Part shown: piece by piece, positions 1-64,000 of the stretch | Layout: every line of letters begins with the position of its first letter | How positions within the stretch are numbered: position 1 is the stretch's first letter | Assembly (NCBI GenBank): GCA_017504735.1 | Contig: JAFVQP010000070.1 | Span: 25,861-89,860 of the forward strand | Origin: Clostridia bacterium | GTDB taxonomy: Bacteria; Bacillota_A; Clostridia; Christensenellales; Borkfalkiaceae | Direction: 5' to 3' | Length of the DNA: 64,000 bases | Program-made: the position numbers and the translations under genes | The notes under the pieces: model-generated | Database searches by the model: none | Told to the model about the DNA's origin: nothing | Seen by the model: the letters and a program-made list of their open reading frames with translations, nothing else

Positions 1-816
1 GGGGTTGGTCGCATTGATAATTTCCGTGAGGTAGTTAAAGCAACGCGCGTTCATTTGGCTAGGCGCATACATAGAAGGTTGGCTACCGCCTAATACGCCG
101 TCCAAGTCCTGCGAGGAGTCCATAATTTGGGTATCCGTCAACTGTAAAACGACAGGTTCGCGACCAACGGGCACTTCTACAATGAAATCGGGGATCGCCA
201 AAAGCGAATACAAAACGATGTTCGACTGCGAGGTCTTTTTCGTCCCTTCAGCATCTAAGAAGTAACCATCGCAATATCCGCAAACCCAATGTTCCTTCAC
301 ACCGTTTTCCAAGCCTACCACAGGAACTTCTTCGTAGTGGGTAAGGGCATGCCCTACCTTAGGCAAAATAATTTGCGTGGCTTTTACTTCTTCCGTGCAA
401 GCCTCGTCCGCGTAATACGTTTTACAATCCAAGCAGTACCAATTTTCCAATTTACCACCCGAAATACAGGTCGCTTCATACCCTGCCGTATGCTTTAAGT
501 TATGTTCTTTTTTCGCAATGGTTATATCCGCTGCGGAAATTTCTTCCGTGCCCATCGCATCCGCAAAATACGCGCCACATTCGCACGTCCAATGGGTGAT
601 GCTCCCTTCATTTTTACAGGTCGCCGCAACTTCGGAAACACGGTTTAATCTGTGCTTGTGTTCACCCTCTACGCTTTCCTCACTTTCAACACTTTCCACT
701 ACTTCCGATTGCACGCTTTCAGTAGTTGCGCCACCGCCCATCATTGCGTACAAATCGCAGGACGCCAAGGTAAATACACTAGCAATGCCTAACAATAAAC
801 CAATCATTTTTTTCAT
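1..816 (-). CDS. Metallophosphoesterase lipoprotein, C-terminus beyond window edge
   Basis: This reading frame starts at the ATG at 816 (GGTGG eight bases upstream) and runs off the left edge. The visible 272 residues are a paralogue of the gene at 866-2659. They begin with a lipoprotein signal ending LASC (Cys20), then a Ser/Glu-rich linker, then three Cys-containing repeats with paired CxxC motifs, then the start of a calcineurin-like phosphoesterase domain (LQLTDTQI). The catalytic GNHE and GHxH motifs would lie outside the window. It lies 49 bases downstream of its paralogue on the same strand, so the two are probably co-transcribed and arose by tandem duplication. It is expected to act on the cell surface. 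The fold assignment is firm; the substrate is unknown. Confidence 0.85.
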   Translation of the reverse strand, partial: MKKMIGLLLGIASVFTLASCDLYAMMGGGATTESVQSEVVESVESEESVEGEHKHRLNRVSEVAATCKNEGSITHWTCECGAYFADAMGTEEISAADITIAKKEHNLKHTAGYEATCISGGKLENWYCLDCKTYYADEACTEEVKATQIILPKVGHALTHYEEVPVVGLENGVKEHWVCGYCDGYFLDAEGTKKTSQSNIVLYSLLAIPDFIVEVPVGREPVVLQLTDTQIMDSSQDLDGVLGGSQPSMYAPSQMNARCFNYLTEIINATNP

Positions 817-865
817 GTTATTTTCCACCAAAATTATTTATATTTATTTTACGAACCCTATACAA

Positions 866-2659
866 TCAATCCTCTTTTTTGAGAATAGCAATATATTCTT
901 TTCTTTGCGCGATGGTTTTTGCACCCGTTGACGGTACAAGATTCCACTGAATTTTACCATCTTTGATGATGCCGTTTTTATCCGTGCTGTAATAATTGTA
1001 GATATCTTTAATCGTGCCGTCCGCTTCCGACAATACGATAATCGAACCGCCAATGATCGGGGTAGAACCTGTAGGTACGTTATCCCTTGCTGTCACAAGC
1101 CCCGTTTTAGGGTCAAGGACGCTCATTCTATCGTATTCGCCAGACTTCACGCCGTAGTGCAAACGCACCCCTTCATATACAACGCTGGCGCAGTTATAAT
1201 GTACGTGACCTACGAAAATGGAGTCAACCCCCAATGCCTTCATACCGTTAAATACCTTTCTATCATGGTCCCAAGGCCCGATCAAGTTTGCACCGATATA
1301 ACCAAAGTCACCGTCTTCCTTCCCTTCGTATTCATCAATGTTGATATTCGGGGTGTTAGAAGACATATCGAAACCATACTTTTTAACGTACGCTTCTTTG
1401 AACACAGCAGGCTGAATGTGGTACGCGAAGGAAATTTTTACGTTGGGTACGTATTTTTTCAAGAGCTTGATTTGTTCGGTGTACCAATCAATTTGGTCTT
1501 GCATCATACCGCAATAATTGTTTACCGTATGCCCGTTTTTCATGCTCTCTTCGCTCGCTTCCGTACAAGCATTGGTATCCGTCATATAAAATACACGCTT
1601 GATTTCATCTTCTTGTACAAGCGCAACCGAGTAGTTGCCGTTGCCCGTCAATTCTTTTTGCTCGAACAAGCAATACTGCGAATTTTCAAGCTGTTCGCAT
1701 TGCCAATCTATACCCTTCTTACTTTCCGCTTCGTGGTTGCCGAATACGGGCGACCAAGGGATTTGCAAGCTGTCCATAAACTTGATCAAGTTAAGCAACG
1801 AAGTACCGTTATCGTCGTGTGCACCGTGTACCAAGTCCCCCGTGATAATGATAAAATCGGGGTCAGCAGCCTCGACGGTTTCCGTCAAGTAATTGAACAA
1901 GCGTTCCTCAATTTGGTCGGTTGCCCAAAGGCTTTCATAGGTATTGCCGCCGGGACGAACCTGCGCAGCGTCAATGATTTGCGTATCCGTCAACTGTAAA
2001 ACAACGGGATCGCGCCCTGCGGGCACTTCCACCACGAAATCGGGGATACCAAGCACGGAAACGATTACCGTTTCCGATTTTTTCATTTTCGTTGTAGCTT
2101 CCGCATCCGCAAAATAACCTTCACAAACGGAACAGCTCCAATGCTCTACCACACCGTCTTCCCTGCCAACGACAGGTTTTGCCTCGTGGTACACAAGCTC
2201 ATGCGCCGCCGTCAAAATAACCTCGGACAATTTCACTTCTTGCGTGCAAGCTTCGTCCTTATAGTTTTTAAAGCATTTTGAGCAGGACCAATATTCCATT
2301 CTGCCGCCAGCTTTACAGGTAGGCTCAATCCCTGCCGTATATTTTAAAACGTGCTCCTCTTTCGCAAGGACTACCGCAGATTGCTCTATCGTCTCCGTAC
2401 CTTCCGCATCCGCAAAAAATTCACCGCACGCGCATTTCCAGTAAGCTATATTCCCTTCTTGCGCGCAGGTTGCTTTGCGTTCAGCCACTTTGGTCAAGAC
2501 GTGTTTATGCGTACTGCTATTTTCCGTACTCTCCATGCTTTCAACAACTTGCGATGCTTGCTCACTTTCCCCAGCTCCGCCCATCAATGCGGATAAATCA
2601 CAAGATGCCAAGGTAAATACACTAGCAATTCCCAATAAAAAACCAATAATCTTTTTCAT
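866..2659 (-). CDS. Secreted metallophosphoesterase lipoprotein with Cys-repeat N-terminus
   Basis: A 597-residue lipoprotein; LASC places the lipidated Cys at residue 20. I chose the ATG at 2659 because GGGGG lies six bases upstream; an in-frame codon four positions earlier is less likely. Residues 50-205 hold three repeats of about 55 residues with spaced Cys pairs (pattern YWxCxxC), resembling small zinc-knuckle-like modules of Clostridial surface proteins. Residues 215-560 form a calcineurin-like phosphoesterase: LQLTDTQI near 223 (Gln where His is usual), TGDLVHG, GNHE near 307, AYHIQ and GHVH near 484, which are the metal ligands. It should hydrolyse a phosphoester outside the membrane. 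The family suggests a two-metal enzyme, but the substrate cannot be read. The promoter region carries the shared AraC-type element at 2727-2790. Confidence 0.9.
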   Translation of the reverse strand: MKKIIGFLLGIASVFTLASCDLSALMGGAGESEQASQVVESMESTENSSTHKHVLTKVAERKATCAQEGNIAYWKCACGEFFADAEGTETIEQSAVVLAKEEHVLKYTAGIEPTCKAGGRMEYWSCSKCFKNYKDEACTQEVKLSEVILTAAHELVYHEAKPVVGREDGVVEHWSCSVCEGYFADAEATTKMKKSETVIVSVLGIPDFVVEVPAGRDPVVLQLTDTQIIDAAQVRPGGNTYESLWATDQIEERLFNYLTETVEAADPDFIIITGDLVHGAHDDNGTSLLNLIKFMDSLQIPWSPVFGNHEAESKKGIDWQCEQLENSQYCLFEQKELTGNGNYSVALVQEDEIKRVFYMTDTNACTEASEESMKNGHTVNNYCGMMQDQIDWYTEQIKLLKKYVPNVKISFAYHIQPAVFKEAYVKKYGFDMSSNTPNINIDEYEGKEDGDFGYIGANLIGPWDHDRKVFNGMKALGVDSIFVGHVHYNCASVVYEGVRLHYGVKSGEYDRMSVLDPKTGLVTARDNVPTGSTPIIGGSIIVLSEADGTIKDIYNYYSTDKNGIIKDGKIQWNLVPSTGAKTIAQRKEYIAILKKED

Positions 2660-2726
2660 TGTAACCCCCAAAAAAAATTTTAAATTTCCGCAAAAGTATA
2701 ATATACTTTTACCATTGGTTTATACT

Positions 2727-2790
2727 ATTATAACATATCGAAATATTGCATTTCTACTTATATTTTTTTCTATTCTCCTCATTTTTTCGG
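2727..2790 (-). promoter_or_regulatory. Promoter with 21-bp direct-repeat activator site (copy A)
   Basis: On the minus strand a TATAAT box (2732-2727) lies about 68 bases from the metallophosphoesterase start and has no good -35. Upstream are two half-sites on a 21-bp period: 2752-2761 (plus-strand TTCTACTTAT) and 2773-2782 (TTCTCCTCAT), followed by TTTTTTCGG to 2790. The same block recurs at 42737-42799 and 52543-52605. A 21-bp direct repeat running into the -35 region is typical of AraC-family class II activation; that an AraC protein binds here is inference. Confidence 0.7.
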
Positions 2791-2802
2791 GTAAAGGGGG
2801 AT

Positions 2803-4022
2803 TTATCGAAGAGGATTGATATGTTTCGGCAAACCATTTTCGTAGATAGGCGTCAACTCGCCTTGAATCAAAGGCAATGCATAACGGATATATTCTTTGG
2901 TTAAGCCCGTGCCTTCCTCGTTAATCCATTCGCAAGGGAACGCCTTTTCTTTGTTTGCAATTTCTTCAATCGGGGCAACCCCCGTTTCAAAACGGTAAGG
3001 TTCATCTCCAGCGCGGACAAGGGTTACCGCCACGCCGCTTTGCCCTGCCTTCGCCGCAACAACCGCCGCTTCGCCTGCGGCATACGCTTCGTTGATGTCC
3101 GTCAAGCTGGCGATATGCGCCGCACTGCGTTGTAAAGTGGAAAGCTCGATTGCACGCGTTTTGATCCCAAAATGCTTTGCGCACGCATTTGCCAAAAACA
3201 ACGCCGTACCCGTCAGCTGCTTATGCCCAAACACGTCCTCTTTCGCATCGGTTGCCGACAATTCGCAAACGTATCTGCCGTCAGGAAGTTTTACCCCTTC
3301 GGACACCGCAACAACAAGGGCTTTTTTCTTTTCCAAACAAGCGGAAATTTTCTCGTAGAAGTTTTCCATGGTAAAGAGTGTTTCCGGCAGGAAAATCAAG
3401 TCCGCCCCGTCGCAATCCGACCCTTTCGCCAAGGCGCACGCCGCTGTCAGCCAACCTGCGTTTCTCCCATAATTTCCACAATGGTTACCGCTTTCAAATC
3501 ATAAATAGCGCAATCGCAAACAATCTCTTTGATCGTTGTTGCGACAAATTTTGCCGCACTGCCGTAGCCAGGGGTATGGTCGGTGATTGCCAAATCATTG
3601 TCAATCGTTTTCGGTACGCCGACAAAACGGATTTTACTGCCGATTTTGTTGCCGTATGCGGACAATTTTTCCACCGTATCCATACTATCGTTTCCGCCTA
3701 TGTAGAAAAAGCAATCGATCTCGTACTTTTCTAACACCGCAAAAATTTTCTCGTACTCTTCGGTGCTAGCCTCGGCTTTTTTCAGTTTGTAACGGCAACT
3801 GCCAAGGTAACACGCAGGGGTACGCTTTAAAAGCTCTACCTGCCCTGCTTTCCCAAGCAAATCATTGAGTAAAACGAGGTTTTCATGCATCAAACCAAAG
3901 ATGCCGTTTCGCATACCGAACACTTTGTTTGCGCCTGCTTTTATCGCCCCCTCATATACCCCTGCAAGACTTGCATTGATCACCGAGGTCGGCCCGCCGG
4001 ACTGCCCGACAACTACATTCAT
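2803..4022 (-). pseudogene. pfp: Diphosphate-dependent phosphofructokinase, frameshifted
   Basis: Two frames together make one phosphofructokinase of about 405 residues. The N-terminal part (4022 down to 3447) has VGQSGGPTSVINAS, the GGNDS loop and PKTIDND; a Lys before TID is typical of the diphosphate-using group rather than ATP enzymes (PGTIDND). It ends prematurely just after VEIMG. The other frame continues with GWLTAACALAKGSD and runs to 2803. Inserting one base in GGGAGAAACG around 3461-3468 restores the family motif MGR(N/H)AGW, so one base is missing. Start ATG 4022 has GGAGG seven bases upstream. Expected reaction: reversible phosphorylation of fructose 6-phosphate by PPi in central glycolysis. 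Both halves are otherwise undecayed, so either a sequencing or assembly error or a very recent mutation is likely. Confidence 0.85.
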
Positions 4023-4057
4023 ATTCCATCCTCCGCGAAAATATTTTCTTCCCTTTT

Positions 4058-4086
4058 ATTGTATCATATACACCCGCATTTTGCAA
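4058..4086 (-). promoter_or_regulatory. Sigma-A type promoter of the phosphofructokinase gene
   Basis: The minus strand reads TTGCAA (4086-4081), 17 bases, TACAAT (4063-4058), placing the transcript start about 30 bases before the ATG at 4022. Confidence 0.65.
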
Positions 4087-4159
4087 GCGTATAACCAAAT
4101 TTTCCTTAAGGAAACCTTGTCTTTTATCGCACAAACTTTCCTATGTATCCTTTGTAAAA

Positions 4160-4190
4160 GTAAAGGCAGGACAAATCGCCCTACCTTTCG
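4160..4190 (-). terminator. Terminator of the OB-fold lipoprotein gene
   Basis: A nine-base stem (4162-4170 with 4180-4188, one mismatch) lies just after the stop at 4203, followed on the minus strand by ACTTTTAC. The U-tract is short. Confidence 0.5.
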
Positions 4191-4202
4191 CATTTTAACC
4201 GA

Positions 4203-6761
4203 TTAATAGTTGTCAAAATTTAAGGTGTTCAAAATTTTACCGTCAGCCGTATAAGCCGCCAACGCACAGCCTGCCCAGAAGGTCTTATCATTCCAGTTAC
4301 AAGCCGCAATTTCAAGCGTTACTTCTTGACCTGCAAAAGCCTTCAACCAGCTGTACTGATTCGCACTCGAACAATACAACGTAATCTTCTGACCGTTTGC
4401 TATGAAGTTAAGGTTGGTATAATATGCCGTTTCCACAACTTCAACCGTACCCGTGATGATAAATACCGTCGTCGAGTAGTCCACCATTTTGTCAAGGGCA
4501 TAGAATTCTTGACCCGTCGTACCTTCCACGAACTTTGCAGTGGAATACGTATGGTTACCATAGTAGTTTACAAGGATTTCCGCATCTACAATACAGGTTT
4601 GACCAAAACGAGTTGCTTCGTTTTCAGCCTTCACGTAACGTTCGCGCATACCCTTCAAAACAACTTCGTGACCGATTTCAAGACCTACAAAATAATCCGT
4701 CGAATCTACAAGAACAGCAATCATGCTGCCGTCTTCGCCAAAGAGATAGAAACCATTTTTGTTTACAACGGAAGGACCTACGATACCCTTTACCGTTACT
4801 TCGCTGTCAACGTCCGCAGCAATGGCTTCCGCAACCGTAATGCTTTCATAGACGACAGGTTCAACCACCGTAATCTCAATGGATTCGCTGTAGGTAATAT
4901 TGCCATACGTTGCCGTAACCGTAACCTTTGCCGTACCGTTTTCACCGCAATGGAAGGTCGTTACACCGTTTTCCGTCGTGAAATACGCAACGGCTTCATT
5001 GTCGGATTCATAAGAAAGCTGCGCACCGCTAAACTCAAGAAGCGCCGAGGAAACTTCCGTTACCATTTCCTTTGCAGGGTCAGCTTCGTAAAGAGTTGCA
5101 AACTGGTCCATGCCGTAATATTTCACAGCAAATTTCGCCGCGTCTTCCAAATCGAATGTATAACCGTCGTCCTGAATCGAAATGGGCAAGAAACGATAAA
5201 TACAACCCGTATCCGAGCTCTTTGCGTTGATTACCGAGAGGTAAACGGTGCAAATTTTACCGTTGAATGCATCTACCCATTCAAAATCGCCGCCGTTACA
5301 CTGCGTGTAAACGTAGCTGCCCGTCGTTTCGTCAAGGTCGTTGATGTAGTAGTTGACAAAGCCGTTGCCAGGCGCTGTTTTTACCAATGCATTTACTTTG
5401 TAAATGGTCGTCGTGATATCCTCCGTAACGGGGGTATCCATGATTTCTTTTACCGTCGTTTCTTCAATCCAGGATTTATCAAATTCGTTCGTACCCTTAT
5501 CGTTTGCAACCAAATAAGCCTCTTCTAACTGGTTGCACCCTTTGTAACCGTGCTTAGAAGCCGCGCTTTGTTCCTTTTCCAATACCCAATAGGTCTTGGA
5601 TGCCAAAACGGTAATCTTGTTGCCGACGGATACTTGACCTGCGATATCGTTGTCGTAAACGTAAATCGAGTTGGTGTTATCTACAAGATATACACCGCTG
5701 GGCTTCATACCGTTTGCATAGGTAATTTGCGCAACAACGCCTTCTACCTTTACCATTGCGCCCACGTCCGCAATACGCGCCTCTTCAATCGTCATTGCGG
5801 TATAATTACTTTCATCAAAGTTACCTGCATTCGACGTAAATTCAATCAAACGCGCGTTTTTAACTTCTTTCGTACCGTTGTGGTTTTGAAGAATACAATG
5901 AAGCAATACTTCGTCGCCTTTTACGGGCTTGCTTTCAAAGTTCGCATAACCAATCGAACCATCTACATTGTACGTACCGTACACGTAAATCGAACCCGTT
6001 TCGTCTTTAATTTGCATTTCACCATATTGAGGGTTCAAAACCGATTCGATAATCCCACGGATATAATATCTGCCTTCCGTGACGTTGCCAGGTTCACCGC
6101 AAAGTTCCAACGCCTCAGCAATCGTGATATAGCTGTCTGCAGGAATGTCGGGTACTGCAGGAGTATCAGGCGTTTCACCGCCTTCACCCTTCAACACTTC
6201 ACCCAAGGTAGGTTTGTCAAATTCTACCGTACCGTTGTAGTTTTTAATCGTACCCGTTACGGTGATGGTATCGCCAACGGCAAGGTTTTTATTGTCGCCG
6301 TTTGCGTTATCACGCATCCAATAGCAGTAGAAATCTTTCCCAGCTACGTTGAAGGTCAAACAAATGGTATATTTTGCGCTGTCATATTCTTTTACGTTGG
6401 TAATCGTACCCTGCAAGGTGTGCGTACCTTCTAACGTTTCACCCGTACCCAAAGCATATGCCGCTTCTACAATCGCCAAAGTTTCGGGGTCGAATTCGGG
6501 GATTTCTTCTTCAGGCTCTTCGCTGTCAGGGGTGCTTTCTTCAGGCTGTTCGCTGTCGGGAGTGCTTTGCTCGGGAGCGTTTTCACTGGAAAGTTCCTCT
6601 TCAGAAGAAGTGGATTCCGTACTGGTAGAACCGCCAAGCAAATCGCCAAGATTTACACCGCCGATATTGATGTCGCCAAGGGCAGACATATCACATGCCG
6701 TTGCACCTGCCAACACACCCAATGCCGTAAGCGTCAAAAGTAGCTTTTTAAGTTTCTTCAT
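4203..6761 (-). CDS. Large surface lipoprotein with OB-fold-like and Ig-like domains
   Basis: An 852-residue lipoprotein with signal ending GATAC (Cys23), followed by a Ser/Glu/Pro-rich stalk to about residue 90 that contains near-repeats of EESTPDSEE. The rest is a string of beta-rich modules: several have the pattern VxGTITxVxxYxxxxxxIxDxTGxIYVY typical of OB-fold-like surface domains (for example 100-200, 215-320, 335-420, 655-730 and 750-850), and one near 560-650 is a BIG2-like Ig domain (LSYESDNEAVAYF...GTAKVTVTATYG). No catalytic motif is visible. The ATG at 6761 has GAGGTG upstream. It stands alone between terminators and the SLOG gene. It probably binds or displays something at the surface; its role is unknown. 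Confidence 0.8.
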   Translation of the reverse strand: MKKLKKLLLTLTALGVLAGATACDMSALGDINIGGVNLGDLLGGSTSTESTSSEEELSSENAPEQSTPDSEQPEESTPDSEEPEEEIPEFDPETLAIVEAAYALGTGETLEGTHTLQGTITNVKEYDSAKYTICLTFNVAGKDFYCYWMRDNANGDNKNLAVGDTITVTGTIKNYNGTVEFDKPTLGEVLKGEGGETPDTPAVPDIPADSYITIAEALELCGEPGNVTEGRYYIRGIIESVLNPQYGEMQIKDETGSIYVYGTYNVDGSIGYANFESKPVKGDEVLLHCILQNHNGTKEVKNARLIEFTSNAGNFDESNYTAMTIEEARIADVGAMVKVEGVVAQITYANGMKPSGVYLVDNTNSIYVYDNDIAGQVSVGNKITVLASKTYWVLEKEQSAASKHGYKGCNQLEEAYLVANDKGTNEFDKSWIEETTVKEIMDTPVTEDITTTIYKVNALVKTAPGNGFVNYYINDLDETTGSYVYTQCNGGDFEWVDAFNGKICTVYLSVINAKSSDTGCIYRFLPISIQDDGYTFDLEDAAKFAVKYYGMDQFATLYEADPAKEMVTEVSSALLEFSGAQLSYESDNEAVAYFTTENGVTTFHCGENGTAKVTVTATYGNITYSESIEITVVEPVVYESITVAEAIAADVDSEVTVKGIVGPSVVNKNGFYLFGEDGSMIAVLVDSTDYFVGLEIGHEVVLKGMRERYVKAENEATRFGQTCIVDAEILVNYYGNHTYSTAKFVEGTTGQEFYALDKMVDYSTTVFIITGTVEVVETAYYTNLNFIANGQKITLYCSSANQYSWLKAFAGQEVTLEIAACNWNDKTFWAGCALAAYTADGKILNTLNFDNY

Positions 6762-6886
6762 TTGTACACCTCACAAATATTTTTTACATTGTAAAATTTG
6801 CGTCGTTCGCATTTTTTTAATTGTACAACTTTTTTGTTAAGTATGTCAAGCATTCGAACCCCACTTTCCAAAAGCACTTTAATATT

Positions 6887-7351
6887 CTATATTAAATCAA
6901 AGACATTTATATATGTTTTTTTGCATTTTTTTGCATATTTTAACGCTTTATAGGCACCACTACCCTCTCTTTCTTCTGCATAAAAGACGATATACTCGCT
7001 TCGATTTATCATTTCACAGTTTCGATAATAAATTCTACTATACCAATAATCGTAAGCGAGCGGAAGATAGACAATTTGTTCATACTTTTCCCGTAAAATC
7101 GATGAATATGCCTCTTTTTTACACCCCTCCCTTTCCACGGAACAGTAACATCGTTTGATATGCGGATATCTTCCCTTTAACATAGTCACAATTTTGTAAC
7201 ACATCTCGTCGAATTCACTAAATTCGCCAAAATAAAACAGCGTAAACCCCTCTATTAAAATTAACTTTTCTACAATACAAGTCAATTCCTTGCGCAGGGC
7301 ATCGTCACTTTTTATTACCCGATGTCCAAAAAACGAACAAATTTTATCCAT
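6887..7351 (-). CDS. SLOG/DUF1273-like Rossmannoid protein
   Basis: A 154-residue soluble protein. It has the N-terminal FFGHR motif, then a conserved FYFGEFSEFDEMCY stretch, YPHIKR, and a late segment (SEYIVFYAEEREGSGAYKALKYAKK) that matches the GxxG nucleotide-loop region of SLOG/DprA-like folds. Family knowledge: such proteins are predicted to bind nucleotides or nucleic acids, and many occur near phage and stress genes; no activity is established for this one. I chose ATG 7351 over the GTG at 7357 because AAAGGAGG sits five bases before it. It is divergent from the XRE regulator at 7435, and its promoter overlaps one of the two operator-like repeats, so it is likely repressed by that regulator. 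Confidence 0.75.
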   Translation of the reverse strand: MDKICSFFGHRVIKSDDALRKELTCIVEKLILIEGFTLFYFGEFSEFDEMCYKIVTMLKGRYPHIKRCYCSVEREGCKKEAYSSILREKYEQIVYLPLAYDYWYSRIYYRNCEMINRSEYIVFYAEEREGSGAYKALKYAKKCKKTYINVFDLI

Positions 7352-7372
7352 AAACACCTCCTTTCAATTTTA

Positions 7373-7428
7373 ATTATATTTAGGCAATACCTAAATATCA
7401 AGAAAAATTAAGTATTGCTTAATATAAT
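7373..7428. promoter_or_regulatory. Divergent promoters with twin 15-bp operators
   Basis: Two near-identical palindromes, 7380-7394 (TTAGGCAATACCTAA) and 7408-7422 (TTAAGTATTGCTTAA), fit TTARGCAATACYTAA in opposite orientation, centres 28 bp apart. For the SLOG gene the minus strand has TTGATA (7401-7396), 17 bases, TATAAT (7378-7373), and the first palindrome fills that spacer. For the regulator gene TATAAT is at 7423-7428 with the second palindrome immediately upstream. The layout is what a small XRE repressor controlling itself and its neighbour would need. Binding is inferred. Confidence 0.8.
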
Positions 7429-7434
7429 AATGTT

Positions 7435-7656
7435 ATGGATAAAAATTTAGACGAAATTATCAGTAAAAACTTAAAAGAAGAAATTGAACAATCGGGAAAA
7501 AGCAAAACGGAAATCGCACGCGCCATCGGCGTTTCTTCCCCTACAATTTCACAATATTTGTCAGGAAGAATACAGCCTAGCCTTGCCACCTTGTCAAAAT
7601 TGTGCAATTTTTTAGGATGTTCCGCCGACGATATCTTAAATGTAAAATTAAAATGA
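7435..7656 (+). CDS. XRE/Cro-CI family transcriptional regulator
   Basis: A 73-residue single-domain helix-turn-helix protein. The HTH covers residues 20-55 (KTEIARAIGVSSPTISQYLSGR), followed by PSLATLSKLCNFLGCSADDIL, the usual end of this fold. There is no effector domain. The ATG at 7435 lies seven bases after a TATAAT box and has no visible ribosome binding site, so the mRNA may be leaderless. The gene ends in a strong hairpin terminator. Divergent from the SLOG gene, with an operator in each promoter, it is most likely an autorepressor that also controls that gene. Confidence 0.9.
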   Translation: MDKNLDEIISKNLKEEIEQSGKSKTEIARAIGVSSPTISQYLSGRIQPSLATLSKLCNFLGCSADDILNVKLK

Positions 7657-7667
7657 AACCATAAAAC

Positions 7668-7702
7668 AACGGACAGCCAATTGGCTGTCCGTTATATTTT
7701 TA
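7668..7702 (+). terminator. Rho-independent terminator of the XRE gene
   Basis: A perfect 13-base inverted repeat (7668-7680 with 7681-7693) follows the stop by 11 bases and is followed by a T-rich tract. Confidence 0.85.
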
Positions 7703-7705
7703 CAT

Positions 7706-7732
7706 TTCAACGCATACCTGGTATGCACATTT
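7706..7732. repeat. Dispersed intergenic repeat, copy 1
   Basis: Contains TTCAACGCATACCTG followed by GTATGC, so this copy has a perfect palindromic core GCATACCTGGTATGC. Read on the minus strand it fits a consensus of about 27 bases: AAATG, a short G/C-rich stretch, then CAGGTATGCGTTGAA. Other copies are at 7851, 36893, 44763 and 63654. Confidence 0.7.
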
Positions 7733-7850
7733 GTACATTTTTACAAAAACAATCGGGGTATCAGACGCTTTCCTTGTTCGCATTTAAATCTTCAAGAAAA
7801 GAGAACCGAAAAAAACGTTTTTCCTCTAAGGATACGTCATTTTTTACAAA

Positions 7851-7877
7851 TGAACGCATACCTGCCCCCTTCATTTT
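7851..7877. repeat. Dispersed intergenic repeat, copy 2
   Basis: TGAACGCATACCTG then CCCCC and TTCATTTT; the palindromic arm is lost. It lies eight bases beyond the stop codon of the minus-strand gene at 7885. Confidence 0.65.
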
Positions 7878-7884
7878 GCAAAAA

Positions 7885-9786
7885 TCAATATATTTCTACA
7901 ATCTCATAGCAGTTGAAATCTTTGATTTCAAAGAACACTCTACCGTCCTTATATTCAAAATCCAACTCTTGATTTGCAGGCTGTAAAACGACTTTAGCAG
8001 GCTTTGCAGCACACTTAACGGAGGTTGTAACCTTGGAAAGTGTAACGATATCCTCTACAACCTCCACGCCGTCACCGCGCTTCATCGTGTTTGCATACCA
8101 CAGGTGGCAAACCGTCTTACCGTCTTTGTTGTAAAGCGCCGCTTTGCCCGAAGTCGGCAAATCGGTGATTACCGTACGTTCACCCAACAGCATATCCAAT
8201 AAGGGTGCAACCAGCTGTCTAGCGGTCAAGGAACCGTCTTTTGCATACTGCGAGAACAAGTCGGACGCAATATAGATACCGTCCTTCCCTTCCGTGATGC
8301 CTGCGGACACCTTTTTAGGATCGTAAGGTGTGTGCGCATGCGAACAGTAACGGATACCCCTTCTCGTAAAGTAAGGGGATAATTTTTTCGCCAACACTTT
8401 CCCCATCGCCTCGATGTTGTATGCTTTTTCATAGGCTACGAGTGCCATTCCGTTTGCATATTTTAAGGTATAATTTGCCTCAAGATAGCAAGGAATTTCC
8501 TTATCCTCGCCCTTATATTCGCAGCCCAAATCGAACGCCGTTTTACCGTTAAAGGTAATATTACGCCCCATTGCCAACAACTTACCGCCGTTTGCAACGT
8601 ACTGCTTTAATGCAACGTATTCGCTTTCCGACAACGCTACGTCGTCAGCAAGGAAAATTACTTTATAGCGGTTGGAAATTTCCTGTTCGTCAATCAAATC
8701 AAACAAAATCTTTTCCTCGAACAAAATACGGGAAAGCCCGATTCTTCCGTCACCGCCGTGCGGGGAGTACATTGCCGCCTCCGCTAAATATTCACCGCCA
8801 CGCCAAGCCTCACGCGCCGCTACGTACGCATTGGCTTCGCCGATATTTTCATAGGTATAATCATCCAACTTTGCAGAAGGATGCACTTGGTCGCCCACGC
8901 AGTAACCTGCATCCAACGCCAAGCATTGCGCCGCCTCGTATTTGAGCGCCGCTTTGTATTTAAACGCGCCAAATTCCCCCCAGCTACGGTGGAATTTACC
9001 CGTCATGCCGATACAGTTTTTCCCTTGACGACGAAGATATGCCATCGACAGCGGGAAGTGATCGTACCCCCAACCGCCCGTAGGCAATGATTCCGTCTCC
9101 AATTGGTGACAGCAATCCATTCGATCACGTCTGCCAACAGGGAAGTCCCCGCCATTGTGGAAAATAACACAATCGGGTTTAATCGCGTGCACAGCCTTTT
9201 CCAGCCTGTCCGTATATACAGCCAAAACGTCTTTTGCCTGTTGCAAATGGTCTTCATAGCTGTCGAGATCAAGCCCTTTTTTCACCATATCCGCCTGGCA
9301 GTAATCGCAATAACAAGGCCAATCCGCCATGATATCAAAGAATACACCGTCAGGCATATATTTTTTTACCGCTTCTTCCGTTTGTGCCACCAAAATATCC
9401 AAATACGGCGTATTGAAGCAAATTCTACGGAAGTAGGTATCATCACGCTTTTGAAGACCGCCCTCTGCCCTTTCCAGCCATTCTGGATGCTGACGAGCTA
9501 TATGTTCGTCATAACCTGCAGAAAGGTAAATTTTTGCGGATACCCCCACTTCTTTACACGCCTTCACCTGCTCATCCAACAAGCTAATGCTAAGGTGCGG
9601 ATGTCTAAAAAACTTCGTATCCTCATAATAGAAACAGCCGTGATGGCATTTTGCGAACAAGGTAATCGAGTCAATGCCCGATTTTACCAAATTTGCCTTA
9701 AATTCTTCGGCGTCAAAACCTGCGCCAATCCCTTCAATCAATTCTGAAGTATGAAAGTCCAAATGGACACATCTTTTATCCTTCAT
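7885..9786 (-). CDS. Putative cytoplasmic glycoside hydrolase (TIM barrel plus trimerisation-like domain)
   Basis: A 633-residue protein without a signal peptide. Residues 1-330 look like a (beta/alpha)8 barrel: LDFHTSE, ITLFAKCHHG, KIYLSAGYDEH, a Cys-rich FDIMADWPCYCDYCQ segment, IFHNGGDF. Residues 340-560 resemble the beta-galactosidase trimerisation (glutamine-amidotransferase-like) domain (YKVIFLADDVALSE...YVANGGKLLAMG), followed by a small C-terminal beta domain. Family knowledge places such proteins among hypothetical alpha-fucosidase/beta-galactosidase-like hydrolases; I cannot name the linkage. I chose ATG 9786 because GAGGGAG sits just upstream. It is separated from the operon upstream by a hairpin. 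The 668-residue protein at 60400-62406 has a similar design. Confidence 0.75.
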   Translation of the reverse strand: MKDKRCVHLDFHTSELIEGIGAGFDAEEFKANLVKSGIDSITLFAKCHHGCFYYEDTKFFRHPHLSISLLDEQVKACKEVGVSAKIYLSAGYDEHIARQHPEWLERAEGGLQKRDDTYFRRICFNTPYLDILVAQTEEAVKKYMPDGVFFDIMADWPCYCDYCQADMVKKGLDLDSYEDHLQQAKDVLAVYTDRLEKAVHAIKPDCVIFHNGGDFPVGRRDRMDCCHQLETESLPTGGWGYDHFPLSMAYLRRQGKNCIGMTGKFHRSWGEFGAFKYKAALKYEAAQCLALDAGYCVGDQVHPSAKLDDYTYENIGEANAYVAAREAWRGGEYLAEAAMYSPHGGDGRIGLSRILFEEKILFDLIDEQEISNRYKVIFLADDVALSESEYVALKQYVANGGKLLAMGRNITFNGKTAFDLGCEYKGEDKEIPCYLEANYTLKYANGMALVAYEKAYNIEAMGKVLAKKLSPYFTRRGIRYCSHAHTPYDPKKVSAGITEGKDGIYIASDLFSQYAKDGSLTARQLVAPLLDMLLGERTVITDLPTSGKAALYNKDGKTVCHLWYANTMKRGDGVEVVEDIVTLSKVTTSVKCAAKPAKVVLQPANQELDFEYKDGRVFFEIKDFNCYEIVEIY

Positions 9787-9855
9787 TTTCAAGCTCCCTC
9801 TTTTTAGGCTATACCGCAATCGTACTATGGTAGAGCCAAGTGTTAAAAGCACAAC

Positions 9856-9900
9856 GATGAGTTCTGCACAAGGCAGAACCCACCATCATGTTTTTTTTGA
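9856..9900 (-). terminator. Hairpin after the DUF4886 lipoprotein gene
   Basis: GTTCTGC (9861-9867) pairs with GCAGAAC (9873-9879), with outer GATG/CATC pairing. An A-tract precedes it and CTTTTAA follows on the minus strand. It plausibly ends the long surface-protein operon, though the U-tract is weak. Confidence 0.5.
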
Positions 9901-11607
9901 TTAATTCTTAATCTTAGAATTTGTTACAACGAAAGGATTTACCAATGCGTTGGTAACACATTCACGAATAACCTCGCCTTCCTTATTATCTACGTTGGGA
10001 GGCAAATAGGAAATTTCACTAGGCATGTAACCCGTCAACGTACAGAACATTGCAAGGGACGAAGTGAAACGTCCTTCATATACGGACAAGTGTGCGCCAT
10101 CGCGGTTCCATTCGTTAAGCGTATTCACAAATTCTTCGCCTTCACCAGGGTAATAGTCACCGATGTAAGAGGTACGACCATTTTGAATAGCAGTGCCTGC
10201 AGGAGAAATCAAGCAGAAGTTATCGTTCGTCACAATCTTTTCCTGCACAGCCGAAACAATCGAGTTGTACATATTCATTTGGTTGTTGCCGTACAAGCCG
10301 CCGAACCAACCCGACCCCGTAGGATATGCCCAAGTCATATTCCAAACGAGTTTCATATTTTCGTTCGTTGCAATACCTTTTACGTATTCAATCAAACCAT
10401 CCAAATCGCTGTTATAGCTTGCTACGTTACCGCTGTTACCGCTTTGCTGTTGCAAGCTGATGAAATCCCAATCCGTAAAACGAATACCAGTCATCATCGT
10501 TTGACCCGTCAAGGTGTTCCAAGTATCATTCTGATAATACGTAAATTCGTATGCGTTAACCTTATCGCCTATGCCTTGGCTGTTGTTGTAATGCGTATTA
10601 AGCGTACAACCACCGATTACGAGGTTACCGATTACAACGTTGGTAAAGCCAACCGACTTCGCAATTTGAGGCAACCAGTTTACGGTATCCTGCGAGAAAC
10701 TGTTACCAATCATCAAAAGTTTCAAGGTTCTGGTTTCTTTTTCAACCGTTACGGTATAGGCTGCTTTTGCTTCGCCGATGCTTACCACGATTTCATACGT
10801 GCCAACCTTTGCCGTGTTGTACTTGGAAGTATCTACAGTGTAATAATCTACGCCATTTTCCGTTGTGCCATCTGTATATTCAACGTTTACAACGCCGTCA
10901 AATACAAACTTATCGCCAACCTTAAACGTCGTTCTTTGACCAGACAACGTAAGTGCCTTCACTGCTTTCACTGTATTGATAATCTGTACGGATACGGTTG
11001 CAGTTGCCGTTTGCCCGTTGTGGGTAGCCTTGATGGTTACTGTCGTTGTGCCAAGCGCAGTGCCCTTAAGCACACCGTCTTCAACGCTTGCGATTTCCGC
11101 GTCAGCCACTTCGTATTCCAAAGCTGCATCTGTAACAAGCTCGTCACCAAACTTAACAATCGCATTCAAATCCAACGTTGCGTTTGCGTATAACGATACT
11201 TTGTTATTGTAATAAGGCGTAGCCACCGAAAGCTCGGGCATCGCGCTCTTTTCCTTTACTTTGACAAGACACATTGCCATTTCGCCGCCAAATTCCGCAT
11301 AGACAACCGTTTCACCGGGAGCAAGGGCGGTAATAACGCCCTTATTGCTCACCGATGCAATTTCCTTGTCGCGAACCGAATAGAATACGTATACGTTTTT
11401 CTTCGAGGTCACAACCTCCGTTTGCTTGCTTTCACCGATTTCTAAAGTTAATTCAGTTTGCACGAATTCGATAGAATTGGCACTTTCTTGAATAGAGGAA
11501 TTATTCCCCAAAGAATCGCTTCCCGATTGTTTTCCGCCTTCGCCAAGGGAACACCCGCAAAATGCAAGCATCATCGTAGCAAGAGCGCAAGATAATATTT
11601 TTTTCAT
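9901..11607 (-). CDS. Ig-like/DUF4886 lipoprotein
   Basis: A 568-residue lipoprotein; FCGC places the modified Cys near residue 19. Residues 50-120 and 125-210 are BIG2-like Ig domains (EIGESKQTEV...ASVSNKGVITALAPG; ASVEDGVLKGTALGTTTVTIKA). Residues 215-290 are a third Ig-like domain of the Big_3 type. Residues 295-560 are DUF4886, an SGNH-hydrolase-like fold with the nucleophile block MIGNSFSQDTVNWLPQIAK, GGCTLNTHY, and a late DGAHLSVYEGR block supplying the likely catalytic Asp and His. Family knowledge suggests an esterase-like role on surface glycans; this is not demonstrated. It is the last gene of the operon, 12 bases behind the DUF4838 gene. A short cytoplasmic relative is at 59477. 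Confidence 0.8.
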   Translation of the reverse strand: MKKILSCALATMMLAFCGCSLGEGGKQSGSDSLGNNSSIQESANSIEFVQTELTLEIGESKQTEVVTSKKNVYVFYSVRDKEIASVSNKGVITALAPGETVVYAEFGGEMAMCLVKVKEKSAMPELSVATPYYNNKVSLYANATLDLNAIVKFGDELVTDAALEYEVADAEIASVEDGVLKGTALGTTTVTIKATHNGQTATATVSVQIINTVKAVKALTLSGQRTTFKVGDKFVFDGVVNVEYTDGTTENGVDYYTVDTSKYNTAKVGTYEIVVSIGEAKAAYTVTVEKETRTLKLLMIGNSFSQDTVNWLPQIAKSVGFTNVVIGNLVIGGCTLNTHYNNSQGIGDKVNAYEFTYYQNDTWNTLTGQTMMTGIRFTDWDFISLQQQSGNSGNVASYNSDLDGLIEYVKGIATNENMKLVWNMTWAYPTGSGWFGGLYGNNQMNMYNSIVSAVQEKIVTNDNFCLISPAGTAIQNGRTSYIGDYYPGEGEEFVNTLNEWNRDGAHLSVYEGRFTSSLAMFCTLTGYMPSEISYLPPNVDNKEGEVIRECVTNALVNPFVVTNSKIKN

Positions 11608-11619
11608 AAGTGCCTCCTA

Positions 11620-13560
11620 TTACTTCATGAGATCGTCGCCCAAAGGCTGACCTTCCATTACGTGCGTCAATCTAAAGTAGTTTACGTAATACTTAAACGT
11701 AGCTTTAAATTCCGCCATTTCTTCCGCAGAGTAGTAGGACGAAAGGAGCGTAATCTTCAAGTACAAAGGCATTAAACGTTCCTTCATAATTCTCGATTCC
11801 AACTTCTCATGCAATGCGGGATCGCTCGTTCTATATTTTTCAATGCTTTCCAAAGCTGCGTCAAATTGCTCGTCCATGCGCGTAACAACCGCCTGCGACC
11901 AGATTTCAACGCTTTGTACGTCACCGTAAATACCACCCGCACCAGGGTTTACCATCGTATGATAATAGATATATCTATCACGCATAATTTCGTAGAATTC
12001 GTACATATATTCTGCAGCGTCTTTATAGTACGCGTTCATGAATTTTTGTACAAGGTCGGTATAGGACAAGCTTAAATCCCACATCAACCAAGATTCTACG
12101 TACGAACGCATTTCACGGAAGCCCGTTACGTAAGCAGCAGCCGACTGCGAAGTAATCGAAATAACGCCCTGTTCTTTACATTCTTCATACATACCTTGCA
12201 CGGTGTTGAAGTTATGGAAGTTAACAAAGTATGCGTGGAAGTTAATGTCGTACAAATACATCAAGATTTGTCCGCTTGCAATTGCGCTCCAGTCCTTCAT
12301 ATCCTTGTATACGTCTGCGTTGATACCGCTTTCAATTTGATAAGCGTAGTTCGTTTCAATCGGCGTATAGAAAATAAGCAAATCTTCATGGGGATCTACT
12401 CTGTCGCTGTAAGGTACAATTTCACCGCTTTCCGTCGTCTTTACGGGAGCATATCTTGTTCCGTAATACGCATAGATAACGTAGAATACTTCTCTACCAG
12501 GTTGATTTTCTTCAAGCCAAGCGTTTGCAATTTCAATAACGTTGTTCATCAAAGCAACCTGAAGACCGCCTTGATTCAAAGCATAATCTTCCATCGCCTG
12601 CTTACATCTATCACATTCGCAGTGACCGATAACGTCTTCTTGACCAAACATGAAGTAGGTTGCATCAGGGAACTGCAAGAAATAATCGATAAATCTCTGT
12701 GCGATTACTCTTTCAAGTACTTCACCGCCCGTATAGCAAAGCTGAGAAGTATTCGTATCAAACCAGTCAGGGTGATGCTGTTGATAGGTCTTACCTTCAC
12801 AACCAGGTTCACCGCAAGTACAAGGCTTGTTACGTACTACGTACTTCGACGCCTGACCATGACCCCAGTTAACGAACCCATAGGATTCCTGAGGGTAAAT
12901 CATACGATATCTCATATTACTAAGGCTGTCGTCACGCATTTCAGCGTGTACCAAGCTACGAATTTGGAAGGAAGGATTTACAACGTATCCCGTATAATCA
13001 TACAAGGGAATATCCTTCTTCTTTTCAACGTAAATTTCATCCGCTGCATAGAATTCGTAGTTGATTGCATCCTTTAAGAAATCGTAAACACCGTGCAATA
13101 CACCGCTGCTCGTCGTATAATCGGGGCAGGAAATAAACACGTTGTTGCCTACCGTTTCGATATAGTACCCAGAGTCGATAATCTCACTGGAGGATAACGT
13201 CTTGCCAACTTGGCTATCCCAAAGGTCAGTATGACCCAAGGAAATAACGCGGGTTTTTGCCTTTGTATTGCTTTCTTTTGCAACAGCAATACTGCTTCCC
13301 GTCGAATTTGCCAAGTTTTGCGCCAACTCACTTGCGGCCAATTCTTCGTAGAAGTTTGCATCGTCACGAAGCACTACGGTATAGCCGCTAACACCGCCGC
13401 GGTAGAGGTATTCGCCTTCTACCACTTGCAGTTCTTGCGAACTGCTGTTTTCTTCCACCGACGAATCGCCAGCAGTGCCGTTATTACAAGCAGCCAAAGT
13501 GCTTAAAAACAAGGCGGAGCACAATGCCGAAGCAATTACTCTAATAATATTTTTCTTCAT
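11620..13560 (-). CDS. DUF4838 glycan-active lipoprotein
   Basis: A 646-residue lipoprotein with signal ending LAAC (Cys25). Residues 50-170 resemble the non-catalytic N-terminal domain that precedes alpha-glucuronidase-like barrels (ELAQNLANSTGSS...VISLGHTD...GVLHGVYDFLKD). Residues 180-560 match DUF4838, a TIM-barrel family of presumed glycoside hydrolases; visible hallmarks are FMFGQEDVIGHCECDRCKQAM near 315 and the FYVIYAYYGTRYAPV strand. An extra CTCGEPGCEG loop near 240 may bind metal. It lies 15 bases after the Ig-like surface protein gene, downstream of sugar permeases, consistent with extracellular glycan processing for import. The exact activity is unknown. Confidence 0.8.
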   Translation of the reverse strand: MKKNIIRVIASALCSALFLSTLAACNNGTAGDSSVEENSSSQELQVVEGEYLYRGGVSGYTVVLRDDANFYEELAASELAQNLANSTGSSIAVAKESNTKAKTRVISLGHTDLWDSQVGKTLSSSEIIDSGYYIETVGNNVFISCPDYTTSSGVLHGVYDFLKDAINYEFYAADEIYVEKKKDIPLYDYTGYVVNPSFQIRSLVHAEMRDDSLSNMRYRMIYPQESYGFVNWGHGQASKYVVRNKPCTCGEPGCEGKTYQQHHPDWFDTNTSQLCYTGGEVLERVIAQRFIDYFLQFPDATYFMFGQEDVIGHCECDRCKQAMEDYALNQGGLQVALMNNVIEIANAWLEENQPGREVFYVIYAYYGTRYAPVKTTESGEIVPYSDRVDPHEDLLIFYTPIETNYAYQIESGINADVYKDMKDWSAIASGQILMYLYDINFHAYFVNFHNFNTVQGMYEECKEQGVISITSQSAAAYVTGFREMRSYVESWLMWDLSLSYTDLVQKFMNAYYKDAAEYMYEFYEIMRDRYIYYHTMVNPGAGGIYGDVQSVEIWSQAVVTRMDEQFDAALESIEKYRTSDPALHEKLESRIMKERLMPLYLKITLLSSYYSAEEMAEFKATFKYYVNYFRLTHVMEGQPLGDDLMK

Positions 13561-13575
13561 TTTTATCTCTCCTCC

Positions 13576-16500
13576 TTATTTCACCCAGAACTCGTATTCT
13601 TTTACAGTGTAATTGTAATATTCGTCGAATGCAACTACTCTCAAGACGTAGAGCCCTTTCTTTTCCGTGATAAACGCATTGTCGTTTGCCTTGAAGTGAG
13701 AATCATAAATACCATGATCTTTGCTCAACAAGGACGTTACTTCACCGTTCTTCACGTAATGCAACAAGCGCATTTCGCTGTCAGGAAGTCTAACCATTAC
13801 CTGAATGTAGCAATTGTCACCGTTATCCGTTGCCGAATAGGTCGGGATCGTAACCGCTTCACCCACTTGGTAGGTATCCTTTAACGAGTCTGCAACCGTA
13901 AGTATAGGCGCAGTTTCATCGCTAACGAGAATCATATAAGGAAGCGACATGGTATTGCCATGCGTATCCTTTGCAAGATACGTTACTTCGTAAGAACCTG
14001 CTTTATTAAACGTGTAGTCCACAGGTTGATTTGCAGGACCGCTAGCGAGTACCTGACCGTTCATCTGAAGCGAAACGGTAAATTCGCTAATTTGACCAAG
14101 TACGTCAAATGCCTTCGCCGTAGGAATGTTTGCCTTCGCACCAAGCTTTTGACGAAGAAGGAATACGTCGTCTAATACAATGATAGGTTTAATTTCATCC
14201 AGCGCTTTGTCAATACTGCTCTTGTTGTAACCCATAGCCTGGTTGCAAATCTTACTAATCGAGATCGAAGCATCACTGCTAACACTTCTGAAACCAATCG
14301 TGAAGTAAACCCAATCAGAGAAACCTTGGAATTCGTCCCCATCATCGTAAGTTTCGATAATAGCGATTGCTTCACCGCTGGTATCGATGATCTTATAATC
14401 CTTTGCCGAATAGGTAAAGGACAAAATCCCCTTACTTTCCGCATATGCCGACATATACGAATCGTTTGGTAATTGCATCGTCCACTTATTCGTTGCTTGC
14501 GTGTAGAAGAAGTTAAAGGTTACGGACAAGCTTGTATCCTTAGCGTCCGTCATGGTAATGTACATTTCCGAGAAGTTTGCCTTTTCTACTTCGTACATCA
14601 AAGCAAGGGAGAATTCTTTCGTGCTAAGTGCATTCAAGAACGTACCGCTTGCGTTATCGTTAAATGCAAGCTCCAACTCACTCTTTTGATCGATAAACTG
14701 CAAGCCATCCTCGGTGTAAAAATACTTACTCTTGTATTTACCTTCTTCCGCATCCACTACGTTAAACGTCTGTTCCCAGGTTGCCGTACCGGTTGAGCCT
14801 TCCGCAACGTAACGAATGGTTACTTCGTTGCCTTCTACTTTAAACGAATCGCTTACCAATTCGCCGTTTACGTAGGTCTTGCAATCCAAAGTCTTCAATA
14901 CCCCATCCACTGTTTCGACAACCAAAACTTCAGGGAAGTCATAATTAAAGCCCTTGAGCAATACAGAAGTAAATTCAGGTTCCGATACAAACTTAGGCGC
15001 TGCAATTTCTTGCGAACGAATGGTTACGACACCATACCCTACGTTTCCGTAGTAGTCGGTTGCCTGATAAACCACCTTGTAATCGCCAAGCTCGTTAAGC
15101 ACCAACTTATCCTTGATATTAAGAAGCTTTTTGCTAGGGCTATATACAGCACGTTCCGTAATCAACGTACCGCTGCCGCCGTAAATGGTAATGTCCTCTA
15201 CGTAAGGCACGTATGCAACTTCGTAAACGTCCATTTCCACCAAATCATCTTCGATACCAATATAGATGTTGGGTGCCTTTTTCTGCGCAGTAATTTCAAT
15301 GCGCTCTTCTACACTATTACCAGAATAGTCTTCTGCATAATAGATAATTTCATAGGTACCTTCATAATCAACGTAGAAGGATTCGCCATCGTTTGCAACG
15401 GTGATTTTTTTACCGTTCTCGTTGATATGGTTTACCCAAACGTTGGTTTTAAGCGTCTTATCCAATGCATCCTTTACGGTGAAAGGAATGATGGGGAAAC
15501 GAGTACCAACCTCTGCCGTAGGCAATCTATCCGTCATATCGTAGTCAAACGAAATGCTGGGTGCCTGATTGTCGATGATATCGTTGGCAAAATTGTAACC
15601 GCCGAACGCCTTAATCAACAAAACGCCTTCTGCTTTAGAGAAACCGCCTGCGCTAACCGTTACGGATACTTCATCACCTTTAAAGCCTTCCCAAGGATCG
15701 CTCTTATATTTATCGGGAGCGTCAAGGTCGTTAATCAAGTAGTTTCTGAAGTCCCCATTCGTACGAGGGCCGATAAACAATTCTTTAGAATTATGGTCAA
15801 GCGCAAGGGTCAACGCCGTTTCCGAAACAGTTTTGTTGTTGAAATCTTCGCCGATACGGCTCCAACCACGGAAGCTGTGGAATACCTGCGTACCGTAAAA
15901 ACCGCTCGTATGGAAATACGATCTTTCATAACCGCCGTACAATCTATTGGCTGCACCAGCTTTTACGTACGACGTCATACCAGCACCGTCCACAACGTTT
16001 GAGGTTTGGATGATATATTCTACGTAATTGCTTTCATCTGCCAAATCCGTCACGCGAACCGTCAAGTTATCAAAGTCCGTTTCACCGTAAACGCTAGGCT
16101 CAACGATCATTTCAAGGAAGTTGAAATCTGCGGTCAAATCCGCAACCTTCAAATTCGTAGCGAAGGTGATCGATTGACCCGCTTTGAAATGTACCTTTGC
16201 GCCATAGGTATCTTTCGTAAGTTCATAAGGGCAGCTGCCAACAAAGAACTTACCATATTCCACCTTCATATTCTCATCCGCAATGATCATGTCTTGAGGT
16301 CTGCGGATTGCCATATAGGTTTTCGTTTCCTCTACGCGGTTACCGTCAACCGTCGCGTAATAGGTTACTTGGTAACGGCCAGCCTGTTCAATGGTAAACT
16401 TGTCGCTGCCGTAAATCCCGCCGCTGGGATATACGATCTTCATGCCTTCCGCATATACGTTTGCGGAATTCATTTTATAATCCTTCGCCTCGATTACGTC

Positions 16501-16644
16501 ACCGATATAGACGTTGGGACCGCTTACCGCTGCGCTTGCCACACTTTGCTTCGGGCTAAGCCACCCAAAGCAAAGGAATGCGCAAACCGCGATGCAAAAA
16601 ATCAGCCCGATACGAAGGAAACTGTTTTTCTTTATCGTTTTCAT
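13576..16644 (-). CDS. Large secreted Ig-like surface protein
   Basis: A 1022-residue protein with a type I signal peptide (residues 1-37, cleavage near SVASA) and no lipobox or sorting motif. Several regions have the DUF5011/HYR-type Ig signature, such as GRYQVTYYATVDGN (about 75), GTYEIIYYAEDYSGNSVEERIEI (about 425), LGDYKVVYQATDYYGNVGYGVVTI (about 515), GSYEVTYLAKDTHGN (about 890) and GLYVLRVVAFDEYYNYTVKEYEF (end). Between them, residues 120-370 and 620-840 look like lectin-type beta sandwiches. It starts directly at the stop of the MalG-like permease gene. A ligand-binding role at the surface fits the neighbours, but no enzyme motif is visible. Confidence 0.75.
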   Translation of the reverse strand: MKTIKKNSFLRIGLIFCIAVCAFLCFGWLSPKQSVASAAVSGPNVYIGDVIEAKDYKMNSANVYAEGMKIVYPSGGIYGSDKFTIEQAGRYQVTYYATVDGNRVEETKTYMAIRRPQDMIIADENMKVEYGKFFVGSCPYELTKDTYGAKVHFKAGQSITFATNLKVADLTADFNFLEMIVEPSVYGETDFDNLTVRVTDLADESNYVEYIIQTSNVVDGAGMTSYVKAGAANRLYGGYERSYFHTSGFYGTQVFHSFRGWSRIGEDFNNKTVSETALTLALDHNSKELFIGPRTNGDFRNYLINDLDAPDKYKSDPWEGFKGDEVSVTVSAGGFSKAEGVLLIKAFGGYNFANDIIDNQAPSISFDYDMTDRLPTAEVGTRFPIIPFTVKDALDKTLKTNVWVNHINENGKKITVANDGESFYVDYEGTYEIIYYAEDYSGNSVEERIEITAQKKAPNIYIGIEDDLVEMDVYEVAYVPYVEDITIYGGSGTLITERAVYSPSKKLLNIKDKLVLNELGDYKVVYQATDYYGNVGYGVVTIRSQEIAAPKFVSEPEFTSVLLKGFNYDFPEVLVVETVDGVLKTLDCKTYVNGELVSDSFKVEGNEVTIRYVAEGSTGTATWEQTFNVVDAEEGKYKSKYFYTEDGLQFIDQKSELELAFNDNASGTFLNALSTKEFSLALMYEVEKANFSEMYITMTDAKDTSLSVTFNFFYTQATNKWTMQLPNDSYMSAYAESKGILSFTYSAKDYKIIDTSGEAIAIIETYDDGDEFQGFSDWVYFTIGFRSVSSDASISISKICNQAMGYNKSSIDKALDEIKPIIVLDDVFLLRQKLGAKANIPTAKAFDVLGQISEFTVSLQMNGQVLASGPANQPVDYTFNKAGSYEVTYLAKDTHGNTMSLPYMILVSDETAPILTVADSLKDTYQVGEAVTIPTYSATDNGDNCYIQVMVRLPDSEMRLLHYVKNGEVTSLLSKDHGIYDSHFKANDNAFITEKKGLYVLRVVAFDEYYNYTVKEYEFWVK

Positions 16645-17649
16645 TTATCCTTTAATTCCTCCCACAGATAAATTCACATTAAGTTTCTTGTTGAATATCG
16701 CATAGAATACAACAATAGGGAATGTCATTAAGCAAATACCTGCCAATCTTGGAGGCGTATGTGCGATTTCTACAATTGCCGTATTTTGGAACTGATACAT
16801 ACCATACGCCGCAACAGGGTGCGAAGGCAAATATACCATCGGAATTTGGAAATCGTTCCAAAGCCCGATAAAGTTCAACACAAATACAGCCGAAGTCGTA
16901 CCAGCCGCCAAGGGCACGATGATTTGAAGCATAACCGCCAAAGGCGTCGCTCCGTCAATCTTTGCTGCTTCCGTATAGTCCATAGGAATCATCTTGAACT
17001 GTGCGTAGAAAATCAAGAAATAGGTATTCAAGAAGGTACAACGCATGATCCAAATACCAAGGAAGGTATCGAAAAATCCCAATGCCTGCGATACGGCAAT
17101 TTCACTGGGCATCGAACCAACGATGGGCAATGCCAAGGTAACCAATACGAACATATAGATAAATTCTGAGAATTTATACTTAAATCTAGCCGACGCATAC
17201 CCCATCACCAACGAGGTAAAGGTGAATGCGATGGCACTGCCTACCGAGAACAAAATCGAGTTAACAAACTGCTGGAAAATGTTAAATCTCGCAATAGCAG
17301 GCTTGCCGTTAAAGATTATATCAACTTCAACGTAGAAATGCTTATATGCTTTAGCGTAGTTTTCAAGAGTAATATCCTTGGGCCACCACAGTATATTTCC
17401 CAAACGATCGCTGTTCGCCATTTCCATAAATTCGTATTCGCTAACACTCTTTAACGTCGTTAAAGCTACCCAAAGCAAAGGTAAAATCATCGAAATTACA
17501 TACGCGCCGAGTACAACGCCAAGAGCGATGGCAAGAGGGCTAAATTGTCTTTTCTTCTTACCCTTCGGGCTTACCGTTTCTTTGTGCGTTATCTTTTCCC
17601 ATAAGTCAAGGAAGAAATCTTTTATTGTGGATAAAATTTTATTCACCAT
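16645..17649 (-). CDS. Carbohydrate ABC transporter permease, MalG type
   Basis: A 334-residue inner-membrane protein with six predicted helices and the cytoplasmic EAA loop EAAKIDGATPLAVMLQIIVPL near residue 235, which docks the ATPase. An unusually long charged N-terminus (residues 1-35, ending KGKKKRQFSP) precedes the first helix. Its start overlaps the stop of the MalF-like gene by one base (TAATG), implying translational coupling. It pairs with the gene at 17649-18569 and the binding protein at 18588 to import an oligosaccharide. No ATPase gene is nearby, so it probably uses a shared MsmX-type ATPase encoded elsewhere. Confidence 0.93.
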   Translation of the reverse strand: MVNKILSTIKDFFLDLWEKITHKETVSPKGKKKRQFSPLAIALGVVLGAYVISMILPLLWVALTTLKSVSEYEFMEMANSDRLGNILWWPKDITLENYAKAYKHFYVEVDIIFNGKPAIARFNIFQQFVNSILFSVGSAIAFTFTSLVMGYASARFKYKFSEFIYMFVLVTLALPIVGSMPSEIAVSQALGFFDTFLGIWIMRCTFLNTYFLIFYAQFKMIPMDYTEAAKIDGATPLAVMLQIIVPLAAGTTSAVFVLNFIGLWNDFQIPMVYLPSHPVAAYGMYQFQNTAIVEIAHTPPRLAGICLMTFPIVVFYAIFNKKLNVNLSVGGIKG

Positions 17650-18569
17650 TATTTTTCCTCCTTTGCTTCCAGCAATCTACGAACGCCAAGCGTCAAGGGG
17701 AATGCAATCAAGGTACATACGATACCCAAAGCACTCGCGTAGGTGTACATCGACTTACCGTTCCCCACTTTGTTTACAAGTTCGAACAAGTAATAACCGA
17801 TGGTGAAGTTTTCAAAGCCTACATCGTCGCCAAAGAAGGAATACAAACTACCTTGGTTGGTAAATAACGTCGCCACACTGGCTACCATGAAGGTTGCAAC
17901 CGTAGGCAAAATCATCGGGATAACGATGAAGAAAAGCTCTTGCCAAGGTTTTACACCATCCACCTGCCCTGCTTCAATGATTTCTGGTGCAACTTGATCC
18001 ATTGCGCCCGTATAAATCAAAATCTGTCCGCCAAAGCTTACCCAAATATTGAAGAAATAAATGGTGGGCATCAACGTCTTACTGCCGATCAATAATGGGT
18101 CGATTACCTTCCCGTGCAATTCTAAAAGATAGCCGGGGATCGCTTCGTTTGTGAAAAACTTGAAGACGAGAACCAGCAAAATCCCAGGTAAAATCGACGG
18201 TAAGAATAAGAAGAATTTGAAAAATTTGTCCAGTATCCACTTTTTATAAATGTAATACGAGAATAAAATTGCCAAAACTCTACCGAACAATGAAGTCAAC
18301 AGCCAAAGAATGAGGGAGTTTACGAAGGCGTCCCAAAGTAAGGACGACTTCGTAAGTTCCTGCCAAAATCTACTAAAGTTTGCGCCAAAATCCCACGTAA
18401 ACTTACCAGAAACGCTATCGTACGTCTGAAAGGACATCGCAAAGCTGTTTAAATTTACGTAGATATAAAATACCGCAACCTGTAAAAGAGGTACTGCCAC
18501 GAGGCAGATGTAGAAGATTAACTCTCCTACATCACGCACTCTTTTACGTTTAATGTTCGTTACTTCCAT
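17649..18569 (-). CDS. Carbohydrate ABC transporter permease, MalF type
   Basis: A 306-residue membrane protein with six helices; the EAA loop reads EAGQVDGVKPWQELFFIVIPM near residue 195. The periplasmic loop after helix 1 (FAMSFQTYDSVSGKFTWDFGANFSRFWQEL) is usual for the family. It follows the binding-protein gene by 18 bases and overlaps the MalG-like gene by one base, completing a sugar importer without its ATPase. Confidence 0.93.
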   Translation of the reverse strand: MEVTNIKRKRVRDVGELIFYICLVAVPLLQVAVFYIYVNLNSFAMSFQTYDSVSGKFTWDFGANFSRFWQELTKSSLLWDAFVNSLILWLLTSLFGRVLAILFSYYIYKKWILDKFFKFFLFLPSILPGILLVLVFKFFTNEAIPGYLLELHGKVIDPLLIGSKTLMPTIYFFNIWVSFGGQILIYTGAMDQVAPEIIEAGQVDGVKPWQELFFIVIPMILPTVATFMVASVATLFTNQGSLYSFFGDDVGFENFTIGYYLFELVNKVGNGKSMYTYASALGIVCTLIAFPLTLGVRRLLEAKEEK

Positions 18570-18587
18570 AACGGAAACACTCCTGTC

Positions 18588-20270
18588 TTATTTTACTAAA
18601 CTATTCCATCTGCCTTTCTGGTAGATATACAAACCGTTGAAGAATTCAAGCGCAGTTGCTTTGCTATCTTTAAAGGCATTGAATGCGTTGTTAAGACCTT
18701 TGCCGTCGCCCTTATCAGCTACACCGCACCAAGTATCCTTTTGGAAGTTAGCGTCGTTCTTCGTTACGATGTCTGCTGCCGAGAAAGGATATACAACCTT
18801 TGCATTCTTTCTCAAGTCAATAATACTCTGACCATAAGGGGTTGCCGTTGCTCTGTCAGCTGCGCTTACTTCATACTTCAACGAACGAGGAATGGAGGTC
18901 TTAGCCGTGAATTTGGACATTTCAACGTCGGTATGCAAGAATTTCATGAATTCTTTTGCAAGTTCCATATTTTCAGCATTCTTATTGATGAAGCCGAAGG
19001 AGCTGTTTACGGAGAACAACGTTTGTTCGCCAGCTGCAGCTTCGTTTACCTTAGGTACGGGCATAAGCGCAAAACGTCTATCCGATTTCTTTACACCCTT
19101 AAGGTTTTCAAGTTCTACGAACGTGGGGTTCGCTTCGTTTTCCCACCAAATACCTTCTGCAAGCATTGCATAACGCTTGGAGGTATATTTACTCTTAATG
19201 AATTCACCTTGCGCTACGGTGTAATCCAAACCATTGTATGCACCGCCAAGATACTTCGTGGAGCCGAACAATGCTTCTTGCATTGCAAGCGCATAGTATT
19301 TACCTGCTTGTCTTTGCAAGTCGTAGCCGTTTGCTTCGCTAAGAGGAACTTCTTCAAATTCGATATCCGCTTCCATCGTACCTGCTTTGGGAGTAACAGT
19401 CTTCGCTACCTTAAGCGTGCCGGTGAAGGTATTGTTCTGGGAGTATGCATCATAACCTTCGTAGTCCGTTGCATAACCATAGAATGCACGGTTTACGTAT
19501 GCGGTATAGTTACCGGAATACATGAAAGGAACGAAGCCTTTCGCAACGATTTCGTCGCAAAGTTCGATCATTTGATCGTAGGTTGCGGGAAGACCGTCGT
19601 CATACGTACCAGCTTTACCATCGGGACCCTTGGAGAGTGCAGACTTATCTTTCGTAAAGTCGCCATCCTGGTCAAAGTAGAAACCTTCCGTTTCAAACAA
19701 TTCTACGTCATAGATAAGACCGTAGAAACCATCATAGAAGGGAAGCATGTAATACTTACCGTCTTTCTTGGTCATGAATTCCTTCGTGGTGGGATCCAAC
19801 TTGTCCTCAATCGTACCGCTTTCGCCGTATGCGCTCATCGAACCCTTTACAACGTCGCTAATATCAGCAACCAAACCGTTGTTTACAAAGGTATAGTAGT
19901 CAACTGCTTCCGTGAAATATACGTCCTTGGTCAAAGAACCAACTTCTGCAAGCTTGTTACCGCCGTACTTATTCTTGTCGCCGTCCAAACTAATCTTAAC
20001 GCCCGTTTTACCTGCCTGGAAGTGGGTAGCGGTTGCGTATTTTGCTTCAAAACGAGCGATTGCATCTTCCAACCATGCACGGCCTACACCGCCGTCGAAG
20101 GTTGCAACGCTGAGGTTTGCTTTCGTTTCATCATACTGGCTGTCTTCGATGATCGTACCGCCGCCGAGACCGCCGCCACCGCCGCCGATACCGCAAGCAC
20201 CAAATGCGCCCATAGCCGTCGTAGCCATCATTACCGTTGCCATCAAGGCGAAAAGCTTTTTGTTTTTCAT
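18588..20270 (-). CDS. Extracellular sugar-binding lipoprotein (family 1 SBP)
   Basis: A 560-residue solute-binding lipoprotein. The signal ends FGAC (Cys26) and is followed by a Gly-rich linker. The body has the family 1 pattern: ANLSVATFDGGVGRAWLEDAIARFEAKY, KDVYFTEAVDYYTFVNNGLVADISDVVKG, a hinge region LPFYDGFYGLIYDVELF, and a late AKEFMKFLHTDVEMSKFTAKTSIPRS. It should deliver an oligosaccharide to the two permeases that follow. Its ATG lies one base after the stop of the helical anchored protein, and its ribosome binding site is inside that gene, so translation is probably coupled. At 560 residues it is longer than typical (about 420-450). Confidence 0.92.
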   Translation of the reverse strand: MKNKKLFALMATVMMATTAMGAFGACGIGGGGGGLGGGTIIEDSQYDETKANLSVATFDGGVGRAWLEDAIARFEAKYATATHFQAGKTGVKISLDGDKNKYGGNKLAEVGSLTKDVYFTEAVDYYTFVNNGLVADISDVVKGSMSAYGESGTIEDKLDPTTKEFMTKKDGKYYMLPFYDGFYGLIYDVELFETEGFYFDQDGDFTKDKSALSKGPDGKAGTYDDGLPATYDQMIELCDEIVAKGFVPFMYSGNYTAYVNRAFYGYATDYEGYDAYSQNNTFTGTLKVAKTVTPKAGTMEADIEFEEVPLSEANGYDLQRQAGKYYALAMQEALFGSTKYLGGAYNGLDYTVAQGEFIKSKYTSKRYAMLAEGIWWENEANPTFVELENLKGVKKSDRRFALMPVPKVNEAAAGEQTLFSVNSSFGFINKNAENMELAKEFMKFLHTDVEMSKFTAKTSIPRSLKYEVSAADRATATPYGQSIIDLRKNAKVVYPFSAADIVTKNDANFQKDTWCGVADKGDGKGLNNAFNAFKDSKATALEFFNGLYIYQKGRWNSLVK

Positions 20271-20271
20271 G

Positions 20272-21714
20272 TTAAAAATCCATCCTTTTTTTATTATTTT
20301 TCTTAATTAAAATCAACGAGAACATAATTGCCAAGCTGATTGCTACCATAGTACCGCTTACCGAGCTGGAGCAACCTTCTTTTTGAGGTTCTTCATCTAC
20401 GGTGGGTTGTTCGGGTTGAGGCTGAACCTGAGGTTTTTCAGGTTTTTTGTTTGCCTCTTCCTCTGCCGTCCATTCAGCGTCCGTCTTCAATGCCGCAATT
20501 TTTGCAAGGTAAGCAAGCTCGATTGCTTCTACCGCCGCAACACTCTTTGTGCTTACGTCAAGCCCATTGAGGAGTGTTTCCACTTCCGCAATGTATGCTG
20601 CACCTTGCGCAGCTTCCGCTTCTCTATACAAGGATGCGTCAAACGCATCCGCCACACACTGAATCGCCGCCGCAATACGAGCCTCGGATGCAGGCTTTTC
20701 TTCTTCCGTCAAAATGCCCTCCGCCTTGTATTGAATACCTGCAACGATCTTTTCAAGTGCTTCTTGATCCATTGCCTCGTCGATAAGGGCGCCGCTTTCC
20801 GCTTTCATTTGCATCAATGCAGCCCATTCTGCTTCGCCGTATGCGCTTTCCGTCAAGCCGTTAAAGAAGGCTTCTACCTGCTGTTTTGCTTGCGCTTTTT
20901 GATTGTTAAGCTGTGCGTAGTATTCTACCGTTTTAATTTGAGCTAATGCCGCATGAAAGGTATTCATTACCACTTCCACGTCATAAAGCGAGGTACACGA
21001 ACCTAACGAAGTTTCCGTTTCTTGTACAAGTGCCAAAACCTGCTGTTGTTCAGCGGGAAGGTACTTGGAAAGGTCAACCGAGTTCATCTCTTCGCTTGCG
21101 CTCATACGAGCATCTGCCAATCTATAATCAACTTTCACAAATTCCGTACCGTTGTAAAGGAATGCTACGTTTTCCGTTGTCTTGTACGCAACGGGTGTGC
21201 CTTGGCAACCATTCACAATATATTCCAAGCAAGGGAAGGTCGTACCTGCAGGGAAGGAGATGATGAATCCATATTCTAATCTTTCCAACGAAGAACGATG
21301 CCCTACGGCATTTTCACCTCTAGAAAGACCGATTTGCGAATCGCCCCAGCCGCCATTCCAATATGCAAAGAGCTGATTAAATTCTACACCCTTTGTATTA
21401 TACTTGCTAAAGTTTTTCCAGTAGGAAAGCGAGGTAATATAGTCGTATCTAGGGGTTCCTACAGGGAAATCACCAACAGGTTCGGTGAAATCCGCATAGT
21501 CGCACTTCGTCAAACGGAATGCGAAAATGATCTTATTCGATACAAGGAAACGAATATCTTCTACCTGTGTATCGATATAGGTCATATTGGTCTCCGCCGC
21601 GCTCGCCTTCGGGGCAACGGAAACGTTTACCCCTGCAAATAAGGTAACCACTGCCAAAATCAAAGTTGTTACCAGTGCGAGGATTTTAGAGTTTACTTTT
21701 TGTAATTTTTTCAT
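20272..21714 (-). CDS. Secreted helical protein with Cys-containing C-terminal anchor
   Basis: A 480-residue protein with a type I signal peptide (residues 1-39, cleavage after PKASA). Residues 40-215 look like a beta-rich domain. Residues 225-425 are Ala/Glu-rich helical repeats with blocks (SLYREAE, TDAEWTAEEE) that reappear in the giant protein encoded upstream. After a Pro/Gln/Glu linker the C-terminus is GCSSSVSG, one hydrophobic helix, then KKNNKKRMDF: a tripartite tail like a sorting signal but lacking LPXTG. It lies between the giant surface protein and the sugar-binding protein in the operon and could form part of a surface complex. No catalytic motif is visible. Confidence 0.75.
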   Translation of the reverse strand: MKKLQKVNSKILALVTTLILAVVTLFAGVNVSVAPKASAAETNMTYIDTQVEDIRFLVSNKIIFAFRLTKCDYADFTEPVGDFPVGTPRYDYITSLSYWKNFSKYNTKGVEFNQLFAYWNGGWGDSQIGLSRGENAVGHRSSLERLEYGFIISFPAGTTFPCLEYIVNGCQGTPVAYKTTENVAFLYNGTEFVKVDYRLADARMSASEEMNSVDLSKYLPAEQQQVLALVQETETSLGSCTSLYDVEVVMNTFHAALAQIKTVEYYAQLNNQKAQAKQQVEAFFNGLTESAYGEAEWAALMQMKAESGALIDEAMDQEALEKIVAGIQYKAEGILTEEEKPASEARIAAAIQCVADAFDASLYREAEAAQGAAYIAEVETLLNGLDVSTKSVAAVEAIELAYLAKIAALKTDAEWTAEEEANKKPEKPQVQPQPEQPTVDEEPQKEGCSSSVSGTMVAISLAIMFSLILIKKNNKKRMDF

Positions 21715-21755
21715 AACTTTTTCCTATCATTGATTGTTATTACCAACCGCTTGGC

Positions 21756-21785
21756 AGCGGAACGCGCATAGGTGCGCGCCCCGCT
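21756..21785. other. Intercistronic GC-rich hairpin
   Basis: AGCGG/CCGCT and GCGC/GCGC pairing between the giant protein gene and the next gene. No U-tract follows, so it more likely sets mRNA stability or partial attenuation than full termination. Confidence 0.5.
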
Positions 21786-21808
21786 ATCCTAACGATTATC
21801 GCCATTTA

Positions 21809-24800
21809 TCAGTCTTCTTTCTTCTTACCAAGAACAACTGCTGCGGCTGCTGCCATAAGCGTTACGCCGCTAGCCAAACCAACAACCGAATTACAGCCAA
21901 ATGCGCCTTTGATCTTGTCAAGCGTACCAGGTTCCGTGCTGCTATCAGAGTCTTCATCCCCTGCAGGAGCATCTTCAACGGGCAATTTTTCAACTGCTTC
22001 AATGTTTGCTTTCATTTCAGCAACGATCGTTTCAAACAAACCGATTTCTTCGATACCGCTTACTTCTTCAATTGCCGTCATAGCTGCATCGATGTAATCG
22101 CTAATCGTAGCCATCGCTTCGTCGCTATACAAGTTATAATCAAGTGCCGCTGCATACGCCTGAACTTCTTCCAAGGCTGCGTCTTTCGCATCTGCAAATG
22201 CTTTTGCGTTCGCTTCTTCAGACTTCAAGATCTTATCCATGTCTGCTTTTGCGGTTGCCATGATGTTTGCAATGGCTTCACTGTCACCCATTGCCGCATC
22301 AAGCTGTGCATATGCTTTTGCAAGGATGCCTTGGATAACTTCCCATTCAGCTGCGTTGTAGTCGCTTTCGGTCTTATAGCCTTCAAGCTCTGCCTTCGCT
22401 GCCAAGATTGCCATTTCTTCTTCTTCAACCTGAATAGAAGTCTTCACTGCATCCATCTTCACCTGTGCATCTGCAACGATGGTTGCAATTGCATCGGTAT
22501 TGCCGATATTTGCATCGATGTCTGCATAAGCCTGAGCAATGATTGCCTGCATTTGTGCCCATTCAGCTTCGAAGTAATTTTCTTCAGCCTTGTAACCAGC
22601 AAGGGTATCCTTCGCTGCCGTTACCACTTCTTCTGCTGCCGTCCACTGTGCATCCGTCCACAATGCGTCCATAGCCGCCTTTGCACCCGTAACGATCAAG
22701 TTGAAGTCTGCCCAGTTCGTGCAAGCGTCAATCGATGCTTTTGCCTGTGCAATCGTCGATGCGATGGTTGCCTGTTCAGCTTCTCTGTAAAGGCTTGCAT
22801 CCTTGTAGCTTTCAAGCTCTGCCTTCGCGTCTTCTTTCCATTGAGGGAAGTTCGCATCAACTTCTGCCTTCGTTGCTACTTCGTCGATCGCTGCTTTTGC
22901 ATTGTCGAACAACGCTTCTACTTTTGCCTTAGAAATTTCTTCCGCAATTGCTACCTTCGCGTCTGCTACGATGCTCTGCAACAATGCCCATTCACTTTCG
23001 TAGTAGTCAGCTTCTACGAAGGTTGCAATATATTCATCCAAAGCCGCTGCTTTTTCAGCCTTAATGGTATCAAGAACGTTTCTCCAAGAACCGTTTTCAT
23101 AGATGAACGAACTTTCTTCGAAGATGTATTCGTAACCATAACGATCGGAACGGAACAAACCTTCGATTACTACGATAGAGCCGTTTTCAACGCCGTCCGT
23201 AGCATTCGTCAAACGAACGAACATGGTGTTGCCGCCAACCGACTTCCAGTTGTTGGTCAAATCAACCTGTACGCCGTTTACCGTAATACCTTTACCGGAA
23301 ATGAGACGGAACGTACCCTGTTCCCAATCGGCTACGGGCAACAGAACGCTGATGTCCGAAGGGATAAGGTACAAATCGCGAGCGGTGGTATCTCTCGTAA
23401 CCATCGTCAAAGGACCAACGTTTACTTGTTCGCACTTCACGCTCCAAGAATCATTCCATACGAAGGTACTTTCTTCGATTACGTACTTAACCGCAAATTC
23501 TTTGTTGTAGAACGTACCGCCAATCTTCACGATATCGCCGTTTTCAACAGCGCCAAACTTGAAGTAGAGATAACCAGCGCCATCCTTGAGATTTTTAATG
23601 GTAAATTCTCTTGCTTCGCCGTTTACGGTGAAACCAATACCGCTTTCAAGGGTCAGGTAGAAGTCGTTAAGTTCAATCTTCCCAGCAGCCTTGAAGTGTA
23701 AGGTATCTGCCTTACCCAAATCCGTCGTGTTGCTGTTACCAAACAACATCAACTTACCAAGCTCAACCGTCTTGTAGTTGATAACGCCTTCCCAAGCTTC
23801 TTCCGTATCACTCCAGGTGAACTTGCTTTCTTTTACGAAATACAATACACCATCCATATCGGATACGAACTTACCGCCGATCACAAGCACATCACCGTCC
23901 TGTACCATTGTAGGAAGCTCGATGCAAATCGAATTGTCGATCGAATACATAACCGCGCCGTCAACTGCTTCGCCGTTCAAGGTGAGACCCATACCATAGA
24001 TGCAGGTCAATTCGCCTTCCATATCAACCAATTCAACCGATTCATCTTTCGATTCAAGGTAAAGAATTTGTTCATTAGAAGCGTCGGTAATCACCTTCAA
24101 TTCGCCAAGACCGATTTCGTTGTAGTTGCTTTCATAAACAACCCACACGCCGTTTTCGTAGATGAACGAGCTTTCTTCAACGATATACTGCGTCATCGCT
24201 TCTACATTGTAGAATTTACCGCCGATGGTCAACACTGCGCCTTCATCTGCCGCAGGAGTCAACGAAACCATAAACTTGTTACCCGAAATGGTAACCGTCG
24301 TCGTTTCAATCAATTCACCGTTCAATGCAATACCTGCGCCGCTGCCGCCGAGGAACTTATACGCACCGTCAGCTGCAAAGTTGCCGCCTTCTGCCTGTTG
24401 CAAATCTACGTACGAGGTCGAATTTTGCGTACCAGCAAGCGTCAATCCGCCAACTTCATAATCGGTATAATCCAATACGGGAGCCCAAGTTTTGCCATCC
24501 CACATAAACGTGCTTTCTTCAACCGTGTACGCCCAAACAAGGCTTTCGTTGTAGAACGTACCGCCAACCTTCAAGATGTCACCTACTTCAGGTGCGAAGG
24601 GAAGTGCGATAAACATGCTGTTAGGGAATTTAACAACACCGCAGGTTACGTCGTTTACCGTAACGCCTACGCCGTCTTTCCACTTAAATTCTGCCGTCCA
24701 ACCGTTGTTTTTATCGGGAGGTGTTGTGAAAGCTTCGCTCGTCTTAAGATAGATGTGGTTCGAACCAACCGTCCAATCGTGGAACTTCACTGCGCCGAGA

Positions 24801-27800
24801 TCTTGCGTTTCATAATCAACGTAGTTTTCCCAAACCGTACCATTCCAAGTAAACTTGCTTTCCTTGATGATATACTTCGCATTTGCCGTCGTGTGAGCAA
24901 ACGTACCGCTTACTGTAATCACGTCGCCAACCTGTACGTTTGCGCTTGCAAGGTTCGCAAACAAATTACCATCCGCGCTGATCAATTGATCAGGTGTAAA
25001 TGCCTCGCCGTTCAACTTCCAACCGTCACCGCTTTCCAAGACAAATGCATCATTCCACGTCGTAAACGGCAACTTTGCAAGGGTGAGGCTCTTCATATAC
25101 AACTGCGTTGCCTTAGGAACGTTCGACGTTGCGCCGCTGCTATGCGCTTGAACAGTCAACGTACCAAGATCGTACGTACCTTCAACGGGAGTTTCAGGCT
25201 GTTCAGGTTCTTCAGGGTCAGGGGTAACCGTGCCTTCTACGCTTACCCACTTACCATTCGTCAATTTCATCTGGCAATTATTGAAGACAAGCTTAATCTT
25301 CTTTGCTTCGTTGTAGAAGGTACCGTTAATCGTGAAGACGTCGCCTTCCGCTGCAGCTATGCCAAGAGGAACGTACAAATCGCCAGGCATCTTAATGGTT
25401 GCCGTGATTGCCGTATCGCCAAGTTTCACACTTGCACCAGGTGCATATGTATAAACGCTATCCCACTCGCCTTGATCCTTGGGAAGTTCATCGCCAGCTA
25501 ACGAATACAACTGCAATACATCGGTAGCGCCATCTGCGCCAGCAACATAACCAGCAATCTTCGTTACGGTATAGCTTGCATAATCGGTAAAGTCAGGACC
25601 TTGAGGTTCTTCAGGGGTTTCACTAGCCTGCAATACCCAAGTCGTACCATCCCACTTAAACGAGGTTTCGGTTACAACGTATTCAATCGCGCACGCGCTG
25701 TTGAAGAACGTACCGCCGACCGTGAGAATATCACCTTCGTTAGGTGCGGTATAGATATTGATGAACAAGGAGTTAGGGAATTTCATACCGCCTTCTTTTA
25801 CAGGGGTACCGTTCAACGTAACGCCTACGCCAGACTTACAAGTAAATACTGCATTCCAACCGTTGTTGCCGTCGTCGGGAATCGGGAAGGCTTTACCGTC
25901 CGCTCTTCCAAGGTAAATATAATTATTGCCTGCCGTCCAGCTCATGAATATCAACGAGCCAACTTCGTGCGTCGTATATTCAACGTAAACGTATTTTTCC
26001 CAAGCTGCACCGTTCCACGTAAATTTACTTTCGGAAATTACATATTTTGCCGCGCCAGCTTCATACGTAAACGTACCGCTTACCGTAAGCACGTCGCCAA
26101 CCTGTACGCCTGCCGCAGAAATATCCACAAACAACCCTGCGTTCGAGCTTACCAAGTTACCAACCGTTACGGATTTATCGTTCAATTTCCAACCATCACC
26201 GCTTTCCAATGCAAATTTAGCAACCCAAGTAGAGTCTTCGATAGGTAATTTAGTGCCATCCGCTTTCTTCATATAGAGCTGAGTCGCTCTCGGATTGTTA
26301 AGGCTTACACTGTTTGCATGAGGAATCATTTCACCGAGTTCATATACCGTGTATTGAACTTCGGGTTCTTCAGGTTCGGGATCGGGGGTAGGTTCTTCAG
26401 AATCTACGTATTCTTCCGTCTGCCAAGCCGTACCATTCCACCAGAAATCGCTGTCTTCAATCGTATATTTAATCTTATGTTCTTCGCTTACGAATACACC
26501 ACCGAAGGTTACCTTATCGCCAACGGTTGCGCCAACTTCTTCGCCGCCAACGGTAATCTTAAGGTAGAATTGAGCACCATTAGCGCTCACGCGGCAACGA
26601 TTGTATGCACATGCTTCACCATTAAGCAATACGTGCGTACCGCTTACGTAAGTAACCTCATATTCATCCACACCTTCAACTGCAACAAAGTTGCTGTTGC
26701 CGTCCGTCTTCATATAGATGCGTTGAGTATGAGCGCTCTCAGCGTTGGAGCTGCTGCTCTTCAACAACAATCTGCCAATGTTTACTTCCGTATATTCGGT
26801 TTCAGGAACATCGGGATCGGGGGTAGGTTCTTCTTCCGCTTTTGCAGCCCATGCCGTACCATCAAATACAAACGTCGTTTCTTCAATTACGTACTTAACC
26901 TTAAGATTTCCGTTGAAGAATGCGCCGCCGATAACCAGCACGTCACCTTCTTTCGCCGTATTGCCTTCCAAAGCAAGGTACATATTGTTAGGAATCTTAC
27001 AATCGTTTACCTTAAGTGCCGTACCGTTGAGGGTTACACCTGCGCCAGTACCGGAAATAAAGTACAACTTTTCAGCCCAAGTGCCGTCCGTTACTTCAAA
27101 CGCTTCGCCGTTTGCTTTCTTAAGGTTTACCGCCGTTGCGGAGCTGCCACCATCGATTGCAACCTTACCGATTTCATATACCGTAGGTTCATCATATTTC
27201 GTCCAAACGGTGCCCGTCCAAATGAATTTGCTTTCTGCAACAACGTATTTCGCTGCTACCGTTTCATTGGAGAAGGTACCGCTTACCGTAAGAACGTCAC
27301 CAACCTGTACACCTGCTTGCCCAAGGTCTACATAAAAACCAGCGTTGGTATTTAACAAAGCACCGGTTGTCACGGAGACACCATTTACCTTCCAGCCATC
27401 ACCACTTTCTAATACAAAGGAAGTGTTCCAACCATTGTTGCCATCACTAGGAATTGCGGGAGCAGTCCCTTCCGCAAGCTTCATGTAAAGCTGCGTTGCC
27501 TTCGGCGTATTCGCCGTTGCGCCCGTACTGTTATTATGTACCGCTAACGCACCAATCTCACTTACCGTGTATTGAACTTCGGGTTCTTCAGGTTCGGGAT
27601 CGGGTTCGGGTTCAGGTTCGGGTTCGGGTTCAGGAAGAACTTCGCCTACCTCTTCCCAAGCAGAGCCGTTCCACTTAATTTGACAATTATCAAATACGAA
27701 CTTACGAGCCATTTCTTTGCTGGTATACGTACCGTCAATCGTCAAAACGTCGCCTTCAGCCGCCGTTGCGCCCAAACCGATATAGAACTTACCAGGTTGC

Positions 27801-28816
27801 TTAATATCCTGCGTGGCAAGGGTCGCTTCACCCAACGTCAAGCCTGTACCGCTACCTTCTTCAAGGGTATATACTCTATTCCAGTTGCCCGCAGGGATTT
27901 CTTTATCGCCGGTAAGAACTAACTGTACAGCATTTGCATTAGAATCAGTGGGAGCTGCAATTTTGCTGATTGTATAGATATCGTATGCTTCGTTTTCCCA
28001 AGCGGAACCATTCCACACAAACGTCGTTTTCGAAACAACGTACTTAACTTTAAGAGTTTTATTGTAGAAGGTACCTTCAATTACGAGAACGTCGCCTTCA
28101 ACAGCCGTCGTACCCAAGCCAACGTACATATTGCTGGGGATCTTGATGTCGCCCATGCTGATTTGGGTGCCGTTAATCGTAATACCCACGCCGCTACCTG
28201 CAAGGAACGTCAACTTTTCAGCCCAAGAACCGTCCGTTACAGCATATTTTTCACCGTCTGCTCTATTGAGATACAGTGCTTTTGCAGTAGTATTCGCGCC
28301 GATAGATACTCTACCGATTTCATAAACTGCGTAATCAATATAATTATCAACCCACTTACCATCTTGGAAATACAACTTACAGTTGTTAAACACCAACTTA
28401 ACGCCAGTATTAGCATTAGAAAGCGCACCGTCAATGGTCAATACGTCGCCTTCTTCAGGCATTCTGCCAAGGGGAACGTAAAGGTCACCAGGCATTTTAA
28501 TACCGGTAAGCGCCGTATCATTCAACAATACGCCAGCACCGCTACCCGTTTCAAGAGAGTACACGTCGATCCAGTTCCCTTTGTCCTTGGGGAGACCATC
28601 GCCTGCAAGGCTATAAATGTTGATTGCCGTAGCCGCGTGCGTACCCGCAACGCCGATCTTCGTTACAGTGTACGTAGTATATTCACCCGTTTCTTCCGCT
28701 TGCACGACTACGTTGTTGCCTACTGCCGTCGTACCTGTAATCACCGCGCCTGCGGCACAAGACGTACATGCGATAGCAAGTAACAAGCCAGCCAGTTTCA
28801 TTTTGTCTTTTTTCAT
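21809..28816 (-). CDS. Giant repetitive surface protein (15 beta repeats, helical region, C-terminal anchor)
   Basis: A 2335-residue protein with a type I signal peptide (about residues 1-40). Residues 45-1912 are about 15 copies of a 110-130 residue module. Each runs: (I/L)GxL, a W or G-W segment, SGxGVxLNG, a Lys-Phe/Met-Pro block, GDVLxIGGTFxN, KYVIEESxF, then WNGTAW. Acidic Pro-Glu linkers separate some modules. I do not recognise the module as a named domain. Residues 1915-2270 are Ala/Glu-rich helical repeats (FIVAR-like in appearance). The tail has GCNSVVG, a hydrophobic helix and GKKKED, matching the anchor of the protein at 20272. Probably a long wall-anchored fibre that binds a glycan or partner cell; this is inference. 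Confidence 0.8.
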   Translation of the reverse strand: MKKDKMKLAGLLLAIACTSCAAGAVITGTTAVGNNVVVQAEETGEYTTYTVTKIGVAGTHAATAINIYSLAGDGLPKDKGNWIDVYSLETGSGAGVLLNDTALTGIKMPGDLYVPLGRMPEEGDVLTIDGALSNANTGVKLVFNNCKLYFQDGKWVDNYIDYAVYEIGRVSIGANTTAKALYLNRADGEKYAVTDGSWAEKLTFLAGSGVGITINGTQISMGDIKIPSNMYVGLGTTAVEGDVLVIEGTFYNKTLKVKYVVSKTTFVWNGSAWENEAYDIYTISKIAAPTDSNANAVQLVLTGDKEIPAGNWNRVYTLEEGSGTGLTLGEATLATQDIKQPGKFYIGLGATAAEGDVLTIDGTYTSKEMARKFVFDNCQIKWNGSAWEEVGEVLPEPEPEPEPEPDPEPEEPEVQYTVSEIGALAVHNNSTGATANTPKATQLYMKLAEGTAPAIPSDGNNGWNTSFVLESGDGWKVNGVSVTTGALLNTNAGFYVDLGQAGVQVGDVLTVSGTFSNETVAAKYVVAESKFIWTGTVWTKYDEPTVYEIGKVAIDGGSSATAVNLKKANGEAFEVTDGTWAEKLYFISGTGAGVTLNGTALKVNDCKIPNNMYLALEGNTAKEGDVLVIGGAFFNGNLKVKYVIEETTFVFDGTAWAAKAEEEPTPDPDVPETEYTEVNIGRLLLKSSSSNAESAHTQRIYMKTDGNSNFVAVEGVDEYEVTYVSGTHVLLNGEACAYNRCRVSANGAQFYLKITVGGEEVGATVGDKVTFGGVFVSEEHKIKYTIEDSDFWWNGTAWQTEEYVDSEEPTPDPEPEEPEVQYTVYELGEMIPHANSVSLNNPRATQLYMKKADGTKLPIEDSTWVAKFALESGDGWKLNDKSVTVGNLVSSNAGLFVDISAAGVQVGDVLTVSGTFTYEAGAAKYVISESKFTWNGAAWEKYVYVEYTTHEVGSLIFMSWTAGNNYIYLGRADGKAFPIPDDGNNGWNAVFTCKSGVGVTLNGTPVKEGGMKFPNSLFINIYTAPNEGDILTVGGTFFNSACAIEYVVTETSFKWDGTTWVLQASETPEEPQGPDFTDYASYTVTKIAGYVAGADGATDVLQLYSLAGDELPKDQGEWDSVYTYAPGASVKLGDTAITATIKMPGDLYVPLGIAAAEGDVFTINGTFYNEAKKIKLVFNNCQMKLTNGKWVSVEGTVTPDPEEPEQPETPVEGTYDLGTLTVQAHSSGATSNVPKATQLYMKSLTLAKLPFTTWNDAFVLESGDGWKLNGEAFTPDQLISADGNLFANLASANVQVGDVITVSGTFAHTTANAKYIIKESKFTWNGTVWENYVDYETQDLGAVKFHDWTVGSNHIYLKTSEAFTTPPDKNNGWTAEFKWKDGVGVTVNDVTCGVVKFPNSMFIALPFAPEVGDILKVGGTFYNESLVWAYTVEESTFMWDGKTWAPVLDYTDYEVGGLTLAGTQNSTSYVDLQQAEGGNFAADGAYKFLGGSGAGIALNGELIETTTVTISGNKFMVSLTPAADEGAVLTIGGKFYNVEAMTQYIVEESSFIYENGVWVVYESNYNEIGLGELKVITDASNEQILYLESKDESVELVDMEGELTCIYGMGLTLNGEAVDGAVMYSIDNSICIELPTMVQDGDVLVIGGKFVSDMDGVLYFVKESKFTWSDTEEAWEGVINYKTVELGKLMLFGNSNTTDLGKADTLHFKAAGKIELNDFYLTLESGIGFTVNGEAREFTIKNLKDGAGYLYFKFGAVENGDIVKIGGTFYNKEFAVKYVIEESTFVWNDSWSVKCEQVNVGPLTMVTRDTTARDLYLIPSDISVLLPVADWEQGTFRLISGKGITVNGVQVDLTNNWKSVGGNTMFVRLTNATDGVENGSIVVIEGLFRSDRYGYEYIFEESSFIYENGSWRNVLDTIKAEKAAALDEYIATFVEADYYESEWALLQSIVADAKVAIAEEISKAKVEALFDNAKAAIDEVATKAEVDANFPQWKEDAKAELESYKDASLYREAEQATIASTIAQAKASIDACTNWADFNLIVTGAKAAMDALWTDAQWTAAEEVVTAAKDTLAGYKAEENYFEAEWAQMQAIIAQAYADIDANIGNTDAIATIVADAQVKMDAVKTSIQVEEEEMAILAAKAELEGYKTESDYNAAEWEVIQGILAKAYAQLDAAMGDSEAIANIMATAKADMDKILKSEEANAKAFADAKDAALEEVQAYAAALDYNLYSDEAMATISDYIDAAMTAIEEVSGIEEIGLFETIVAEMKANIEAVEKLPVEDAPAGDEDSDSSTEPGTLDKIKGAFGCNSVVGLASGVTLMAAAAAVVLGKKKED
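23060..28700 (-). repeat. Array of about 15 coding repeats in the giant protein
   Basis: Each unit is about 330-390 bases and ends with a WNGTAW-like codon block (plus-strand positions near 23075, 23440, 23810, 24150, 24500, 24850, 25240, 25640, 26010, 26430, 26850, 27210, 27670, 28000 and 28365). Units are diverged rather than identical. Confidence 0.75.
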
Positions 28817-28875
28817 CTTTTTTCTCCTTATAAATTTCTATTTATAATTTATAAATTTTCCCTTTATCAACCCTC

Positions 28876-28911
28876 CCCTTGAAGACGCGTGATTTACACA
28901 CGCCTTCAGGG
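28876..28911. other. Hairpin between the short ORF and the giant gene
   Basis: CCCTTGAAGACGCGTG pairs imperfectly with CACGCCTTCAGGG around a seven-base loop. There is no U-tract on either strand. It sits in the 5' leader of the gene at 28816. Confidence 0.5.
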
Positions 28912-28929
28912 AAGATATTTGTTTAATTG

Positions 28930-29067
28930 TTAATACCAGATGCTTTCATCCTTCGGAGCGAAGGGGTCATCCTTGGCATCCTCATATCCATCAAAGGACG
29001 TCCTAATCACGTCTTCTTGGGAAATCATGAGGATCTCTATTTCTAAATCGGTATATACTCTATTCAT
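28930..29067 (-). CDS. Short conserved-looking acidic protein, 45 aa
   Basis: A 45-residue frame starting MNRVYTDLEIEILMISQEDV and ending DDPFAPKDESIWY. The ATG at 29067 is 13 bases after the stop of the giant GH-like protein gene and is preceded by a run of seven G, a plausible ribosome binding site. It is acidic, has no Cys, signal or membrane segment, and has a Ser-Gln-Glu-Asp-Val-Ile-Arg-Thr-Ser centre. From memory, short frames of the form MxxYxxxExExxxxxEDVIxTS occur near surface-protein genes in gut Clostridia; I know of no function. Position and codon use argue for a real gene. Confidence 0.55.
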   Translation of the reverse strand: MNRVYTDLEIEILMISQEDVIRTSFDGYEDAKDDPFAPKDESIWY

Positions 29068-29080
29068 TTGCCCCCCCATT

Positions 29081-32000
29081 TTAAGCTGCTTTCGAAGGTA
29101 AAATGATTACGCCTTCACCAGTCGCCAAGTTTACCGTAAGGGTTTTGCCTGTTACAGCTACCGTTTCCGCTACACCGCCACGATAGATAACCACTTCCGT
29201 CACGTTGGTGTCAAACGTCAAGGTAATCGTTTGCGCCCTATCGCTCTCGTGAGAGTTGTAGTTACACAAAACGTAACCTTCGTTGCCGTTCTCATCTTCC
29301 ATAACACCCATAAGATAGTTCCAATCCGTCTTATTCGTTTTTACGGAAGCGAGATGTTTCGTGTCGCTTGCAGAAAGTTCGTATTCGCCAAGCTGACCCA
29401 TTACCATTTCAAACGCCTTATAGTCGTTATCCTTGGTGATTTCCCAGCTACCGATTGAGTAAGCATTGTCGGTCCCTGCGCCGAGGATAATACCTTTCCA
29501 GCTAAATGCGTTATATACTTTACCGATTGCCGTCAATTCCGCATTGATATTCTTAAACGCATTATATTTTTCCTCATTCGTAGCAGTACCATTTACGTCT
29601 ACCGCTGTATCACTTTCACCATGACCGTTGGGCGAGTAAACGTACCAGGACATAGAATCTACACCAAACGCCATCGCCGCATACGCCTGCATACGAAGCT
29701 CCGCTTCGCTGGGCATTCTTTCCTTGTCAGCATTTCCGCTCTCTACAAAGCCGTAGGATTGCAAGATTACGTGTGCGTGCGCATCGTTTTCCAAAGCAAC
29801 TGTCTTCAACGTACCGATGTCGTAAAGGAAGCTTTTATACACCGTCCCATTCGCCAAAATAGGATAGGTGTCAATCGACAGCCATTTCGTACCGCTCACC
29901 TTAGAAAGTACTACGTCGCAATATTTTTGCAAATATGCCTTATACGCAGCCTTATCAGGCGTGTTGCCGCCAAAAATACTTGCATACGAGGGAAGGAGGT
30001 TGCCCATAAAGATTACGTCCGTACCTGCATATGCTGCCTCGAACGCCGCTACTTGCGTAGCAATCGTATCAATCGATGCAACACTAGGTTCGTCCCAAGC
30101 AAGGAAGCCCATAAAACCTTCGCAATCGGAGAAATCGGGATAACCCGTCTCTTTAAAGTTGTTGTTAAAGCTATTGCCGCCGTTATTTTGGAAGGCAAAC
30201 GTTCCGATACCTTGCGACCAGAAGAAGTCGATGATTTGACGGGTACTTTCAATCTTCGCAGCCGTGTTCATCGACAAAATGTTTGCCCCCGTCAAGCCGA
30301 TAACCTTAATGCCTGCTTCTTTCATGGTATTTGCAACAGCAATATTTGCATCGTTCATGTAGTTGTTGGTAGGGTCAAGTTTAGGGAAGTTCCATGCGAT
30401 GATAGGCATTGCGTTTGCTTCATACGCATTATAATTCATCAACTTGATTGCTTCCGTACCGATGTAAGCATCTACAACTGCCTTTTGAACATCCGTCAAG
30501 CTGTTATAACGAAGAATCGTTTCATCAGCAGGTTCGCTTGTATCCGCCTTGAATGCTTTTGCGATGATACGGATAGAACGTACGTTAGCGTCGTTGTCGA
30601 ACGGTGTATAAATCGTCCATACTTCGCCGCCGGCAAAGGTAATTTCCATATATGCGCGGCCGGCAAACAATCTACCGTAGTTTTCTTCGTATATCTTTTG
30701 CATTGCGCCACGGAAAACAACGTATCCATCTACCGCTTCCATCGGCGTGCTTTCAATCTTCAAAATTTCGTCCGCTGCAGGATCAAAATCTTCCAAATTC
30801 GGCTTTTGGTTGTATGCAAGATAATCGTAAGGGATAATCAACGTACCGTAATCAATGCTTTCAATGCCGTATTGACCAAGCAATGCATCAACATCCGCTT
30901 TGTTGAATTGGCTAGTGAAACGGATACCCGACTTTTCAGCCGTCTTGCCGATACGCATTGCTGCGCCGTCTTGCGTCGTGAAGTCAATTTCCACCGCCGT
31001 AAACGTCATCGCCTCATCTACGATAAATTCCGTACCAGGTGCATACAATACACCGTCATATGCCCAACCGATAAAGGTCTTTAAGCCCTTACCTGCTGCA
31101 AGTTCGTAAGCATCGTTCTTCTTAACCTTTTCTACGTGCGTACCAGCCGACGAAAGGTACGTTACCTTAATACCATCAGGATCGGTAAGCGTCGTCTTCG
31201 CGATTGCCTGAGCGTAAATACTGATATGGTTGGTAAAGCCAGTCGTTTCATAATCCTTAAAGTAATCGGCCGTAGCAAATTGAGAATCGACCATCATCGT
31301 CGATAATACCATCGCCTCGTTTACGCTTACGTACGTCCAAAGTCTGCCGTCCTTCATACTGATTGCACCGATTTCAATCACGTAATCAGTATTACTTGCC
31401 AATGCGTAGCTTTGCGTTTGCCAAAGATGCTGAATATATATTCTACCATCTCTAAGGTCAAAGGTGATACCTTGCCATTCAGCGCCGCGGAGACGGAAAC
31501 GAAGGTTTGCGCCAGCCAACGCCGTATCAGCACAGTTGTATCCGAAACGAACCACAACCGACTTCGTCGTGTTGCCTACGCTCGGAGCAAAGCTATGTGT
31601 AACTTGGCTTACCGTGCCTTCCATCGTCAATTCTTCACCCAAGCCGATATCTTGAATGGTGATGATATCGTACGCTTCTAAGCGATTGTTCGTTACATAG
31701 TTTACCCAGAACGAACCGTTCCACATAAAAGAGCTTTCCGTAATCACGTATTTCGCCGATACGTCCGCGCTCTTATACGTACCGCCAATCGTAAGCACGT
31801 CGCCTACTTTTACGCCTGCATTGTTAAGCTGTAAGAATAAACCGCTGTTCGTGCTTTCCAAATCGATAATGGTAATCCATTCGCCGTTCAAAAGAACACC
31901 AATACCGCTTTGATAAGCAAATTCAGTATTCCAGGTAGTATCAGGGAAAGGCAATGCATTGCCGTCTGCTTTCTTCAAATACAACTGCGTTGCTCTTGCA

Positions 32001-35000
32001 CCGCCTGCTACCGTTGCGCTGGGAGAAGCCACCAACATTTCGCCAAGCTCATGCACCTCATATGCGGAAGAGTCTACTTCTACCCATTCCATACTATCCC
32101 AGTAAAGGGTCGTTTCAGGAACAACGTATTTCACCATAAGTTCTTCGTTGTAGAAGGTACCGCCGATTACGAGCTTATCGCCTTGCGCGGGCGCGCTCGA
32201 CAATTCAATAACTACTGCACAAGGGAATTTCACCGTTGCTTCAGCCGCCGCGTCATTGATCATAACGCCTGCGCCGCTTTCAAGGGTAAATATTGCCATA
32301 TCGCTATCCGCGATCGCTGCGCCGTTTGCGCTTACCAAGTAAACGTACTTGTTTTCACCATCTACTTTTTGGAATTTCAATGCGCCAAGGGTATGTACCG
32401 TGTACATTACGGGAGGTTCCGTAGCCCAAGCCGTGCCGTCCCAATAAAGGGTCGTTTCGGAAATCACGAACTTCAACGCCGTTTCTGCATTCGCGAACGT
32501 ACCGCTAATCGTCAATTTGTCGCCCAAGTTCGGTGCGCTTGTAAATTCAATAAAGCATTGGCTAGGGAACTTCACAGTTGCGCCAACCGCCACGTCGTTC
32601 ATCTTAACGCCTGCGCCATCAATACAGGTATATGCTTTCCATGCTGGATCGCTAGGGATTTCACCGCTTGTCGGGTTAAGATATACAAATTTGTTTTCGT
32701 TTTCTACCTTGTCAAAGGTTAAAGTGCCAAGCTCAATCGTCGTGTAATTGATAACCTTTTCCCAAGTTGTGCCGTTCCACATAAACGTGGTTTCGGGAAT
32801 TACGTATTGTACTGCGCAACCCGTGTTGTAGAACGTACCCGCAATCGTTACTTTTTCGCCTTCTGCAGGTGCTTTGCCGAGGTTGATGAACATCGAACCA
32901 GGGAATTTAACGTTGGTATATTTAATCTTCGTTTCGCCAAACATAACGCCTGCGCCGTCTTTGTTAAAGAAGGACGCCGTCCAACCATTGTTGCCATCAA
33001 CAGGTTTTTCCCATTCGCCAACAGGGGTAAGGTAAAGATAGTTATTTGCAGCATCCCAGCTATTGAGAGTCAAACCGCTGAACGTATAGGTCGCATATTC
33101 TACATAATCTTCCCAAGCCGTGCCGTTCCAAACAAACTTGCTTTCGTCGATAACGTATTTTGCAAGTGCCGTTGCATGTACAAACGTACCGCTTACGGAA
33201 AGAACGTCGCCTTTTTGTACGTTTGCAGCCGTAAGATCAACAAACAAGCCTGCATTCGAGCTTACCAAATTACCAACCGTTACAGGATTGCCATTAAGCG
33301 TCCAACCTGCGCCGCTTTCTAAATTAAAGATATCGCTCCAAGTTTGGAAAGGCAACGTAGTTGCACTGCTCATATAAATCTGCGTTGCTCTCGGAACGTT
33401 CGTCGTTGCGCCTGTGCTGTTGCCATTTACTTTCAAAACACCAAGCTCTGTAATCTCATATTCCACAACGGGAGGCTCATAGCTGTCCACCCAAGCCGTG
33501 CCGTCCCAGTACAACTTGCAGTTGTCGAAGACGAACTTACGCGCCAAGGCTTCGTTGTAGAAGGTACCGTCAATCGTCAATACGTCGCCTGCAACAGCCG
33601 TCGTACCCAAAGCGATATAGAATCTATTGCCAGGCATTTTAATATCGTTCATACCAATCGCGGTATCGTTCAGCTTCACGCCCTCGCCGCTGCCTGCTTC
33701 AAAAGTATATTTGTTATCCCAATCACCGCTGGGAATTTCCTTATCCGCCGTCATCGTTACCTGAACAGCCGTTGCGGAGCAATCCGTATTGCCCGTAATC
33801 TTCGTTACCGTATAGGTGTCATAATAGAGTTCCCAAGCCGTACCGTTATAGATAAACTTGCTTTCTGCAATCACGTAATTAGCTGCAACGGTGCCGTTGT
33901 TAAAATAGAACGTACCGCCGATAACAAGTTCATCCCCTTCAACCGCCGTTGCGCCTAAACCAACGTAGATATTGTTGGGCAGCTTGATATCATTCATCTT
34001 GAATTTCGCAGTACCAACAGGATTTTCGATTTGCGCACCATTCAAGGTAACGCCTACGCCCGTACCTGTAATAAAGCGCATCTTAGCACTCCAAGTGCCA
34101 TCTTTTACTTCAAACGCTTCGCTGTTTGCTTTTTTAAAGTTTACTGTCGTTGCAGAGCTACCTGCATCAATTGCAACCTTACCAATGTTATAGGTGGTAG
34201 GCTCAATGTAATTTTCCCAAACCAAACCCGTCCAAATGAACTTGCTTTCTTCAATCACGTATTTTGCATGTTCCGTTGTATGTACAAACGTACCGCTTAC
34301 GGAAAGAACGTCGCCCACTTGTACGCCTGCACTCGCAAGGCTTACGTACAAATTACCATCAGCACTGACAAGTTGACCAGTTGTTACATCATTACCGTTC
34401 AGCTTAAAGCCGTCGCCGCTTTCTAAATTGAATTTATCACTCCAAGTTGTGAAAGGCAACGTAATACTGCTCTTCATATAGAGTGCCGTTGCGCTTGGTT
34501 TATTCGTAGTCGTACTAGCACTGTGACCATGTACCTTCAAAGTGCCAACCTCTGTAACCGTTTCCCAAGCCGTACCGTTATAATGGAACTCAGCTTCGTT
34601 TATTTTATATTCTTTCTCAACGCTTGCGTTGTAGTAGGTACCGCCAACGCACAAGATATCGCCCACTTGAGGCGCCGTTGCAAATTCAATAAAGAAGCTA
34701 CCAGGGAATTTAACCTTAGCATTCGATACCGTTTCCCCGTTTATGGTAACACCGACGCCGTCTTTCCAAGAGAATACTGCATCCCAGCCACTATTCCAGG
34801 TAGTAGTATCAAAGCCATCAGTAGATACGGGCGTAAAATAAACAAATTTATTGTCCGTGCCACCTACTTGCTTGAATTTCACATCACCAATATTATACGT
34901 GGTATACTCTACTAACTCAACCGTAATGCTGTCGATATACAAATGCGAAGCCGCCGTCTTATCGCGGAGACCCAAATCGATTGCATTTAAATAACCGTCC

Positions 35001-35518
35001 GCATCCGTCATATCTGAAATAGAACCGCTTGTCAAAGGTACGTCGCACCAAGTTGACAAATCGTAAGTGCCTACGCCATATTGTCTTTGGTTGGCAACTA
35101 CAGCGCCGATTGTTCTAAATTCATCACCCGCACTGTTGAAATTATCAACCCAAGCTCTGACAACGATGCTCACAACGTCCTCCGCAAGGATTTTTGAATT
35201 GCTAAAATCCACCGTAACAAAGTCGTAACCATCGGAGCCACTACTATGATAAATTTCAAGAACTGACCCCGAATAGCCGTCAGGCAACGTCGATTGCGCA
35301 GCAGTACCGTCAATAACCGTATATCCGCCCGTTGTTTTGCTTGACGTTGCCAGTGCGAATTGACCATTGTTGGTAAATTCCGCCGTAAGTTCTTCCGTTG
35401 TTGCCGCGTTTGCAACGACGTTGTTCGATTTATTCATCGAAACGCCTATGCCGATACACGCCAAGCAACAACACGCTGCCATTAACACTGCTGTTAATTT
35501 TGCCTTAATTTTGCTCAT
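29081..35518 (-). CDS. Giant secreted protein: nine beta repeats plus C-terminal TIM-barrel domain
   Basis: A 2145-residue protein with a type I signal peptide (cleavage near VVANA, about residue 38). Residues 45-200 form a carbohydrate-binding-like sandwich. Residues 205-1280 hold about nine copies of the same module as in the gene at 21809 (ending WNGTAW or YWDGTAW). Residues 1286-1420 look like a lectin-type jelly roll (RFRLRGAEWQGITFDLRDGRIYIQ). Then come a small GWAYDGVLYAPGTEF domain and a 160-residue domain starting MRIGKTAEKSGIRFTSQF. Residues 1705-2010 resemble a glycoside-hydrolase TIM barrel (IIAWNFPKLD, FMGFLAWDEPSVASID, WLSIDTYP, SMSWYVYSP); the Glu in LAWDEPS is a candidate acid. 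The last 130 residues are a beta domain. There is no anchor, so it may be shed or held by its repeats. Confidence 0.8.
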   Translation of the reverse strand: MSKIKAKLTAVLMAACCCLACIGIGVSMNKSNNVVANAATTEELTAEFTNNGQFALATSSKTTGGYTVIDGTAAQSTLPDGYSGSVLEIYHSSGSDGYDFVTVDFSNSKILAEDVVSIVVRAWVDNFNSAGDEFRTIGAVVANQRQYGVGTYDLSTWCDVPLTSGSISDMTDADGYLNAIDLGLRDKTAASHLYIDSITVELVEYTTYNIGDVKFKQVGGTDNKFVYFTPVSTDGFDTTTWNSGWDAVFSWKDGVGVTINGETVSNAKVKFPGSFFIEFATAPQVGDILCVGGTYYNASVEKEYKINEAEFHYNGTAWETVTEVGTLKVHGHSASTTTNKPSATALYMKSSITLPFTTWSDKFNLESGDGFKLNGNDVTTGQLVSADGNLYVSLASAGVQVGDVLSVSGTFVHTTEHAKYVIEESKFIWTGLVWENYIEPTTYNIGKVAIDAGSSATTVNFKKANSEAFEVKDGTWSAKMRFITGTGVGVTLNGAQIENPVGTAKFKMNDIKLPNNIYVGLGATAVEGDELVIGGTFYFNNGTVAANYVIAESKFIYNGTAWELYYDTYTVTKITGNTDCSATAVQVTMTADKEIPSGDWDNKYTFEAGSGEGVKLNDTAIGMNDIKMPGNRFYIALGTTAVAGDVLTIDGTFYNEALARKFVFDNCKLYWDGTAWVDSYEPPVVEYEITELGVLKVNGNSTGATTNVPRATQIYMSSATTLPFQTWSDIFNLESGAGWTLNGNPVTVGNLVSSNAGLFVDLTAANVQKGDVLSVSGTFVHATALAKYVIDESKFVWNGTAWEDYVEYATYTFSGLTLNSWDAANNYLYLTPVGEWEKPVDGNNGWTASFFNKDGAGVMFGETKIKYTNVKFPGSMFINLGKAPAEGEKVTIAGTFYNTGCAVQYVIPETTFMWNGTTWEKVINYTTIELGTLTFDKVENENKFVYLNPTSGEIPSDPAWKAYTCIDGAGVKMNDVAVGATVKFPSQCFIEFTSAPNLGDKLTISGTFANAETALKFVISETTLYWDGTAWATEPPVMYTVHTLGALKFQKVDGENKYVYLVSANGAAIADSDMAIFTLESGAGVMINDAAAEATVKFPCAVVIELSSAPAQGDKLVIGGTFYNEELMVKYVVPETTLYWDSMEWVEVDSSAYEVHELGEMLVASPSATVAGGARATQLYLKKADGNALPFPDTTWNTEFAYQSGIGVLLNGEWITIIDLESTNSGLFLQLNNAGVKVGDVLTIGGTYKSADVSAKYVITESSFMWNGSFWVNYVTNNRLEAYDIITIQDIGLGEELTMEGTVSQVTHSFAPSVGNTTKSVVVRFGYNCADTALAGANLRFRLRGAEWQGITFDLRDGRIYIQHLWQTQSYALASNTDYVIEIGAISMKDGRLWTYVSVNEAMVLSTMMVDSQFATADYFKDYETTGFTNHISIYAQAIAKTTLTDPDGIKVTYLSSAGTHVEKVKKNDAYELAAGKGLKTFIGWAYDGVLYAPGTEFIVDEAMTFTAVEIDFTTQDGAAMRIGKTAEKSGIRFTSQFNKADVDALLGQYGIESIDYGTLIIPYDYLAYNQKPNLEDFDPAADEILKIESTPMEAVDGYVVFRGAMQKIYEENYGRLFAGRAYMEITFAGGEVWTIYTPFDNDANVRSIRIIAKAFKADTSEPADETILRYNSLTDVQKAVVDAYIGTEAIKLMNYNAYEANAMPIIAWNFPKLDPTNNYMNDANIAVANTMKEAGIKVIGLTGANILSMNTAAKIESTRQIIDFFWSQGIGTFAFQNNGGNSFNNNFKETGYPDFSDCEGFMGFLAWDEPSVASIDTIATQVAAFEAAYAGTDVIFMGNLLPSYASIFGGNTPDKAAYKAYLQKYCDVVLSKVSGTKWLSIDTYPILANGTVYKSFLYDIGTLKTVALENDAHAHVILQSYGFVESGNADKERMPSEAELRMQAYAAMAFGVDSMSWYVYSPNGHGESDTAVDVNGTATNEEKYNAFKNINAELTAIGKVYNAFSWKGIILGAGTDNAYSIGSWEITKDNDYKAFEMVMGQLGEYELSASDTKHLASVKTNKTDWNYLMGVMEDENGNEGYVLCNYNSHESDRAQTITLTFDTNVTEVVIYRGGVAETVAVTGKTLTVNLATGEGVIILPSKAA
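31680..34910 (-). repeat. Array of about nine coding repeats
   Basis: Units of about 330-380 bases encoding the module shared with the 2335-residue protein; unit ends lie near plus-strand 31720, 32090, 32430, 32770, 33115, 33500, 33835, 34220 and 34570. Confidence 0.75.
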
Positions 35519-35575
35519 TTTTACCTCCTATATCATAAAAACATAATGTTTTTAATTTTTTCTTGTTAATGTTTT

Positions 35576-35613
35576 TTTACTGTACAAAGTACAGTAAATA
35601 GCCCGCGGGCTAT
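35576..35613. repeat. Tandem double hairpin, copy 1
   Basis: A perfect 10-3-10 palindrome (35576-35598, TTTACTGTAC stem) runs directly into a second one (35598-35613, ATAGCCCGCGGGCTAT). It lies 13 bases beyond the stop of the GH37 gene. The same arrangement, with shared TACAGYAAATAGCCC, recurs at 40713-40749. Confidence 0.7.
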
Positions 35614-35625
35614 ACATTTTTTATT

Positions 35626-36846
35626 TTATTTTTCCAAGCGTTTCAGCTCTTCGCAGAAATATACGTACACGCCTGCCGTCCAACCCATCATTTCGGGGGT
35701 GTCGTATTCGGTCGATACACCGATACCGCCGCGCACCGCATCGTATTTTTCCCACAAACGACCCGTCTTTGCGAAATCCTCATCAATCGTACCTACGTAC
35801 TTTTTCGCAATACGCTTCGCATCGTCTATCATACCAAGCTCTTTCAACGCCTTATATATCAAACAGGTTGCCGCAGGCCACGCACACGGATAATCCCATT
35901 GATAATACACATCCTCACCACGATACGGGGTAGGCGTTACGCCGTATTCATGCTCCAGGAGCTTTAACACCTTGCGCATCCCCTCTTTATCCTTGGAAAT
36001 CCCATAGGTGTAGGGATATACGGACACCGCGCTGATGATTTCGGAAAAACCGCCGTCCACCACGTTGCAATCGAGGTAAATACCCTGCGTTTTATCGTAG
36101 AAGTATTTTTCAATCAATTCCTTACGCTCCTGCGCGTTGGTTTTGAACGGTTCGGGGCTTTCCCCGACGATTTCCAACATTTTCGCCGCTTTCGTTTCCA
36201 TTTCGTAGAGGAAACAGTTTAAATCCAAATGTAAAAATGCACTTGCGTCCAGTTTACTGCGCTTCGTCCTGAAACGCATATTGAAGTCGAGTCCGCTTTC
36301 CGCCACCGCCATAATGTCCTCAGCAAGGGCAAGCTGTTCTTCCCTCGTTTCCCGCGATTCCAACACACGGTCGTGCAGTCCTCTGTAATGGCGGAGCTTT
36401 TCTTCTTCATCACCGTTCGTCAAGAAGTTATGTAGGCCGAATTTCGTTTTACGATAAGTCTGCCAAAACGCATACTCCTTTACGATGTAGGGCATATATT
36501 TGCGGATAATTGCCTCGTCGCCCTTGTGTACGTAGTAATCATATACTGCACTGCAAAACAGCGGGGGTTGCGAACGGTCCGTCGTCACGTTCGCGTTGGG
36601 CATATATCCAAGCGTGTCGATAAAGTATGCCATATTGTCCAGGTTGTTTTCCACCTGCTCGTCAAAGCCGTCTTCCATCAACCCAAGATTGATGAAGTAT
36701 ACGTCCCAATAATAGAGATCGGTATAAATACCGCCTATTGAGGGAGAAATGTACGGTTTCGGCACGTGAAAGCCGCCTCGCATTTCACTAGGATCATGGA
36801 AAGTCTTTTCCCAGCTCCCTAAAATATATTCTCTTACCTCTTTCAT
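35626..36846 (-). CDS. Trehalase-family (GH37) glycoside hydrolase
   Basis: A 406-residue cytoplasmic enzyme with an (alpha/alpha)6 fold. GH37 hallmarks are visible: GGIYTDLYYWDVYF near 40 (signature 1), RSQPPLF near 90, AESGLDFNMRF near 185 with the general-acid Asp, QWDYPCAWPA near 320 (signature 2), GRLWEKYD near 367 with the probable base Glu, and MMGWTAGVYVYF at the end. At about 400 residues it is shorter than classical periplasmic trehalases (about 540) and has no signal peptide. The start is ATG 36846 (GGGGA upstream). It follows the DMT transporter gene after 100 bases and may belong to the catabolic operon. Trehalose or a related alpha-glucoside or alpha-mannoside is a likely substrate; the exact one is uncertain. 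Confidence 0.85.
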   Translation of the reverse strand: MKEVREYILGSWEKTFHDPSEMRGGFHVPKPYISPSIGGIYTDLYYWDVYFINLGLMEDGFDEQVENNLDNMAYFIDTLGYMPNANVTTDRSQPPLFCSAVYDYYVHKGDEAIIRKYMPYIVKEYAFWQTYRKTKFGLHNFLTNGDEEEKLRHYRGLHDRVLESRETREEQLALAEDIMAVAESGLDFNMRFRTKRSKLDASAFLHLDLNCFLYEMETKAAKMLEIVGESPEPFKTNAQERKELIEKYFYDKTQGIYLDCNVVDGGFSEIISAVSVYPYTYGISKDKEGMRKVLKLLEHEYGVTPTPYRGEDVYYQWDYPCAWPAATCLIYKALKELGMIDDAKRIAKKYVGTIDEDFAKTGRLWEKYDAVRGGIGVSTEYDTPEMMGWTAGVYVYFCEELKRLEK

Positions 36847-36892
36847 CAATTTTTCCCCTGTTTATTTGTCAAGTCCTTTTTAAAAACATATA

Positions 36893-36920
36893 TTCAACGC
36901 ATACCTGCCTGCCACATTTT
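36893..36920. repeat. Dispersed intergenic repeat, copy 3
   Basis: TTCAACGCATACCTG followed by CCTGCCACATTTT, in the 100-base gap between the DMT transporter stop and the GH37 start. Confidence 0.65.
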
Positions 36921-36949
36921 TTAAAATCAAACTCTGATTGTTTAGAAGT

Positions 36950-37903
36950 TTATATTTTTTTCATTTCCGGGGCTTTCTCTATGTCTTTTGGTTTCTTCTT
37001 AAGGTGTATGTTGCTAACCACAACCGCTGTTGCTATACACAAGAACGCACACGCATAATGCCATTGGAAAATGTTTTCACTTAAGATAATTGCACCGATA
37101 ATTACTGCAAACAACGGTTCGGAAAGTTTGATGATGAACAACTTTGACAACTCGCAAAGTTTAATGATTGTGTACCAAATCATATAACTTGCACAGGTCG
37201 CAAACATCATATAGCCGAACAAGGCAAAATCGCCAAATTCCACCATTTTCATTCTACCACCAAACGCCCAACCGATGATGAAAAATACGAGGCCGCCGAT
37301 AAACTGCGAATAGCCCGTCATCACAATCGAATCGGTATTTTTTAACAGTTTTTTACATATCACGCTAGCGGTTACCGTACAAAAGGAAGATGCGATGATG
37401 ATACCTTCGCCAAACCCTAAGGAAAAACCTAGCTGGTTAATGTTCAAAATCAAGATACTGCCAAGCCCTAACGCCGCGCCGATACACTTTCCAACGGTCA
37501 GCTTATCGTCCTTAAAAATCAAGGCGGTTACGACGATGAATATCAGTACGCCCGATTGCTTTAAGAGGGCTGTTTTCGAACTCTCTGCCAACGACAGTCC
37601 ATAAAAGGCGCATCCGTAATTGAGTATCACCGCAAACAAGGCAACGAGGGCAATTCCGCCCCATTCCTTTTTACTTTTCACGGTAGGGATTGCTTTGTTT
37701 TTCACGCCGAGGAAGAGCAGAATTGCCAAACCACTGCTGACAAACCGCACCCCTGCGAAAAACAATAGGTTGGGATAATACTTCGTATCGATTTCGAACT
37801 TCTCATACCCCAGCTTTACGGTGGGATACAGCGATCCCCACAGCATCATCACGACAACCGCCAACAAAAGGGGGAGAAGGTTTTTTAACGACTTTTCTTT
37901 CAT
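36950..37903 (-). CDS. DMT-superfamily transporter (EamA domains)
   Basis: A 317-residue membrane protein with ten predicted helices in two EamA repeats: residues 10-150 (MMLWGSLYPTVKLGYEKF at the start) and 165-300 (YTIIKLCELSKLFIIKLSEPLFAVIIGAIILSE is the typical second-repeat end). It overlaps the preceding oxidoreductase gene by four bases (ATGA). Family members export or import small metabolites. Here it is the only transporter of the operon and may move its substrate or product. Confidence 0.88.
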   Translation of the reverse strand: MKEKSLKNLLPLLLAVVVMMLWGSLYPTVKLGYEKFEIDTKYYPNLLFFAGVRFVSSGLAILLFLGVKNKAIPTVKSKKEWGGIALVALFAVILNYGCAFYGLSLAESSKTALLKQSGVLIFIVVTALIFKDDKLTVGKCIGAALGLGSILILNINQLGFSLGFGEGIIIASSFCTVTASVICKKLLKNTDSIVMTGYSQFIGGLVFFIIGWAFGGRMKMVEFGDFALFGYMMFATCASYMIWYTIIKLCELSKLFIIKLSEPLFAVIIGAIILSENIFQWHYACAFLCIATAVVVSNIHLKKKPKDIEKAPEMKKI

Positions 37904-38883
37904 TTTACCTTCAACACGACTTTCCCTGTGTTTTCAAATCTCTCTAAAATGCCGTGGGCTTCTTCAGCCTGCTCTATCGGCAAAACTTTGTATATACTCG
38001 GTTTAATTGCACCGCTTTCCATATGGGGGAACAATTCCGCCACCAACGATTTTAAGATAAACGCTTTTTCCTCATTCGTTCTATTGCGAAGCATACTGCC
38101 TACAAGGTGCAAGCCTTTCGTAAGTAAGGGGCGAAGCTTGATGTTCGTTTCCACCCCTGCCAAGGTAGAAATTACCACCCAGTAGCCGCCGCGTGCCATA
38201 TACGGCATCGCTTTGCCAAGGTCTTCACCACTCAAACAATCCATACACACGTTGACGGGTTTGCCTTCTTTTTCCAACTTTTCAAATGCCTCAGGGATAC
38301 TCTCTTTCTCTTGAATAATGATGTAATCCGCACCGAGGTCTTTTATCTTTTTCGCTTGCTCGCAGGTTTGTACGCTGGTTACCACGTATGCGCCGACCGC
38401 CTTCCCCATCGGGATTGCCGCGCTGGCAAGACCGCTTCCGCCTGCCGCCATATAAAAAGTTTGCCCCTTCTTCAAATGTCCTTCCAAGAAAAGATTGAGG
38501 TAGCTGGTTGCATACGCTTCGGGGATTGCCGAGGCTTCTTCAAACGACCAGCCTTTCGGGATGGGCATCAACAATTCGTACGGGACAGCGATGCGTTCTG
38601 CATAACCGCCGCCGCCAACCAACGCACATACCTTGTCACCTACCTGGAAAGAGGAGTTTGCCTTTGCGCCCTCGCCCATATCCGTAATGACACCTGCAAG
38701 TTCCAACCCCATCCATTCGGGCCAGCCTTTAGGAGAAGGATAGGTGCCGTTTTTTTGTAAAATGTCCGCGCGGTTTAACGCCACCGCATGGATTTCTACA
38801 AGAACGTCGTTTTCACCCATCGTAGGTTCGGCTACGTCCGTCCAAAGCAGTTGTTTATTTTCACCAACAAGCATTGCTTTCAT
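37900..38883 (-). CDS. Zinc-independent MDR-family oxidoreductase (quinone oxidoreductase-like)
   Basis: A 327-residue NADPH-dependent medium-chain dehydrogenase. The GroES-like N-terminus has VALNRADILQKNGTYPSPKGWPEWMGLELAG. The nucleotide site is YMAAGGSGLASAAIPMGKAVGA near 145 (AAxGGxG pattern). The catalytic zinc ligands of alcohol dehydrogenases are absent, which places it with QOR/zeta-crystallin and PIG3-like proteins. It probably reduces an unsaturated ketone or quinone-like intermediate. It follows the SDR gene by 13 bases in the operon. Confidence 0.88.
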   Translation of the reverse strand: MKAMLVGENKQLLWTDVAEPTMGENDVLVEIHAVALNRADILQKNGTYPSPKGWPEWMGLELAGVITDMGEGAKANSSFQVGDKVCALVGGGGYAERIAVPYELLMPIPKGWSFEEASAIPEAYATSYLNLFLEGHLKKGQTFYMAAGGSGLASAAIPMGKAVGAYVVTSVQTCEQAKKIKDLGADYIIIQEKESIPEAFEKLEKEGKPVNVCMDCLSGEDLGKAMPYMARGGYWVVISTLAGVETNIKLRPLLTKGLHLVGSMLRNRTNEEKAFILKSLVAELFPHMESGAIKPSIYKVLPIEQAEEAHGILERFENTGKVVLKVK

Positions 38884-38896
38884 AATTTTTCACCTA

Positions 38897-39667
38897 TTAG
38901 TCTGTACCCTTCATGCCAAGCGAACGTCCGCCGTCCACGATGTAGGTTTGACCTGTTACAAATCTCGCTTCGTCCGAAGCCAAGAACAATACGACGGGTG
39001 CGATGTCTTCCGCTACGCAAATTTCACCGAGGAAGTTGGTCGTTCTCGAACGCACTTCATCCTCTTCACCGGGACGCTGTACAACGCCGGGGGCAACTGC
39101 ATTTACCGTAATGCCGTATTCAGCAAGCTCCTTTGCGAACGATTTGGTGAAAGCCATAACGCCCGCTTTCGCCGCGCCGTAATCACAACAGCCTTTTAAA
39201 CCGTTTACGCCAACCGTGGAAGAGAAGGAAATAATTCTGCCGCCCTTCACGCCGTTTTCTACCATGTATCTGCCAACCGCACGGCCAACGTACATTGCGC
39301 CGTAGAGGTTTACCTTCAAAACTCTGTCGATAACGTAGTCCTTTTGATAAATCAACACAGAACCAGCCATCGGGGAAACGATTCTTGCGCTGCCACCTGC
39401 AACGTGTACGGAAATGTCGATCTTGCCGAAATCCTTAACCACTTCCGCAACCACGGCTTCTACACTTTCCGATTCGGTTACGTCCATCAAGTAGCCCTTT
39501 ACCTTCCCGCCAAGCGCCGCAATACGGGCAACCTTTGCGTTCAACGCTTCTTCGTTCATATCGCAAAGGGCAATCGATGCGCCCTCTTTTGCGAACTGGT
39601 ACGCCGCTTCGCCGCCTAAATAACCGCCGCCACCTGTGATCAACGCCACTTTATTCTCAAATCTCAT
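38897..39667 (-). CDS. Short-chain dehydrogenase/reductase (SDR)
   Basis: A 256-residue classical SDR. It has the TGGGGYLGGEAA cofactor loop (residues 10-20), a DMN acidic residue after beta-2 favouring NAD, the SFSS catalytic Ser near 147, and YGAAK (Tyr/Lys) near 160. The C-terminal GQTYIVDGGRSLGM is standard. I placed the start at 39667; an in-frame ATG at 39679 is also possible. It follows the Gfo/Idh/MocA gene by 19 bases. A polyol or hydroxy-acid dehydrogenase role in this operon is likely. Confidence 0.9.
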   Translation of the reverse strand: MRFENKVALITGGGGYLGGEAAYQFAKEGASIALCDMNEEALNAKVARIAALGGKVKGYLMDVTESESVEAVVAEVVKDFGKIDISVHVAGGSARIVSPMAGSVLIYQKDYVIDRVLKVNLYGAMYVGRAVGRYMVENGVKGGRIISFSSTVGVNGLKGCCDYGAAKAGVMAFTKSFAKELAEYGITVNAVAPGVVQRPGEEDEVRSRTTNFLGEICVAEDIAPVVLFLASDEARFVTGQTYIVDGGRSLGMKGTD

Positions 39668-39686
39668 TTTTCCATCCATCCTTGTT

Positions 39687-40679
39687 TTATTCGTGCTCAA
39701 AACAAATGCTGTCCATTATCTTTTTCAACAACAATTCGTGCTCGCGACTGAAAGGACTTTCCTTACCGTTTACAATACAATCGTAAAATTCCTGCACCAT
39801 ATCGTCGTATCTATTTTCAGGTGGGATATCTTGTATATCCAACACCGTCTTTCTATCCGCATACGGCGTATTTGCAATTTCCAAATCGGAGTAGGTCACC
39901 TTGATTTCGTTTTCAATTGGACGAATGTCAATGCTTCCCTTACTACCCGACACGAAGAATTGCCGCCTACCCCAACCGTTGACCTCTACCGAGGAAACGA
40001 ACACCCTTGCCAAGGCTTTTTCGTATTCCATCACGACCAAATTGTTGTCCGCAAAGTCAATACCGTCTAAGTTTGTATGTTTGAAAAATTTCGTTATCTT
40101 CTTCGGTTCACCCAATATGTACAAAATTAAATCCACCAGGTGACATCCGAGGATGTACATAATTCCACCCTCAAAGCTTGTCAACCAACGCTTGTATTCG
40201 GGGGTGTGGTAGGTACTCATCTCGGCGTTGATAGAGTAGATTTCCCCAAGCTTGCCGTCCTTGATAAGTTCCAAACCCTTCTTCACGCCGTAGTTGTTAC
40301 GGTACATATACCCAAGCTGCACGACGAGGTTTTTCTCTTCCGCGGTTTTAAGCACCGACTCAAATTCCTCATAAGTACCGCCCGCAGGCTTATCCATGTG
40401 GATATGTTTCCCTGCCACTACGCAACGTTTTGCATAGGCGGTGAGGTTGGGCACTTCACTTTCCACAAGCACCGCATCCGATTGATCGAGGAGCTCTTCT
40501 ACCAACAACCGCTTCAACCCTTGATAGGCAGGTTGGTTACCGCGAAGGGCAATCCACTCTTCCTTTTCTTCCGCATACCCCACAACCTCAAATAGCTGTG
40601 GAAATTTTCTTACTGCAGACATCAATGCCGACGCATGATTATGCCCGATACCGATTTGACCGATTTTGATTTTTCTCAT
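39687..40679 (-). CDS. Gfo/Idh/MocA-family oxidoreductase
   Basis: A 330-residue NAD(P)-dependent enzyme. The Rossmann motif is GQIGIGHNHASALM near residue 5; HMDKPAGG near 97 replaces the usual EKP and keeps the catalytic Lys. The C-terminal alpha/beta domain includes GGIMYILGCHLVDLILYILGEPK. The ATG at 40679 is chosen over upstream in-frame codons because it fits the family N-terminus. It acts on sugars, inositols or related cyclic polyols in known members. It is in the operon between the dehydroquinase-like gene (88 bases) and the SDR gene. Confidence 0.9.
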   Translation of the reverse strand: MRKIKIGQIGIGHNHASALMSAVRKFPQLFEVVGYAEEKEEWIALRGNQPAYQGLKRLLVEELLDQSDAVLVESEVPNLTAYAKRCVVAGKHIHMDKPAGGTYEEFESVLKTAEEKNLVVQLGYMYRNNYGVKKGLELIKDGKLGEIYSINAEMSTYHTPEYKRWLTSFEGGIMYILGCHLVDLILYILGEPKKITKFFKHTNLDGIDFADNNLVVMEYEKALARVFVSSVEVNGWGRRQFFVSGSKGSIDIRPIENEIKVTYSDLEIANTPYADRKTVLDIQDIPPENRYDDMVQEFYDCIVNGKESPFSREHELLLKKIMDSICFEHE

Positions 40680-40712
40680 AAAAGCCCGTCCGCTTATCCT
40701 ATGAACTTCTTT

Positions 40713-40749
40713 ATTTGCTGTGGAGTACAGCAAATAGCCCCATGGGGCT
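40713..40749. repeat. Tandem double hairpin, copy 2
   Basis: ATTTGCTGT (40713-40721) pairs with ACAGCAAAT (40727-40735), immediately followed by the palindrome AGCCCCATGGGGCT (40736-40749). It lies 18 bases beyond the dehydroquinase-like stop. Compare 35576-35613. Confidence 0.7.
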
Positions 40750-40767
40750 GCCTTTTTACAGCTTTTT

Positions 40768-41604
40768 TCAACCTTCGCTGTCTATCCAGCCGAATTGTTT
40801 AAAGAAGTTTACCGCTGTCACAATGTCCAGCTGTTCTTTGATGCGATTGCCGTCGTCCGCCTTGGTACAAAAGCACATATACGAACCAAGTACGGGGTTA
40901 ATCAGTCTTGTCGTCCTACCCATTTCCCCACAACAGTGGAAGGAAATTTTTTGTCTAAGGTTTAATTTCTTCAACCGACGCATCGTATCGTATGCCTCGA
41001 CAAGCTCGTCTTCCGTATTGCAACGGGTAACAATCTTGATGATGTCGGGGTTTCGTTCCGCCAAGAACGTTACCAAATCAATGATTTGATCTCCGTTCAT
41101 CGGAATATCAGGATGGGTGCTGAGAAGCACCTCTTTCCCCATGCCATGTACACGGTTGATAAATTCTTTTTGTTTTTCGATAACCTTTTTGTCCGTTACG
41201 ATTTCCAAGGGATTGTTTTTGGTAAACGAGTAAATATCATCCCCTTTAAATTTTCCTCTCGACTCAAGGTCGAAACTATACCCAAGCAAATCCACCGCAT
41301 CAAGACCCGCTTCTAGACCTTTGATCAGCAGTTCCGCACGGTCCTCTTCACTTTCGACGATTTCCGTCCAATCGTAACGTCTGCTGTAATTGAGGGCTAA
41401 CGTCGGTAAGGAGGTACCGTCCGCAATTTGCTTGATGGCGTCCACCGTTTTGTATTCGTCGTCTAAACAAGACAAATGCAAATCGATCGCTGTCGCGCCC
41501 TTTTCTTCAAAATATTGTATCTTTTCCAGCGCATCCTTTGGGGTTCCTTCCTTAACGACCCCTGCAAGCAAGGGTACGTTGGATGCAGAAAATCTTTTCC
41601 CCAT
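40768..41604 (-). CDS. Type I 3-dehydroquinase-like aldolase-fold enzyme
   Basis: A 278-residue (beta/alpha)8 protein resembling AroD. The Schiff-base Lys is visible in DIIKIVTRCNTEDEL near 190 and the catalytic His in LLSTHPDIP near 155; PLLAGVVKEGTPKDALEKIQYFEEKG is the usual first strand and helix. The substrate-binding ExR of true dehydroquinases is replaced by DLHLS (residues 46-50), and the protein is longer than AroD (about 250), so the substrate may differ. ATG 41604 has GAGG upstream. It starts four bases after the amidohydrolase stop. Co-location with an amidohydrolase and dehydrogenases points to catabolism, not aromatic biosynthesis. Confidence 0.75.
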   Translation of the reverse strand: MGKRFSASNVPLLAGVVKEGTPKDALEKIQYFEEKGATAIDLHLSCLDDEYKTVDAIKQIADGTSLPTLALNYSRRYDWTEIVESEEDRAELLIKGLEAGLDAVDLLGYSFDLESRGKFKGDDIYSFTKNNPLEIVTDKKVIEKQKEFINRVHGMGKEVLLSTHPDIPMNGDQIIDLVTFLAERNPDIIKIVTRCNTEDELVEAYDTMRRLKKLNLRQKISFHCCGEMGRTTRLINPVLGSYMCFCTKADDGNRIKEQLDIVTAVNFFKQFGWIDSEG

Positions 41605-41608
41605 GATT

Positions 41609-42673
41609 TTAACCTCTAAAAACAACCTCACCATTTGCAACCGTCAGCTTGCATTTGTAACCTTTCTCCCAAGCCACACGGTTTCCGCTGAAATCCGTTA
41701 AATCGTATTTATCTTCTTCGTAGGCGATTACCGCGATATCCGCCGTCCGCCCTTCTTTTAAGCATCCCCATTCCTCCGCTTTTCCAAGCACTTTTGCAGG
41801 GGTGGAAGTTACACTCTTAAAAATACTTTCTTCGTCCTGACCGCAAACCTTCGCGATATTCATACAAGCGGTCAAACCATACCGTCCGCCTCGCTTAAAT
41901 GCGCTCCACAAAGTCAAATCGGTGGAAAGGGTATCTGGCGCACAGCCTTGCTTTACCGCTTCTCGATACACCCCGAAATCGGTATGGATATGTCCTGCAA
42001 AGCCTGCGTCTAACACTACGCCTTTTTCCTTTGCATAGCGAAGGCAGTCAAATCCATCCTCGCCTGCATTGTTTTGTCCGCCGTGATAGGGATGGGTCAA
42101 CACGTCCCCTTTTCGCAAAGCCTTGACAATTTCCATCATCGGCACGGGGGAATGGTTGCAATGCACCATCACCTTCAAACCATACTTCTCCGCACATTCC
42201 ACCGCCTCACGGACGGGTGTGATATCGCGCGCGTCGGTGTCCTTTGCGTCGAAACAAATTTTCACCCCGATTACTTTTTCTTCCCACCCCTTCAAAAGAG
42301 GTTCTACCCTGTCAGTGTGCAAGTGATTATCCGAAATCCAAGTCCCAATAAAGCCGAGGGTCTTTACCATACTCGCCGAAGCTTCTTGTACGGTGTCTTG
42401 TTCTATCCAAGCGTCCACCGCCGAAGTTACGCCGAAGGGGAAACAAGCCCAGTCGCCAACCCCCAAGCCGTCCGAAGATATCTTGCGCATATGCAGGTGA
42501 GAATCTATCAAACCCGACGAAACGATCTGTCCGTTTGCATCGTAGGTAAACTCGGCATCCACATGTATGTCTTGGGCGATTTTTGCAACCCGCCCGCACT
42601 CTATGTAAACATCCGAAAAATAGAACTTTTCGCCGTCCCAAATTTTACCGTTTTTAATCAAGAGTTTGGACAC
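41609..42673 (-). CDS. Amidohydrolase-superfamily enzyme (dihydroorotase/deacetylase-like)
   Basis: A 354-residue metal-dependent hydrolase. The small N-terminal beta domain (KLLIKNGKIWDGEKFYFSDVYIECGRV) leads to the metal motif DSHLHMRK near 68. Further ligands are VMVHCNHSP near 177, THPYHG, AGHIHTDFG near 225, and STDLT near 250, the usual final Asp. The C-terminal EGRTADIAVIAY closes the composite beta domain. I favour the GTG at 42673 (GGTGGGG just upstream); the frame extends 11 codons further to an ATG. First gene of the operon, under the AraC-type site at 42737-42799. It probably deacylates or opens a ring in the substrate. Confidence 0.85.
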   Translation of the reverse strand: MSKLLIKNGKIWDGEKFYFSDVYIECGRVAKIAQDIHVDAEFTYDANGQIVSSGLIDSHLHMRKISSDGLGVGDWACFPFGVTSAVDAWIEQDTVQEASASMVKTLGFIGTWISDNHLHTDRVEPLLKGWEEKVIGVKICFDAKDTDARDITPVREAVECAEKYGLKVMVHCNHSPVPMMEIVKALRKGDVLTHPYHGGQNNAGEDGFDCLRYAKEKGVVLDAGFAGHIHTDFGVYREAVKQGCAPDTLSTDLTLWSAFKRGGRYGLTACMNIAKVCGQDEESIFKSVTSTPAKVLGKAEEWGCLKEGRTADIAVIAYEEDKYDLTDFSGNRVAWEKGYKCKLTVANGEVVFRG

Positions 42674-42736
42674 TTTTCCCCACCTTCCCCCTGCCTTAAA
42701 AGGCATTTAGGGTGCACTATCCCCTATGCTAACTCC

Positions 42737-42799
42737 ATTATATCACATTATATATAGCATTTCTACTCATTATTTTTTCAATTCTCCTCATTTTTTCGG
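42737..42799 (-). promoter_or_regulatory. Promoter with 21-bp direct-repeat activator site (copy B)
   Basis: TATAAT (42742-42737) for the amidohydrolase operon, with half-sites TTCTACTCAT (42761-42770) and TTCTCCTCAT (42782-42791) and a TTTTTTCGG end at 42799. The proximal half-site occupies the -35 position, and no consensus -35 exists. The AraC promoter starts 10 bases further on in the other direction, so the same site could also set autoregulation. Confidence 0.75.
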
Positions 42800-42808
42800 A
42801 TAAATCAC

Positions 42809-42837
42809 TTGACAATTTTATTTTTTTATCATAAAAT
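42809..42837 (+). promoter_or_regulatory. Sigma-A promoter of the AraC gene
   Basis: TTGACA (42809-42814), 17 bases, TAAAAT (42832-42837), upstream of the ATG at 42861. Confidence 0.7.
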
Positions 42838-42860
42838 TGGAAAAAGGGGTAAAAAACGCC

Positions 42861-43703
42861 ATGAAACACTTATTATTTTCTTTAAAAGATTATTTCTCGC
42901 CAAATGGGTTCAATCTTGCCAAGCATAACCTTACTTCCGAGCCCTACTTTATGCACTTTCACGACTACGTGGAGGTGTCGTTATTGGCGCAAGGCACGGG
43001 GATGCAAAATATCAACGGCACAGAATATCATATGCCCACTTACACCATGACAGTAATGCATCATCACGACTGTCATAGGTATTACGACCTTTCCCCCGAC
43101 AACCTTTTATACAATTTGTCTTTGTTGCCCTCGCTGTTATCGGATGAACTGTTGAAAAAGCTGAACAATCTACCCTTTGATAAGATATGCGTACTCCCCG
43201 AGCACGTCGGAAAATCCGTACTTGCCCTCATGGATGCCTTGGCGTATGCGCAGGACTGTTACAAGGATTATCCTGCAAATTTCGCATCACCGCTTTGCCA
43301 AAGCTTGGTTGAAATTTTCCTGCACCACTACACCTTGCTTCCTTCCTCTTCGGCTGACGCCGCAGGCGGTATTTTGCAAAACTCGCTGATTTACATAAAC
43401 GAGCATTATACAACCGCTTTATCCCTCAACGAAATTGCTGAATATACAAAATGCTGCCCCTCCTATTTGAGTGAATATTTTCACAAAAAAATGGGCATGA
43501 CCATTAAACAGTACATCAACGTAATGCGGTTGAAGCATGCAAAAAAATTGCTTATTTCTTCCGATTTGCCGATTATGTCCATCTGCTTCGAATGTGGTTT
43601 TTCATCGCTGGCAAGCTTTAATCGCAACTTTCTAGCCGTCGAAAAAATGTCCCCTTCGGCATATAGAACCGCCTACAATACAGCCAATAATAATTTGCAA
43701 TAA
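42861..43703 (+). CDS. AraC-family transcriptional regulator
   Basis: A 280-residue regulator. The N-terminal cupin (residues 20-130) has FMHFHDYVEVSLLAQGTGMQNING, the usual sugar-pocket strand. Residues 185-275 are the two-HTH AraC domain (LSLNEIAEYTKCCPSYLSEYFHKK...LPIMSICFECGFSSLASFNRNF). The ATG at 42861 has GGGG upstream; a TTG further 5' falls on the -10 box and is rejected. Divergent from the catabolic operon, it shares an intergenic region carrying the 21-bp direct repeat also found before the metallophosphoesterase and tyrosine-phosphatase genes. It is the best candidate to bind all three. Confidence 0.92.
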   Translation: MKHLLFSLKDYFSPNGFNLAKHNLTSEPYFMHFHDYVEVSLLAQGTGMQNINGTEYHMPTYTMTVMHHHDCHRYYDLSPDNLLYNLSLLPSLLSDELLKKLNNLPFDKICVLPEHVGKSVLALMDALAYAQDCYKDYPANFASPLCQSLVEIFLHHYTLLPSSSADAAGGILQNSLIYINEHYTTALSLNEIAEYTKCCPSYLSEYFHKKMGMTIKQYINVMRLKHAKKLLISSDLPIMSICFECGFSSLASFNRNFLAVEKMSPSAYRTAYNTANNNLQ

Positions 43704-43706
43704 AAC

Positions 43707-43739
43707 AAAACAGGGCCTGGCCCTGTTTTATCTTTTTTT
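43707..43739 (+). terminator. Terminator of the AraC gene
   Basis: Perfect 11-1-11 inverted repeat (AAAACAGGGCC stem) three bases past the stop, followed by a T-rich tract. Confidence 0.88.
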
Positions 43740-43892
43740 ATATAACTTCTTAAAATTTTTTCCAACCGTCGTGCAACAGTTTTTTATTCCTTTATAAATT
43801 TATTTATAAAATCAACGCTTGTAGCGGCGTATACATATCGTCCTTTATCGAACATTTTAAAATACATTTTATCAAATTTGATATTAATTCTC

Positions 43893-43921
43893 TTGACAAA
43901 TTAAACAAAATATTTTACAAT
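43893..43921 (+). promoter_or_regulatory. Sigma-A promoter of the second AraC gene
   Basis: TTGACA (43893-43898), 17 bases, TACAAT (43916-43921), about 35 bases before the ATG at 43957. Confidence 0.75.
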
Positions 43922-43956
43922 ATACTCAACGTGCTATATGCAAACGGGAGGTGTTT

Positions 43957-44721
43957 ATGAACGAAATTTTATCCCAACTGATCATCAAAAACGTACTGTC
44001 CTTCAATACAATGTTCGCCCATGAAAAGAGCAATCAATTTATAAAAAAGGATCGTGCGTGTTGGGGATTGTTTATCAACTACGAAGGCGAGGTTATCTTC
44101 AAAAACCACAGCGGCACCTACGTTGCAAACAGCAAGCATTTGCTCATTTTGCCCAAAGGAGCATCTTACGAGTGGAGCTGTTCGCGGTCGGGACATTACC
44201 TGCTTATCGACTTTGACAGCGATTTAGCAGTAAACGAGTTATTCTCTTTAACCATCAACGGAATTGAACCCTTGGAAAACAGTTTAAACGCCCTAGAACG
44301 GGTACACCTCTCCTCAAAAAACTTCTCGAACCTCGAAAGTATTTACCTTGTCTATTCCTTGATTTTAAACGCGTTAAAATTAGATCAAGAGCACAACAAT
44401 TACACCCCCAGCGTCAAGAAAAACCGCTTACGCCCTGCGATGGATTACCTTTTAAGCCATTTTACCTCATCCATTAAAAACAAGGAGCTGGCTGATTTAT
44501 GCGGTATTTCCGAGGTGTATTTTAGAAAACTTTTTTTAGAGGTGTACGGCATTTCCCCGATAACGTATATCCAAAATTTACGCATTAGCCGCGCCAAAGA
44601 AATGCTAAAGAGTGATTACAACAGCATCGCCGATATCGCTTTTTCGTTGGGATATAATAACATATACGAATTTTCCAAAGCCTTTAAAAAACATACGGGC
44701 GTACCCCCGTCAAAGTATTAA
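43957..44721 (+). CDS. AraC-family transcriptional regulator (second)
   Basis: A 254-residue regulator with an N-terminal cupin-like domain (KDRACWGLFINYEGEVIFKNHSGTYVANSKHLLILPKGASYEWS) and a C-terminal AraC HTH pair at residues 155-254 (IKNKELADLCGISEVYFRKLFLEVYGISPITYIQNLRISRAKEML...NSIADIAFSLGYNNIYEFSKAFKKHTG). The start is ATG 43957 (GGGAGG six bases upstream) rather than the GTG two codons earlier. It has its own promoter and terminator and is convergent with the tyrosine-phosphatase cluster. Its target is not evident; it may sense a glycan product. Confidence 0.92.
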   Translation: MNEILSQLIIKNVLSFNTMFAHEKSNQFIKKDRACWGLFINYEGEVIFKNHSGTYVANSKHLLILPKGASYEWSCSRSGHYLLIDFDSDLAVNELFSLTINGIEPLENSLNALERVHLSSKNFSNLESIYLVYSLILNALKLDQEHNNYTPSVKKNRLRPAMDYLLSHFTSSIKNKELADLCGISEVYFRKLFLEVYGISPITYIQNLRISRAKEMLKSDYNSIADIAFSLGYNNIYEFSKAFKKHTGVPPSKY

Positions 44722-44726
44722 TAATC

Positions 44727-44759
44727 AAAAAAAGCAATCACGGTTGTGATTGCTTTTTT
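44727..44759. terminator. Bidirectional terminator between convergent units
   Basis: AAGCAATCAC/GTGATTGCTT stem flanked by A- and T-runs on both sides. It serves the second AraC gene on plus and the tyrosine-phosphatase cluster on minus. Confidence 0.88.
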
Positions 44760-44762
44760 CAT

Positions 44763-44790
44763 CTCAATGCATACCTGGCTGGCTCATTTT
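44763..44790. repeat. Dispersed intergenic repeat, copy 4
   Basis: CTCAATGCATACCTG followed by GCTGGCTCATTTT, spanning the stop of the cytoplasmic phosphatase gene. Confidence 0.65.
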
Positions 44791-45821
44791 ATCAATATAT
44801 CCCCAAAAAAGATCCCTTTAATCGTTTCGATTTCTTCCTGTGTAACCCCGATAGAATGAAGATAACTAACCGTCTTTTCCTGCAGGGTATCCCCCTCATA
44901 TTCTGACGTTAATCTATCGTAAAACCAGTGAAACCACTCGCTTGATTCCCCCGTTTTCGTATTACGCTCGCCATAAATGGAAAAACTGGAAAATTCGTAA
45001 TCCTTGATACAAGCCAGTTCCGATTCACCCAAAAGCGCACGCAACAAAAAGGTCACCGTGTCCGTCCGATCCGAACCTGCCGTACAATGATAATACAGCG
45101 GATAATTGTTTTTATCCGCAAACAACGCAAACACTTTTCTAAATCGTTCAGGCTCCTTCATCGCCGCATCGTAGCCGTTGATGGTTGCATAAATCAGCTT
45201 CACCCCAGGGATAAAGCCTTCTTCCCCCACCCCCGATTCTTCCGTACTGCGCAAATCAATCTCCGTCTTAATCCCAAGCACGTCACGCATATACGCCATA
45301 CCCTTTTCGGTAAGCGTTGTGTCAAGAGGATCGCGGGGCAAAGGGGTCACCGAACCGCCTCGATAGGCAATGCCCTGCACGATTTTTTTACCGTCCATCG
45401 TTTCATAACCGCCAAAATCGCGCACGTTGCAAATACCGTCAAAATCCATCACGCGAGGTCCAAGCGACGTGGTTTGGAACTCGCCCAAAGCACACTCCAA
45501 CACCCTGCCAGCTTTATCAAATGCAGTGATGCGCATAAAATAATTGCTTGCCTTGTACAAATTGTACAAATCCGCAACACGCGCGTCCCCTGCAATTTTC
45601 AGCGAAATTTTATCGGAAAAATCACACTCCCTTGCATATTCCACAAGGAAATTTTCCGCAGGTTCTCCCTCGTATTGCCACCCCACCTGTATGGGCACAA
45701 AGGCATTTCTTACCTCGACAAAATAATCGGCAACATTCGCTTCTGCACCTGCTTGCAAATATTTTTTTGCGTTTTCGATATAGGGGAATACTTCCCCTTT
45801 CGGAGAGAGAATTTTCAACAT
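44784..45821 (-). CDS. Tyrosine-phosphatase-like protein without export signal
   Basis: A 345-residue paralogue of the three lipoprotein phosphatases upstream. It begins directly at GEVFPYIENAKKYLQAGAEAN, which in the paralogues comes after the signal and stalk, so it should stay in the cytoplasm. Residues 25-120 are fibronectin-III-like; residues 125-340 are the Y_phosphatase3-type domain with NVRDFGGY near 140 and the signature HCTAGSDRT near 245 (Cys and Arg kept). Its Ser and Asp around the loop (GSDRTDT) differ from GADRTGT in the others. Its ATG lies three bases after the stop of the next gene. It was probably created by loss of the 5' part of a duplicated copy. Confidence 0.8.
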   Translation of the reverse strand: MLKILSPKGEVFPYIENAKKYLQAGAEANVADYFVEVRNAFVPIQVGWQYEGEPAENFLVEYARECDFSDKISLKIAGDARVADLYNLYKASNYFMRITAFDKAGRVLECALGEFQTTSLGPRVMDFDGICNVRDFGGYETMDGKKIVQGIAYRGGSVTPLPRDPLDTTLTEKGMAYMRDVLGIKTEIDLRSTEESGVGEEGFIPGVKLIYATINGYDAAMKEPERFRKVFALFADKNNYPLYYHCTAGSDRTDTVTFLLRALLGESELACIKDYEFSSFSIYGERNTKTGESSEWFHWFYDRLTSEYEGDTLQEKTVSYLHSIGVTQEEIETIKGIFFGDILIK

Positions 45822-45824
45822 ACT

Positions 45825-47255
45825 TTAATCTTCTTTCTTTTGTACAGCCCACGCCGCAAGCAAGTCGGAATACTGCTCGTTCAACGCTTTCTTTTCCGCC
45901 TTACGCACCGAAACCGTCGGTGTATAGGTGTAACCCTCCACCTCTACTTCGCCGTAGAAAATCGCCTTAATTTTATCCATTTGCGACTGCGTAACGCCGA
46001 TTGAACGCATCCACGTTTCCGCCTTTTCCTGCTTGGTATTGCCCGCATAAGCGTTCAATTTTTCCATAAAGGCATCCCAAGATTCCTTGTACCCGCCCGA
46101 CTTGGTATCACGCAAGCCGTAGCTGGAAAAACTGGTCAACTCATACCCCTGCAAACATTCCAACTCAGAAACGCCAAGGAAGGTATGCAAAAGATAGATT
46201 ACCGTACCCGTTCTGTCCGCGCCGCCTGTACAATGGATGTAGAAGGGATAATTATTCACGTCGGAAAGCATCGTAAAGAATTGCAACATTTCCTCGTCGT
46301 ACCAATCCTTAAAGATGTCGCCATAACCGTTGATTGTGATGTAGGTAAGGGATGCCCCAGGGATCACACTGCCTTGTTCCAGCGTGATGCCTGCTTCCTG
46401 CGCCGTACGGAAGTCAATTTCCGTCTTAATCCCCATCACCTCGCTCATATAAGCTTTTCCCTCGTCGGAAATTTGGTGCATTTGCCCGTTGTTGGGCGGA
46501 ATGGTCAAGCAACCGCCGCGGTATGCAATGCCTTGTGCAAGCGTTTTACCGTCCGTGGTGGTATAACCGCCAAGGTCGCGTACGTTGCGCACGTCGTCCA
46601 CCTTCATAAAGCGAGGACCAAGGTCGGTCGTGTAAAATTCACCTTCCTGCTTTTCTACCAACTCACCCTTTCTATTAAACGCGGAAATACGCACGTAATA
46701 GGTGGTTGCTTTATAAAGATTATATACCTCAATTGAACGGTCTCTAGCACCTGCTTCCACCGCAATCGCATCAGAATAGTCCGCTTTTGTCGCATATTCT
46801 ACAAGGAATTTCCCTGCACCCGTCGCCGTCCATTTCCACTCGATTTTTACAGGTGCCCATTGACTGCTTACGTTTTGGTAGTAATCCCCGACAACCGCAC
46901 CTGCGCCTGCCTGCAAATACCCCTTGATGCTGTCAAGGTAAGGAAAAACTTCCCCGCTCGTTATCACCGATAAATTTTGCGTCTCAGGCTTTTCCTCAGG
47001 GGTTTCCGAGTTTTCAGGGGTAGAGCTTTCAGGTTCTTCCGAGGTTTCAGGGGTAGAACTTTCAGGTTCTTCCGATACGTCGGACGTGGAAGATACTTCT
47101 TCTTTTTCTGAAGATGCAGGGCTTTCCACCTGTACCGAGCTTTCGCTTGCAGAAGAACCGCCAAGGATACCTTCTAGTGCAGAGCAACCCGATGCGCCAA
47201 CGGTCAAGGCGCCCAACAATGCACAAAGCGCTGTTAAAATAGAACGCTTTTTCAT
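45825..47255 (-). CDS. Tyrosine-phosphatase-like lipoprotein, single domain
   Basis: A 476-residue lipoprotein; ASGC gives the modified Cys near residue 24. Residues 30-95 are a Ser/Glu/Pro stalk; 105-215 an Fn3-like domain (IEWKWTATGAGKFLVEYATKADYSD); 220-450 the phosphatase domain. Its hallmarks are NVRDLGGY near 235, IAYRGG, IDFRTAQEAG, and HCTGGADRTGT near 343 (C-x5-R). Family knowledge: such secreted phosphatases (LipA-like) hydrolyse phosphotyrosine or phosphoinositides. The natural substrate here is unknown. It lies 12 bases after the double-domain gene. Confidence 0.88.
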   Translation of the reverse strand: MKKRSILTALCALLGALTVGASGCSALEGILGGSSASESSVQVESPASSEKEEVSSTSDVSEEPESSTPETSEEPESSTPENSETPEEKPETQNLSVITSGEVFPYLDSIKGYLQAGAGAVVGDYYQNVSSQWAPVKIEWKWTATGAGKFLVEYATKADYSDAIAVEAGARDRSIEVYNLYKATTYYVRISAFNRKGELVEKQEGEFYTTDLGPRFMKVDDVRNVRDLGGYTTTDGKTLAQGIAYRGGCLTIPPNNGQMHQISDEGKAYMSEVMGIKTEIDFRTAQEAGITLEQGSVIPGASLTYITINGYGDIFKDWYDEEMLQFFTMLSDVNNYPFYIHCTGGADRTGTVIYLLHTFLGVSELECLQGYELTSFSSYGLRDTKSGGYKESWDAFMEKLNAYAGNTKQEKAETWMRSIGVTQSQMDKIKAIFYGEVEVEGYTYTPTVSVRKAEKKALNEQYSDLLAAWAVQKKED

Positions 47256-47267
47256 AATAAATCCCTC

Positions 47268-50200
47268 TTATCTATTTATCCAAGCCGTTTCATTGTAAAC
47301 GGTCAGCGAAGTTACCGCATCCGTACGAATCCAGAACCCCATTTTTGCATTTTCAGAAGAAATTTCATTTGCAACACGTTTTGCGAAAACGTAGGTATAA
47401 TCGTAAGAAGTACTTCCTTCAACGGAAAGGGTCAAAACCGCCGTATCCCCTACGATTTCCACCGACATGTACAAGGTTGCGCCATTGTTCAACAGTGTAG
47501 ACGACAAGCCCATACCTGTATCACGTGCCACTTCCTTCATCGTACCATTGGCATCCAGGGTATAAGGACGAAGCTCGCCGCCGCGGCATTCGAACCCATA
47601 GCTACCGATCAACATACGGAAACCGCCCTGTGTTTTTTCCACCGTCGTGCTTGTTGCGCGGATAATCGCCATTTTGCCATATCCCACAACACCGCTACCC
47701 GTAAGCAACACTTTGTTTTCCGTCAATACTACCTTGCCGTCGCTATCAAAAGTAAGTACGTTATCCATACGTACAATGTCCATGGACTTCCAATTGATTT
47801 CAAACGCAACCTCTGTTCCGTCCGTGAATACTACTTTACACTCTGCTTTGCTGTTGGGCAAAGCAGGCAACTGTGCCTCCGTAACGGTAAGGATGCCGTT
47901 CACGTAGGCGAAAGGCGTTTCTACACCGCCAAGGTATAACTTAGCAGGCACTTTACTGCCCACAATGGAAATCACCAAATCCCCATCCAAGCCTTTGCGG
48001 AAGGTTTGAGGCGCATGGATATCCACCTTCGTTTCTTCCCCGAAGAAAATCGCCTTAATGTTGTAAATTTCCGTTTCCGTTACACCGATGGAAAGCAGGT
48101 AATTTTCCGTCTTTTCTTGTAAATTTGCACCATCATACGCCTTCAACATCGCAATCATATCGTTGAACTCTTCCCAGTACTGATACCCTTTCGCCGCGCG
48201 AGGGCCATACACGGAGAAGGTGGTAAAGGCAAAATCTTGGATACATTCTTCCTCGCTTACACCAAGGAATGCCTGCAACAAGAAGGTTACCGTACCCGTT
48301 CTATCCGCACCGCCCGTGCAGTGGTAGTACAAGGGATAGTTCTTTTCATCAGAAAGATAGGAGAAAAGCTTGCGGTAGCTTTCCTTTCCGTGATAAAAAG
48401 GAGCCGTATAACCGCCAAGAGATATGTAGGTAAGGTTCACGCCAGGGACAACGCTTTCATAGCCAATCCCCGATTCGCTCGTGTTACGGAAATCAAGCTC
48501 TCCCTTGATCCCCATCACTTCGCTCATGTATTTTTTACCCGCTTCGGTAATATTGCTGTCGTAATTAAACCCAACCGCAGGGGTCAACGCACCGCCACGG
48601 TACGCAATACCCTGCTGAACCGTTTTACCAAGCGAGCTTTCATGCCCGCCGATATCACGCACGTTGTAGATACCTTCCACGTTCATAACACGAGGACCAA
48701 GATCGGTTGTATAGAAGTCACCGCAATCCGTTTCAACCACGTTCCCCCATGCATCCAACACCGATACGCGCACGTAATAGGTGGTTGCTTTGTAAAGGTT
48801 GTACAAATCCACCGAACGCTTCGTTGCATCCGTTTCCACAACAAGCGCATCGGAATAATCCGCCTTCGTTGCGTATTCCACACGGAATTTGCTCGCATCC
48901 GATGCGGTGTAGTCCCATTTTACCTGAATAGGCACCTGAGGATTTTTTGCTTTGTTGTAGTAATCCGCAGGGTTTGCCGATGCGCCTGCCAACAGGTAAT
49001 TTTTCGCATTTTCAATATAGGGATAAACCTCACCCGTAGGTGCGGTAACCGTCAACGCATTCGGGATCTCTTCCTCTATCGTTTCTTCCCCGAAGAAAAT
49101 CGCCTTAATGTTGTAGATTTCCGTTTCCGTCACACCGATGGAAAGCAAGTAATTTTCCGTCTTTTCTTGTAAATTTGCACCATCATACTTCTTCAACAGC
49201 GCAATCATATCGTTGAATTCTTCCCAATACTGATACCCTTCCGCTGCGCGAGGGCCATACACGGAGAAGGTGGTAAAGGCAAAATCTTGGATACATTCTT
49301 CCTCGCTTACGCCAAGGAATGCCTGCAACAAGAAGGTTACCGTACCCGTTCTATCCGCACCGCCCGTGCAGTGGTAATACAAGGGATAATTCTCTTCGTT
49401 TGAAAGATAGGAGAAAAGCTGGCGATAGCTTTCCTTCCCATGATAGAAAGGAGCTGTATAACCGCCAAGAGGTATGTAGGTAAGGGTTACGCCAGGGACA
49501 ACGCTTTCATAGCCAATCCCCGATTCGCTCGTTTTACGGAAATCAAGTTCTCCCTTGATCCCCATCACTTCGCTCATGTATTTTTTACCCGTTTCGGTAA
49601 TATTGCTGTCGTAATTAAACCCAACCGCAGGGGTCAACGCACCGCCACGGTACGCAATACCCTGTTGAACCGTTTTACCAAGCGAGCTTTCATGCCCACC
49701 GATGTCACGCACGTTGTAGATACCTTCCACGTTCATAACACGAGGGCCAAGATCCGTCGTCTTAAATTGTGTTTCCGCACGTCCAAGCACGTCTCCGTTT
49801 GAAGCCACCGCCTTAATACGAACATAGTAGGTGGTATCCTTGTAAAGGTTATACAAATCAAAAGAACGCTTGGTAATCCCCACGTCTTCGATGATGGCGT
49901 CGGAATAGTCCGCCTTCGTTGCATATTCTACAAAAAGCTTTCTTGCCCCTCTACCGCTCATCTGCCATTTCAACTCGATAGGCACCTGAGGGTTCTTTGC
50001 TTGGTTGTAGTAATCCGCAGGGTTTGCCGATGCGCCTGCCAACAGATATTCTTTCGCGTTTTCAATATACGGGAACACCTCTTCTCCGTATGCAGGCGCG
50101 GATATCGTAATCGTGATCGAGGATTGCTCATCAGGGTCTTCCGAAGTCTCAGGCGTGGAAGAGCTTTCAGGGTCTTCCGACACGTCAGGCGTGGAAGAAC

Positions 50201-50396
50201 TTTCAGGGGCTTCCGACACGTCAGGCGTGGAAGAGGTTTCTTCCTTTTCCGAAGACGTAGGGTTTTCCACCTGTACCGAGCTTTCGCTTGCAGACGAACC
50301 GCCAAGCAATCCGCCGAGCGCAGAACAACCCGACGCACCAATGGTCAAGGCGCCCAACAACGCACAAATCATCGTTAAAATAGAACGTTTTTTCAT
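47268..50396 (-). CDS. Lipoprotein with two tandem tyrosine-phosphatase domains and lectin-like tail
   Basis: A 1042-residue lipoprotein (Cys near 24). After a stalk of near-identical STPDVSEDPES units come two Fn3-plus-phosphatase modules, with HCTGGADRTGT near residues 347 and 694; both keep Cys, Arg and NVRDIGG. The modules are almost identical at the DNA level over long stretches, showing recent duplication or gene conversion. Residues 800-880 are an Ig-like spacer and 885-1042 a jelly-roll domain (VVGYGKMAIIRATSTTVEKTQGGFRMLIGSYGFE) shared with the gene at 50530. I start at ATG 50396 (AGGGGA upstream, MKKRSIL as in the paralogues); an in-frame ATG six codons earlier overlaps the stop of the fossil copy. 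Confidence 0.88.
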   Translation of the reverse strand: MKKRSILTMICALLGALTIGASGCSALGGLLGGSSASESSVQVENPTSSEKEETSSTPDVSEAPESSSTPDVSEDPESSSTPETSEDPDEQSSITITISAPAYGEEVFPYIENAKEYLLAGASANPADYYNQAKNPQVPIELKWQMSGRGARKLFVEYATKADYSDAIIEDVGITKRSFDLYNLYKDTTYYVRIKAVASNGDVLGRAETQFKTTDLGPRVMNVEGIYNVRDIGGHESSLGKTVQQGIAYRGGALTPAVGFNYDSNITETGKKYMSEVMGIKGELDFRKTSESGIGYESVVPGVTLTYIPLGGYTAPFYHGKESYRQLFSYLSNEENYPLYYHCTGGADRTGTVTFLLQAFLGVSEEECIQDFAFTTFSVYGPRAAEGYQYWEEFNDMIALLKKYDGANLQEKTENYLLSIGVTETEIYNIKAIFFGEETIEEEIPNALTVTAPTGEVYPYIENAKNYLLAGASANPADYYNKAKNPQVPIQVKWDYTASDASKFRVEYATKADYSDALVVETDATKRSVDLYNLYKATTYYVRVSVLDAWGNVVETDCGDFYTTDLGPRVMNVEGIYNVRDIGGHESSLGKTVQQGIAYRGGALTPAVGFNYDSNITEAGKKYMSEVMGIKGELDFRNTSESGIGYESVVPGVNLTYISLGGYTAPFYHGKESYRKLFSYLSDEKNYPLYYHCTGGADRTGTVTFLLQAFLGVSEEECIQDFAFTTFSVYGPRAAKGYQYWEEFNDMIAMLKAYDGANLQEKTENYLLSIGVTETEIYNIKAIFFGEETKVDIHAPQTFRKGLDGDLVISIVGSKVPAKLYLGGVETPFAYVNGILTVTEAQLPALPNSKAECKVVFTDGTEVAFEINWKSMDIVRMDNVLTFDSDGKVVLTENKVLLTGSGVVGYGKMAIIRATSTTVEKTQGGFRMLIGSYGFECRGGELRPYTLDANGTMKEVARDTGMGLSSTLLNNGATLYMSVEIVGDTAVLTLSVEGSTSYDYTYVFAKRVANEISSENAKMGFWIRTDAVTSLTVYNETAWINR
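50128..50226 (-). repeat. 36-bp tandem repeat in the stalk, about 2.7 units
   Basis: Units encode SSTPDVSEDPES-type peptides. The same unit is present three times in the neighbour gene at 52202-52309. Near-identity suggests that slippage changes stalk length. Confidence 0.7.
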
Positions 50397-50410
50397 AAAT
50401 ATTCCCCTTT

Positions 50411-50515
50411 TCATTTTTTCGGTGATAACACTTCACCGAAGAAAGTTGCCTTAAAATCGTAATCACCGATATATCCGTCCTGTTCCGACCTCAAATATCG
50501 TCGGTGAGAGAATTT
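50411..50515 (-). pseudogene. Fossil 3' end of another tyrosine-phosphatase gene
   Basis: In one minus-strand frame this gap reads YLRSEQDGYIGDYDFKATFFGE, which aligns without gaps to the C-terminal YLLSIGVTETEIYNIKAIFFGE of the intact paralogues (11 of 22 identical, including KAxFFGE). The frame ends TGA at 50413-50411, overlapping an ATG of the next gene. Nothing upstream of about 50515 aligns. It is the remnant of a deleted sixth domain copy. Confidence 0.6.
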
Positions 50516-50529
50516 TTAGCGTTGTTCAA

Positions 50530-52476
50530 TTAGTTTTCTTGCTTTTGTGCGTCCCACGCAGCAGAATTATAAATGGTTACAGAATCCACTTCATCCAAAC
50601 GCATGTAGATGGCAAGTTTTGCATTTTCGTGGGCGATTTCATTTCCGATACGTTCAAAGTTATAGGTAAATTCTACCGTTTGCGAACCTTCAACACGTAC
50701 AGTCAACGCCGCCGTAGCTTCATCAACCATTTCCACCGACATATACAACGTACCGACCTGTTCAAAGGGATAACTAGACACCTTAAAGCCAGTATCTCTC
50801 GATACTTCCGCAACTGTACCATTGCTGTCAATCGTATATACGCGCATGATATTGCCGCGGAATTCCAAGCCGTAACTGCCAAGGAACATTCTCAAACCGC
50901 CGTTCCCCGTCGCACCTTTTTCCATCGACATATGAATAATCGCCTTATTACCGTACCCTACTGCGCCGTTGCTATAAATGAACGTGCTTACTTCCGCCAA
51001 AGTAGCCGTGCCCGCTGCGTCAAAAGTAAACATTTCATCCATCGTTACGTCTACCCCGGTAGGTACTTCGGGAAGGTCAGGCGTTTCAGGCTGATTAGGA
51101 TCTTCAATCGTTTCTTCCCCGAAGAAGATTGCCTTAATGTTGTAAATTTCCGTTTCCGTTACACCGATGGAAAGCAAGTAATTTTCCGCTTTTTGCTGAA
51201 GGTTTTCCCCAGGGTACGCTTGCAAAAGTTCCTTCATTTCCTTATAACGGGCACCGTTATGAGGGTCGCTTTCGCCACGCAAACCATAGATGGAAAAGCT
51301 AGTAAATTCGTAACCTTGCGCACATTCTAACTCACTCACGCCAAGGAATGCTTGTAAAATATACACTACCGAGCCCGTTCTATCCGCGCCTGCAGTACAA
51401 TGCATATACAAGGGATAATTGTCTTTGTTTGAGAAGTAGGAAAAGATTCTACGGTAAACTTCCTTTTGACCCGAACCTACATTCCCCTTAAAGGGATCTT
51501 GATAACCGCCTGCTGTAATGTAGGTAAGCTTCGCACCGGGGACTAAGCTGCCGTCTTTGAGCTTAATACCCGATTCGTTTTCATCACGGAAATCAAGCTC
51601 ACCCTTGATACCAAGCACTTCGCTCATATATTTCTTGCCGTCTTCCGTAAGTTCAAGCCAGTTGCCGTTGGCAAGTTTCGAGTTGTTGTCCTTCAACGCA
51701 CCGCCGCGGAAAGCAACCCCCTGTTGAATCGTTTTACCAAGCGAGCTTTCGTAGCCGCCGATATCACGTACGTTGCAAATACCGTCGATGTTCATAACAC
51801 GAGGACCAAGGTCGGTCGTGTAAAATTCACCTTCCTGCTTTTCTACCAACTCGCCCTTTCTGTTGAACGCTGAAATACGCACGTAATAGGTGGTTGCCTT
51901 ATAAAGGTTATATACCTCAATCGAACGGTCTCTAGCGCCCGCTTCCACCGTAACCGCGTCAGAATAATCCGCTTCCGTCCCATATTCTACCAGGAATTTC
52001 CCTGCACCCGTCGCCGTCCATTTCCACGCGATTTCTATAGGTGCCTGGGGGTTATCCATCTTTTCGTAGTAGTCGGCAACGTCTGCGCCAGCCCCTGCTT
52101 GCAAATATGCCTTCGCAGTGTCCACGTAAGGGAATACTTCCCCTTCCGTCAATATCGCCAATGCGCTTTCCGTAGGCACCTCAGGCTCTTCCGAGTCTTC
52201 AGGGGTAGAGCTTTCGGGGTCTTCCGATACATCAGGCGTGGAAGAACTTTCAGGGTCTTCCGATACGTCAGGCGTGGAAGAACTTTCAGGGTCTTCCGAC
52301 ACGTCAGGCGTGGAAGAGGTTTCTTCCTTTTCCGAAGACGTAGGGTTTTCCACCTGTACCGAGCTTTCGCTTGCAGACGAACCGCCAAGCAATCCGCCGA
52401 GCGCAGAACAACCCGACGCAATGGTCAAGGTGCCCAACAATGCACAAATCGCTGTTAAAATAGAACGTTTTTTCAT
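50530..52476 (-). CDS. Tyrosine-phosphatase-like lipoprotein with lectin-like tail
   Basis: A 648-residue lipoprotein (signal ending ASGC, Cys near 23). A stalk with three SSTPDVSEDPES units precedes an Fn3-like domain (110-210) and the phosphatase domain (215-460): NVRDIGGY, VAFRGG, LDFRDENESG, HCTAGADRTGS near 362. Residues 490-645 are the jelly-roll domain also found in the gene at 47268. First gene of the cluster, with its own AraC-type promoter region at 52543-52605 and a leader of about 60 bases. The tail probably binds a glycan or keeps the enzyme near its substrate. Confidence 0.88.
   Translation of the reverse strand: MKKRSILTAICALLGTLTIASGCSALGGLLGGSSASESSVQVENPTSSEKEETSSTPDVSEDPESSSTPDVSEDPESSSTPDVSEDPESSTPEDSEEPEVPTESALAILTEGEVFPYVDTAKAYLQAGAGADVADYYEKMDNPQAPIEIAWKWTATGAGKFLVEYGTEADYSDAVTVEAGARDRSIEVYNLYKATTYYVRISAFNRKGELVEKQEGEFYTTDLGPRVMNIDGICNVRDIGGYESSLGKTIQQGVAFRGGALKDNNSKLANGNWLELTEDGKKYMSEVLGIKGELDFRDENESGIKLKDGSLVPGAKLTYITAGGYQDPFKGNVGSGQKEVYRRIFSYFSNKDNYPLYMHCTAGADRTGSVVYILQAFLGVSELECAQGYEFTSFSIYGLRGESDPHNGARYKEMKELLQAYPGENLQQKAENYLLSIGVTETEIYNIKAIFFGEETIEDPNQPETPDLPEVPTGVDVTMDEMFTFDAAGTATLAEVSTFIYSNGAVGYGNKAIIHMSMEKGATGNGGLRMFLGSYGLEFRGNIMRVYTIDSNGTVAEVSRDTGFKVSSYPFEQVGTLYMSVEMVDEATAALTVRVEGSQTVEFTYNFERIGNEIAHENAKLAIYMRLDEVDSVTIYNSAAWDAQKQEN
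52202..52309 (-). repeat. 36-bp tandem repeat in the stalk, three units
   Basis: Three near-identical 36-base units encode the acidic Ser/Pro stalk. See also 50128-50226. Confidence 0.75.
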
Positions 52477-52542
52477 AAATATTCCCCTTCAAATTTTTCT
52501 AAATCCGTATTACTACGTAATACAACCCTTCAAGGTACTTTT

Positions 52543-52605
52543 ATTATATCACATAATACGTGCCATTTCTACTCATTATTTTTTTTATTCTCCTCATTTT
52601 TTCGG
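52543..52605 (-). promoter_or_regulatory. Promoter with 21-bp direct-repeat activator site (copy C)
   Basis: TATAAT (52548-52543), half-sites TTCTACTCAT (52567-52576) and TTCTCCTCAT (52588-52597), TTTTTTCGG to 52605. Distances to the -10 box are identical to copy B, and the leader to the ATG at 52476 is about 60 bases as in copies A and B. Confidence 0.75.
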
Positions 52606-52707
52606 GAACAGTGGGAAAAACGTTCCAATTTTTATCATTAAATTGGAAAACGCTTTACTAAAGGCATAAAAAAACACTTCCCCAAGGAAGCGTTTTATAT
52701 AGTTTCG

Positions 52708-53436
52708 TTATTTTGTTTTTTTCTTGTTTTTTCTATACGAATCCATCTTCGCCGTTCGTTTGCCCAAATCGTTACATTCGTCACACAATTTTTGCGCCAC
52801 CTCTTGTCTATCCGCACAGGTTGCCGCAATTTCAGAAAATTTCTTCGCTTCCCCCACCAAACAAATATTTTTTTCTTTGTTGTAGTAGGCGGTATACACA
52901 GTATTGTCAATACCTTTTTTTCTTTGCAACTCTAAAAATAAAACCGCACCGCCGTGAAATCCTTGTAACGTTTCTTGATACCCATCGTCCGATTTTTCGG
53001 GGAAAATAACCAAATTTCTACCCTCGTCAAGCCGTTCAGCACTCTCATGCATTGTCTTTTTCAAGCGCGCATCTTCGTATGTAGAAACCACGTCCAACCC
53101 CTTGTAAAACATATTTGTCAAGGGGCTGGCAATCAAACAAAATACCCGCGCCAAAAATAAATTCATCCCCTTTTTTTGATGAAAATATACTTTACTTTGG
53201 TATCCGTACATAGTTTTTAAACCTGAATTCATTTGATGAGCACCCCAAAAAGAAACGGGTTTTCCGCTGTACATTTCCCATGCCATTGGCGCATCCGTCC
53301 CTTCGTGGTTACAAAGGATTACAGCGCCGTGTTCCACCTCTTCGCCCTCGTAAATAAACTTCGGTTCCTTATAACGAACACGCATGATCTTTTTTACAAA
53401 TCGAAACCACTTTTTTTCTTTTCTTCCTTTTTTCAT
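52708..53436 (-). CDS. PlsC-like acyltransferase
   Basis: A 242-residue protein of the 1-acylglycerol-3-phosphate acyltransferase fold. Motif I is NHEGTDAP near residue 50 (NHx4D). Motif III reads FPEKSDDGY near 145, where FPEG is usual. The N-terminus is very basic. It would transfer an acyl chain to a lysolipid or related acceptor at the membrane face; the altered motif III leaves the acceptor open. I chose ATG 53436 since GGAG sits six bases upstream; earlier in-frame ATGs lack a site. It stands alone, not obviously tied to its neighbours. Confidence 0.78.
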   Translation of the reverse strand: MKKGRKEKKWFRFVKKIMRVRYKEPKFIYEGEEVEHGAVILCNHEGTDAPMAWEMYSGKPVSFWGAHQMNSGLKTMYGYQSKVYFHQKKGMNLFLARVFCLIASPLTNMFYKGLDVVSTYEDARLKKTMHESAERLDEGRNLVIFPEKSDDGYQETLQGFHGGAVLFLELQRKKGIDNTVYTAYYNKEKNICLVGEAKKFSEIAATCADRQEVAQKLCDECNDLGKRTAKMDSYRKNKKKTK

Positions 53437-53673
53437 TGCAATCTCCATTATAATTTTCATTATCATCAAAAAAAAATTATAACACCAAAAAAAGAAGAAT
53501 TGAAGTCAATTTTGTGACAATATTATGAAATAATTTACAAAACTCGGCATTTTTCGCAACTGCCTAATTCAACGCACCTCCACAAATAATCATCCACCCG
53601 AATATGATATGCACCTGTTTTACTATACAAAAAAGGGCGCAGTTACACGCCCTTTCCACATTCACTTTACAAC

Positions 53674-55281
53674 TTACAAGGTTTCTTTCCAGTATTTTAT
53701 CATTTTTGCAACAGCGTGAACCTTATCCGTATTGATGGTTAAATCCTCGTTGTAGGTCGGGCAAATCCAAGCGCCTTCCTCAAACTCATTCCACGCAAAC
53801 ATCAGGATATGGCCAAAGAAGGTGTCGCGCAAACATTCGGTATTTTTGATTGCATCCGCAAATATCTTTGCACCTTCCATAAGGTCTGCTTCCGTAGGCT
53901 GTTTTGCATAATCCGTCGCAGGATAATCCGCCCAAGGCGAAGGGATATCCATCCTCGGCGAAGGATCCCAACCAACAGGGTATAAGGGTATGGTTTTATC
54001 GATATTCTTTGCTTCGATCAGCTCATTTTCACGCGCAGTTGCACGCCATACACATTCTTCCAAACCATATTCCACCAATTCCTTATGCGTGGTAATGCCA
54101 TCTTTTCCACAAGAATACGCAGACAAGCCGTCCACCAAATCATACCGCGTATGCATAGGAAGTTTACCGCCAAACATCGCGATAAACATAGGCTTTTCAC
54201 CCCCTACCTTTTCCACAGCATTCAACACACCATTGATTTCTTCTTCGTCAATGCGCCAGAAAAGATACACGATGGGTCTGCCGTTTACTTTTTCGTAATA
54301 GGGCTTTTTCAGTAGCTCCGCAAGGCGCAAATAATCCGCCTCTAAGAAGGGGTGTTTCCCCATAATAGCCGCCACGTTAATTTGGTCTTTTAACCTACTG
54401 TTCTCGTACATGGTAAGGGCATAGCTCAATTCGTACACCTTATGCGAGCAATCCCGCTCGCAGGTGCGTTCGTGCGCTTTCGACCCTTCGTTGGGGTAAA
54501 ATACATAGGCGAAATAGTCAATGCCCGCGTCAATCGCGTATTGCAATTCTACGTCGAATTCCTCTTGCGTTCTCCAATGGTAATCGATTTTATCCTCGCC
54601 CAAAATATCCGCATAGAAAGGGGTTGCCGTTCTATATTTCCTCGGCGAAAGGGTACGCGTTTGGTAGTAACCAAACCACGTACTGGACGGCAACGAACAA
54701 TCCCATTGCACTACACCAACGCGAAGTTTGTCTTCTTTTTTACACTTGTTGAAAATGTTCAAATTCATAATACTTTTCTCCCTTTTAAATATATCTATGC
54801 TGATAATGCCGACAACTGCTGAAATGAAGGTAATGATTTCGTTTGCAACCCCGATAGGCAGCCCTGCCCCGATATCATATACCCCCATACAAATCGCAAC
54901 AGGAATTGCGAGGATACGGGAAAGTTTCGGGATGGCAAAATAGAACCCAAACACCGCGATGATAGAACCAAGCGCAGGCAAGATGGAAACCGCCGATTTC
55001 CAGGTCAGTATCGAACATACGATAGAGGTCACCGCAAACAAACTTAAGCAGGCAATCCCCACCTTCCCTTTTCTATCAACCGTGATAAATGTAATCTCTC
55101 TTGCAATAGCGATACACGCAACGCAAAATCCCGTATATGCGCCAGGCAATAAATAATAAACCGCCCATACAAAGTTAGATATTAACTTGACAATCAATAT
55201 CCCTTTTGACGTGTTTTGTTGGTAAATGGCAAGGTTTAAGATAATGCCGAGAATACCAACAATTAATATAGCCGTTTCCAT
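53674..55281 (-). CDS. YgjV-like membrane domain fused to GH99/WbsX-like enzyme domain
   Basis: A 535-residue protein. Residues 1-165 are hydrophobic with about six helices and resemble YgjV-family inner-membrane proteins (ILGIILNLAIYQQNTSKGILIVKL; AIPVAICMGVYDIGAGLPIGVANEIITF). Residues 185-535 resemble GH99/WbsX-like barrels (VGVVQWDCSLPSSTWFGYYQTR; ELQYAIDAGIDYFAYVFYPNEG; GRPIVYLFWR; MFAWNEFEEGAWICPTYNED), a family of endo-mannosidase-like and capsule-locus enzymes. Between them lies GGGAG, nine bases, then an in-frame ATG (54768, residue 172), so the second domain could also be made alone. Start ATG 55281 has GAGG upstream. An active enzyme domain would face the cytoplasm. Confidence 0.75.
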   Translation of the reverse strand: METAILIVGILGIILNLAIYQQNTSKGILIVKLISNFVWAVYYLLPGAYTGFCVACIAIAREITFITVDRKGKVGIACLSLFAVTSIVCSILTWKSAVSILPALGSIIAVFGFYFAIPKLSRILAIPVAICMGVYDIGAGLPIGVANEIITFISAVVGIISIDIFKREKSIMNLNIFNKCKKEDKLRVGVVQWDCSLPSSTWFGYYQTRTLSPRKYRTATPFYADILGEDKIDYHWRTQEEFDVELQYAIDAGIDYFAYVFYPNEGSKAHERTCERDCSHKVYELSYALTMYENSRLKDQINVAAIMGKHPFLEADYLRLAELLKKPYYEKVNGRPIVYLFWRIDEEEINGVLNAVEKVGGEKPMFIAMFGGKLPMHTRYDLVDGLSAYSCGKDGITTHKELVEYGLEECVWRATARENELIEAKNIDKTIPLYPVGWDPSPRMDIPSPWADYPATDYAKQPTEADLMEGAKIFADAIKNTECLRDTFFGHILMFAWNEFEEGAWICPTYNEDLTINTDKVHAVAKMIKYWKETL

Positions 55282-55533
55282 GGGCTTCCTCTCGATTTTT
55301 ATACTTGGTTTATATCCTATCACCTTTCAGCATACTTGTCAATAATTCTACGGATAAAATTCCTAAATAATCCGTAAAAAAAAGTATCAGATTTGATAAA
55401 AATATCAAAATGGATAAATGGCAATTATGCTTCCCTTTTGCCCGACTTAACACCGCTTTACCAATGAAATCCCCCGTCGTTAAAACGCCTCGTGCGAACC
55501 ATTAAACCTAATCAATCCTTTATCCCACCACGC
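55282..55533. other. Intergenic stretch without a gene
   Basis: About 250 bases, AT-rich near 55330-55420. I see no open frame with a ribosome binding site, no RNA motif and no strong palindrome here; it presumably holds the promoter of the YgjV-GH99 gene. Confidence 0.5.
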
Positions 55534-55534
55534 A

Positions 55535-55560
55535 AAAACGCACCCAAAAGGGGTGCGTTT
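55535..55560 (-). terminator. Terminator downstream of the DUF4886 fragment
   Basis: AAACGCACC stem with GGTGCGTTT and a U-run on the minus strand. Probably the original terminator of the DUF4886 gene before the duplication. Confidence 0.75.
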
Positions 55561-55633
55561 ATATGAATTTTGCAAAAGAAAATACACTTTTCAGGGTTCC
55601 ACCGCAAACTTAAAGCAAGCTACTTTACAGCAA

Positions 55634-55837
55634 TCAATCGTTAAAAGCCGCGTTTACCGCCTTGATTACAATTTTACGCTCTTCCCCGCTTACAGGCTCG
55701 TCAAAATCATCAAAATCATTGTTTGTGATATCTTTCCCTGTGAATGCTTTATACCAGGTCAACGCCAATAAATATCTTCCTGCCCCAAAAGAAGCGTGGA
55801 AGGTGTCTCTATGGATTTTTCCTATGTCCATTTTCAT
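55634..55837 (-). pseudogene. C-terminal fragment of a DUF4886 gene
   Basis: Encodes only the last 65 or so residues of a DUF4886 protein (IHRDTFHASFGAGRYLLALT...), about 95% identical in DNA to 59477-59672 inside the intact gene. The N-terminal nucleophile region is absent, so it cannot be active. The similarity stops abruptly near 55835, next to the terminator of the Gfo/Idh/MocA gene. Confidence 0.85.
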
Positions 55838-55844
55838 ATTTATA

Positions 55845-55883
55845 GGAAAAAATCGACAAATTCTTGTCGAAATTTGTCGATTT
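55845..55883 (-). terminator. Terminator of the Gfo/Idh/MocA gene
   Basis: A 13-base perfect stem (55850-55862 with 55871-55883), followed on the minus strand by a T-run. Confidence 0.85.
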
Positions 55884-55918
55884 ACTGTCTATATAGTACC
55901 ATTTTACTTTTCACGGTT

Positions 55919-57190
55919 TTAACTCAACCGCACAGTTGTCTCCTTTTTACGACTTTCCTCAGCCGCATATACCACCAAATGGCTGTAAATGGAATCATCC
56001 AAGTCCGTGATAGAAACCGACTTATTTTCGCCGTTTAAGTAACGCACCAGTTCGTGCATAATCGCATAATCACCGCCACCATGTCCGCCTTGAGCGTCTG
56101 CATTGACGTCTACAAGCTCTTCCGAATACCCAAAGTTGCCTACCCCGCGATCAAACCTACGCACGATAAATTTCCCCGTTTCCATGAAACCGTCAATCTC
56201 CCCTTTCGTACCGATTATGTGTAAATTTCTACCATTTTTATTGACTGCACCCACCATGATAAAGGTAGCCAATGCGCCATTTTCAAATTCCACCATCACC
56301 GTTTGTCTATCGTTGATATCGCCACCGCTATTGTATGCGCAAAGCCCATATTCCGAATTGCGTAAATATGCTTCCTTTTCCTCATAGGTAATGGTTTCAA
56401 GGGGCTTATTTAACCCTGCCCAAGTTTGATGTCCGAATGCATCCACTTCTAAATGGATTTTTTGCGCCGAGTAAAAACAGGTATCGTTATGAGGACACTC
56501 GTGGCAATATTTCGTGGCGCCTTCAGGGGCATTTTTCAAAATGAATTGGGAGCGCGAACCAAAGCTGGACACTTTCACAGGGCGGAAATGGTTATTCAAC
56601 CAACAAATCAAATCCATATCGTGGCAGGATTTTGCCAATAGGAAACTGCTACCGCAATTTTTCTCACTCTTCCACTTGCCACGGATATAGGAATCCACAA
56701 AGTGCGCAATGCCCACAAATTCGCTTAATTCCATCGTCATGATTTCGCCAATTTCACCCGAATCAATGATTTCTTTTGCGCGCTTGTAGAAAGGGGTATA
56801 ACGTAAAACGTGACAAACAACCACCTTTACACCTTTTTCTTGGGCAAGCGACTGCAACTCTAACAGCTGATCCTGATAAGGCACGATCGGTTTTTCCAAT
56901 AGCATATCGTAGCCTGCTAAAATGATGTCCTTTGCCGTTTCATAATGCAACTCGTCCATGGTAGCGTTGATCACAAAATCGCAAGATATTTTCGCGGATA
57001 AAAAAGCGTGCAACGTGGGATAGGTATTCTCCGCAGGCACCCCATAACGCGTAGCCGCTTCCTTGCGTCTTAATTCGCTTACGTCCACCACGCCTACGAT
57101 TTGTAATTCGTCCGGATGCTTTAACGAATAATCCGCATACACACAACCTCTATTGCCTGCGCCTACCAATACCGCTTTTAACTGTTTCAT
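55919..57190 (-). CDS. Gfo/Idh/MocA-family oxidoreductase (long form)
   Basis: A 423-residue NAD(P)-dependent enzyme. VGAGNRGCVYADYSLKHP is the Rossmann loop, LLEKPIVP near 94 carries the catalytic Lys, and KSCHDMDLICWLNNH near 190 the substrate-site His. A Cys cluster (YCHECPHNDTCFYSA near 240) is typical of this longer subgroup and may bind metal. It follows the GH3 gene by four bases and ends at a strong terminator. Members of the subgroup act on sugars or glycosides by transient oxidation, which fits pairing with a glycosidase. Confidence 0.9.
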   Translation of the reverse strand: MKQLKAVLVGAGNRGCVYADYSLKHPDELQIVGVVDVSELRRKEAATRYGVPAENTYPTLHAFLSAKISCDFVINATMDELHYETAKDIILAGYDMLLEKPIVPYQDQLLELQSLAQEKGVKVVVCHVLRYTPFYKRAKEIIDSGEIGEIMTMELSEFVGIAHFVDSYIRGKWKSEKNCGSSFLLAKSCHDMDLICWLNNHFRPVKVSSFGSRSQFILKNAPEGATKYCHECPHNDTCFYSAQKIHLEVDAFGHQTWAGLNKPLETITYEEKEAYLRNSEYGLCAYNSGGDINDRQTVMVEFENGALATFIMVGAVNKNGRNLHIIGTKGEIDGFMETGKFIVRRFDRGVGNFGYSEELVDVNADAQGGHGGGDYAIMHELVRYLNGENKSVSITDLDDSIYSHLVVYAAEESRKKETTVRLS

Positions 57191-57194
57191 ACTC

Positions 57195-59393
57195 TTACTC
57201 CTTTAACGCTTTACCGCGTATTGCAATTTCAAAATTCTTTATGATATTATCTACCGAGGTTGCCAGCGAAAGCGTATAATCGCTGTCGTGCATATCGTAG
57301 CGCATGGTTGCGTCGTAGAAATAAAAACTCTCTTTATCCAAGGGGATTTCAAACTGTACAATTTCCCCTTTGGCTACCTCTATGCGCTTATAACCTTTTA
57401 ATTCTTTCACGGGACGAGAAATAAACCCGTTCTTTCCTGAAATGTAGACCTGCAAAACTTCCGCGCCGTCCATTTCACCAATATTTCTAATTTCACCAAC
57501 CACCGATACGTTACCTTCATGGATACGCAATGCAGAGGAACGCACCTCGAATTTTGTATAACTCAATCCATAACCAAAGGGATACAACGGCGAACCATCG
57601 TTTTCATTATATCCGTATCCCCTACCAGACGGTCTGTGCGCATAATACAGCGGAAGCTGTCCAACCGATCGAGGAATGGTGATAGGAAGTTTGCCAGAAG
57701 GAGAATATTCACCAAATAACAGCTCTGCAATCGCACGTCCGCCCTGTTCACCAGGATACCATGCCTCAACCACCGCGCCAACGTTCTCCAACCAACCGCT
57801 CATATCAATGGGTGAACCATTCAAAAGAACAACCACCGTATTGGGGTTATATTTTGCAATCGAGCAAATCAATTCCTCTTGATTTTCTTTGATTTCAACG
57901 AGCTTTTTATCTACAATCAGCGCACCGTCATCCCTCTGCTGTTTCAAGGTTGTTTTCGGCAATTTGATATCACTTCTATCCAGCCCCTCGCCCTCTACGA
58001 CGGAGGTAAAATATATCGCGGCATCACAAGTTTTAGAAAGCTGTTCCACCTCATCAGCTTGTCCGAAGAGGATTTCCACTTTATCACCATAGTATGTCCT
58101 CAAAGCCTGCAACGGCGTTTGTGCATCTTCTGCATACCACCCGCCAAAAGGCCCTGAATAGTTTACCCCTATCGGTAACACGTTCGCCGCTTGACCAAAC
58201 ACAGCAATGCGACGTATTTTATTAGACGACATAGGTAACAGCCCATTGTTTTTCAACAGAATTAGGCTTTCTTTCGCCGCGCGATACGCTAACGCTTTCG
58301 CTTCGTCATTGCGCACCGTTTGCTCAGCGTTTTCAATAGAAACGTATGGATCATCCATCAACCCCAAACGGAATTTTTGCTTCAATACACGAAAGACGCT
58401 TTCGTTTAACGTTTCTTCGGTAAGGTATCCTTTTTCCAAGGCATCTTTTATCGTTTCAGGGCTACATCTAGGCAAAGAAACGTCATGACCATTCTTCATT
58501 GCATGCGCTTGCGCTTCGCAAACGTTGTTTGTCACTTGATGCCCGTAAAAGACCCCTTCTATACCACTGTAATCGCTGACGACAAAGCCATCAAAACCCC
58601 ATTCGTCGCGCAAAATATCGTTCAACAAATGCCCATTACACGCACAAGGAACCCCGTCGATGCTGTTATAGGAAGTCATAATCGACGTTGCGCCGCCCTC
58701 TTTTACACAACGTTCAAACGGTTTATAATAGATTTCACGCAAAGCACGCTCAGATGAGTATGATTCGTTGGAATCCCTACCGCCCGCGCCGTAATTATCA
58801 ACAAAATGTTTTGGTGTTGCTATGACTCCGTTACTTTCAAAGCCTTTGCACATTGCCACGCCAAAATTGCAATTGAGCAATACGTCTTCCCCAAACGTTT
58901 CCATCGTACGCCCCCAACGGCAATCTCGACTGATATTCACAACCGGGGATAAAACCTGTCTAACCCCCACCGCACGACATTCTTTGCCGATCACGTCCGC
59001 GACTTGATTTACCAGATCATTATCAAAACTGGATGCCAATGCAATCGGCTGAGGAAAACAAGTTGCCATACCCCATTGTGCGCCATGCAAGGCTTCATCA
59101 TGAATGATGGCAGGGATACCATGTGGGCTTTCTTGTATGGAACGTTCTACGTCCGTATGAATACACTTTACAGCATCCTTGGTTGTGCGAGGATGTAGCT
59201 TTTTTTCTTCAAAATCCCAATGGATAAAATGCGCCGAAGAACGAAGATGCCCTTTACGAAAATCGCGCGCATCTTCCCCACTTGTTTCTCGAATCATATC
59301 CGAAGATAATTGGAAAATTTTTTCCTCCAAAGACATTTCCGCCAATAACGCTTTTGCCCGTTCTTCGCTTGATAAGCCTTTATCCTTGTACAT
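57195..59393 (-). CDS. Glycoside hydrolase family 3 (beta-glucosidase/xylosidase-like)
   Basis: A 732-residue GH3 enzyme without a signal peptide, so cytoplasmic. The (beta/alpha)8 domain covers residues 25-340 (GIPAIIHDEALHGAQWG, FGEDVLLNCNFG, GVIATPKHFVDNYG) with the nucleophile Asp in GFVVSDYSGIEG near 268. The alpha/beta sandwich domain covers 375-610 and the Fn3 domain 640-730 (VVGEIRNIGEMDGAEVLQVYI). SDY replaces the commoner SDW, a variation seen in xylosidase-type members. ATG 59393 has GGAGCG upstream. It sits between the DUF4886 and Gfo/Idh genes on a 3.6-kb segment flanked by a 200-bp direct repeat. Confidence 0.93.
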   Translation of the reverse strand: MYKDKGLSSEERAKALLAEMSLEEKIFQLSSDMIRETSGEDARDFRKGHLRSSAHFIHWDFEEKKLHPRTTKDAVKCIHTDVERSIQESPHGIPAIIHDEALHGAQWGMATCFPQPIALASSFDNDLVNQVADVIGKECRAVGVRQVLSPVVNISRDCRWGRTMETFGEDVLLNCNFGVAMCKGFESNGVIATPKHFVDNYGAGGRDSNESYSSERALREIYYKPFERCVKEGGATSIMTSYNSIDGVPCACNGHLLNDILRDEWGFDGFVVSDYSGIEGVFYGHQVTNNVCEAQAHAMKNGHDVSLPRCSPETIKDALEKGYLTEETLNESVFRVLKQKFRLGLMDDPYVSIENAEQTVRNDEAKALAYRAAKESLILLKNNGLLPMSSNKIRRIAVFGQAANVLPIGVNYSGPFGGWYAEDAQTPLQALRTYYGDKVEILFGQADEVEQLSKTCDAAIYFTSVVEGEGLDRSDIKLPKTTLKQQRDDGALIVDKKLVEIKENQEELICSIAKYNPNTVVVLLNGSPIDMSGWLENVGAVVEAWYPGEQGGRAIAELLFGEYSPSGKLPITIPRSVGQLPLYYAHRPSGRGYGYNENDGSPLYPFGYGLSYTKFEVRSSALRIHEGNVSVVGEIRNIGEMDGAEVLQVYISGKNGFISRPVKELKGYKRIEVAKGEIVQFEIPLDKESFYFYDATMRYDMHDSDYTLSLATSVDNIIKNFEIAIRGKALKE

Positions 59394-59476
59394 ATTACGC
59401 TCCTTCCTATCACAGCAATATTATAGATAAAGTTTTCCTTGGAATCTGAAAGCACTTTATTTCTAATTTATCGCCA

Positions 59477-59672
59477 TCAATCATCAAAAGCCGCGTTTAC
59501 CGCCTTGATTACAATTTTACGCTCTTCATCGCTTACGGGTACGTCAAAATCATCAAAATCATTGTTTGTGATATCTTTCCCTGTGAATGCTTTATACCAG
59601 GTCAACGCCAACAAATATCTTCCTGCCCCAAAAGAAGCGTGGAAGGTGTCTCTATGGATTTTTTCTATGCCC
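59477..59672 (-). repeat. Direct repeat of 55634-55830
   Basis: The 3' end of the DUF4886 gene, about 95% identical to the fragment at 55634-55830 and in the same orientation; about nine differences in 195 bases by eye. Together the two copies flank the GH3 and Gfo/Idh genes. Confidence 0.85.
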
Positions 59673-60202
59673 ATTTTCGTTGCGTTTTGCATGGCTTGCC
59701 CACACGGAATAATACCGTCCGCGTGAATGGACAGCGCTGCCTTTGCATAGGCTTCACGGATATTTTTAAACATTTCGTCCGCGCTATCGTATCCGCCGAT
59801 CTCTTTCAAGCGTTCGCTCCCGTCTTCATATGCCCACGTTTGGTGCATATAAACTTTGGCATTGGGACAATACTTCTTCACATATTCCAATAGATTTTCC
59901 AAATACGGCGTATACGTTTCATAATGCGCGCTGAAATGGCTTGCCTGCTGAAAAGTAATAACGTCCCAATCATCACTAAGCAGCAAGTGCTTTATCGATA
60001 CCAATAAACCGGGATAATCACCATTGTATTCAAACGAATAATTCGCTTTATCTTCTAAAACGTTAAGATAATGCGTCCGGAGCGAGCAACCGCCTATATC
60101 CAAATTTACCGTTTTAAAGTCATCCCCCGCTTTTTTAGCCAATTTATACAAATATCTTTGTGCGTCTTGTGAAAAGCTGTTGCCTATGGATAAAATCTTC
60201 AT
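59477..60202 (-). CDS. Cytoplasmic DUF4886 (SGNH-like) protein
   Basis: A 241-residue single-domain DUF4886 protein: ILSIGNSFSQDAQRYLYKLAKKAG at the N-terminus holds the presumed nucleophile Ser, GGCSLRTHYLNV follows, and HRDTFHASFGAGRYLLALTWYKAFTG near 195 gives the presumed catalytic His region. No signal peptide. ATG 60202 has AAAGGAG eight bases upstream; the frame extends 5' but without a start site. Probably a carbohydrate esterase-like hydrolase working with the GH3 enzyme 83 bases downstream. Its last 195 bases recur at 55634. Confidence 0.85.
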   Translation of the reverse strand: MKILSIGNSFSQDAQRYLYKLAKKAGDDFKTVNLDIGGCSLRTHYLNVLEDKANYSFEYNGDYPGLLVSIKHLLLSDDWDVITFQQASHFSAHYETYTPYLENLLEYVKKYCPNAKVYMHQTWAYEDGSERLKEIGGYDSADEMFKNIREAYAKAALSIHADGIIPCGQAMQNATKMGIEKIHRDTFHASFGAGRYLLALTWYKAFTGKDITNNDFDDFDVPVSDEERKIVIKAVNAAFDD

Positions 60203-60325
60203 TTCCCATTCTCCTTTCGCATTGTAATTGCTATTTTCCCTTATTATAGCACCGCCATTTTCATTTGTCAATGCTTATTTTCATTTGGCTGTAAATTGCA
60301 CTGTGAAATCCCTTCATCTGAACCA

Positions 60326-60352
60326 ACGAAAAAGCCCCACGAAGGGGTGCTT
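60326..60352 (-). terminator. Terminator of the TIM-barrel enzyme gene
   Basis: GCACCCC/GGGGC stem with a TTCG-type loop and a TTTTT tract on the minus strand, 48 bases past the stop at 60400. Confidence 0.82.
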
Positions 60353-60399
60353 GTTGTCTATCGTTCGACCTTTTTCGTTTCACATCTTTAAAACGAAAT

Positions 60400-62406
60400 T
60401 TATTTCAAAAGCAACGTTTGCGTGGAAAGATATTCAAACGGCTCGAAGACGGTAAGTGTATCACCGTTTATCGCAAAGCTTGCCTTTCTCACCTCGCCCG
60501 TCTGTTTATCCACGACGGATACTTCGCTTATTTTCATCCCGTAAACGTTGCATTGTATAGTGTCAAAGTTTTCCACCGTTGTATTGATCAACATCAGCGC
60601 TTTTTCCACATTTCGGGCATACAGGTATGCGAACACGCCACTTTCTCCCGTGCTCACGATGGGCGCTTTTGCATTTCTACGTACAAAATCACGCAGCATC
60701 GAGGTACGCAAATCATTGTACTGCTCCCATAAAATTTCATCGTGAATATACGGGATCACAAAGAAGTTTCCGCCATCCGCATCACCATAGCCCATAACGT
60801 TGCCGTGATAATCGTACACGTAGGATTTTGCAATAACGTCGTCCTCATATTCGATTTCCACGTAATGTCCTGCACGGCGAACAGCCGCACGAATTCCCTT
60901 TTTCCCATTGACCTCTACACCGTCAGCCGCTTGCTCGTATGCGTGAACGTCTTTTCCTTCCCAATGCTCTTTATAGGATTTCGCACGGAATAAATGTCCT
61001 AATCCCATACGGAACAATCGGATTGCCGCACTACCGTCCAAAAGCACGTAGTTATTTGCAAACAAATCCTCCAACTGCGCCTTTGTGAAATTGTACACTG
61101 CGCTGTTGCAAAGAGAAACGATTTTCCCTTTGAAAGATTTTTCCGTCGATACTTTCGTGTTCAAACCCAACGATGCAATATACGCCCCGAAAAAGTATTC
61201 ATCGGGAGAATAGCTCATAAAGTTCCCTACGTCCGCCTTGCGGTTATATACCTCGTTGGGGTCGGCAGGCACGATAATGCCTTCCGCCTGGTCATACTCA
61301 ATCCCCTGATTGATTACACCGTTCAAATAGGGCATAATCTTCGCCAACGCCTCACCGTAACCAAACCCCTCGTTGATACCGTTTCCGCAAAAATCGTAAA
61401 TATCGTACGTCATACCGTCGATGCAAAGCGGAATGGCAGATTCCACCTGAAAGCGCAAAAATCTTGCGTTTTTGCTGAACGAGCTGAACGCGCTGTTTTC
61501 CAATTCGGGCAAAACAATCGTTTCCTTGGGGATATACGAACGGCAAACGTAAGGGAACATATTGAAATAAGTATAATATTCCTTTGCGCAAATTTCCATA
61601 TAACAGGGCAAATGCAAACGGTTGATCATTTCACCGCCCTGCGCCAAGCCTTTATGCACCGCATACCAATCGCGCGCTTCCATAGAGTGTCGGATTTGCG
61701 CCGAGCTCATCAAGCCCACTTTCGTGTTTAACCCGACCTCTTTGACCGTTTTCCCTAAAAATTCCGCCGAATCTGTCATCGTTTCACGGCTTACGTCCAA
61801 CCATGCGTTTCTAACCTTCTCGTCGCAAGTCTTTCTGAAAAGCAAGTCGGTAAATTCCTCACGTGTGTAATTTGTGCCAAGTTTCTCATTGTAACGTTGC
61901 ATGTGCAGTTCACAAAAGCAACCGCCGTATTTCAAATCGCCGTGGTTATGCAGACGAAAATCGTCTTCTACCCAAATGGTATCGGGTTCAATTTCACGGA
62001 GAAGATATTGATAAAATTCTTTGTAGTATGTACGCCAATTTTCACACAAGGGGCAAGCAACCAATTTGCACTGCGTCCCGTCGTAATCCACCATGGTGGT
62101 GAAATTTTGTCCCTCTTTGAGCTTTCTGCCCCTATCCAAATGCCCAAACTCAATCCAAGGATTTAAGCTGACCTTAATACCGTTTTCAATCAAACGCTTT
62201 TTGGTGCGCTTGATTGCAGCCACCCAAGGCTTTGCCTCTTCAATCGTCATGTGTCCGACGAAATAATCCTCAGCATTGATGAACAGCATTACGTGCTGAA
62301 AACCGTATTTTAAACAATAATCAATGATACCGCTGACACGTTCCTCTTCGTACAAATTTGGAACAATTTGCAAACGCAAAATGTTTTCAAAAATTTTCTT
62401 TTTCAT
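60400..62406 (-). CDS. Putative cytoplasmic glycoside hydrolase, TIM barrel
   Basis: A 668-residue soluble protein. Residues 5-350 suggest a (beta/alpha)8 barrel: FQHVMLFINAEDYF, IKVSLNPWIEFGHLD, DTIWVEDDFRLHNHG near 143, a CFCELH motif next to it, and ETIVLPELENSAFSS near 288; acidic residues in the last two are candidate catalysts. Residues 370-560 look like an amidotransferase-like trimerisation domain, and the last 100 residues a beta domain. It resembles the protein at 7885 in design but not closely in sequence. The specific family is not recognised. The ATG at 62406 has no adjacent ribosome binding site; GGGGAGG lies 27 bases upstream with a small hairpin between. Confidence 0.7.
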   Translation of the reverse strand: MKKKIFENILRLQIVPNLYEEERVSGIIDYCLKYGFQHVMLFINAEDYFVGHMTIEEAKPWVAAIKRTKKRLIENGIKVSLNPWIEFGHLDRGRKLKEGQNFTTMVDYDGTQCKLVACPLCENWRTYYKEFYQYLLREIEPDTIWVEDDFRLHNHGDLKYGGCFCELHMQRYNEKLGTNYTREEFTDLLFRKTCDEKVRNAWLDVSRETMTDSAEFLGKTVKEVGLNTKVGLMSSAQIRHSMEARDWYAVHKGLAQGGEMINRLHLPCYMEICAKEYYTYFNMFPYVCRSYIPKETIVLPELENSAFSSFSKNARFLRFQVESAIPLCIDGMTYDIYDFCGNGINEGFGYGEALAKIMPYLNGVINQGIEYDQAEGIIVPADPNEVYNRKADVGNFMSYSPDEYFFGAYIASLGLNTKVSTEKSFKGKIVSLCNSAVYNFTKAQLEDLFANNYVLLDGSAAIRLFRMGLGHLFRAKSYKEHWEGKDVHAYEQAADGVEVNGKKGIRAAVRRAGHYVEIEYEDDVIAKSYVYDYHGNVMGYGDADGGNFFVIPYIHDEILWEQYNDLRTSMLRDFVRRNAKAPIVSTGESGVFAYLYARNVEKALMLINTTVENFDTIQCNVYGMKISEVSVVDKQTGEVRKASFAINGDTLTVFEPFEYLSTQTLLLK

Positions 62407-62415
62407 ACTATAGAA

Positions 62416-62439
62416 TGTGAATAATCACACTGCCTCCCC
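62416..62439 (-). promoter_or_regulatory. Distant ribosome binding site with intervening hairpin
   Basis: On the minus strand GGGGAGG (62439-62433) is followed by the hairpin TGTGA-TTAT-TCACA (62429-62416) and then nine bases to the ATG at 62406. Folding of the hairpin would shorten the effective spacing to about 12 bases. Confidence 0.45.
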
Positions 62440-62470
62440 TTCTTGCTTTCTTATAGTTAAGCTTTGTACT

Positions 62471-62499
62471 ATTATAGCACAATTATTTTATAAAAACAA
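62471..62499 (-). promoter_or_regulatory. Sigma-A promoter of the TIM-barrel enzyme gene
   Basis: Minus strand TTGTTT (62499-62494), 17 bases, TATAAT (62476-62471). Confidence 0.7.
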
Positions 62500-62520
62500 T
62501 ATTTTCGGCTAGAGTTTCTA

Positions 62521-62797
62521 GTGCGGACGAATATTTTGGCTTTGCCAAAGCGTCGTCGCGCCGCTCGGCAATTATCAATTGCCGCCTTTGCCATTAAGTT
62601 TATCAGCATCCAATCTCCATAAGGCAAAGCGTTTTGCTCTCACAAAACGGCTCTTCTCGTGCAAAGTGCGGTTTGCTTTGCACTCGGTCACCGCAAACGC
62701 CCACTCATGCGTTTGCTCATCTCGCCCCTAAAAAGTATTACTAATACTTTTCTTAACGGGCAGCTCGTCCCTCAAATCCCTTCGTATTCGTGCGTAT
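62521..62797. other. Palindrome-dense non-coding region next to tRNA-Leu
   Basis: No convincing protein frame. At least six hairpins: 62535-62549 (TTTGGC/GCCAAA), 62567-62583 (GGCAATT/AATTGCC), 62630-62649 (CGTTTTG/CAAAACG), 62659-62683 (GTGCAAAG/CTTTGCAC), 62693-62716 (GCAAACGC/GCGTTTGC) and 62731-62751 (AAAAGTATTA/TAATACTTTT). The left end begins GTGCGGACGAA, the same 11 bases as the 3' end of the tRNA gene at 62840-62850. Near 62775 an inverted copy of the tRNA T-arm side (CAAATCCCTTCGT) appears. It could be a structured RNA ending at the terminator at 62799, or the scar of an element once integrated at the tRNA. Confidence 0.5.
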
Positions 62798-62798
62798 C

Positions 62799-62836
62799 GA
62801 AAAATAGGCGACCCCCAAAAGGGCATCGCCTATTTT
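62799..62836. terminator. Strong bidirectional terminator beside tRNA-Leu
   Basis: AAAATAGGCGA pairs with TCGCCTATTTT, with A- and T-runs on both sides. It terminates the tRNA on minus, and any transcript of the palindrome region on plus. Confidence 0.85.
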
Positions 62837-62837
62837 T

Positions 62838-62922
62838 TGGTGCGGACGAAGGGATTTGAACCCACACGGTGTTACCCACAGGAACCTGAAACCTGCGCGT
62901 CTGCCAATTTCGCCACGTCCGC
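62838..62922 (-). tRNA. tRNA-Leu (anticodon CAG), CCA encoded
   Basis: The minus strand from 62922 gives a perfect seven-pair acceptor stem (GCGGACG with CGTCCGC), a D-arm GCG/CGC with GG in the loop, anticodon loop TTCAGGT (CAG), a long variable arm GGT/ACC typical of Leu, T-loop TTCAAAT and an encoded CCA. Two stem positions are U-U mismatches (31-39 and 50-64). It lies 12 bases after the peptidase E stop and is probably co-transcribed. Confidence 0.92.
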
Positions 62923-62934
62923 TTTTTTAAGAAA

Positions 62935-63645
62935 TCAAACCTCTATCGGTTCGATTTCACTCTTTTGTAAAGTCTTGTCCTTACAGTCGATATACCAGGC
63001 TTTTCCGCCACTCAACACACTGCCTAAAACTTTTCCGTCTTCAATAACCAGCGCCGCATTATCTTCAATCCCATAAGCACAGTCGCCATTATAACATACT
63101 ATTTCATCAAAGTCAAGCATTCTCGTACCGTAATGGGGAGAAATTTTACCTTGCAGCCAACCCAGCCCCTTATACATCGAATACTTTTCAACACCCTCTC
63201 CATTCACCATTTCAGAATCAGTGTAAATATCCGAAAACCAACAAATTGCCCCTGCAGACAAGCCCGCAAGGATAACCCCTCTTTCATAGGCTTCTTCTAT
63301 CAAGGGTAAGAGTCCGCTCTTCTTCCAATGCTCTATCATAAATACCGTATCGCCGCCCCCGACGTAAATCACGTCCGCCTTTTCAAACTTTGCTTTCATT
63401 TTTTCCATATCAGGCTCTTTATACACCGTCAAAGCAACGTCCGTCTTAATATTAAACACCCCCGTATATACCTTGTGGAAAGTGTTGTAATAGGGCATAT
63501 AATCGTGGCTCGCCGTCGGGATAAACAACGCGTTAGGACGGTTTTCCCCAGCATGTTCCTTGGCAAGCTTTGCAATATATTCGTCAATTTTTAAAGTTGT
63601 TCTTTCGCGGAGTTCCCCACCGCCGATGGCGATAATTTTCTTCAT
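62935..63645 (-). CDS. pepE: Peptidase E (S51 family dipeptidase)
   Basis: A 236-residue cytoplasmic serine peptidase. The flavodoxin-like fold begins MKKIIAIGGGELRER; VIYVGGGDTVFMIEHW precedes the nucleophile elbow GLSAGAICWFSD near 115. The later SPHYGTRMLDF block near 165 supplies the likely catalytic His region. Family members cleave dipeptides with N-terminal Asp; cyanophycinases are relatives. ATG 63645 has GAGGG five bases upstream. It is preceded by the rpiB fragment and followed by tRNA-Leu. Confidence 0.88.
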   Translation of the reverse strand: MKKIIAIGGGELRERTTLKIDEYIAKLAKEHAGENRPNALFIPTASHDYMPYYNTFHKVYTGVFNIKTDVALTVYKEPDMEKMKAKFEKADVIYVGGGDTVFMIEHWKKSGLLPLIEEAYERGVILAGLSAGAICWFSDIYTDSEMVNGEGVEKYSMYKGLGWLQGKISPHYGTRMLDFDEIVCYNGDCAYGIEDNAALVIEDGKVLGSVLSGGKAWYIDCKDKTLQKSEIEPIEV

Positions 63646-63653
63646 ATTTCCCT

Positions 63654-63683
63654 CAAAAGCGCATACCAGGTATGCGTTCAATG
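63654..63683. repeat. Dispersed intergenic repeat, copy 5
   Basis: Palindromic copy GCATACCAGGTATGC, in the opposite orientation to the others relative to the plus strand, between the rpiB fragment and pepE. Confidence 0.65.
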
Positions 63684-63684
63684 C

Positions 63685-63879
63685 TTATTTATTATATTTT
63701 TTCTCAATGGCGGCAATCTTTGCAATACGTCTATCATGACGTTCACCGCCTTCATATTCGCAGGTTAAAAAGGCATTCACTATTTCTTCCATAAGTCCTA
63801 CGCCTACCACCTTTTCCCCAAATGCAATCATATTTGCATCGTTGTGAAAACGAGTATATTTTGCGCAATACACGTCGTG
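63685..63879 (-). pseudogene. rpiB: Ribose-5-phosphate isomerase B, 5'-truncated
   Basis: The last 65 residues of an RpiB-type isomerase: DVYCAKYTRFHNDANMIAFG, then VVGVGLMEEIVNAFLTCEYEGGERHDRRIAKI, the standard C-terminus. Upstream of about 63879 the frame stays open but no longer resembles RpiB; the DNA there encodes a cation-efflux protein on the other strand. The 5' two thirds of the gene are missing. Confidence 0.8.
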
Positions 63880-64000
63880 GTCCACAACTATGGGATGGAC
63901 CGGTATTTTGCGTCCGTGCATCTGGAAATGGATGCGGACAGGGATATTATGGTTTCCCACGACATCATCGACAACATAGAAGCGGATTTTGCCAAGGAAC
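63874..64000 (+). pseudogene. Cation diffusion facilitator C-terminal domain, 5'-truncated and cut by the edge
   Basis: The plus strand encodes VVVHNYGMDRYFASVHLEMD and then a short stretch followed by SHDIIDNIEADFAKE, which is the cytoplasmic dimerisation domain of CDF metal exporters (HDLxxHxYGxxxxFASVHxEVD...HDxIDxIE). The transmembrane part that should precede it is absent, replaced by the rpiB fragment in the opposite orientation. The domain call is firm; whether the joint is real is not. Confidence 0.75.

Follow-up and report, generated by a model that had tools for sequence, protein, structure and literature searches.

The window, a 64,000-nucleotide stretch of a Clostridia contig (JAFVQP010000070.1), contains a gene for an AraC-family protein (AraC1) and three copies of one element, A, B and C. 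All three copies are read on the minus strand, toward gene starts near 2659-2671, 42673-42706 and 52476, respectively. Their parts and the neighbouring genes are listed in Table 1.

Table 1. Candidate promoters, regulator and predicted target genes in the window
Feature	Position	Strand	Remarks
Metallophosphoesterase (PF00149), target A	866..2671	-	N-terminus looks signal-like by eye; ATG 2659 is the probable start
Copy A, putative operator-promoter of metallophosphoesterase gene	2727..2794	-	located by pattern and profile; half-sites: distal 2773-2782, proximal 2752-2761; TRTGN 2733-2737; TATAAT 2727-2732
Giant 2335-aa protein, 480-aa and 560-aa proteins without Pfam match, two ABC permeases	16645..28816	-	
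Giant 2145-aa protein	29081..35518	-	GH42-like fold at the C-terminus; N-terminus looks signal-like by eye
Remainder of inner unit B	35626..41640	-	DHquinase_I-like, Gfo/Idh/MocA, SDR, PIG3-like oxidoreductase, EamA transporter, trehalase-like hydrolase
Amidohydrolase, first gene of unit B	41609..42706	-	start probably GTG 42673
Copy B, putative operator-promoter of long unit B	42737..42803	-	half-sites: distal 42782-42791 (adjoins araC1 promoter), proximal 42761-42770; TRTGN 42743-42747; TATAAT 42737-42742
araC1 promoter, TTGACA-17-TAAAAT	42809..42837	+	9 bp from reversed distal half-site of copy B
AraC1, AraC-family regulator, 280 aa, proposed activator	42861..43703	+	cupin-type AraC_binding domain, two helix-turn-helix motifs
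Four Y_phosphatase3 proteins, PTP1 to PTP4	44784..52476	-	five HCx5R motifs in all
Copy C, putative operator-promoter of phosphatase row	52543..52609	-	half-sites: distal 52588-52597, proximal 52567-52576; TRTGN 52549-52553; TATAAT 52543-52548; counterpart before phosphatase genes in G001

The four tyrosine-phosphatase-type proteins were assigned to Y_phosphatase3 on the basis of PF13350 above cut-off and an HCx5R motif in each of them; by eye, PTP1 to PTP3 have signal-like N-termini and PTP4 does not. The 2145-aa protein had no PF02449 match in a Pfam family scan, and among its homologs one (L005) scored 21.4 bits against a cut-off of 21, those of L003 and L004 staying below. Since no PDB chain was matched by sequence profile to its C-terminal part, the fold of that part was predicted; a fold search then indicated a GH42-like domain, leaving room for families beyond those listed. 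Inositol catabolism was considered for unit B and not adopted: the cut-off for inositol 2-dehydrogenase is 355 bits, and the Gfo/Idh protein reached 70.

A sequence-only reading of this DNA had described three near-identical elements with half-sites 21 bp apart, and both searches that we applied agreed with it. The pattern TTCTNCTNAT-N11-TTCTNCTNAT was found with zero mismatches at 2752-2782, 42761-42791 and 52567-52597. When up to three mismatches were allowed, the window gave 5 matches, compared with a mean of 0.61 in dinucleotide shuffles, none of 100 of which reached 5. With a 67-position profile built from nine copies, these three included, copies A, B and C scored 51.8-60.6 bits, and nothing else in the window exceeded 8.1. 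The shuffle comparison and the profile scores rule out a chance repeat.

The half-sites are only part of the element. Each copy closes with TRTGN-TATAAT, an extended -10 that had been overlooked, and the earlier statement that no -35 is present went too far: TAGAAA, matching TTGACA at 4/6 positions, lies inside the proximal half-site of all three copies, 17 bp from TATAAT in B and C and 18 bp in A. The extended -10 and the 21-bp half-site spacing recurred in all eleven copies collected from the window and its relatives, with a -35 hexamer 17-18 bp from the -10 that matched the consensus at four of six positions in ten copies and at five in the other. An alternative sigma factor was ruled out because the -10 is a consensus TATAAT with TRTG. 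The leader length that had been proposed, about 57-60 bases, holds for copy B only if translation begins at GTG 42673 and not at ATG 42706, as judged by eye. The elements thus have two direct-repeat half-sites about two helix turns apart, the proximal one overlapping the position of a weak -35, which is the layout of a class II direct-repeat operator-promoter. We infer that they are candidate class II extended -10 promoters, transcription from which would depend on an activator.

We then scanned all 398 genomes of one relative's family, which are incomplete MAGs whose completeness is not stated. At an E-value of 0.01 the profile gave 68 matches in 59 genomes, of which 8 (36-59 bits, in 7 genomes) were counted as real; the other 60 (16.4-23.5 bits, one of them, at 18.7 bits, in the AraC1-bearing genome G005) were treated as background and their genes left out of account. 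All eight strong matches, two of which lay outside the training set, stood before homologs of the window targets. Five preceded homologs of unit B's giant secreted GH42-like protein, two preceded tyrosine-phosphatase-type proteins and one the metallophosphoesterase. In G266 a promoter of the copy A type, which had not been used in training, preceded a gene with 81% identity. Across relatives the half-sites and the -10 were kept while the flanks drifted. Two pattern hits with three mismatches (G102, G256) were dismissed as chance, neither place being reported by the profile. When 396 genomes were drawn from the order, among them G001 and one or more further genomes of the family, G001 alone gave a profile match at E 1e-5. 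An occurrence upstream of many unrelated genes, which would have spoken against a regulon, was therefore not seen, and the family-wide scan rules out a repeat spread over unrelated genes. Two findings speak against the regulon: these genomes also contain many phosphatase and phosphoesterase homologs that have no strong element, and the genes directly behind the phosphatase copies of G001 and G122 share only about 31% identity with the window phosphatases.

One part of the sequence-only reading did not hold. It had named an internal dehydroquinase-like operon as a member of the regulon, yet none of the amidohydrolase, DHquinase-like, SDR, EamA and trehalase-like genes was found in the 11 relative stretches searched. 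In relatives, the conserved predicted target of unit B is instead the giant GH42-like protein, whose gene lies farther downstream. This gene would be co-transcribed from copy B, and the genes at 16645..28816, homologs of which surround araC1 in several relatives, may belong to the same transcript.

The protein encoded next to copy B has the features expected of an AraC-family regulator. Its C-terminal domain matched PF12833 (5.1e-22) and, in two stretches, PF00165, giving two helix-turn-helix motifs, and its sequence matches in the PDB were the DNA-binding domains of AraC, Rob, SoxS and MarA. The N-terminal part was assigned to the AraC_binding cupin domain by PF02311 (2.4e-6; 27.7 bits against a cut-off of 21.1). 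Of 58 loci retrieved, only the six most similar (54-71%) were taken forward; the remaining 52 stand at 24-39%. AraC1 orthologs were counted in 6 of the 398 family genomes. The element was present in five of these six, compared with 2 of the 392 genomes without an ortholog (Fisher p 1.5e-9, an overstatement given the relatedness of the genomes). For G005, the sixth, the gene expected as target extends to the contig end, so that its promoter is absent from that contig. Against the reading stand the two genomes with an element and no detected ortholog: G266, where the syntenic contig ends before the araC1 position, a possible explanation, and G122, for which there is none. The pattern of relatives that keep AraC1 and lose the element was therefore not encountered, and this co-occurrence, together with the target homologs at all eight strong matches, supports the AraC regulon that had been proposed.

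The regulator gene has a promoter of its own, facing away from copy B. Next to the araC1 -35 lies the distal half-site of copy B, in reversed orientation, so that AraC1 probably also regulates its own gene. A single reversed half-site was found 7-9 bp upstream of the araC1 -35 in 7/7 loci, though weak in some: it scored 29.1 in the window compared with 15.4 in L001, 7.5 in L003 (rank 11th) and 11.2 in L004 (rank 6th).

We considered the possibility that AraC1 is a mere neighbour and that the element is read by another DNA-binding protein, such as the second AraC-type protein (AraC2, 43951-44721), whose gene lies directly behind that of AraC1. The retention of the element in G122 would fit this explanation. 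Yet AraC2 is only 26% identical to AraC1 over 97 residues; no match to it was found in L001, L002, L004 or L006, and what matched in L003 and L005 (24%) was araC1. In L001, L003 and L006 an element is present on the same stretch, and it accompanies the AraC1 ortholog in all but one of the genomes that have one. We therefore regard another reader of the element as unlikely.

It is more improbable still that AraC1 acts as a repressor, or that the element is a phosphate-responsive operator that merely resembles an AraC site. A site over the -35 position would also suit repression, basal activity is possible because the -10 is consensus and extended, and phosphatases would fit a phosphate regulator. 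Against this, the -35 hexamer is weak in all eleven copies, as expected where an activator is needed, and a scan of 36 window ORFs gave no match to response regulator or histidine kinase families. As to the origin of the copies, the sequence beyond copy C and beyond the phosphatase copy of G001 still resembles, by eye, the -10 region of araC1, which suggests that the element spread by duplication. That the copies are nothing but recent duplicates of one intergenic stretch, with no regulatory role, is hardly credible, since the half-sites and the -10 outlast the drifting flanks in relatives and every strong match stays before a gene.

An AraC-family activator, direct repeats and a site meeting the -35 region are also found with AraC at araBAD. 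XylS at Pm resembles the present case in the same features, its sites being two 15-bp direct repeats with 6 bp between them and thus a 21-bp period (PMC5481539). Compared with both systems, the window differs in the half-site sequence, in its Gram-positive TRTG-type extended -10 and in having several unlinked target units. For MarA, PMC12052159 describes sites that are forward over the -35 at class II promoters and reverse upstream of the -35 at class I; the half-sites here are likewise forward at the targets and reversed at araC1, although 'forward' in the MarA sense is not readable from sequence. As a monomer, MarA occupies single sites (PMC8811837), whereas the element here has two half-sites and AraC1 carries a cupin-type domain in addition. 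In Caldicellulosiruptor, local AraC-family carbohydrate regulons have been predicted with footprinting-derived motifs, some of them direct repeats, and with the regulator gene beside an ABC importer and glycan enzymes, as here; the proteins and genes are different, and secreted phosphatases are not among the targets in the part of that report available to us (PMC8579813).

Taken together, the element very probably serves as operator-promoter for a small, conserved regulon under the control of AraC1, a predicted activator. A ligand-bound AraC1 dimer would sit on the 21-bp direct repeat, contact RNA polymerase at the -35 position and turn on a secreted metallophosphoesterase (A), a long unit leading to the giant GH42-like protein and an ABC importer (B) and a row of tyrosine-phosphatase-type proteins (C); through the reversed distal half-site of copy B it would also act on its own gene. 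The most likely function is extracellular glycan breakdown and uptake. A more tentative proposal, which we hold to be possible and on balance doubtful, is a system dedicated to phosphorylated glycans or inositol phosphates, in which secreted phosphatases of the cysteine and metal types, switched on together by one AraC protein, would strip phosphate, the GH42-like enzyme would cut the freed chain and the importer would take up the products. The mode of control is already known; what is unusual is the joining of secreted phosphatases to a giant GH42-like protein. To our knowledge, no Gram-positive gut regulon that combines phosphatases, a giant GH42-like enzyme and an importer has been described, and a full-text literature search found no paper on a regulon with this combination.

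For an uncultured gut lineage, these results name a specific pair of regulator and operator that is open to testing, with promoter parts (the half-sites, the extended -10 and the araC1-side half-site) that can be tested separately. They also tie together three functions that annotation alone would leave unconnected. If the substrate is phosphorylated, the regulon would illustrate how Clostridia of the gut coordinate the removal of phosphate with the cutting of glycans.

In the sequence-only reading, three near-identical promoter copies with half-sites 21 bp apart and a TATAAT box had been described, and this description was borne out with two main corrections. In their reading direction, the copies run from CCGAAAAAATGAGGAGAAT through an A-rich link to a second half-site (ATGAGTAGAAATG in B and C, ATAAGTAGAAATG in A) and on to TATAAT, which begins 16-17 bp past AGAAAT. 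The repeat period of this element is 21 bp, the same spacing as that of AraC at araBAD. An exact search for the half-site pair retrieved only A, B and C in the window; with up to three mismatches it retrieved five places, versus a mean of 0.61 in shuffles, none of 100 of which reached five. The promoters had been said to lack a -35, yet a weak one, TAGAAA (4/6 to TTGACA), sits inside the proximal half-site, 17-18 bp before the -10. The TATAAT box stood, but its extension, TRTGN-TATAAT, present at each copy, had been overlooked. Counting both strands, the window has 48 TATAAT words, and TRTGN precedes 5 of them, A, B and C necessarily included; TRTG at this position is known from many Gram-positive promoters (PMC10773906).

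Positions of the promoter copies and of the genes and stretches discussed with them
Feature	Position	Strand	Remark
Copy A (metallophosphoesterase unit)	2727-2794	-	near-identical to B and C
Copy B (unit B, probably including the 2145-aa GH42-like giant)	42737-42803	-	near-identical to A and C
Copy C (phosphatase row PTP1-PTP4)	52543-52609	-	near-identical to A and B
araC (AraC1)	42861-43703	+	280 aa
AraC2	43951-44721	+	directly after araC1
Phosphoesterase	866-2671	-
Phosphofructokinase	2803-4022	-	two adjacent ORFs
PTP2	47268-50414	-
CCAATTT..GATAAAA past copy C	~52610-52650	-
CCAATTT..GATAAAA past G001 phosphatase copy	L001 ~6330-6370	-
Second G266 phosphoesterase copy	L141 10163-10483		cut by contig end

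The phosphofructokinase is split (PF00365 positions 1-170 and 183-274), either because the gene is broken or through an error in the sequence. The Cys-rich N-terminal residues 52-102 of the phosphoesterase match residues 849-901 of a structurally solved IgA protease chain, 9qa6_A (E 1.3e-4). PTP2 contains a pair of phosphatase domains and two HCx5R motifs; it looks like a fusion of paralogs, since its second half shares 52% identity with PTP4.

The window copies, together with the first copy of G001 and that of G006, supplied a search pattern that combined the two half-sites with TATAAT. It matched 7 of the 398 genomes of the family of G001 at up to three mismatches, and the backward control pattern matched none. 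Nine copies (three from the window, two from G001, one each from G002, G003, G006 and G122) then went into a sequence-only profile of 67 positions. At E 0.01, 59 genomes yielded 68 matches to this profile, of which eight in seven genomes were strong (36.4-58.6 bits) and the remaining 60 scored at most 23.5; two of the eight, in G266 (49.3 bits) and G004 (36.4 bits), lay outside the training set.

Occurrence before many unrelated genes had been named as evidence against a regulon; instead, all eight strong matches in the 398 genomes precede homologs of window targets. The G266 element stands before a metallophosphoesterase that shares 81% identity with its counterpart in unit A; directly behind this gene lies a second copy, before which the profile scan gave no strong match. 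One G001 copy precedes three phosphatase genes, the first 31% identical to PTP1 and the others 60% to PTP1 and 71% to PTP4, and the gene behind the G122 element encodes a Y_phosphatase3 protein with 31% identity to PTP3. Homologs of the 2145-aa giant follow the element in G003 (42%), G006 (39%) and G002 (33%, cut by the contig end), and the second G001 copy is followed by a fragment at a contig end that shares 57% identity with that protein over its first 54 residues. In G004 the target is a contig-end fragment that shares 33% identity with the 2145-aa protein and 31% with the second giant of the window (2335 aa); by eye, it starts almost as the G003 protein does. For G002 and G004 it is less certain which of the two giants is the real counterpart. 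Many other phosphatase and phosphoesterase homologs in the element-bearing genomes had no strong element in the profile scan, and the regulon therefore covers only part of them.

Pairwise alignments (A with G266, B and C with G001) showed that the element and the -10 are conserved while the flanks drift; A and G266 agree at all 35 bases between the start of the proximal half-site and the end of TATAAT. The more distant AraC group differs at the proximal half-site: its three copies (G002, G003, G004) have TTGAA there, not TAGAA or TGGAA. The stretch CCAATTT..GATAAAA is found past copy C and past the G001 phosphatase copy. By eye it resembles the -10 region of the araC promoter, which suggests an origin of the phosphatase promoter in a duplicate of the intergenic DNA at araC.

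At E 0.001, the protein collection contained 85 relatives of AraC1, and a 28-row AraC1 alignment returned 58 loci from the species-genome collection, six of them close (L001-L006, in G001-G006; 54-71% identical). The titles of these six genomes name Clostridia or Clostridiales, and five name a host (reindeer, sheep, goat or roe deer). At E 1e-40, an AraC1 ortholog was present in 6 of the 398 family genomes, exactly these six. The element occurs in 5/6 ortholog-bearing genomes versus 2/392 others (Fisher p = 1.5e-9, overstated because the genomes are related). Close relatives keeping the AraC gene and losing the element had also been envisaged as contrary evidence; in the sixth genome, G005, which has no strong element match, the giant gene extends to the contig end. 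G266 and the window share synteny, at 58-91% identity, over the stretch that begins with the 2145-aa giant, includes the importer and ends with GHL6 and the phosphoesterase; the G266 contig starts within the giant, short of the araC position, and no AraC1 ortholog was found elsewhere in the assembly. G122 carries the element and yielded no AraC1 ortholog, without a contig break to explain this as in G266, and stands against AraC1 as the regulator.

AraC2, which shares 26% identity with AraC1 across 97 residues, is the less likely owner of the element, because no match to it was found in L001, L002, L004 or L006 and the matches in L003 and L005 are araC1 itself. In none of the relatives searched was AraC2 found next to araC.

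The promoter of araC itself, also well conserved between G001 and the window, carries a half-site like CC[AG]AAAAAATGAG on the opposite strand, ending 7-9 bp before the -35 in the window and L001-L006. This -35 is TTGACA in five loci and TTGACT in two, and a near-consensus -10 follows. When the half-site matrix was trained with the two araC-side copies (window and G001) left out, the best-scoring site in the 150 bp before araC ranked first or second in its whole locus in five of seven loci, sixth in L004 and eleventh in L003. The class I/class II split of MarA-type regulators, as outlined in PMC12052159, is mirrored here: the araC site is reversed and upstream of the -35, whereas the target sites lie forward over it.

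These comparisons establish, at the level of sequence, the architecture of the element, its conservation and its linkage to AraC1. AraC1 would bind the element and thereby activate the target promoters, set by a ligand that is probably a sugar released by the secreted enzymes, and it would probably also regulate its own gene. XylS sites also have a 21-bp period, as two 15-bp repeats with 6 bp between them (PMC5481539). AraC-family regulators beside glycan loci of Firmicutes, with footprinted motifs that include some direct repeats, are described in PMC8579813, and the AraC1 regulon is a further case. What is distinctive is its target set, which joins two kinds of phosphatase with a giant GH42-like protein.
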